Shown here: in pieces, positions 1-22,673 of the stretch
How the letters are laid out: each line of letters starts with the position of its first letter
Position numbering within the stretch: position 1 is the stretch's first letter
IMG/VR virus record: IMGVR_UViG_3300044961_000859
Location: 1-22,673 of that record
Reading direction: 5' to 3' (one strand)
DNA from: a virus
DNA: 22,673 nucleotides
The notes under the pieces: model-generated
What the model saw: only the letters and a program-made list of their open reading frames with translations
Told to the model about the DNA's origin: nothing
Databases searched by the model: none
Translations under genes and position numbers: made by a program

Positions 1-354
1 GACTAACTAGTTTTTAGCTGGCAGTATCTACTTAATCTAATAGTGGTGGAAGCGTGAAGCAAAATCCTAGTTTTTGCTTTTGCTTTTGTAAAGTTTTTGT
101 AAAGTTTTCTCATAAACCACATTCAGCAACCGAAGGTTGCAGACTCATGCAGCAACCAATTGTGGTTGTTTCACAAGCTGCATTTGCTACGAGCGTCTAC
201 GAGAGCCTACAAGCCCCGCTAAGGCAGTGAGGGTATGATTCTACCTAAATTCAATTTGAAGCCTCTTCCTGCCCCTTCTAGCCCCTGCTAATTGCACGAA
301 GAAAGAAGCTGCCCTATCTAGGCTCTTTCTTTTCAGCAAGAAAAACAAAACGCA
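1..354. other. Left outer non-coding flank
   Basis: No credible open frame is present. The stretch holds two small hairpins built on related words: GCAACC-GAA-GGTTGC at 126-140 and CAACCA-ATTG-TGGTTG at 153-168. It also has an A/T-rich stretch at 60-110 with TTTTGTAAAG repeats, and a terminator-like imperfect hairpin near 298-331 ending in TTTCTTTT. It lies outside the left arm of the long inverted repeat. I see no clear counterpart of it at the far right end of the window. Confidence 0.5.
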
Positions 355-360
355 CTTGTT

Positions 361-440
361 AGCCTATGCTAATTGCAGCATTAGCTAAGAGCTAGTTCTT
401 TACAAGCTTTATAGCTTGTAAAGAACTAGCAGCATAGGCT
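361..440. other. Nested hairpin in left arm (18-bp perfect stem)
   Basis: GCTAGTTCTTTACAAGCT at 391-408 pairs perfectly with 413-430 around a TTAT loop. An outer stem AGCCTATGCT (361-370) with AGCATAGGCT (431-440) encloses it. The right arm carries the same architecture at 21841-21924 with a changed but still perfectly paired inner stem. Confidence 0.85.
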
Positions 441-661
441 TACTAGTAAGAGCTAATATTACTAGCATTAGCTAGTATATAATATAATAATAATAAATAA
501 TATAATACTAGCTATTGCTAGCTAGTAAGAGCTAGAGAGTAAGCTAAAGCAAAGCAAGAGCAGCTACTACGTGCTAGAGCCTGTTAATGCTTTAGTTTTG
601 CTCTAGCTCTTTTTTGTTTTTAAACAAAGAACAGAGCTAGGTAGAAGCTAGTAAGAGCTAG

Positions 662-700
662 TGAGTTGAGTTCTTTGTTTTGGACAAAGAACCCAACTCA
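662..700. other. Hairpin with paired TTCTTTGT words
   Basis: TGAGTTGAGTTCTTTGT at 662-678 pairs with 684-700 around a TTTGG loop, 17 positions with one mismatch. The stem contains the iterated word TTCTTTGT and its complement as an inverted pair. The right arm repeats this hairpin at about 21528-21566. Confidence 0.8.
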
Positions 701-731
701 CAAGCATTTGCTAGCTAATCAGCAATTGCTC

Positions 732-766
732 CTAGTCGGTTTTCTTTTTGGGAGAAAACCGACTAG
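732..766. other. Perfect 14-bp hairpin
   Basis: CTAGTCGGTTTTCT at 732-745 pairs perfectly with AGAAAACCGACTAG at 753-766, leaving a 7-base loop. It is present unchanged in the right arm near 21463-21498. There is no obvious T-tract directly after it, so a simple terminator role is not clear. Confidence 0.8.
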
Positions 767-931
767 AGAAACAAGAAAGAAAGAAAGAAAAGGGGCTCCA
801 GCTAGTGTGGCTAGTAGGCTTTTGCTAAGCACTAGAGAGTCCTGTTAGTTGTGTTCTTTGTTGAAAGCAAAAGCTAGCCGAGTAATTAGCTAGCTAGTGT
901 TGAGTAGTAGTCCCGCCGCCTCGAATCAAAT

Positions 932-1169
932 TAGTTAATTAGCGACGTCTAGAAAAGGCAAGAAGGTGCCTCTAAGTTGGTTTAGGTAGGATTAATCATT
1001 TTATAAGTTAAGGTGGTTTGTAGGCGCTTGTAGGCGCCGCTAATTAAATGAGGGCTGAAAAGCTTAATCTTACGTGGGAAGTTGCTCTTGCTAGTTTATG
1101 AGAAGTTTGTAAAGTTTTGTTAAAGAAGCAAGTGCAAAATGAAAAAGCAAGCTTTCAGCCTTTGCTATC
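932..1169. other. Intergenic control region before the rightward genes
   Basis: No gene is seen. The part around 975-1080 shows weaker similarity to the reverse complement of 21140-21240, for example a shared GGCTGAAAAG word followed by TTAATCTTACGTGGG or a close variant. The inverted duplication therefore seems to extend inward towards the first gene. Towards 1090-1169 similarity fades, and it reappears at the 29-bp element at 1170. Confidence 0.45.
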
Positions 1170-1198
1170 CACCCCAATTAGTTAGTTGAATACCACTA
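1170..1198 (+). promoter_or_regulatory. 29-bp conserved element, copy 1 (candidate phage promoter)
   Basis: CACCCCAATTA, 8 variable A/T-rich bases, then AATACCACTA. The same element with identical spacing is found on the minus strand at 20831-20859 and 16690-16718. Here it ends 21 bp before the amidase start and points into that gene. Length, asymmetry and placement resemble single-subunit phage RNA polymerase promoters, and AATACCACTAT recalls part of the T7 promoter. No such polymerase is encoded here, so an activator site remains possible. Confidence 0.6.
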
Positions 1199-1219
1199 TC
1201 AAAAGACAAGAAATGAAAA

Positions 1220-1780
1220 ATGAGAATTGCAATTGACATAGGGCATAATGTGCCGTTTGATAAAGGCTGTCCTGGTTTAGAAGGCGGCAAAAGCGAAGAT
1301 GAACTTACGAAAGAGCTAGGAGAATATTTAATCCAGGGGCTTCGTAATCATCAGCACATAGTCTTTGATGTAACGCCGATTGAGGCGAATTCTTTGTTCA
1401 ATAGCTTGTGGCAAAGAGTGAGGGGCATAAATGAGTGCAGCCTAAATTATTTTTTGTCTCTCCATTTCAATTGCGGTGGCGGCGGCAGCGGCACCGAATT
1501 TTACTACAAAGGCGAAAGAGGGAAGCAGCTTGGTGAAAAGCTGGTGGAAAAAATTGAGCAAGTCACTGGCTTGAAAGGAAAAGTTTATAAAGGCATCAAC
1601 CACATTCTTACAAAGCATGCACATGTTGCTGGGGGTGTTTTAGAAGTTTGTTATTGTGACAACCCGGCTGACATGGCTCTTTATAACAAAGAAAAAATAA
1701 TCTACGCCATCATTGATGTGATGGATGAGCTAGCCACCATTCGCCAAACACGCAAAAAAGGAGCGCCCGCTAATGACTAA
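1220..1780 (+). CDS. N-acetylmuramoyl-L-alanine amidase (Amidase_3 family endolysin)
   Basis: Probable phage lysin that cuts the bond between N-acetylmuramic acid and the L-alanine of the peptide stem at the end of infection. The 186 residues correspond to the catalytic domain alone, without a wall-binding or SPOR domain. Visible Amidase_3 features are the N-terminal IDIGHN with zinc-ligand His9, an acidic ligand candidate at Glu26 or Glu28, His82 in SLHFN, and the catalytic-type Glu142 in VLEVCY. There is no signal peptide, so release would need a holin, and none is recognisable nearby. It is the first gene of the rightward block and follows the 29-bp element directly. An in-frame alternative start was not found at 1213, and the start at 1220 has no good Shine-Dalgarno sequence. 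The 3' end overlaps the nuclease gene by 8 nt. Confidence 0.9.
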   Translation: MRIAIDIGHNVPFDKGCPGLEGGKSEDELTKELGEYLIQGLRNHQHIVFDVTPIEANSLFNSLWQRVRGINECSLNYFLSLHFNCGGGGSGTEFYYKGERGKQLGEKLVEKIEQVTGLKGKVYKGINHILTKHAHVAGGVLEVCYCDNPADMALYNKEKIIYAIIDVMDELATIRQTRKKGAPAND

Positions 1781-2708
1781 GAACAATGATAGAGTTGTGC
1801 AAATTCTGGCTGAAGCTGCTGCCGAGGCAGATGAATCAAATAACTACAACAAAACAACTTCCCCCCACATTCGTTGTTCGAGAGCGGGGTTGCCGCTAAT
1901 GCAACAAGTAGTGGAAGATAAAATAATTAATAAGCTTCCCCACAAAGAAAATAATTTTTGGAAAGCAAAAGAAGAAGATGAATTTTCTTTGTTGAGCCCC
2001 AATCAAAGCCAAATGAAATTTGAAATGGCTATTGCCCAAGGCTATTTGTTTGAGCGTGTGGTGGCTTGGCAGTTGCAGCAAGCTTTCCCAAACGCGGAAA
2101 TTAAACACAATGTGGATTTAGAGTTTGAGGGGCTTGGCGGGCATTGTGATTTCCTTGTTGTTGATAAGGAAGAAAAACAAGCAATCGTCATCGAGTGTAA
2201 AGCGATTGGTGCTTTCTCTGAGAAAGAAGCAAGAGAAAAAGTGCTCAGTGATAACTACGGCTACTTCACACAGTTGAGTTTGTATCAAGCGGCAATTCAC
2301 AAACAATTGCCAGACTATGAAGTTAAAGGAGAGTGGCGCGTTTGGAATAAGCGCCAAGACCAAGCTCTTACTATTCCATATGAGCTTCCCCTTAGAGAAG
2401 CTCTTAAAGTGGCAAATAAAGCAATTAAAAAAGCTGAGCTGTATGAGAAAGCTTGCAGCTTGTTTGGCCAACAAAAAACAGACGAATTGGTTTCTTTTTT
2501 GTTTAATTTCTCCGAACCCTTCCCACCGAAGAAACAAACAAGGGCTTATTATTTAGGCACTTGCAGCTTCCACTTCTCCCCGTGGTGTTCTTTGTTACTA
2601 AATGAGAAAGGAGAATTTAACAAACAAGCCTCCAATAATTTGAGGCTATTGATACAGGCTGCACTTGGCGATGAGAAAGCACTCAAGAATATTTTGAAAA
2701 AAAATTAG
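1773..2708 (+). CDS. PD-(D/E)XK nuclease, RecB/Cas4-like
   Basis: Predicted phage exonuclease or recombination nuclease of 311 residues. The core reads Glu94 in GYLFE, Asp126 in GGHCDFLVV, Glu141-Cys-Lys143 in IVIECKAI, then Gln167-x3-Tyr171 in QLSLYQ. This is the RecB/Cas4 order including the family's QxxxY motif. Cys35 near the N terminus with Cys264 and Cys272 near the C terminus recalls the split Fe-S cysteines of Cas4/AddB nucleases, but I count only three well-placed cysteines, so a cluster is uncertain. AAGGAG at 1759-1764 lies 8 nt before the ATG, and the gene overlaps the amidase gene by 8 nt. It may process replication intermediates, degrade host DNA, or act with the acidic-tailed neighbour in recombination. 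There are no CRISPR genes, so it is not an adaptation Cas4. Confidence 0.85.
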   Translation: MTKNNDRVVQILAEAAAEADESNNYNKTTSPHIRCSRAGLPLMQQVVEDKIINKLPHKENNFWKAKEEDEFSLLSPNQSQMKFEMAIAQGYLFERVVAWQLQQAFPNAEIKHNVDLEFEGLGGHCDFLVVDKEEKQAIVIECKAIGAFSEKEAREKVLSDNYGYFTQLSLYQAAIHKQLPDYEVKGEWRVWNKRQDQALTIPYELPLREALKVANKAIKKAELYEKACSLFGQQKTDELVSFLFNFSEPFPPKKQTRAYYLGTCSFHFSPWCSLLLNEKGEFNKQASNNLRLLIQAALGDEKALKNILKKN

Positions 2709-2717
2709 GGTTGCCTC

Positions 2718-2746
2718 TTGACAACTTAAAAAGGGCAGGGTAAGAT
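2718..2746 (+). promoter_or_regulatory. Sigma-70-type promoter
   Basis: A consensus -35 TTGACA at 2718-2723 is followed by a 17-bp spacer and TAAGAT at 2741-2746, within the only sizeable gap of the early rightward block. It would let host RNA polymerase start transcription in front of the acidic-tailed gene without any phage factor. Confidence 0.65.
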
Positions 2747-2782
2747 AAAGCTAAAGCAAAACAAACAAAGGAATTACATCCT

Positions 2783-3400
2783 ATGAAATTCTCTCAATCG
2801 CGCAAACCCTATTCTTCTTCTTCTTCTTCTTCTGCTCGCCAATCATATGGGCGCCAAGCAGCAAAAGCGCCTAAAAAGGCAAGCAGCTGGAAGAAGATAA
2901 ATCAATTCAACATGCTCAATGCCTTAGCGGCTTTCGCTGATGGGAACCAGTTTGAAGAAGAAATGCCTTCCATGGTGAAGGTGCGGCTAATATTGCGCAA
3001 CACCAACATCAGAGATGAAGAAGGCAATGAATATAGCCAAGAAGAAGCTGCCCACCTATTAGCCCACGCTTTATTAGAAGGCAGAGGAATTAATGTTTAT
3101 TTGTTCCTTAATGAGGACGGGTCGTATGGTGGTAATGGAAGAATCAATGTGAAAGACCTAGAAGAAGAACAAGAACAAGAACAAGAGGAGGAGGAAAAAC
3201 AATATGCTAAAAATAAATTGGTTCACAAGGCTAAAGCTGACCGTAGCCGCCCTACAGGCAGCGGGCGCGGCTCTCGTAAGTCAGCAGCCGCAGCCGCCCC
3301 ACAATTTGATGATGACGACCCAGACAGCCCAATCATCATCCCCCACACAAGAGATGATGAGGAGGACGACGAAAACGACTATGTTGTCGTCGACGAATAG
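2783..3400 (+). CDS. Acidic-tailed protein of unknown function (SSB-like character)
   Basis: I do not recognise a family. The 205 residues have a Ser/Arg/Lys-rich basic N terminus (about 1-40), a compact mixed segment (about 40-125, including VKVRLILRNTNI and INVYLFLNEDG), a Glu/Gln run, an Ala-rich linker, and a strongly acidic C-terminal tail rich in Asp from about 174 on. A flexible acidic tail is typical of phage single-stranded DNA-binding proteins such as T7 gp2.5 and of bacterial SSB, where it recruits partners. The position right after an exonuclease gene fits a ssDNA-binding or annealing partner, but no OB-fold signature can be asserted by eye. AAAGGA at 2767-2772 precedes the ATG, and a sigma-70-type promoter lies upstream. 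Codon-level repeats (TCTTCTTCT, GAAGAACAA) mark the low-complexity parts. Confidence 0.75.
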   Translation: MKFSQSRKPYSSSSSSSARQSYGRQAAKAPKKASSWKKINQFNMLNALAAFADGNQFEEEMPSMVKVRLILRNTNIRDEEGNEYSQEEAAHLLAHALLEGRGINVYLFLNEDGSYGGNGRINVKDLEEEQEQEQEEEEKQYAKNKLVHKAKADRSRPTGSGRGSRKSAAAAAPQFDDDDPDSPIIIPHTRDDEEDDENDYVVVDE

Positions 3401-3665
3401 TGGAGTGAATAGTGGGGGGAAGAATGGCGTGAAAGTGGTGGCGCAAGGTCCTATAGAGCAATTGCCTCTTCCTTATGAGCTGCCTTCAAATTGGAATTGG
3501 CCATCTCCCACTCCTTCCCTTCCTTGTCGAAGGGAAGCTAACAACAAAAATCCAAATTGTGGAAAGAAATTTATCCACGAAATGCCAGAGAATGAAAGAA
3601 TTCGCATTCGAGTGCCAGTCGGCACTACAGTGTATCAAGTAAACAATTTAGGAGAAAGACAATGA
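3381..3665 (+). CDS. Small hypothetical protein with two cysteines
   Basis: A 94-residue product of unknown function, read in another frame from the end of the preceding gene and overlapping it by 20 nt. It has a Ser/Gly/Asn-rich start, the segment LPYELPSNWNWP, a Cys pair in PCRREANNKNPNCGKKF, and a well-structured-looking tail (IRIRVPVGTTVYQV). Start choice is open. The ATG at 3381 is used here; the GTG at 3405, just after the upstream stop, is an alternative. A longer extension back to 3204 is unlikely because it would be translated inside the preceding gene. The stop overlaps the next start as ATGA, which points to translational coupling and supports the frame being real. Confidence 0.55.
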   Translation: MLSSTNSGVNSGGKNGVKVVAQGPIEQLPLPYELPSNWNWPSPTPSLPCRREANNKNPNCGKKFIHEMPENERIRIRVPVGTTVYQVNNLGERQ

Positions 3666-4216
3666 GCATCAATGCTCTAGTTCTTCTTGGTTTTTCAGGG
3701 GCTGGCAAAGACACAATTGCCAGTCACTTTCCTAATTCTTCAAATATTAAGTTTTCGGCTCTCACCAAGAACCTTGCGGCGAGAGTTTTTGGCGTGGAAG
3801 CTGACAAAATGGAAGACAAAGAATGGAGAAACACTTGTTCTTTGTCTCTCAATGGAGAGCAAATTTCCTTATCTGCCTTTGATTTGTTGTCTGCTCTCTA
3901 TCATGGTGCGCCTTCCACTAGGTTGGCGCAAGCCAACATTGAGTGGGCGATGAAGCAAGCCAAAGCTTCCACTTTCCCGATTTTCACAGACGTGAGGAGA
4001 GTTTTAGAAATGAAAGCGGTGGTGGAGGCTTTCACTCCACTAGTTGTTTTGCTTTCGCGGCCTGGTGCAACACCAACAGCAAACGACAAAGAAATAATGA
4101 AAGCGTTTGAGTGGTGTTGCAAACAACCAATAATAGCAGCGAGAATTGAAAATTCGTTCTCTGTGGAACAAACCACAGAACAAATTAAAGCACTAATTCA
4201 AACCCTAAACAACTAA
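3662..4216 (+). CDS. Deoxynucleoside monophosphate kinase-like P-loop protein
   Basis: Predicted to phosphorylate (d)NMPs to diphosphates for phage DNA synthesis. The 184 residues begin with a Walker A loop, GFSGAGKDT at 10-18, with Lys16 as the phosphate-binding lysine. FTDVRRVLE at about 108-116 resembles the DVR segment of T4 gp1-type dNMP kinases. No separate lid domain is obvious. AGGAGA at 3650-3655 precedes the ATG, and the gene overlaps the upstream stop by 4 nt. Its neighbours, a MazG-like pyrophosphohydrolase and a ferritin-like oxidoreductase, suggest a small nucleotide-handling cassette. Adenylate kinase or gluconate kinase-like activity cannot be excluded by eye. Confidence 0.75.
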   Translation: MSINALVLLGFSGAGKDTIASHFPNSSNIKFSALTKNLAARVFGVEADKMEDKEWRNTCSLSLNGEQISLSAFDLLSALYHGAPSTRLAQANIEWAMKQAKASTFPIFTDVRRVLEMKAVVEAFTPLVVLLSRPGATPTANDKEIMKAFEWCCKQPIIAARIENSFSVEQTTEQIKALIQTLNN

Positions 4217-4224
4217 CCACGACT

Positions 4225-4788
4225 ATGGACCTATCCACCTACACGAATTCCCTTCTTGTTTTAAACAGAAGCCGCCTCAGCGGTTTCACAGACTGCGCCC
4301 ACTTTGCCCACATGCTTTTTGGGCTCACAGAAGAACTACTAGAACTGCAACAAAAAACAGAAAAACTACCAGCCTCCGACCCTTCTATTTTGTTGGAGCT
4401 TGGTGACATACTTGCCTACACCACGCTTAGTGTGGCGGCACTCCGCTTTGATTTCATGACGCCCTTTCCTGAACTTGTGGCGGAAGTGGCTTCCATTTTA
4501 GGTTTGTTTTTAGATGAGGGTGTGAGTTTGGCACAACCACACAACTTATCGGAGCTCGCGCTTGAAGTGGCGGGGAAAAGCAAGCGCTGGTTTCGAGAAA
4601 GTGCTCGCCTTCAATTAAGCGATGTTGTGTTGCCTTTTGTGGGAGCAGTGCAGCATGTGTCTTATTTGCGGCAAAGTGCCGCACTTCCACCAGTGAGTGT
4701 GGAAGAAATTGCACAACAAAACATTGAAAAGCTCACAAACAGAGCTAGCAGAAATAATTTGTTTCAAGGACAAGGAGACAACCGATGA
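4225..4788 (+). CDS. MazG-like nucleoside triphosphate pyrophosphohydrolase
   Basis: All-alpha NTP pyrophosphatase of 187 residues that would hydrolyse (d)NTPs to monophosphates and pyrophosphate. Phage relatives are thought to adjust the nucleotide pool or clean out modified or non-canonical nucleotides. The magnesium-binding pattern is visible as Glu36-Glu37-x2-Glu40 (TEELLEL), then Glu58-x2-Asp61 (LLELGDILAY), with the family's usual spacing between the halves. Only one such module is present, whereas bacterial MazG has two. No clear Shine-Dalgarno sequence precedes the ATG, which lies 8 bp after the kinase stop. The end overlaps the next gene by 4 nt (ATGA). Cyanophages often carry mazG, in keeping with the cyanobacterial host proposed here. 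Confidence 0.75.
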   Translation: MDLSTYTNSLLVLNRSRLSGFTDCAHFAHMLFGLTEELLELQQKTEKLPASDPSILLELGDILAYTTLSVAALRFDFMTPFPELVAEVASILGLFLDEGVSLAQPHNLSELALEVAGKSKRWFRESARLQLSDVVLPFVGAVQHVSYLRQSAALPPVSVEEIAQQNIEKLTNRASRNNLFQGQGDNR

Positions 4789-5531
4789 AATTACCACCAA
4801 CAGTAAGCGCCCAACTTTCTTTGTTTCAAGCCAAGCGCCGCATGCCTGATTGGCAACCAAAGCCATCCGCGGCTCCTTCCCCTGCCCCCATTGAGGAAAA
4901 GTGGAAGCACGTGCTTTGGCGCTGCTTAGACTTTGTCGACCTCGAAATGCAAGTAAAAGAGTGGGTGGTTGCTTGTTCAAACAAAGAACTTAAAGCAAAT
5001 GAAGATGAAGCGGCTGCCATAAAAGAAAATTTATTGCGCAACAGCCGCGACGAAGAAAAGCACGATGAAGTGCTTAGGTATTTGTGCGCCTACTACAACC
5101 ACCCATCTCCTTCTCCACAAGCCCTGGCGCTCATAAATAGGTGGAAGAAATTAGAAGACCATCCCATTGCTGCAGCTTATGGGCTGGAGTGTGGTGTGTT
5201 CTTCACAATTCTTCCTTTATTGATTAAACAAGGAGATGTGTACGCAGCCACTGTAGGGCAGTGGATAAATGATGATGAGCGGGTACACGTGGAAACAAAC
5301 CTAGCACTTATGAAGCACCTAGGCTTAAAACTAACTAAGCCTTTGCTTCAGCTCATTTTTGACACAAACCATTTTTTGTTTGAGCCTCTAGGTAAAGAAG
5401 AGGCTATTCATCAAGCTGAGCGTGCTGTGAAGCGCACAATTTCAGGCAAAGACCCACTCATGTTGGAAGAAAGCCTCCCCACAACGTTGGCTTTCTTTGA
5501 GCAGCACAACAAACTTGCCATTACTTACTAA
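4785..5531 (+). CDS. Ferritin-like di-iron carboxylate protein
   Basis: Four-helix-bundle protein of 248 residues with a full set of di-iron ligands in ferritin-superfamily order: Glu54 (DLEMQV), Glu90-x2-His93 (DEEKH), Glu135 (YGLEC) and Glu165-x2-His168 (DERVH). Such sites activate O2 in ribonucleotide reductase R2, MiaE, rubrerythrin and aldehyde-deformylating oxygenase. It is shorter than R2 (usually 320 or more), and I see no tyrosine at the R2 radical position four residues after the first ExxH histidine (residue 97 is Leu). No R1 gene is present, so a standard RNR is unlikely. The N terminus (1-37) is Pro/Ala-rich and probably flexible. AAGGAG at 4772-4777 lies 7 nt before the ATG, which overlaps the MazG stop. 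Substrate unknown; nucleotide or tRNA modification and peroxide defence are possible. Confidence 0.75.
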   Translation: MKLPPTVSAQLSLFQAKRRMPDWQPKPSAAPSPAPIEEKWKHVLWRCLDFVDLEMQVKEWVVACSNKELKANEDEAAAIKENLLRNSRDEEKHDEVLRYLCAYYNHPSPSPQALALINRWKKLEDHPIAAAYGLECGVFFTILPLLIKQGDVYAATVGQWINDDERVHVETNLALMKHLGLKLTKPLLQLIFDTNHFLFEPLGKEEAIHQAERAVKRTISGKDPLMLEESLPTTLAFFEQHNKLAITY

Positions 5532-5538
5532 CTTATTC

Positions 5539-5553
5539 TGCAAACGAAGTTTG
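5539..5553. other. Small intergenic hairpin
   Basis: GCAAAC-GAA-GTTTGC lies in the gap between the ferritin-like gene and the next small gene. It has no following T-tract, so it is more likely a processing or stability element than a terminator. Confidence 0.4.
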
Positions 5554-5575
5554 CTGATTAATTAAAGGAATTTTT

Positions 5576-5812
5576 ATGACACACAGCAACCAAAACAACA
5601 ACGAAGACAAAGAAAACGACCTTCTTGCTTGGGCTGAACAAATCATGCGCGAAGTTGAGGAGGAGACAAAAGACTTAACAGACGAACAGGTCACGGACGA
5701 CATGTTGCCGCCCAACATTAGCCCTGACCCGAACGTTGATATTTTCTTGTTTGGCTTTAGTGACGATGATGATTCAGGTTCTTCTAGCAAAGGCAGAGGC
5801 TCTGGTAGATAG
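5576..5812 (+). CDS. Small acidic protein, unknown function
   Basis: A 78-residue, strongly acidic protein with many Asp, Glu and Asn residues, one short predicted helix (LLAWAEQIMREVEEETKDL) and a Ser/Gly/Arg tail. No family is recognised. AAAGGAA at 5564-5570 sits 5 nt before the ATG. It lacks membrane segments, so it is not a holin. Its charge would suit a DNA mimic or an inhibitor of a host DNA-binding protein, as with several small early phage proteins, but this is only an analogy. A terminator hairpin follows at 5836. Confidence 0.6.
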   Translation: MTHSNQNNNEDKENDLLAWAEQIMREVEEETKDLTDEQVTDDMLPPNISPDPNVDIFLFGFSDDDDSGSSSKGRGSGR

Positions 5813-5835
5813 GGAAATTTAGTTGGCTTTTGCTT

Positions 5836-5857
5836 GCCCCTCCTTAGGGGCGTTTTC
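5836..5857 (+). terminator. Rho-independent terminator
   Basis: GCCCCT-CCTT-AGGGGC (5836-5851) followed by GTTTTC. It lies 24 bp after the small acidic gene and before the ribbon-helix-helix gene, so the latter would be read through or expressed at a lower level. Confidence 0.65.
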
Positions 5858-5890
5858 TTCTAACAAAGAAAAAAGGAGGAAAATCAAATT

Positions 5891-6055
5891 GTGGCGCATC
5901 CACTAAAAAAACAGCCCCCTGGTTATATTGGGTGCTTTTGCGAATTAGACTTTAAAAAAAGAGTTGAGAGGGCTAGCGCAGATTTATTTAGGGGGCACCA
6001 ATCCCGATTTATTCGCTTTGTAATTGAAGATTGGCTCAAGAAAAACAACTACTAA
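5891..6055 (+). CDS. Ribbon-helix-helix DNA-binding protein (Arc/CopG-like)
   Basis: A 54-residue protein starting at GTG, with a strong AAGGAGG at 5873-5879 placed 11 nt upstream. Residues 12-19 (YIGCFCEL) form the expected beta strand, followed by a first helix (FKKRVERASADLF) and a second helix with the family's S-x-F-I-R pattern (HQSRFIRFVIEDWLKK). This is the usual ribbon-helix-helix build of dimeric repressors such as Arc and CopG, which bind operators with the paired strands. It is the last rightward gene, between two terminators, a typical place for an autonomous regulator. Its target is not known. The 29-bp element is asymmetric, so it is not an obvious ribbon-helix-helix operator. 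Confidence 0.75.
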   Translation: MAHPLKKQPPGYIGCFCELDFKKRVERASADLFRGHQSRFIRFVIEDWLKKNNY

Positions 6056-6061
6056 ATAAAA

Positions 6062-6090
6062 GCCCCAGCTAATGCGGCTGGGGCCTTTTT
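6062..6090. terminator. Bidirectional terminator between convergent gene blocks
   Basis: GCCCCAGC (6062-6069) and GCTGGGGC (6077-6084) form a perfect 8-bp GC-rich stem. T-rich sequence follows on the plus strand (CTTTTTATTTTG) and A-rich sequence precedes it (AAATAAAA), which reads as a T-tract on the minus strand. It separates the rightward genes from the leftward tail-fibre gene and can stop both. Confidence 0.85.
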
Positions 6091-6110
6091 ATTTTGTTTT
6101 TGTTTTTTGT

Positions 6111-7385
6111 TTATGAAATTCTAGTGAATATAGCTTGTTCAATGAGGTGAGCTTGGTCGCCCATGCGATAAATGGTTTGTCCAGCCGCACCCCCACTCAC
6201 TTTTATTCTAATCTGTACTTGTTGTCCCTGATTAAGTTGCAACATACGACCTCCATTTGTGTTGCAAAAGCCAGTAGAAAATCGGTTGCGCGCTAATTCT
6301 AGATTTAGCCCGGGAAATACCAATTCACACTCCACATTTAGAGGGGCTGGTCCCCCTACGTGAATTGGGAAAGCATAGGCATAAATCCACCACCAGCCTG
6401 TTTCTGGACAAGTAAAAGTGAAGGTAGATGTGTTGTAGCAATTGTTTCTGTTTATAGGAGCACTATCTAGAGGCAATATTATTTCTTGATTATCAAAAAA
6501 TTGATAAGCCCCACCTGCACGAGTTGCAAAACACCAAACATTGCTGTAAATGGCATTTTGCACAAAAGCTGTGGAGGCAGCATTTGTGGAAGAATTACGA
6601 GCATTTGAAATAGTTGGCACCGTAATAGAAGAAGAAAAGGAAGCTGTGTTGGAAAAAGAAGAAGCCCCTGTGAATGAAGATGAGCCAGCTAAAGTGGTGG
6701 TGCCAGATAAAGTGGTGGCGCCAGCAAAAGTATTGTTTCCTGTGAATGTGTTGGAGCCATTAAGTATTTCTTGTTTTTTACTTTCTGCAAATGCCGTGGA
6801 AGCAGCTTTAGTGGAATTGTCGTTGTTTGGAGTTGAAGGCACTAATAAAGAAGAGGAGCCTGAAAAATTGTAGGAGCCAGTGAAAGTATTAGAGCCAGTG
6901 AGGAGCTGATTAAAGCGGGCATAAACAGAGTTGCGGCTGGGAGCAGAAAGAGTGTCGGAGTTCCAAGATGGTCCGTAAGGCTCGTCAATAACTGTTGTTG
7001 GTGCTAAATTCACTCCGTTGGCTTCAAGCTGCTGCAGCACAAAAAACAAAAGAGAATAAAGTTCTTCGGTGCGTAAGCGAAGGCGAGACAGCCCATTAGT
7101 TAGTGCCGCTGCAGTGGAGAGAGAAAGAAAAGTGGTGTCAGAAGGGAGTAAAGGAGTGAGGCGCTGCACTTGCACTATGGTGCCTAACTGCACATTAGGT
7201 CCGGTATAAGAAATGGCGTTGGTGTTGGTTTTTGTGTAGAGGGAAGTTTTATTCACACCATCGTGCAAAACTAAAAAGTCAGTTTCGTTGAGGTTGGGAG
7301 AAAGTTGAAGCGGCGTCACATTAATGGTGAAGGAAGTGCCGCTTAAGTTGTTGAGGCGCAAAACGGAAGTGGAAAAATTAACCAT
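6111..7385 (-). CDS. Tail fibre protein, T7 gp17-like N terminus
   Basis: Receptor-binding fibre of 424 residues. Residues 1-80 resemble the virion-anchoring N-terminal domain of T7-type fibres (YTGPN...GTIVQVQRLTP). A helical segment follows at 95-122. Residues 163-250 are short repeats of the NTFTG / TTLSG / SSFTG type, as in fibrous shaft regions, with two copies of a linker containing AASTAF (about 195-200 and 269-274) that is common in phage fibres. The C-terminal part (about 285-424) looks like a C1q/TNF-type beta sandwich (FTCPETGWWWIYAYA) and would contact the cell surface. It is the last gene of the leftward block and ends 27 bp before the bidirectional terminator. AAAGGAA precedes its ATG. 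Confidence 0.85.
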   Translation of the reverse strand: MVNFSTSVLRLNNLSGTSFTINVTPLQLSPNLNETDFLVLHDGVNKTSLYTKTNTNAISYTGPNVQLGTIVQVQRLTPLLPSDTTFLSLSTAAALTNGLSRLRLRTEELYSLLFFVLQQLEANGVNLAPTTVIDEPYGPSWNSDTLSAPSRNSVYARFNQLLTGSNTFTGSYNFSGSSSLLVPSTPNNDNSTKAASTAFAESKKQEILNGSNTFTGNNTFAGATTLSGTTTLAGSSSFTGASSFSNTASFSSSITVPTISNARNSSTNAASTAFVQNAIYSNVWCFATRAGGAYQFFDNQEIILPLDSAPINRNNCYNTSTFTFTCPETGWWWIYAYAFPIHVGGPAPLNVECELVFPGLNLELARNRFSTGFCNTNGGRMLQLNQGQQVQIRIKVSGGAAGQTIYRMGDQAHLIEQAIFTRIS

Positions 7386-7420
7386 GAGACAATTCCTTTA
7401 TTTTTTCCTTTATTCTTTGT

Positions 7421-10400
7421 TTATTCTTTATTTTGTGGTTGTTGTTGCAAATAAAATTCAATGAAGGCTTTTGCATCTTCCATTTGAGAAGATCTGAAAG
7501 TTGCATTTAAGCTAGATGAGAGTTGTTTTAGAGCAGAAGGCTTGGGTAAGTTGCGTTCTGTTGCGAGCCTATCAACAAGAAACTTGTTATAAGCCACAAC
7601 TAAGCGCAAACGAAGCAAAAGCTGTCTTTGTTCTTCTAATTTAATTTGTTCTTCTTCTGACAAACTTGCTTTTTCCACAGTGAGGCGTTTGTTTAATTTA
7701 TTAATTGCTCCAGACAACTCCCGTTGAAGGGTGTCAAAATCTTCATAGTTTCTCACTAAGTTGCGTTCTTGGTCAATGGAAGACAAAGAAAGCCCTCCCA
7801 TGTTTTGCAAGAACCAACCAATAGGCTCACTGGCTTCCACTTGCTTGCGCTTTCCTCCTGAAGTGGGAGTGAAGCCCAACCACCCAGGGCGCCCTGGTTG
7901 TTCTTGTTTAAAGCTAGGACTAGTTTTTCTTGCTTGCCCTGTGATGGAAGTGGGTAGAAGGGACTCGTCAAAGCTTTTCAATAAAGGAAATAATTGCACC
8001 AAAGCTTTTCTAATAGAGGAAGGAAGCGGCACACCAATGAGAGTGTCTTGTTGTGTTGGGTCTGGAATTGGTTCTAGGGTGTCGGGGTCCAGACCAAAAA
8101 GAGGAAAAGCTGCACTAATATAAGTGGAAGAAAGAAGTTCTTGAAGAGTTTCAGTGATGGGCTTGAGCGGGTCGCGAGCTTGTTCAATTTGTTCTTTCAC
8201 ACTACCCACCGGCACCCCCATACTGCGCCCAATGTCTTCTGCCAACTCACGGAAGAAAGACAAAGAATCAAGGTAGAAGTCAATGCTGGTTGGCATAACT
8301 CCGTAAGCTTTGCCAGTAGAAGGGTCGCGCGCAATGGCAATCACATAGTCGTCCTTTTGCCACTGTGTCATTTCTGCATCCGTTAGGAAGCTTCCCTGAG
8401 CAGCTTGTGCATAAAGGCTCAACACGCGCCCAGCTCTCCATGGGTAGAGGAGCGCATAGCGAACTGCAGCCCCTGGCGCGCTCATAGCAAAAGAAGCGAA
8501 AGGCATACCAATGCTGCCATAGTATTTTCCAAATAGTCCAGGGTCCATGTTAATTTGGAAAAACTCGTCCGTGTGGCGGATGAGGTCGTCAATGGAAGTG
8601 AATTGGCTCCCCTTTTCAAAAGCCAATGTGCGAATGGCTGCCCAGCGCGCGGCAAAGTCTGCATGTTGGTTTGCCACTGCCAACAAATTATAGGCTGAAT
8701 TAAAACTGGCAGAAATTATTTCTTTTGTTAAATCAGCTACAGTGCCAACAGCTCCCGTAATGGGGGAGCCAAATTTTGCATGGTAGGCTTTGTTAAACAA
8801 AAGAAAGCGCTGCAATGATTTCAGTGATAGTTTTTCAAAAGGATGCGCCACATTATTCAGCACTTCACCAGTGGAGGAAATGAAGCCACCGCCGCGCTTT
8901 AGCATGGTGGCTTCAAATAGGTCTTGTAGTGTGTAGGTGGATGTGCCAATTGTTACAGTGGCTGATTTATTAAAAACATCCAGGCTTTTCTTAGCCATCA
9001 TGCGCGTCACTTCAGCTGTGGCAATCCCAAGTTGCGAAAGACTACCAGTGGCAGCATAAAGGCTAACTGCGTTTTGAAACACCACTCTCTTAACATAGTT
9101 TAAGGGAGAAGCCAATAAGGCGCTTTTTCTAAACAAAGAAGTGTAGGGCACAACAAATCTTTGAATTGTTTGTCCCAAAATGCCTAGGTCTGCCCAGCTT
9201 TGATTCATTTGTAAAATGGCGCCAAATTGTTCCGCCACTGTTCTGTGAATGAAAAGCCCCTCCACTTCTTTAACTAGGTCAGGAGAAGAAGCAAAAACTT
9301 CTTTAATAAGAGGGTTGGTGCCCATTCTAATGTAGTCGCGAGAGTTTTGCTTAATAAGGGAAGAAGGCAAAATCCATCCTTGTTCAATGCCTTCCACCAT
9401 AAGGTCTTTGAAAAGCGTGGTGGGCACTACAGCTTCTTTTAATTCATTTGCATAATCTTGTATGGCTTTTATTGGGTCGAGCACAATTGCCTCTCCTAAA
9501 TTTGTAAGAGGCAAATCTAATTTTGTGTTGAAAAATTCAGTGAGTTCGTCAGACAAAGCGGGCGTTTGTACCAACACGCCGCTTTCAAACAGCTTTTCAA
9601 TTTGTTCTGGCTTTAGTTTGCTTTCCAATAAAGCAGAGAGGGCGCCGGGGTCACGAGCTAAGTCTAGTAGTTCAAGCTCTTCCATTCCCAATAGGGCGGC
9701 TAGTGCATCGTATTTCAAAACTAGGGGCACATGGCTGGCTCTTGCTTGTAAAAAAAATGCATCGGTGTCAAACAAAGAAGAAGAAGAGCTCTTCACAGAA
9801 AGGGTTTTGGAAAATTCATCAAATAGTTTTTTTGCTTCTTGTTGGGCTCTTAGTGGAAAATAGCCACCATTTTCCAAGGTGGGAATGTCGAGGCCTTCTC
9901 TTCCTGCAATAGCACGTAAGGTGTCGAAGGCTTCACTAATTTTCCCACTCAGTTCATCTAGAGTTTGTATGGAAGTAGGAGGGAGTCCTAAGTTTTGTAG
10001 TTTCCTAATGTGGGCGTTGTAGCGCTCAATGAGCTGGTTGCGCACAATTGGTGAGTCTGTTATGTTGTAGAGCTTGGGCATTTGCCCTATCACAATGTGG
10101 TCATAGAGAAGGTTTTGCACTTGTGCTTCTGGAAGAAAAGGCAACTTAAATTTCAGCTCCTCATACAACTTCCTCACATTGGGTAAAATTTTATAAACTG
10201 TGGCGGTTTCAATTAGGTTGCGCGCCAGTTCTGCGCGGTCGAGAAAAGCATAGCGAACAGCACCAGCATCTGTCATTGTTTCCGTGAGCGCTTGCCACGC
10301 CCAGCTTTTCCATCCAAGTAATTTTGCTAGTGCACTCTCTATTTTGTTGTAGTTTTTAATGTTGGGTATGTGCGCCACTGAAGCTGCCTTAATGGCATAT

Positions 10401-10561
10401 TCTTGTTGTAAAAGAAGCTCAAGGCGCGCTGTGTCGGTGAGAAGCCCGGCTTTTGCCCTTAAATCTTCAAAGTATTGGCGAATTCTGTTGGCTAAAGGAG
10501 ATTCAGCAAATTCCTTAATTTCAGGAGGAGAAGCTGGCGGCGGACACTTCATGGCTGACAT
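7421..10561 (-). CDS. Large internal virion / DNA-ejection protein
   Basis: A 1046-residue, mostly helical protein in the position of the T7 gp15/gp16 core proteins, between the second large virion gene and the tail fibre. Residues about 450-720 contain conserved-looking helical blocks (SLFRKSALLASPLNYVKRVV; DEFFQINMDPG; MPFASFAMSAPGAAVRY) that recall the large polyvalent or ejection proteins of podoviruses (LPD38-type). The C-terminal 930-1040 region is a probable coiled coil. I see no lytic transglycosylase motif. The likely role is entry with the DNA and forming a channel across the envelope. AGGAG lies 9 nt before the first ATG, which is therefore preferred over the ATG three codons later. 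The gene overlaps the preceding gene by 13 nt. The family assignment is by position and composition. Confidence 0.7.
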   Translation of the reverse strand: MSAMKCPPPASPPEIKEFAESPLANRIRQYFEDLRAKAGLLTDTARLELLLQQEYAIKAASVAHIPNIKNYNKIESALAKLLGWKSWAWQALTETMTDAGAVRYAFLDRAELARNLIETATVYKILPNVRKLYEELKFKLPFLPEAQVQNLLYDHIVIGQMPKLYNITDSPIVRNQLIERYNAHIRKLQNLGLPPTSIQTLDELSGKISEAFDTLRAIAGREGLDIPTLENGGYFPLRAQQEAKKLFDEFSKTLSVKSSSSSLFDTDAFFLQARASHVPLVLKYDALAALLGMEELELLDLARDPGALSALLESKLKPEQIEKLFESGVLVQTPALSDELTEFFNTKLDLPLTNLGEAIVLDPIKAIQDYANELKEAVVPTTLFKDLMVEGIEQGWILPSSLIKQNSRDYIRMGTNPLIKEVFASSPDLVKEVEGLFIHRTVAEQFGAILQMNQSWADLGILGQTIQRFVVPYTSLFRKSALLASPLNYVKRVVFQNAVSLYAATGSLSQLGIATAEVTRMMAKKSLDVFNKSATVTIGTSTYTLQDLFEATMLKRGGGFISSTGEVLNNVAHPFEKLSLKSLQRFLLFNKAYHAKFGSPITGAVGTVADLTKEIISASFNSAYNLLAVANQHADFAARWAAIRTLAFEKGSQFTSIDDLIRHTDEFFQINMDPGLFGKYYGSIGMPFASFAMSAPGAAVRYALLYPWRAGRVLSLYAQAAQGSFLTDAEMTQWQKDDYVIAIARDPSTGKAYGVMPTSIDFYLDSLSFFRELAEDIGRSMGVPVGSVKEQIEQARDPLKPITETLQELLSSTYISAAFPLFGLDPDTLEPIPDPTQQDTLIGVPLPSSIRKALVQLFPLLKSFDESLLPTSITGQARKTSPSFKQEQPGRPGWLGFTPTSGGKRKQVEASEPIGWFLQNMGGLSLSSIDQERNLVRNYEDFDTLQRELSGAINKLNKRLTVEKASLSEEEQIKLEEQRQLLLRLRLVVAYNKFLVDRLATERNLPKPSALKQLSSSLNATFRSSQMEDAKAFIEFYLQQQPQNKE

Positions 10562-13500
10562 GGTGAATTGCTCCTATTTGGTATGTCGGAAAGTTGCTCT
10601 TTCATGGAAGTAGATGGCTCTGGCGCTGGCTCAGGCGACTTTGTTCTTTTTTTGGTTTTGGCTTTTGGCTTGGAAGGAGGGGGAGGTGAAGGCTTGGGAG
10701 GCAAAACAACAGAGTCTTGAGAAGCTTCTGGAAATAAATTGCGTTCAATGATTTCGTCAACAATGGGCTTTAGCCTTTCGTCTAAAGTGGCTTCCATTTG
10801 ATTGAGAATTTTAGCTGCACTATCACGAAGATTGGCATCTACAGTGAGGCGCTCTGGATAAAATTTAGCGGCATAGGCATCGGTGTTGTAGCGAGCTGCC
10901 ACAGCTTCAATGGCAGATGGGAGTGTAGAAAGTGGCTTGCTTTTCTCCACCTTCATTTTTGTGGAATCGAGAGCCATTACAAATCCCGATTTTTTGTCAT
11001 ATACACTATCAAATCCCAGATTTCTTAGGTTTTCAGATATGGTGTCGTTAATTTCTTTTAAAAAGCTTTCACTAGAGTCGAAGCCACTTCGTATAATGTT
11101 CGATTCTAGTTTTGTAAGAATGGTGTTGTAAGTGGTGGTTTTGTTTCTTCTAATAGATTTGAGAGTGGTTTGCTTTAGCTCTTGTGGAATGTTTTCTAAA
11201 AGCTGCTCCACAATAGGAGAAGTGGTGGGTATTTTGGCTCTTGCATTGAGCGTGGCTTCAAATGAATGGGAAAGTTCGTAAATGGAAGGCTTGAGTGGCT
11301 TGGCTTCAGAAAGAGATGATGCGTTTTCGCTTACAAGTGCTTTTGCATACATTTCTACGGTGCGCGGCTTTTCTATTAAATAAAGCCCACTTCCTAATTC
11401 TCCTCTTGTCCCGTAGAGGCGCAAGTTGTAAGAGGGGCTCCAATCCGCTATTGCTGTTCCGTGGTAGAGCTTGGTTGGGAGGGTGGTCACAAACTGTTTG
11501 GCTTCTGGTTTCAACAAAGAAGAAGAAGAAGTTACAGTTTCAATTATGTTGTTATTTAGCCGCACCAAAGAAGAAGCAAACTCAGGAAGAGATTTTCTTT
11601 GTTGTTGAAGGAGAAAAGAAAGAGTGTCGTAATTCACCTCACTCACCGCTTCTCTAATTGCTGGCGGAAGCTGATTTAAAACTTGCTTTGGTAAATTTAA
11701 TCGAGCCTCATTATTAATGGCTCTCATAATTGCAGAAGAATCTAAAGGAGAGTAGGGAAGTGCTAAAGGGTCGTAGCGGCGCCCAAAGTCATAAGAAGTG
11801 GAGAAAAGCTCATCTAGTTGCATGAGCTGGCTTCTAATGATGGCTTTATGAGCTGCAATTTGCTCAGCAGCTTCTAACAAATTAGAAGTGGGGGCGGCTT
11901 TAATTCCTCCTGGCACATCATCAATTCCTCTCAAAAACAAAGAACTTCCAATTTCTATGGGAGTGTCGCTCGCTCTTCCCACCCCTATACGCAGCGCCAA
12001 TCCTCCTGGAGTGGAGGCTTCTATCCCTTCGGTGGTTTTTGTTATGGGAGGCAAAGCACTTTGCACCACTTCTATGTCGTTGGTTGGCACTCGCACCACC
12101 TTAGTTGGTGGTAGTTCATTTTGTTCTAACCACGCCTCCATTTGAATGGGAGGAAGCTTTTCTTCAACTTCCGTGGGGGAAGCTTTTGTAATAGAAGAGG
12201 AGTTGGTGCCTTCTGTAAGTTGTTTTGGTGGAGGGGCGCCTTGCAAAGCAGTTTGTTCTAATCTAGCCTCCATCTGAATGGGAGGAATTTTTTGTTCAAT
12301 TCCTGTGGGGGAAGTTTTTGTAATAGAAGACGATGGAGGCAACAACTCCACTTTTACATTGCTTTGTCCTGGTTGTTGTTTTCCTGGAGGTAAAGCAAAA
12401 CTTCCCTCTGCATTTCCTTGCAACAAGTTTTGTTCAAGCCAAGCCCTCATGGTAAGCGGAGGCTCTTTTGGCACCCCCACGTCTGGCACACCAGGGCTTT
12501 TAGGAGCAGACAAAGAAGAAGAAGGAGAAGGAGGAGAAGAAGGAGGAGTCCATTCAGCCTCTCCCACTGGTGGGTATTTGGGAGGAGGAGGAGAAGCTCC
12601 ACTTGATATTTTACTTCCTTGTTGGGCTGCTTCGGACAAAGAGCGGCGCCCAAGCTTGCGCAGCGCACTCCTCAAAATGTCGCCCACAACATTATCAACT
12701 GGGTTGAAAAGCTGAGTCCCAACTTCAATGGCTGTGCCTAGTGGGTCTGATTTTGCCACTGCCATGATGTCATTTACCAGCTGCTGAAATGGGTTGGAGC
12801 TTGGCGCTCCCTTCACATTTGCAGGGCGGCGAGGACTATAAAAGATGCCTTTGTTTTTCCCTTTAGGGTCGTTGGTGTCTGCAATTTGCCCGCCTCGCAA
12901 AGCCTCCCTAATTAGGTTTTGGTTTTTGGCTTTCTCTGTGTCGTAGCCCAAAAGTCTGCTAAACCTGTATTTTTCGGGAAGCAATATGGTGATGCCCTCT
13001 CGTATGAGCTCATCATACTTCTCTCTCTTCGCCCCCAAATTTTCAAGCCAATCCCCTATTTTTTTGTCTTTTTCTGCACTGGCTGCAAACGTTAAGTTGA
13101 GAGGAAGGCCGAGCAAATAATTCAAACCACCTAGCACACCAGCCCCTGCTTGCCCAAATTCTCCTTTTAAAGGATTGAAGTTGCTTTCTTTTTGTTGTTG
13201 GGCAGAGCCAAACAAAATGTCCAACCATGGATTGGAGCTGTGTTCAGAGGGAGAAGAATGCCATTGTTTGTCTGCTCTCGGCACATTTAAGAGGCGGGAG
13301 CGGTCGCCTAAAATTTGCTCTGTTTTCTCTATTGCTTGTTGTTGTGATTGATAGCGTCTTCCTGCTGTGGAATTAAGAGCAGCAATTCCTTGCTTGATGA
13401 GGTCGGCTGTGGATTGCGGATTGAGTGTGTCGTAGATGTGAGGCTTTTTTGTAGCAATAATTTCGGGCGCATATAAATTGGAGTCTTGCGTGTAGTCTTG

Positions 13501-13950
13501 TAGGTCCCGCAAAACTTGCGGCATTTGCCTAACTGAAGACAAAAGAACGTCTTCCCCGCCTCCGCCTATGGGCTGCTCTGGCGCCACAGGCGTGAAATTG
13601 AGAGCCTCTTCTAAATCCCCCGACAAAGAAGATGGTTTTTCCACGCGCTCCTCTTCTTGTGGAGGGGTTTCTTCTGGCTCTTCTGCTAACGCTGTTTCTG
13701 GAGGGGGTTCTGCTTCTGGAAGGGGAAGCGCATTGGCTTCTGCTTCTACCACGTCTGGGCGCACAAATTCCTGCACACTTCCAGGAGCAGATGCAGGCTC
13801 AGGCGCAGGGGCAGGGGCAGGCTGCCCATTTAAATTTTCAAGTGCTGCTGCTTCTTCTGCTGTTGGGCTTGCCTTCACTACTGGCAAAGGCGCCACCATT
13901 GGCTTTTCTTGATTTGAATTTTTTCTTTGTTGAGACAAAATTAAGCTCAT
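10549..13950 (-). CDS. Large virion-associated protein with ADP-ribosyltransferase-like domain
   Basis: A multidomain protein of 1133 residues from the ATG at 13950, chosen because GAGGAGGTGAT lies about 9 nt upstream; a TTG at 13956 (numbering used here) is too close to that site. Residues 1-130 are Pro/Ala/Glu-rich, and 450-620 form a Pro/Ser linker with three imperfect repeats ending in LEQ-x3-LQG or similar. Residues about 826-1003 look like an ADP-ribosyltransferase fold of the polyvalent-protein type: YHGT (His832), GSGLYLIE (Tyr859), MYAKAL, YELSHSF, and a final GFDSVYD...FVMALDSTKMKV block. The glutamate usually found before the last strand is replaced by Ser/Gly (990-991), so activity is doubtful. 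The C-terminal tail is Lys/Pro-rich. It sits between NblA and the large ejection protein, so it is probably packaged and injected. Confidence 0.7.
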   Translation of the reverse strand: MSLILSQQRKNSNQEKPMVAPLPVVKASPTAEEAAALENLNGQPAPAPAPEPASAPGSVQEFVRPDVVEAEANALPLPEAEPPPETALAEEPEETPPQEEERVEKPSSLSGDLEEALNFTPVAPEQPIGGGGEDVLLSSVRQMPQVLRDLQDYTQDSNLYAPEIIATKKPHIYDTLNPQSTADLIKQGIAALNSTAGRRYQSQQQAIEKTEQILGDRSRLLNVPRADKQWHSSPSEHSSNPWLDILFGSAQQQKESNFNPLKGEFGQAGAGVLGGLNYLLGLPLNLTFAASAEKDKKIGDWLENLGAKREKYDELIREGITILLPEKYRFSRLLGYDTEKAKNQNLIREALRGGQIADTNDPKGKNKGIFYSPRRPANVKGAPSSNPFQQLVNDIMAVAKSDPLGTAIEVGTQLFNPVDNVVGDILRSALRKLGRRSLSEAAQQGSKISSGASPPPPKYPPVGEAEWTPPSSPPSPSSSLSAPKSPGVPDVGVPKEPPLTMRAWLEQNLLQGNAEGSFALPPGKQQPGQSNVKVELLPPSSSITKTSPTGIEQKIPPIQMEARLEQTALQGAPPPKQLTEGTNSSSITKASPTEVEEKLPPIQMEAWLEQNELPPTKVVRVPTNDIEVVQSALPPITKTTEGIEASTPGGLALRIGVGRASDTPIEIGSSLFLRGIDDVPGGIKAAPTSNLLEAAEQIAAHKAIIRSQLMQLDELFSTSYDFGRRYDPLALPYSPLDSSAIMRAINNEARLNLPKQVLNQLPPAIREAVSEVNYDTLSFLLQQQRKSLPEFASSLVRLNNNIIETVTSSSSLLKPEAKQFVTTLPTKLYHGTAIADWSPSYNLRLYGTRGELGSGLYLIEKPRTVEMYAKALVSENASSLSEAKPLKPSIYELSHSFEATLNARAKIPTTSPIVEQLLENIPQELKQTTLKSIRRNKTTTYNTILTKLESNIIRSGFDSSESFLKEINDTISENLRNLGFDSVYDKKSGFVMALDSTKMKVEKSKPLSTLPSAIEAVAARYNTDAYAAKFYPERLTVDANLRDSAAKILNQMEATLDERLKPIVDEIIERNLFPEASQDSVVLPPKPSPPPPSKPKAKTKKRTKSPEPAPEPSTSMKEQLSDIPNRSNSPCQP

Positions 13951-13964
13951 CCCCAATCACCTCC

Positions 13965-14210
13965 TCACAAAATTAATGCAGAAGAAGGAAGAAAAGAAGA
14001 GGCAAGCTCATTTAAATAGAGTTTTCTTGCCACAACATAGAGGCGATAAACTTCTTTGAGAAGCTCAATTGCTTGTTCTCGGCTTAAATTGGAAGCTTGA
14101 TTAGCAAAAGCTGCAATTGCAAATTCTTCTTCTAACGACAAGAAAGAAGGTGGGGAAGATGGTGGGAGAGAAGGCGAGGGGAAAGAAGAGTTAGTGGATT
14201 GGTTGTTCAT
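13965..14210 (-). CDS. nblA: NblA-like phycobilisome degradation protein
   Basis: An 81-residue protein whose residues 24-72 follow the NblA pattern: LSLEEEFAIAAFANQ, a short turn with NLSREQA, then a long second helix ELLKEVYRLYVVARKLYLNEL. Cyanobacterial NblA has the same LSLEQQF...FA.Q...MS.DQA...L..LY...VVRE..Y.ELL arrangement. NblA binds phycobiliproteins and hands phycobilisomes to a Clp protease. Phage copies are known in viruses of Microcystis, Planktothrix and filamentous cyanobacteria, where they are thought to feed amino acids to virus production or prevent photodamage. Unusual here are a 23-residue Ser/Pro-rich N-terminal extension and the location inside the virion operon. Its ATG overlaps the adaptor stop by 4 nt (ATGA), and the large virion gene follows 14 bp after it. 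Confidence 0.8.
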   Translation of the reverse strand: MNNQSTNSSFPSPSLPPSSPPSFLSLEEEFAIAAFANQASNLSREQAIELLKEVYRLYVVARKLYLNELASSFLPSSALIL

Positions 14211-14791
14211 AGTCCTAAATTAAATGAGCGTCCTCTTGTTGTGCCTGTGGTGCCTCTTAGTTGTGCAATAAGAGCATCGGCCATGTTTCGGTGGGCCGAA
14301 CTTAAAGCAGTGTCGTCTAAGTAGGAAGTTAATAAAATGGAAGCTGCTAAATGCTGAATGGCTGGCACAAATAGGGGGCTAATGCCTATGTCAGCATCGT
14401 CAGAAGCTGGTAGTGTGGGGCAAGTTAAAGCATGAAGGCGGATAAGAAAAGGCTGCTCAATCTTGTTGCTCACATAGAGAGTGTTGCCCACCAAGCTATA
14501 GCCTATGTGGTGGTTTAGTTGCTCAAGTGGTAGAAAAGGAATTTTTTTGAAATTATTATTTTGTTCCAAAAAACAAGAATATATTTGAAGAATTGTGCCT
14601 GGTAAAGTTTCAATAGGCTGTGTGGCAGACACCAACAATTCAAATTGCTGTGGGCGTAAAGTAGTAGCAATCATCAAAATGGCACTTTGAGCAGCATTTT
14701 TTACGGTGGTGCCCAAGGTGCCATTGGAAGATGAAAGCCTTGGTTCTCCTATGAGCTGCAGAATGGAGTTAAGAAAATCAAGGAGGGACAT
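14207..14791 (-). CDS. Head-tail adaptor / tail tubular protein A (T7 gp11-like)
   Basis: A 194-residue protein following the capsid gene, as gp11 does in T7. The N-terminal segment LNSILQLIGEPRLSS...NAAQSAILMIATTLRP matches the usual start of gp11-type adaptors (N-x-IL-x-x-IGE-P, then a long helix). The protein would attach under the portal ring and receive tail components. AAGGAT lies upstream of the ATG. The stop overlaps the NblA start. T7-like phages normally have the large nozzle gene gp12 next; here that gene is absent and NblA takes its place. Confidence 0.75.
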   Translation of the reverse strand: MSLLDFLNSILQLIGEPRLSSSNGTLGTTVKNAAQSAILMIATTLRPQQFELLVSATQPIETLPGTILQIYSCFLEQNNNFKKIPFLPLEQLNHHIGYSLVGNTLYVSNKIEQPFLIRLHALTCPTLPASDDADIGISPLFVPAIQHLAASILLTSYLDDTALSSAHRNMADALIAQLRGTTGTTRGRSFNLGL

Positions 14792-14808
14792 GGGCTTTCA
14801 TCCTTTAA

Positions 14809-15948
14809 TTACGGAGTAGGTATGGTGCCGTTGGTGTGAATTAGCACAGCATTTGTGTGGCGGTAGTCTTTACAACCAAACAACGTAGAAGTGACCATTG
14901 CGTCGCTGAGATAGAGAGTCTCGCGGCTCATCTCAGTTTTGGGCTCTTGCAACATGGCTAATCCAAATGCTTCTTGGTGCATCATGATTGCTGTGTGCAC
15001 TTCCTCTTGAGCATTAGCTGCCACGCCTGTACCATCAGTGGACCACCTAGTTGGTAAAGAAGCAGGAGCAGTTGGACCCCCGTATTGAGTGGGAAAATAC
15101 AATTTCACGCCAGTACCATCCGCTCCTGGGTCAGCAGCAAGCTTCACGCCAGGTGTGTTAACTGTGGTGCCTCCGTTTGGAAAGGCATTTGCTCTGTTTG
15201 CATCAATCATGGACGTCATGTAGACAGGGACGCCCATGAGAGTTCCAACCACACCGCTCTCTAAAGGAGCGCTAGTGCGATAAAACATGGATTGCACTTT
15301 ATCAAGTGCAAGCAACTGTGCAAACTGAGTTGGAGAAACAATCAAAACGCGCTTGTCTGCTGATACATCATTTTTGTCTAAAATGAGCTTAGCCTTTAAG
15401 AAAGCGTCTAGGGTGAAAGGCCTACTATTGTTTGCCGCACCCATAGCACCAGTAGTGTGGCTATACACAACTTGTTCATTATAAGCTTGAATGCAAGCAC
15501 GTAAGCCAAGCAAATGCGCATCTAAGTCTCTTGCAATTGCATAGGAAGCTTCTTTAGCCAGATTGCTCGACAATAAACCACTGGGGTCCAGCATGATTGA
15601 AGTGATATCTTCAACCATGAAGGAAGCTTCTTTAAATTTGTCTATCAGTATGCGCCAATAGTTAGTGCTTGCGCTTTGTAAATTTACAGGCTCACCTGGT
15701 CTTTTGTCATTCACGCCTAGGCGACCAAGTGTGGGGATGGTAATGGTGTCGCCAACTTTGCCTTGTGGAAAAGCAACGTTCATAGTGAATTGGCGCATGA
15801 GCAAGTTTTGGTCTAGCTCGCGCCGGACCATAGTAGCCCATTGTTTCTTAATCCACTCTTGTACGTCAGCTCTTGTGAAAACACTGCCTTTATAAGTGGC
15901 TTGTAAGTTGAGAGAGGAGTTGTTTGCGTTAGTAAAATTTGCTGGCAT
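14809..15948 (-). CDS. Major capsid protein
   Basis: Shell protein of 379 residues, expected to have the HK97 fold. It follows the scaffold gene, as in nearly all tailed phages. Segments seen in coat proteins of this kind include VGDTITIPTLGRLGV, the helix-strand run RILIDKFKEASFMVEDI, DKRVLIVSPTQFAQLL and GTLMGVPVYMTSMI. The length is typical of podoviral coat proteins. There is no recognisable Shine-Dalgarno sequence, only a 75-bp A/T-rich leader with the AACAAAGAA word, which is notable for what should be the most translated gene. No decoration-protein gene is seen. Confidence 0.85.
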   Translation of the reverse strand: MPANFTNANNSSLNLQATYKGSVFTRADVQEWIKKQWATMVRRELDQNLLMRQFTMNVAFPQGKVGDTITIPTLGRLGVNDKRPGEPVNLQSASTNYWRILIDKFKEASFMVEDITSIMLDPSGLLSSNLAKEASYAIARDLDAHLLGLRACIQAYNEQVVYSHTTGAMGAANNSRPFTLDAFLKAKLILDKNDVSADKRVLIVSPTQFAQLLALDKVQSMFYRTSAPLESGVVGTLMGVPVYMTSMIDANRANAFPNGGTTVNTPGVKLAADPGADGTGVKLYFPTQYGGPTAPASLPTRWSTDGTGVAANAQEEVHTAIMMHQEAFGLAMLQEPKTEMSRETLYLSDAMVTSTLFGCKDYRHTNAVLIHTNGTIPTP

Positions 15949-16023
15949 ATGGTTTAATTAGAAAAAAAGAACAAAAAATGAAAACAAAGGAAAACAAAGA
16001 ATGAACGAACATAATGCTCATGC

Positions 16024-16680
16024 TCACACATCATCAACCACGCGTCCTTCTTGGAAGGCTTTTGTAATGCGAGGTAAGTTAGCTTGATATGTGGCTTTGT
16101 CCATTCTCAAAATTTCAGATTTTTTAATAATGTCGAGTTTTGGTTTTTGTGAAGGTTTTGTGCGAGAAAAAGCAGAAGGTGTGGGTTTGTTAGCTGTTGT
16201 GGGTTTGGCTTGCCCTGTTTTTATTAAGTGGTCCCAAATAGCAATGGCGCCTTCCACAGAATTAAATTGCTCTCGCCCTTCTTCTGGGAGGGTTTGATAG
16301 AAGCTCTTAATTGCTTCCATGCGCTGGTCATATTCTACAGGGCTCACGCTCCATGAGCGCATGAGAGTCATTTCGTCTCTAAAAGCAACCAGCTGATTCA
16401 CCGTTTCTAAGGCTTCATTTGGCTTAACTCCAAAATAATTTTCAAAAGCCTGAACAAAAGAATCAGGAGTTTCTTCTTGCTCTTGTTCTTCTGGAGCTTC
16501 TATTTGCTCTTGTTCTTCTTGTTCTTCTTCTTGTTGTGGTTGTTGAGCAGGAGAAGCAATTGGATTTGGTCTAACTTCAGCTTTTATTGTTGGTGTTTGG
16601 AAAGCTTTCAGTTGCTCATTTAGCTGTTCGCTAATGGCATTTGCAGAAGCTTCCGTTGTCTGGTTGTTTAAATCAATCAT
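16024..16680 (-). CDS. Capsid assembly scaffolding protein
   Basis: A 218-residue protein between portal and capsid, the standard place for the scaffold. The N-terminal half is low-complexity and very acidic (Gln/Glu-rich, about 45-75). The middle is helical, and the C-terminal segment is basic and helical (KLDIIKKSEILRMDKATYQ), like the coat-binding end of P22 and T7 scaffolds. A copy of the 29-bp element ends 9 bp before its ATG, which suggests that scaffold and capsid have their own promoter for high expression. No protease domain is seen, so the scaffold is probably released intact. Confidence 0.8.
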   Translation of the reverse strand: MIDLNNQTTEASANAISEQLNEQLKAFQTPTIKAEVRPNPIASPAQQPQQEEEQEEQEQIEAPEEQEQEETPDSFVQAFENYFGVKPNEALETVNQLVAFRDEMTLMRSWSVSPVEYDQRMEAIKSFYQTLPEEGREQFNSVEGAIAIWDHLIKTGQAKPTTANKPTPSAFSRTKPSQKPKLDIIKKSEILRMDKATYQANLPRITKAFQEGRVVDDV

Positions 16681-16689
16681 GGTCTTTGA

Positions 16690-16718
16690 TAGTGGTATTC
16701 AAATAATTAATTGGGGTG
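16690..16718 (-). promoter_or_regulatory. 29-bp conserved element, copy 3 (candidate phage promoter)
   Basis: Reading leftward: CACCCCAATTA, 8 bases, AATACCACTA, in the 44-bp gap between the portal stop and the scaffold start. The sequence after it (TCAAAGAC) is also shared with copy 1. Only 9 bp separate it from the scaffold ATG, so if it is a promoter the mRNA leader would be very short. Confidence 0.6.
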
Positions 16719-16724
16719 AAAAAG

Positions 16725-18503
16725 CTATAGAGGAGTGGATAGTGCTTGTTGTAGAAGAGCCGCTTCTTCATCAGGAATGGGTTGTTCTGAAGGTGGCATT
16801 CCTCCCAAAGCCATAAAAGCTTCAGGCACTCCACCAGCCGCTGTTTTTTCTTGGAGGGCTTGAGAATAAGAAGGGCCGCCAATTGCCATCAGTTGTTGAT
16901 TGAGTGCGTCTAAAGGAGATAAAGAAGGAGAAGCCAAGCTAGCTTCAGCTGGTGCCGCTTGTGTGGCTTCTGCAGATTCGTCTGGCTTCACCACATATTT
17001 TTCTGGGTCATCAAACCCAAAAGAAACAAGAAGGTCATAAAAGAGGGCTTTCCAATCCAACAAAGAAGCAAATTGCGGCACACTGCCTGTGAGCGTGATG
17101 AAGTCAGTGAGGAGCTTAATTTTGTGGTCGCGATTGATTAAGCTTTGTGTGGCTGTTACGCGCACTTTAAAAGACTTCCTTAAGTCTGAAGGAAGTAGTT
17201 TGAAGTAGTTGCTAATGCCTGGTTTGGAGCCCTTCAATTTAATAGTTTTTTGTTTGGTAGTGTGGGCTCTCACTATTTTGTAGGCGCGTTGCAACAAAGG
17301 AATTATGAAAGTTTTTTCATATAAAGAAAACACATCAGTGAGGCGGTTGCCGCCGGCTTCCTTCACACTTTGTATTTCTTGTGCTGTCACGCGCTCGCCA
17401 GTGCGGAATGTGTTGGCACTAATCATGGCACCCGTCCCTATGTTGCGGTCAATTTTTGCATCTAGCACAGCAGCTTCATTGTAAGTAATGTTGAAGTTGT
17501 TGGCTGGCGGGCGCAGAGGAGTGAGGGCATCTGGTCGCCCCACACTAATCACTTTACCGGGCTCTGTTTTTATTTGGTTGGGGTCAGTGATGCCGTCGTC
17601 TATGAACAACCACATGTTGTCTACCGACACAGCTATATTGTCTAGTCGCCGGTTCATTAGAATGTTGTTTTCTAAAATGAGCCCCAAGCTGCTATCAATG
17701 AGAGAAATGCCATAGGCGGATTCTGGTGTTTCAAACAATATACCAATCAACCAAGGGCACTCACTTAGTCCTTCCTCTTCATGAAGCACTATGTTGTCAC
17801 TAATCCTATAAAGGCACCCGTCTATTGGGTCGTAAAATTCACAAACCTCCACAAACTCATTAGCTAAAGGAGAAGGAAGGTCGTCGGCTAATTCTCTGCT
17901 TGAAGGACTTGTTGTGGAGAGTTTTTCAAATGCAGATTCAGCATCTTCTGAAAGTTGGTTAAAAAAGCCAGAGTTTGCCCATTCCAAAAACTCTGCCTTA
18001 TTCAACAAGAATTCTCTAAAACTGTAGGAAAATTTAGGATTGTAGCGGCGCCCACTCTCTATGTAAGTGTGGGAGGCATTGAGGCACTCGAAGGCAAGCT
18101 TGTCTTCTTCTTCATCCCAAAAAACTCTCATGGCACAAAAGCCAGTGAGAAGCAACTGAGTGGTGGCAACTCGGAGTTCTCGAAACAAATTGGAAGCATT
18201 TAGGCAATTGCGAAAATAAGCAGAGGCTAAGGGCACAATTTCGGCAAGCCCCGGCTCACTGCTTTCCAATTCCACCCAATAGTCTGAATGAAATAAAGCA
18301 TTGCGAAAGTAGGCTCCCACTGTTTCAATGATTTCAAAAATGCGCCCATCATTTAGTTTTGAGTGCCATCCCTCATTGTTATGCACTCGTAAAGGGTTGG
18401 TTTTGTAGAGGCGCCAAAGCTCTTCCCACTTTGCATTTAGTGGGGTGCGAGCTTGTCTTTCTGTTTCTATTAGAGAATGGAGAAGGTCATTTTGCAAATT
18501 CAT
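16725..18503 (-). CDS. Portal (head-tail connector) protein
   Basis: A 592-residue protein between the terminase and the scaffold, matching T7-type connectors in size and place. Twelve copies would form the ring through which DNA is packaged. Visible features are an N-terminal helical part (ETERQARTPLNAKWEELWRLYK), a central region with the wing-type segment VSVDNMWLFIDDGITD and GKVISVGRPDALTPL, and the stem-helix region RTGERVTAQEIQSVKEAGG. The C-terminal roughly 90 residues are Ala/Pro-rich and probably disordered. The TerL stop lies 6 bp before its ATG. Confidence 0.85.
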   Translation of the reverse strand: MNLQNDLLHSLIETERQARTPLNAKWEELWRLYKTNPLRVHNNEGWHSKLNDGRIFEIIETVGAYFRNALFHSDYWVELESSEPGLAEIVPLASAYFRNCLNASNLFRELRVATTQLLLTGFCAMRVFWDEEEDKLAFECLNASHTYIESGRRYNPKFSYSFREFLLNKAEFLEWANSGFFNQLSEDAESAFEKLSTTSPSSRELADDLPSPLANEFVEVCEFYDPIDGCLYRISDNIVLHEEEGLSECPWLIGILFETPESAYGISLIDSSLGLILENNILMNRRLDNIAVSVDNMWLFIDDGITDPNQIKTEPGKVISVGRPDALTPLRPPANNFNITYNEAAVLDAKIDRNIGTGAMISANTFRTGERVTAQEIQSVKEAGGNRLTDVFSLYEKTFIIPLLQRAYKIVRAHTTKQKTIKLKGSKPGISNYFKLLPSDLRKSFKVRVTATQSLINRDHKIKLLTDFITLTGSVPQFASLLDWKALFYDLLVSFGFDDPEKYVVKPDESAEATQAAPAEASLASPSLSPLDALNQQLMAIGGPSYSQALQEKTAAGGVPEAFMALGGMPPSEQPIPDEEAALLQQALSTPL

Positions 18504-18509
18504 AGTTAG

Positions 18510-20348
18510 TTAGTTAAAAAATGAATTGTAGGTGGCTAAAAAGGAAGGCTGATTAAATAAATCTAGAGGAAGTTTTGTTGCTACCACATTTGCATTTGTT
18601 TGAGAAACAAAGAAACTATAATCAATGGACTCTCTGGAATTGTGTGCTTTTTCCCACAATGTGACTACTGCGTCTAAGAAGTCGTCGTGCTTAGTCACAG
18701 GATAGTTTGATATTTGGTGCCAAATATCTTCGTTTGCCCTCACTTTTTCGCTAAAACACAATTTGCCGCTTGCTATGGGCAGCTCTAACACTCCTTGTAT
18801 TTTGCTGTCTTTCACTCGCTGCTCATAGTGACCAAGAGCCACTAATGGGCGCCCATTTACAAAAGCTTTCTCGTTTTTTAACACATCTCCTAGTAGCATG
18901 CCCACACCATTTTGTTCATAAAAAACTCTGAAAGTGTGGAGAGCAATTGCCATTTTTTGTGTGGCTTCTACCACTTCATTTGTGGTGAGGCGCCCCATCA
19001 CGGCGTCTTGCACCACCAATGTGCCATCGCTCAGCTTAAATCCCCCCACGATTGCACAATAATCACTAGTGCGGGATGTGGAGAAAGCTGGGTCAATTGC
19101 AATTATTGGATGCACTTTCTCAAGTCTCGAACTGTTGGGCCACTTAAAATAGCAATTATTTGCGTAGGTGAAGAAACAAGAAGAATCAACTACTTGAATT
19201 TGGGCAGTGTCGAAAAGCGCTGTGTCTTTCTCAAACACTTTGTTCAGATATTGGGAAGCAAATCTTCGCGGAGGTAGGCGCTTTTGCAAATTCGCCACAA
19301 TCTCATCATTATACCGCTCAGGCCACAAATAGCCTTCGCTTGCATCTTGTCCATTTTTGTAAATGGAACGCTGTAAAACTGTGTAGTGCCACTCATCTGC
19401 ATTGGCTATTATTTGACCATAATAGTCGTCCACAGCATAACGAGTGCCGCTAACTAGTATTTCTCCTCCTACTGTGTCTGAAAACAAGAAAGAAGAATTG
19501 CCTAGTTCTACCACTTTGGGTGGGTTTAACACACTCTCTATGTCTGCAATCCACCCTTCTATTTGTGCTTTCTTAGCTGGGCTCTCAATGTTTTTAAAGT
19601 CTATTAAATCATCCAATATGGCTAAGTCGTAGTGCATCCCAGTTACAGTGGTGCCAACTGATGTGGCAAACACTGTGGGTTCTTTAAAAGAACCAGGTCT
19701 ATTAACTTGAAGAGCTGTGGCGTTCCAAATAACTTTCTTGTCTTCAGCTTCGGTTTCAAAATTGCTATTGCGAGTGCGGTTGCGTTTGTCTAATGCTGGT
19801 AACAAAGAACCTTCAATGTGGGGGCGATTGTTCCACACTTTCTCTAGTTCTTTGTTTTCTAAATAAGAGCGAAGTTCTCTTATGAAAGACAAAGCCAACG
19901 TTTGCAAATTACAAGCCACCAATATGCGAATGTTGGGATTTCGGTATATGCGCCACAAAGAATAAAGCACAGTCCCTATTGTAGACTTTAGGTGGCCCCG
20001 CGGCATGAGCACAAGCCGCCGTAACCCTGCCCCTTTTTCTTCTCCACTAAACTTAAGTTTTTGTAAAGCTTGTTCGTTTGTTTGTGGTGTTGTTATAAAG
20101 TTGACCAGCTCATCGTGGCACACGCCAAAATTATCCCAACCACCATGAAACTTTATCAAATCTGCAAATGCCCTCATGTCTGTGAGAGCCCTTATTTCTA
20201 ATTCTGTGTGCTCACCATGCGCCCCAACTTTGGTGCGTTTGGCTCGTAGGCGGGTTTCTTTATCTGGTTTGTCTTCTTTTATCAGCTTAGTGCTTGACTT
20301 ACTTGCAATCAAGCTATCTAAGTCTATGTTTTTTTTAACTACCCTCAC
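18510..20348 (-). CDS. Terminase large subunit
   Basis: DNA-packaging motor and nuclease of 612 residues. The ATPase half has Walker A MPRGHLKST (115-123, Lys121), Walker B DLAILDD (241-247) with the catalytic acidic pair, and the coupling motif SGT at 300-302. The RNase H-like nuclease half shows Asp419 (IIAIDP), Glu478 (YEQNG) and the Asp555/Asp556/Asp559 cluster (HDDFLDA). The form is closest to T7 gp19-type large subunits. It starts at GTG, with the start overlapping the previous stop as GTGA. A T7-type packaging strategy would predict direct terminal repeats, yet the visible repeats in this window are inverted. Confidence 0.93.
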   Translation of the reverse strand: MRVVKKNIDLDSLIASKSSTKLIKEDKPDKETRLRAKRTKVGAHGEHTELEIRALTDMRAFADLIKFHGGWDNFGVCHDELVNFITTPQTNEQALQKLKFSGEEKGAGLRRLVLMPRGHLKSTIGTVLYSLWRIYRNPNIRILVACNLQTLALSFIRELRSYLENKELEKVWNNRPHIEGSLLPALDKRNRTRNSNFETEAEDKKVIWNATALQVNRPGSFKEPTVFATSVGTTVTGMHYDLAILDDLIDFKNIESPAKKAQIEGWIADIESVLNPPKVVELGNSSFLFSDTVGGEILVSGTRYAVDDYYGQIIANADEWHYTVLQRSIYKNGQDASEGYLWPERYNDEIVANLQKRLPPRRFASQYLNKVFEKDTALFDTAQIQVVDSSCFFTYANNCYFKWPNSSRLEKVHPIIAIDPAFSTSRTSDYCAIVGGFKLSDGTLVVQDAVMGRLTTNEVVEATQKMAIALHTFRVFYEQNGVGMLLGDVLKNEKAFVNGRPLVALGHYEQRVKDSKIQGVLELPIASGKLCFSEKVRANEDIWHQISNYPVTKHDDFLDAVVTLWEKAHNSRESIDYSFFVSQTNANVVATKLPLDLFNQPSFLATYNSFFN

Positions 20349-20779
20349 ACTATCAATCCTCTTTTTCTTCTTGTTCTTTCCGCAAATTTTTGTCTAGCTA
20401 ATGCTGTAGCAGACAACAAAGAATTCATTAGGTTGTTTGACATGGATTCATTTTGCTGCTGCTTACTCATTTGGTCCAATAGGGCGTCTTTCTCACTTAA
20501 TGCAGTGGAGTAGGATTGGCGCATTTCTGTGAGCTGTTGCAAATACTCTTGCAGCTTTTGCTGGTAGTTGTTTCGCTCTTCCTCAGTTTGTTGCAATTGG
20601 TTGCTTATTAGCCCCATTGCTTCTTCATTTCTTCTATTTAAGTCTGCAATGGTTTGTGCCGATTGTTGCTTTATTTGCTCCAACGCAGATTGTGCTTCAG
20701 CCCCAATTCCTTGTGCTTGCTGCATTGTTTGAAGCTGATACTTCTCAACTTTAGTTGGTTTTGGCTTTCTCTTTCCCAT
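20345..20779 (-). CDS. Small coiled-coil protein upstream of terminase
   Basis: A 144-residue protein with a Lys/Arg-rich N terminus (MGKRKPKPTKVEK), a long Gln/Glu-rich coiled coil (about 25-115) and a basic end (FAERTRRKRGLIV). Position suggests the terminase small subunit. The basic start and the R-rich, I/V-terminated tail instead recall the small T7 gp7.3-type virion protein. No helix-turn-helix is evident, so I leave the choice open. The ATG at 20779 is preferred: a frame extending to 20890 would run through the 29-bp element and has a hydrophobic, F-rich, unconserved-looking start. It is the first gene of the leftward block. Confidence 0.7.
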   Translation of the reverse strand: MGKRKPKPTKVEKYQLQTMQQAQGIGAEAQSALEQIKQQSAQTIADLNRRNEEAMGLISNQLQQTEEERNNYQQKLQEYLQQLTEMRQSYSTALSEKDALLDQMSKQQQNESMSNNLMNSLLSATALARQKFAERTRRKRGLIV

Positions 20780-20830
20780 GGTTCTTTTAAAACAAAAAAT
20801 AAATAATGAGGTGCGCAGCTCTCCTGCGCC

Positions 20831-20859
20831 TAGTGGTATTTGCTTATATAATTGGGGTG
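20831..20859 (-). promoter_or_regulatory. 29-bp conserved element, copy 2 (candidate phage promoter)
   Basis: Reading leftward: CACCCCAATTA, TATAAGCA, AATACCACTA. It stands 51 bp before the first leftward gene and mirrors copy 1 at the other end of the gene set. A short hairpin, GCGCAG-GAGAG-CTGCGC, follows in the leader and could be an mRNA 5' stabiliser. Confidence 0.6.
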
Positions 20860-20918
20860 GAAAGAAAAAGAAATTAGTTTGCCGCTCCATCTAATAAGTT
20901 TTTCTTATATGCTTTCTA

Positions 20919-20962
20919 GAGTTTCTTTAAGAAACTACGGCAGCTTACCGTAGTTTCTTTTT
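20919..20962 (+). other. Hairpin with alternative pairing, first copy
   Basis: AAGAAACTACGG (20929-20940) pairs with CCGTAGTTTCTT (20948-20959) around CAGCTTA, followed by TTT. An upstream AGTTTCTT can pair with the same middle segment, giving two exclusive folds as in attenuators. Read on the plus strand it is terminator-like, although no rightward gene is known here. A second copy lies at 22154. Confidence 0.55.
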
Positions 20963-21295
20963 ACACAAAAACTAATTCAAAAATGCCTGTTTTTTCTCCT
21001 CTTGCAATGAGGTGGAAGCAAGCAGAAGCCTCTAGAAGGGCTTATAAGCCCTTCTAGCTGCTGTAGCCTTCTAACCTCCTACAACTTGCGGCGCAAATTA
21101 GCCCCGCCTTCCTGGGCCTTCTAGAGGCCTCTGAGTGTACGTTTGGCACCTACGTGAAATTAGGCTTTTCAGCCTCCATTCATTTTCCGGGGCCTAGAAG
21201 GGCCTAGAAGACGCCTTACCATCTAAAATGACTAAACATACCTGAAGCACCCTAGAGGGGCCTTCCTGGGCCTTCTAGAGGCCTCTAATTGAATG
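20963..21295. repeat. Intergenic repeats: perfect palindrome and 26-bp direct repeat
   Basis: No gene is seen. A perfect 26-bp palindrome spans 21032-21057 (half-site CTAGAAGGGCTTA). A 26-bp direct repeat starting CCTTCCTGGGCCTTCTAG lies at 21107-21132 and 21261-21286. Variants of GGGCCTAGAAG lie between the two copies near 21191-21212. Part of this stretch (about 21140-21240) weakly matches the reverse complement of 975-1080. Confidence 0.7.
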
Positions 21296-21930
21296 ATTTG
21301 ATTCGAGGCGGGGGACTACTATGAAAAGAACTTGCTTGCAAATTCACTTGGCTAACTTTTGCTTTTCGACAAAGAACACGACTAACAGGGCTCTCTAGTG
21401 CTTAGCAAAAGCCTACTAGCCGCACTAGCTGGCGCCCCTTCTCTTTCTTTCTTTCTTGTTCCTCTAGTCGGTTTTCTCCCAAAAAGAAAACCGACTAGGA
21501 GCAATTGCTGATTAGCTAGCAAATGCTTGTGAGTTGGGTTCTTTGTCCAAAACAAAGAACTCAACTCACTAGCTCTTACTAGCTTTCTTCCTAGTTCTGT
21601 TCTTTGCTCAAAACAAAGAACAGAACTAGAGCCAATGCTAGCTTATTCTTCTCTAACTCTTTCTCTTGTTCTTTTCTTTGTTTTTGGAGACAAAGAAAAG
21701 AACTAAGTTAAATTAGCTTGCTTTTGCTTGCTAGTACTAAGACTAGCCCTGAGCTAGTCTTAGTACTAGCTCTAGCATTTGCTAGTATTATTATTATTTT
21801 ATTTATTATATAAACTAGCTAAAGCTAGTTCTTACTAGTAAGCCTATGCTGCTAGTTCTTTAGACTAGCTTATAGCTAGTCTAAAGAACTAGCTCTTCTC
21901 TACTAGAGCTAACTAGCATAGGCTAACAAG
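21296..21930 (-). repeat. Right arm of long imperfect inverted repeat
   Basis: Reverse complement of 355-931 with high identity in 21385-21590 and at the outer end. Its hairpins are longer and more perfect than those of the left arm: 16 bp at 21591-21606/21614-21629, 14 bp at 21668-21681/21690-21703, 17 bp at 21731-21747/21753-21769 (stem CTAGTACTAAGACTAGC) and 20 bp at 21851-21870/21874-21893. Three of these stems contain the word TTCTTT. No gene is credible inside it. Confidence 0.85.
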
Positions 21931-21964
21931 AGCTTGTTTTTAATTTTATTTTTTGTTTAAGAAC

Positions 21965-21987
21965 TAGGCAAACAAAGGCTTTGCCTA
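21965..21987. other. Hairpin containing the iteron core word
   Basis: TAGGCAAA-CAAAGGC-TTTGCCTA. Both arms contain TTTGCCTA or its complement, the core of the 14-bp repeat unit found 400 bp to the right, so the two may bind the same protein. Confidence 0.5.
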
Positions 21988-22391
21988 AGCTGGCTGGGAA
22001 GAAGAATAATAGCCGCGCGCCGCCCCCTTTGCTCGCGCGCGCGCAAGAGCCTCTTTTCCTCCCATTTTATTAGGGGCACTTTAAACTTTTCGCAATAGGG
22101 GGAAATTAGCCTCAAAATTGTAGCATAGGCTACAAAATTAGTTAGGGCATACTAAGAATCTACGGCACGTTACCGTAGATTCTTTAAGCACTCCCTTATA
22201 AGCAAATCTTATAAACCACCACAACAACACCTGCCCCTTGCCCGCGCCAACTGGTCGAGCCGGCGCCCGTTGCCTTGGCCGGCGCCCGTTGCCTTGGCCG
22301 GCGCCCGTTGTTCTGGCCGCACCGCTGTTCTTTGTCTAAATTTTTTTGTTGTACTATCGGGGCCCCCGCCCGCGCTTGCTTCCCCCCTTCC
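21988..22391. other. GC-rich island with 19-bp triplicate
   Basis: Composition changes sharply from the A/T-rich flanks. There is an alternating CG run near 22033-22043 and three tandem copies of a 19-bp unit beginning CCGGCGCCCGTTG at 22260-22278, 22279-22297 and 22298-22316. A second copy of the CTACGG hairpin lies at 22154-22184: stem AAGAATCTACGG, loop CACGTTA. Open frames here are Gly/Ala/Arg-rich and not credible. Confidence 0.6.
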
Positions 22392-22640
22392 CCGACTAAG
22401 CACATTTGCCTATGCACAATTGCCTAAGCACATTTGCCTACGCAATTTCACCTAAGTACAATTGCCTAAGTAAGTTTGCCTAAGCACATTTGCCTAAGTA
22501 GATTTGCCTAAGCCTATTTGCCTAGGAACAATTGCCTAAGCACAAATGCCTAGGTAGAATTGCCTAAGTACATGTGCCTAGGTAGATGTGCCTAGAGGGG
22601 GGGGTGGGTAATTTTGCCTAAGCACAATTGCTTACGAACG
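22392..22640 (+). repeat. 14-bp tandem iteron-like array
   Basis: About 14 head-to-tail degenerate copies of TTGCCTAAGYACAT run in strict 14-bp phase from 22406 to about 22596, preceded by a partial copy. A G-rich interruption follows (eight Gs, then TGGG), then two more copies from 22614. GCCTA is nearly invariant; the last positions vary. The unit length is not a multiple of three, and no spacers are present, so it is neither coding nor CRISPR. Arrays of this kind commonly bind a replication initiator or partition protein. Confidence 0.8.
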
Positions 22641-22673
22641 CCTGTACTAGTGAGCGTTTGTACTAGCGCTATC

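Follow-up and report, generated by a model that had tools for sequence, protein, structure and literature searches.

A conserved, promoter-like two-box element before lysis, packaging and capsid genes in a putative clade of short-tailed cyanophages

Gene content and unit layout of the phage fragment

The DNA analysed here (the window) spans an IMG/VR record in full, 22,673 bp. It represents part of the genome of a short-tailed cyanophage related to the Saffermanviridae. Two of three transcription units lie within it. The rightward unit, U2, encodes an endolysin, a Cas4-type exonuclease, p205, a dNMP kinase, MazG-like and RNR beta-like proteins, p78 and a protein of 54 aa. Meanwhile, the leftward unit, U3, encodes the small-terminase-like protein, terminase, portal, scaffold, capsid, tail tube, NblA and large virion proteins. 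The third unit is known from longer relatives (G004, 30 kb; G006, 43 kb; G008, 38 kb), in which it runs leftward for about 14 kb and carries genes for the RNR large subunit, p266, primase/helicase, DNA polymerase and virion proteins. The breaks of the contig seem to fall in the long noncoding, repeat-rich stretches that flank this missing replication unit. The main features of the window are as follows.

1220..1780, plus strand: endolysin, an N-acetylmuramoyl-L-alanine amidase (Amidase_3), first gene of U2
2783..3400, plus strand: p205, acidic-tailed, a possible single-stranded DNA-binding protein (SSB match weak, E = 0.038; G004 and G008 have orthologs)
5891..6055, plus strand: 54-aa protein, ribbon-helix-helix-like (74% identical ortholog in G004)
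6062..6084, plus strand: intrinsic terminator GCCCCAGC...GCTGGGGC-CTTTTTATTT, ending U2 where it converges with U3
13965-14210, minus strand: NblA, within the structural cluster
14809..15948, minus strand: major capsid protein
16024..16680, minus strand: head scaffolding protein, behind element copy 2 (see below)
16725..18503, minus strand: portal (head-tail adaptor)
18510..20348, minus strand: terminase large subunit
20345..20779, minus strand: small-terminase-like gene, first gene of U3, its function assigned from its position before the terminase

A family search with the small-terminase-like protein gave no significant match. The terminase is 38-41% identical to those of Saffermanviridae members (Pf-WMP3, A-4L, TR020 and LPP-2) and of CHP58, and together with NblA this supports a cyanobacterial host. 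These phages share the gene order terminase-portal-scaffold-capsid with the window. Nevertheless, Saffermanviridae genomes are organised in two arms, whereas the clade of the window has three units, with the lysin and nucleotide genes forming a separate rightward one. This distance and the different layout suggest a sister group to the Saffermanviridae. NblA, which is involved in phycobilisome degradation, is also encoded by eight relatives (G001, G002, G003, G007, G008, G009, G010 and G011).

At the contig ends (341-1078 and 21149-21941) there are long imperfect inverted repeats, the best arms of which (645-866 and 21364-21585) are 97% identical. In relatives, similar inverted repeats flank the replication unit on both sides, so that inversion of this unit by recombination is conceivable. 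A tandem array with a 14-bp unit close to CCTAAGCACATTTG occupies noncoding DNA near the right contig end (22396-22605), and two 85-bp direct repeats, 85% identical, lie within the gene of a virion protein of 1135 aa (12117-12333). Searches of the window for Rfam families and tRNAs gave no match.

Copies of the element and their conservation in relatives

A 29-bp element, CACCCCAATTA-N8-AATACCACTA, occurs exactly three times in the window, with no mismatch at its 21 fixed positions. It is listed here with the features that surround it.

1170..1198, plus strand: element copy 1, CACCCCAATTA-GTTAGTTG-AATACCACTA, exact match; a counterpart lies ahead of the orthologous gene in G004, at 25275
16690..16718, minus strand: element copy 2, CACCCCAATTA-ATTATTTG-AATACCACTA, exact match
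20831..20859, minus strand: element copy 3, CACCCCAATTA-TATAAGCA-AATACCACTA, exact match; same site occupied in G001, G002, G003, G004 and G005
19..48, minus strand: possible degenerate fourth copy, CACCACTATTA-N9-GATACTGCCA, weak (19/21 degenerate positions in a loose scan)
20813..20829, minus strand: hairpin GCGCAG-n5-CTGCGC, lying in the predicted 5' leader immediately behind copy 3
20894..20908, minus strand: inverted repeat ATAAG-AAAAA-CTTAT, upstream of copy 3 (leader comparison)

The first-pass annotation of this DNA had placed the three copies correctly in coordinates and strand, and had found all 21 fixed positions identical. It had also called chance recurrence negligible, which agrees with an expectation of 0 from 100 dinucleotide shuffles. 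Many further copies inside genes, which it had named as evidence against a promoter, were not found: the window holds no other copy at up to 3 mismatches. Its description of the copies as standing at operon starts holds for two of them. Copy 1 lies 21 nt upstream of the endolysin ATG and opens U2, and copy 3 lies 51 nt upstream of the small-terminase-like ATG (20779) and opens U3. Copy 2, 9 nt upstream of the scaffold ATG in the short gap after the portal stop, is instead internal to a co-directional leftward cluster.

An ORF listed at 20345-20890 spans copy 3 solely through an upstream ATG. In relatives, the small-terminase-like protein begins at a conserved MGKRKPK/MGTRKRK, indicating that the real start is at 20779 and that copy 3 is outside the gene. 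The mis-called start concealed one element copy from a de novo gapped-word search upstream of genes, which was thus uninformative for the window itself. The possible fourth copy faces the left contig end and the missing replication unit beyond it; it is weak because another 19/21 match of the loose scan falls within a gene. The hairpin after copy 3 has an identical stem with another loop in G002 and is kept in G001 and partly in G003, and its folding energy is not exceptional. An inverted repeat similar to that at 20894..20908 is found upstream in relatives, the clade of G008-type phages having it as TATAAGTTTTTCTTATA.

The pattern search of relatives that had been proposed as a check found the element in corresponding positions, ahead of the lysin, small-terminase-like and scaffold genes. 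It is present in the small-terminase leader of G001 (1 mismatch), G002, G003, G004 and G005, in the scaffold leader of G001, G002, G003, G005 and G007, and in the U2 leader of G004, which has an extra copy before gp350, an internal virion gene. The copies point into genes and are kept in place, in agreement with the earlier description of a promoter-like sequence directed into genes. The first box also varies in a concerted way: the window (G000 in the clade comparisons), G001 and G007 have CACCCC in all six of their copies, whereas G002-G005, each with more than one site, have YACCAC throughout. Identical parallel changes at two or more separate sites point to a shared trans-acting factor, in line with the earlier suggestion of a trans factor located elsewhere.

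In the more distant phages G008, G009, G010 and G013, the scaffold and small-terminase genes are still preceded by an ACCAC box. At the scaffold gene of G008-type phages the first box is clear and the second is loose (AACCAC-N18-GCACKA), and the two-box form was not apparent in G011 or G006. A search for the exact element gave no match in IMG/VR or among 84,980 prokaryote genomes. With a degenerate pattern, the IMG/VR matches outside the clade fell within ORFs and were taken as chance. In G008, three small genes (L029:379-2092) have a common repeated upstream sequence of their own.

Geometry, leaders and the putative trans factor

Written as hexamers, the element is CACCMC-N15..18-CCACYA, a layout like that of -35 and -10 boxes. 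The copies in the window have the boxes CACCCC and CCACTA around a variable 8-bp spacer, and in relatives the distance between boxes differs by 2-3 bp. In 9 of the 11 scaffold leaders scored, 8-11 nt separate the end of box 2 from the ATG. Any promoter there must initiate within this gap, which would put box 2 at the -10/start-site position. At other sites the distance to the ATG reaches about 104 nt, in G001, where an insertion of about 50 nt separates element and gene. A distance this variable is easier to reconcile with a promoter than with a ribosome site.

The element is real, conserved and promoter-like. Our preferred reading, to which we give a probability of about 0.6, is that it is a phage-specific late promoter used by the host RNA polymerase with a specificity factor other than ordinary SigA. 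Such a factor would be either encoded by the phage, as an activator or sigma-like protein, or recruited from the host. With 15-18 bp between them, box 1 (CACCMC) would fall near -35 and box 2 (ACCACYA) at the -10/start-site position, and transcripts would begin some 4-8 nt downstream of box 2, making the scaffold-capsid transcript nearly leaderless. We infer the promoter role, start sites and trans factor from these comparisons, and the late timing from gene content. A repeated phage-specific sequence upstream of late genes, which characterises late promoters at which a phage factor directs the host polymerase, is present.

Could the element act in the mRNA leader instead, taking over from the Shine-Dalgarno sequence or being bound by a translation regulator of the phage, and in this way have the packaging, capsid and lysis genes translated together? 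A Shine-Dalgarno sequence precedes 20 of the 33 other genes of the window and G004 and none of the seven element-fronted ones (p = 0.004, a value that is indicative only, given the assignment of starts by eye and the relatedness of the two phages). Absence of the sequence from all seven also fits such a role, besides the short leaders expected from a promoter. The position of box 2 within 8-11 nt of the scaffold ATG across the clade also favours it, as does the related phage A-4L, where a different leader motif, CACTAACACACA, occurs in many copies 19-66 nt before ATG codons. On the other hand, a distance to the ATG ranging from 8 to about 104 nt, with the insertion in G001, is awkward for a leader signal, and the near-constant distance between the two boxes, with a variable AT-rich sequence in between, is more suggestive of a site in DNA. 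Hence, we consider a role in RNA unlikely.

The window has a single strong TTGACA/TATAAT-like intergenic match:

2718..2746, plus strand: sigma70 promoter TTGACA-17-TAAGAT, before p205

In G004 and G008, strong sigma70-type promoters (TTGACA-17-TAAAGT and TTGACA-17-TAGATT) precede the replication unit. None of the three element copies is among the sigma70-like sites of the window, none has a strong sigma70 match nearby, and neither box resembles a bacterial -10. The picture drawn from these sequences is one of host-type promoters for early genes and of the element for lysis, packaging and capsid genes. Early replication genes, plus p205 inside U2, would be transcribed from ordinary sigma70 promoters, and the element would then turn on the second group.

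The same data bear on an operator or activator site, in which two direct ACCMC half-sites about 19-21 bp apart would be bound by a phage protein, such as the ribbon-helix-helix-like one of 54 aa, modulating promoters too weak to see. The direct repeat of ACCMC within the boxes agrees with this, and so does the occurrence of the 54-aa protein in the window and G004, whereas it was not found in G008 or G006. A palindrome of G008, ACCACATATGTGGT, 43 nt before its replication unit, also speaks in favour. However, the scaffold gene leaves no space for a separate promoter downstream of box 2, no strong sigma70 match accompanies any copy, and the assignment of the protein rests on a sequence pattern and a low-confidence model, with no family or fold match. 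We regard an operator as improbable.

A specificity factor for the proposed late promoter is not obvious in the window. Models of sigma70 regions 2 and 4 detected nothing above cut-off in the window or any relative; a weak sigma-region-4 match within a virion protein of 1046 aa was taken as chance. The 54-aa protein is a weak candidate, with the pattern of a ribbon-helix-helix DNA-binding protein and a predicted two-helix hairpin. It is present in both element-bearing genomes that cover its region (G000 and G004). With its SSB-like hint, p205 may be considered as an alternative candidate co-activator. Another weak candidate is p266, a conserved early protein of the replication unit, whose AlphaFold model is all-helical and of low confidence (pLDDT 57) and had no fold match at E <= 0.001.

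Two further explanations are much less likely. The element might serve replication, packaging or recombination rather than transcription, given that each end of the contig has a copy close to its long inverted-repeat region. Against this, the scaffold copy stands well away from the termini, every copy is directed into a gene, and the extra copy of G004 precedes an internal virion gene, which makes such a role very improbable. The first-pass annotation had offered a promoter for a phage-type RNA polymerase or one dependent on an activator, and had observed correctly that no RNA polymerase is encoded here. A T7-type single-subunit enzyme supplied from a helper phage or missing sequence would account for a strictly conserved, multi-copy element with CACTA in box 2. 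Yet this is now largely refuted and scarcely credible, because PF00940 (single-subunit RNAP; phage T7 as positive control, E = 1e-109) was absent from the window, from four longer relatives that carry the missing replication region and from A-4L, TR020, Pf-WMP3 and CHP58, because the polymerase is reported to be lacking in this phage group (PMC6129581, PMC9410186), and because a box spacing that varies by 2-3 bp is unusual for a contiguous T7-type promoter. The activator-dependent alternative, or a promoter of alternative specificity, fits better.

Significance and comparison with known systems

T7-like phages owe their late switch to an RNA polymerase that cyanophages of this group do not have, and the timing of late genes in this group appears unsettled in the literature consulted. 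A conserved element, together with sigma70 promoters before the replication genes, offers a testable handle on this switch and a bait for the factor behind it. We tentatively raise the further possibility that an uncultured cyanophage clade uses an undescribed promoter class (CACCMC-N15-18-CCACYA), at which the host RNA polymerase is guided by a phage specificity factor of a new type, with no relation to known sigma factors or activators, and which yields a nearly leaderless capsid mRNA.

The Saffermanviridae and CHP58 resemble the window in having no phage RNA polymerase and an assumed dependence on that of the host. Nonetheless, the same scan did not find the two-box element in A-4L, TR020, Pf-WMP3 or CHP58, save for single loose matches in TR020 and Pf-WMP3. 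The Anabaena phage A-4L (L035) has about 15 copies of CACTAACACACA(CAC) at 19-66 nt before start codons on both arms (e.g., 1247, 2304, 7190 and 14033 on the plus strand; 34843 and 39843 on the minus strand), with no conserved upstream partner. By its position, this motif looks like a leader or translation-initiation element.

T7-type promoters are multi-copy and directional like the element and share CACTA with its box 2; this string is present in T7, T3 and SP6 promoters. They are contiguous and of fixed length, whereas the element is bipartite, of variable spacing and accompanied by no polymerase gene. If our model holds, the closer parallels are the late and middle promoters of T4-type phages (gp55, MotA) and other phage-specific promoters read with a phage factor, such as the sigma factor of phiEco32, which likewise combine the host core polymerase with a phage-specific sequence, and late or structural genes with sigma70 early promoters. 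These systems use a phage factor, whereas no sigma homolog was detected in the clade of the window, and neither the T4 late box nor the MotA box is known to be related to the consensus of the element.

The Microcystis phage Ma-LMM01 is, as proposed here, a freshwater cyanophage dependent on the host RNA polymerase. Its late promoters are similar to SigA sites, and a phage-specific motif was not found (PMC5780444), indicating that such a motif is not a given in cyanophages that rely on the host polymerase. In contrast, the element described here is phage-specific and not SigA-like.
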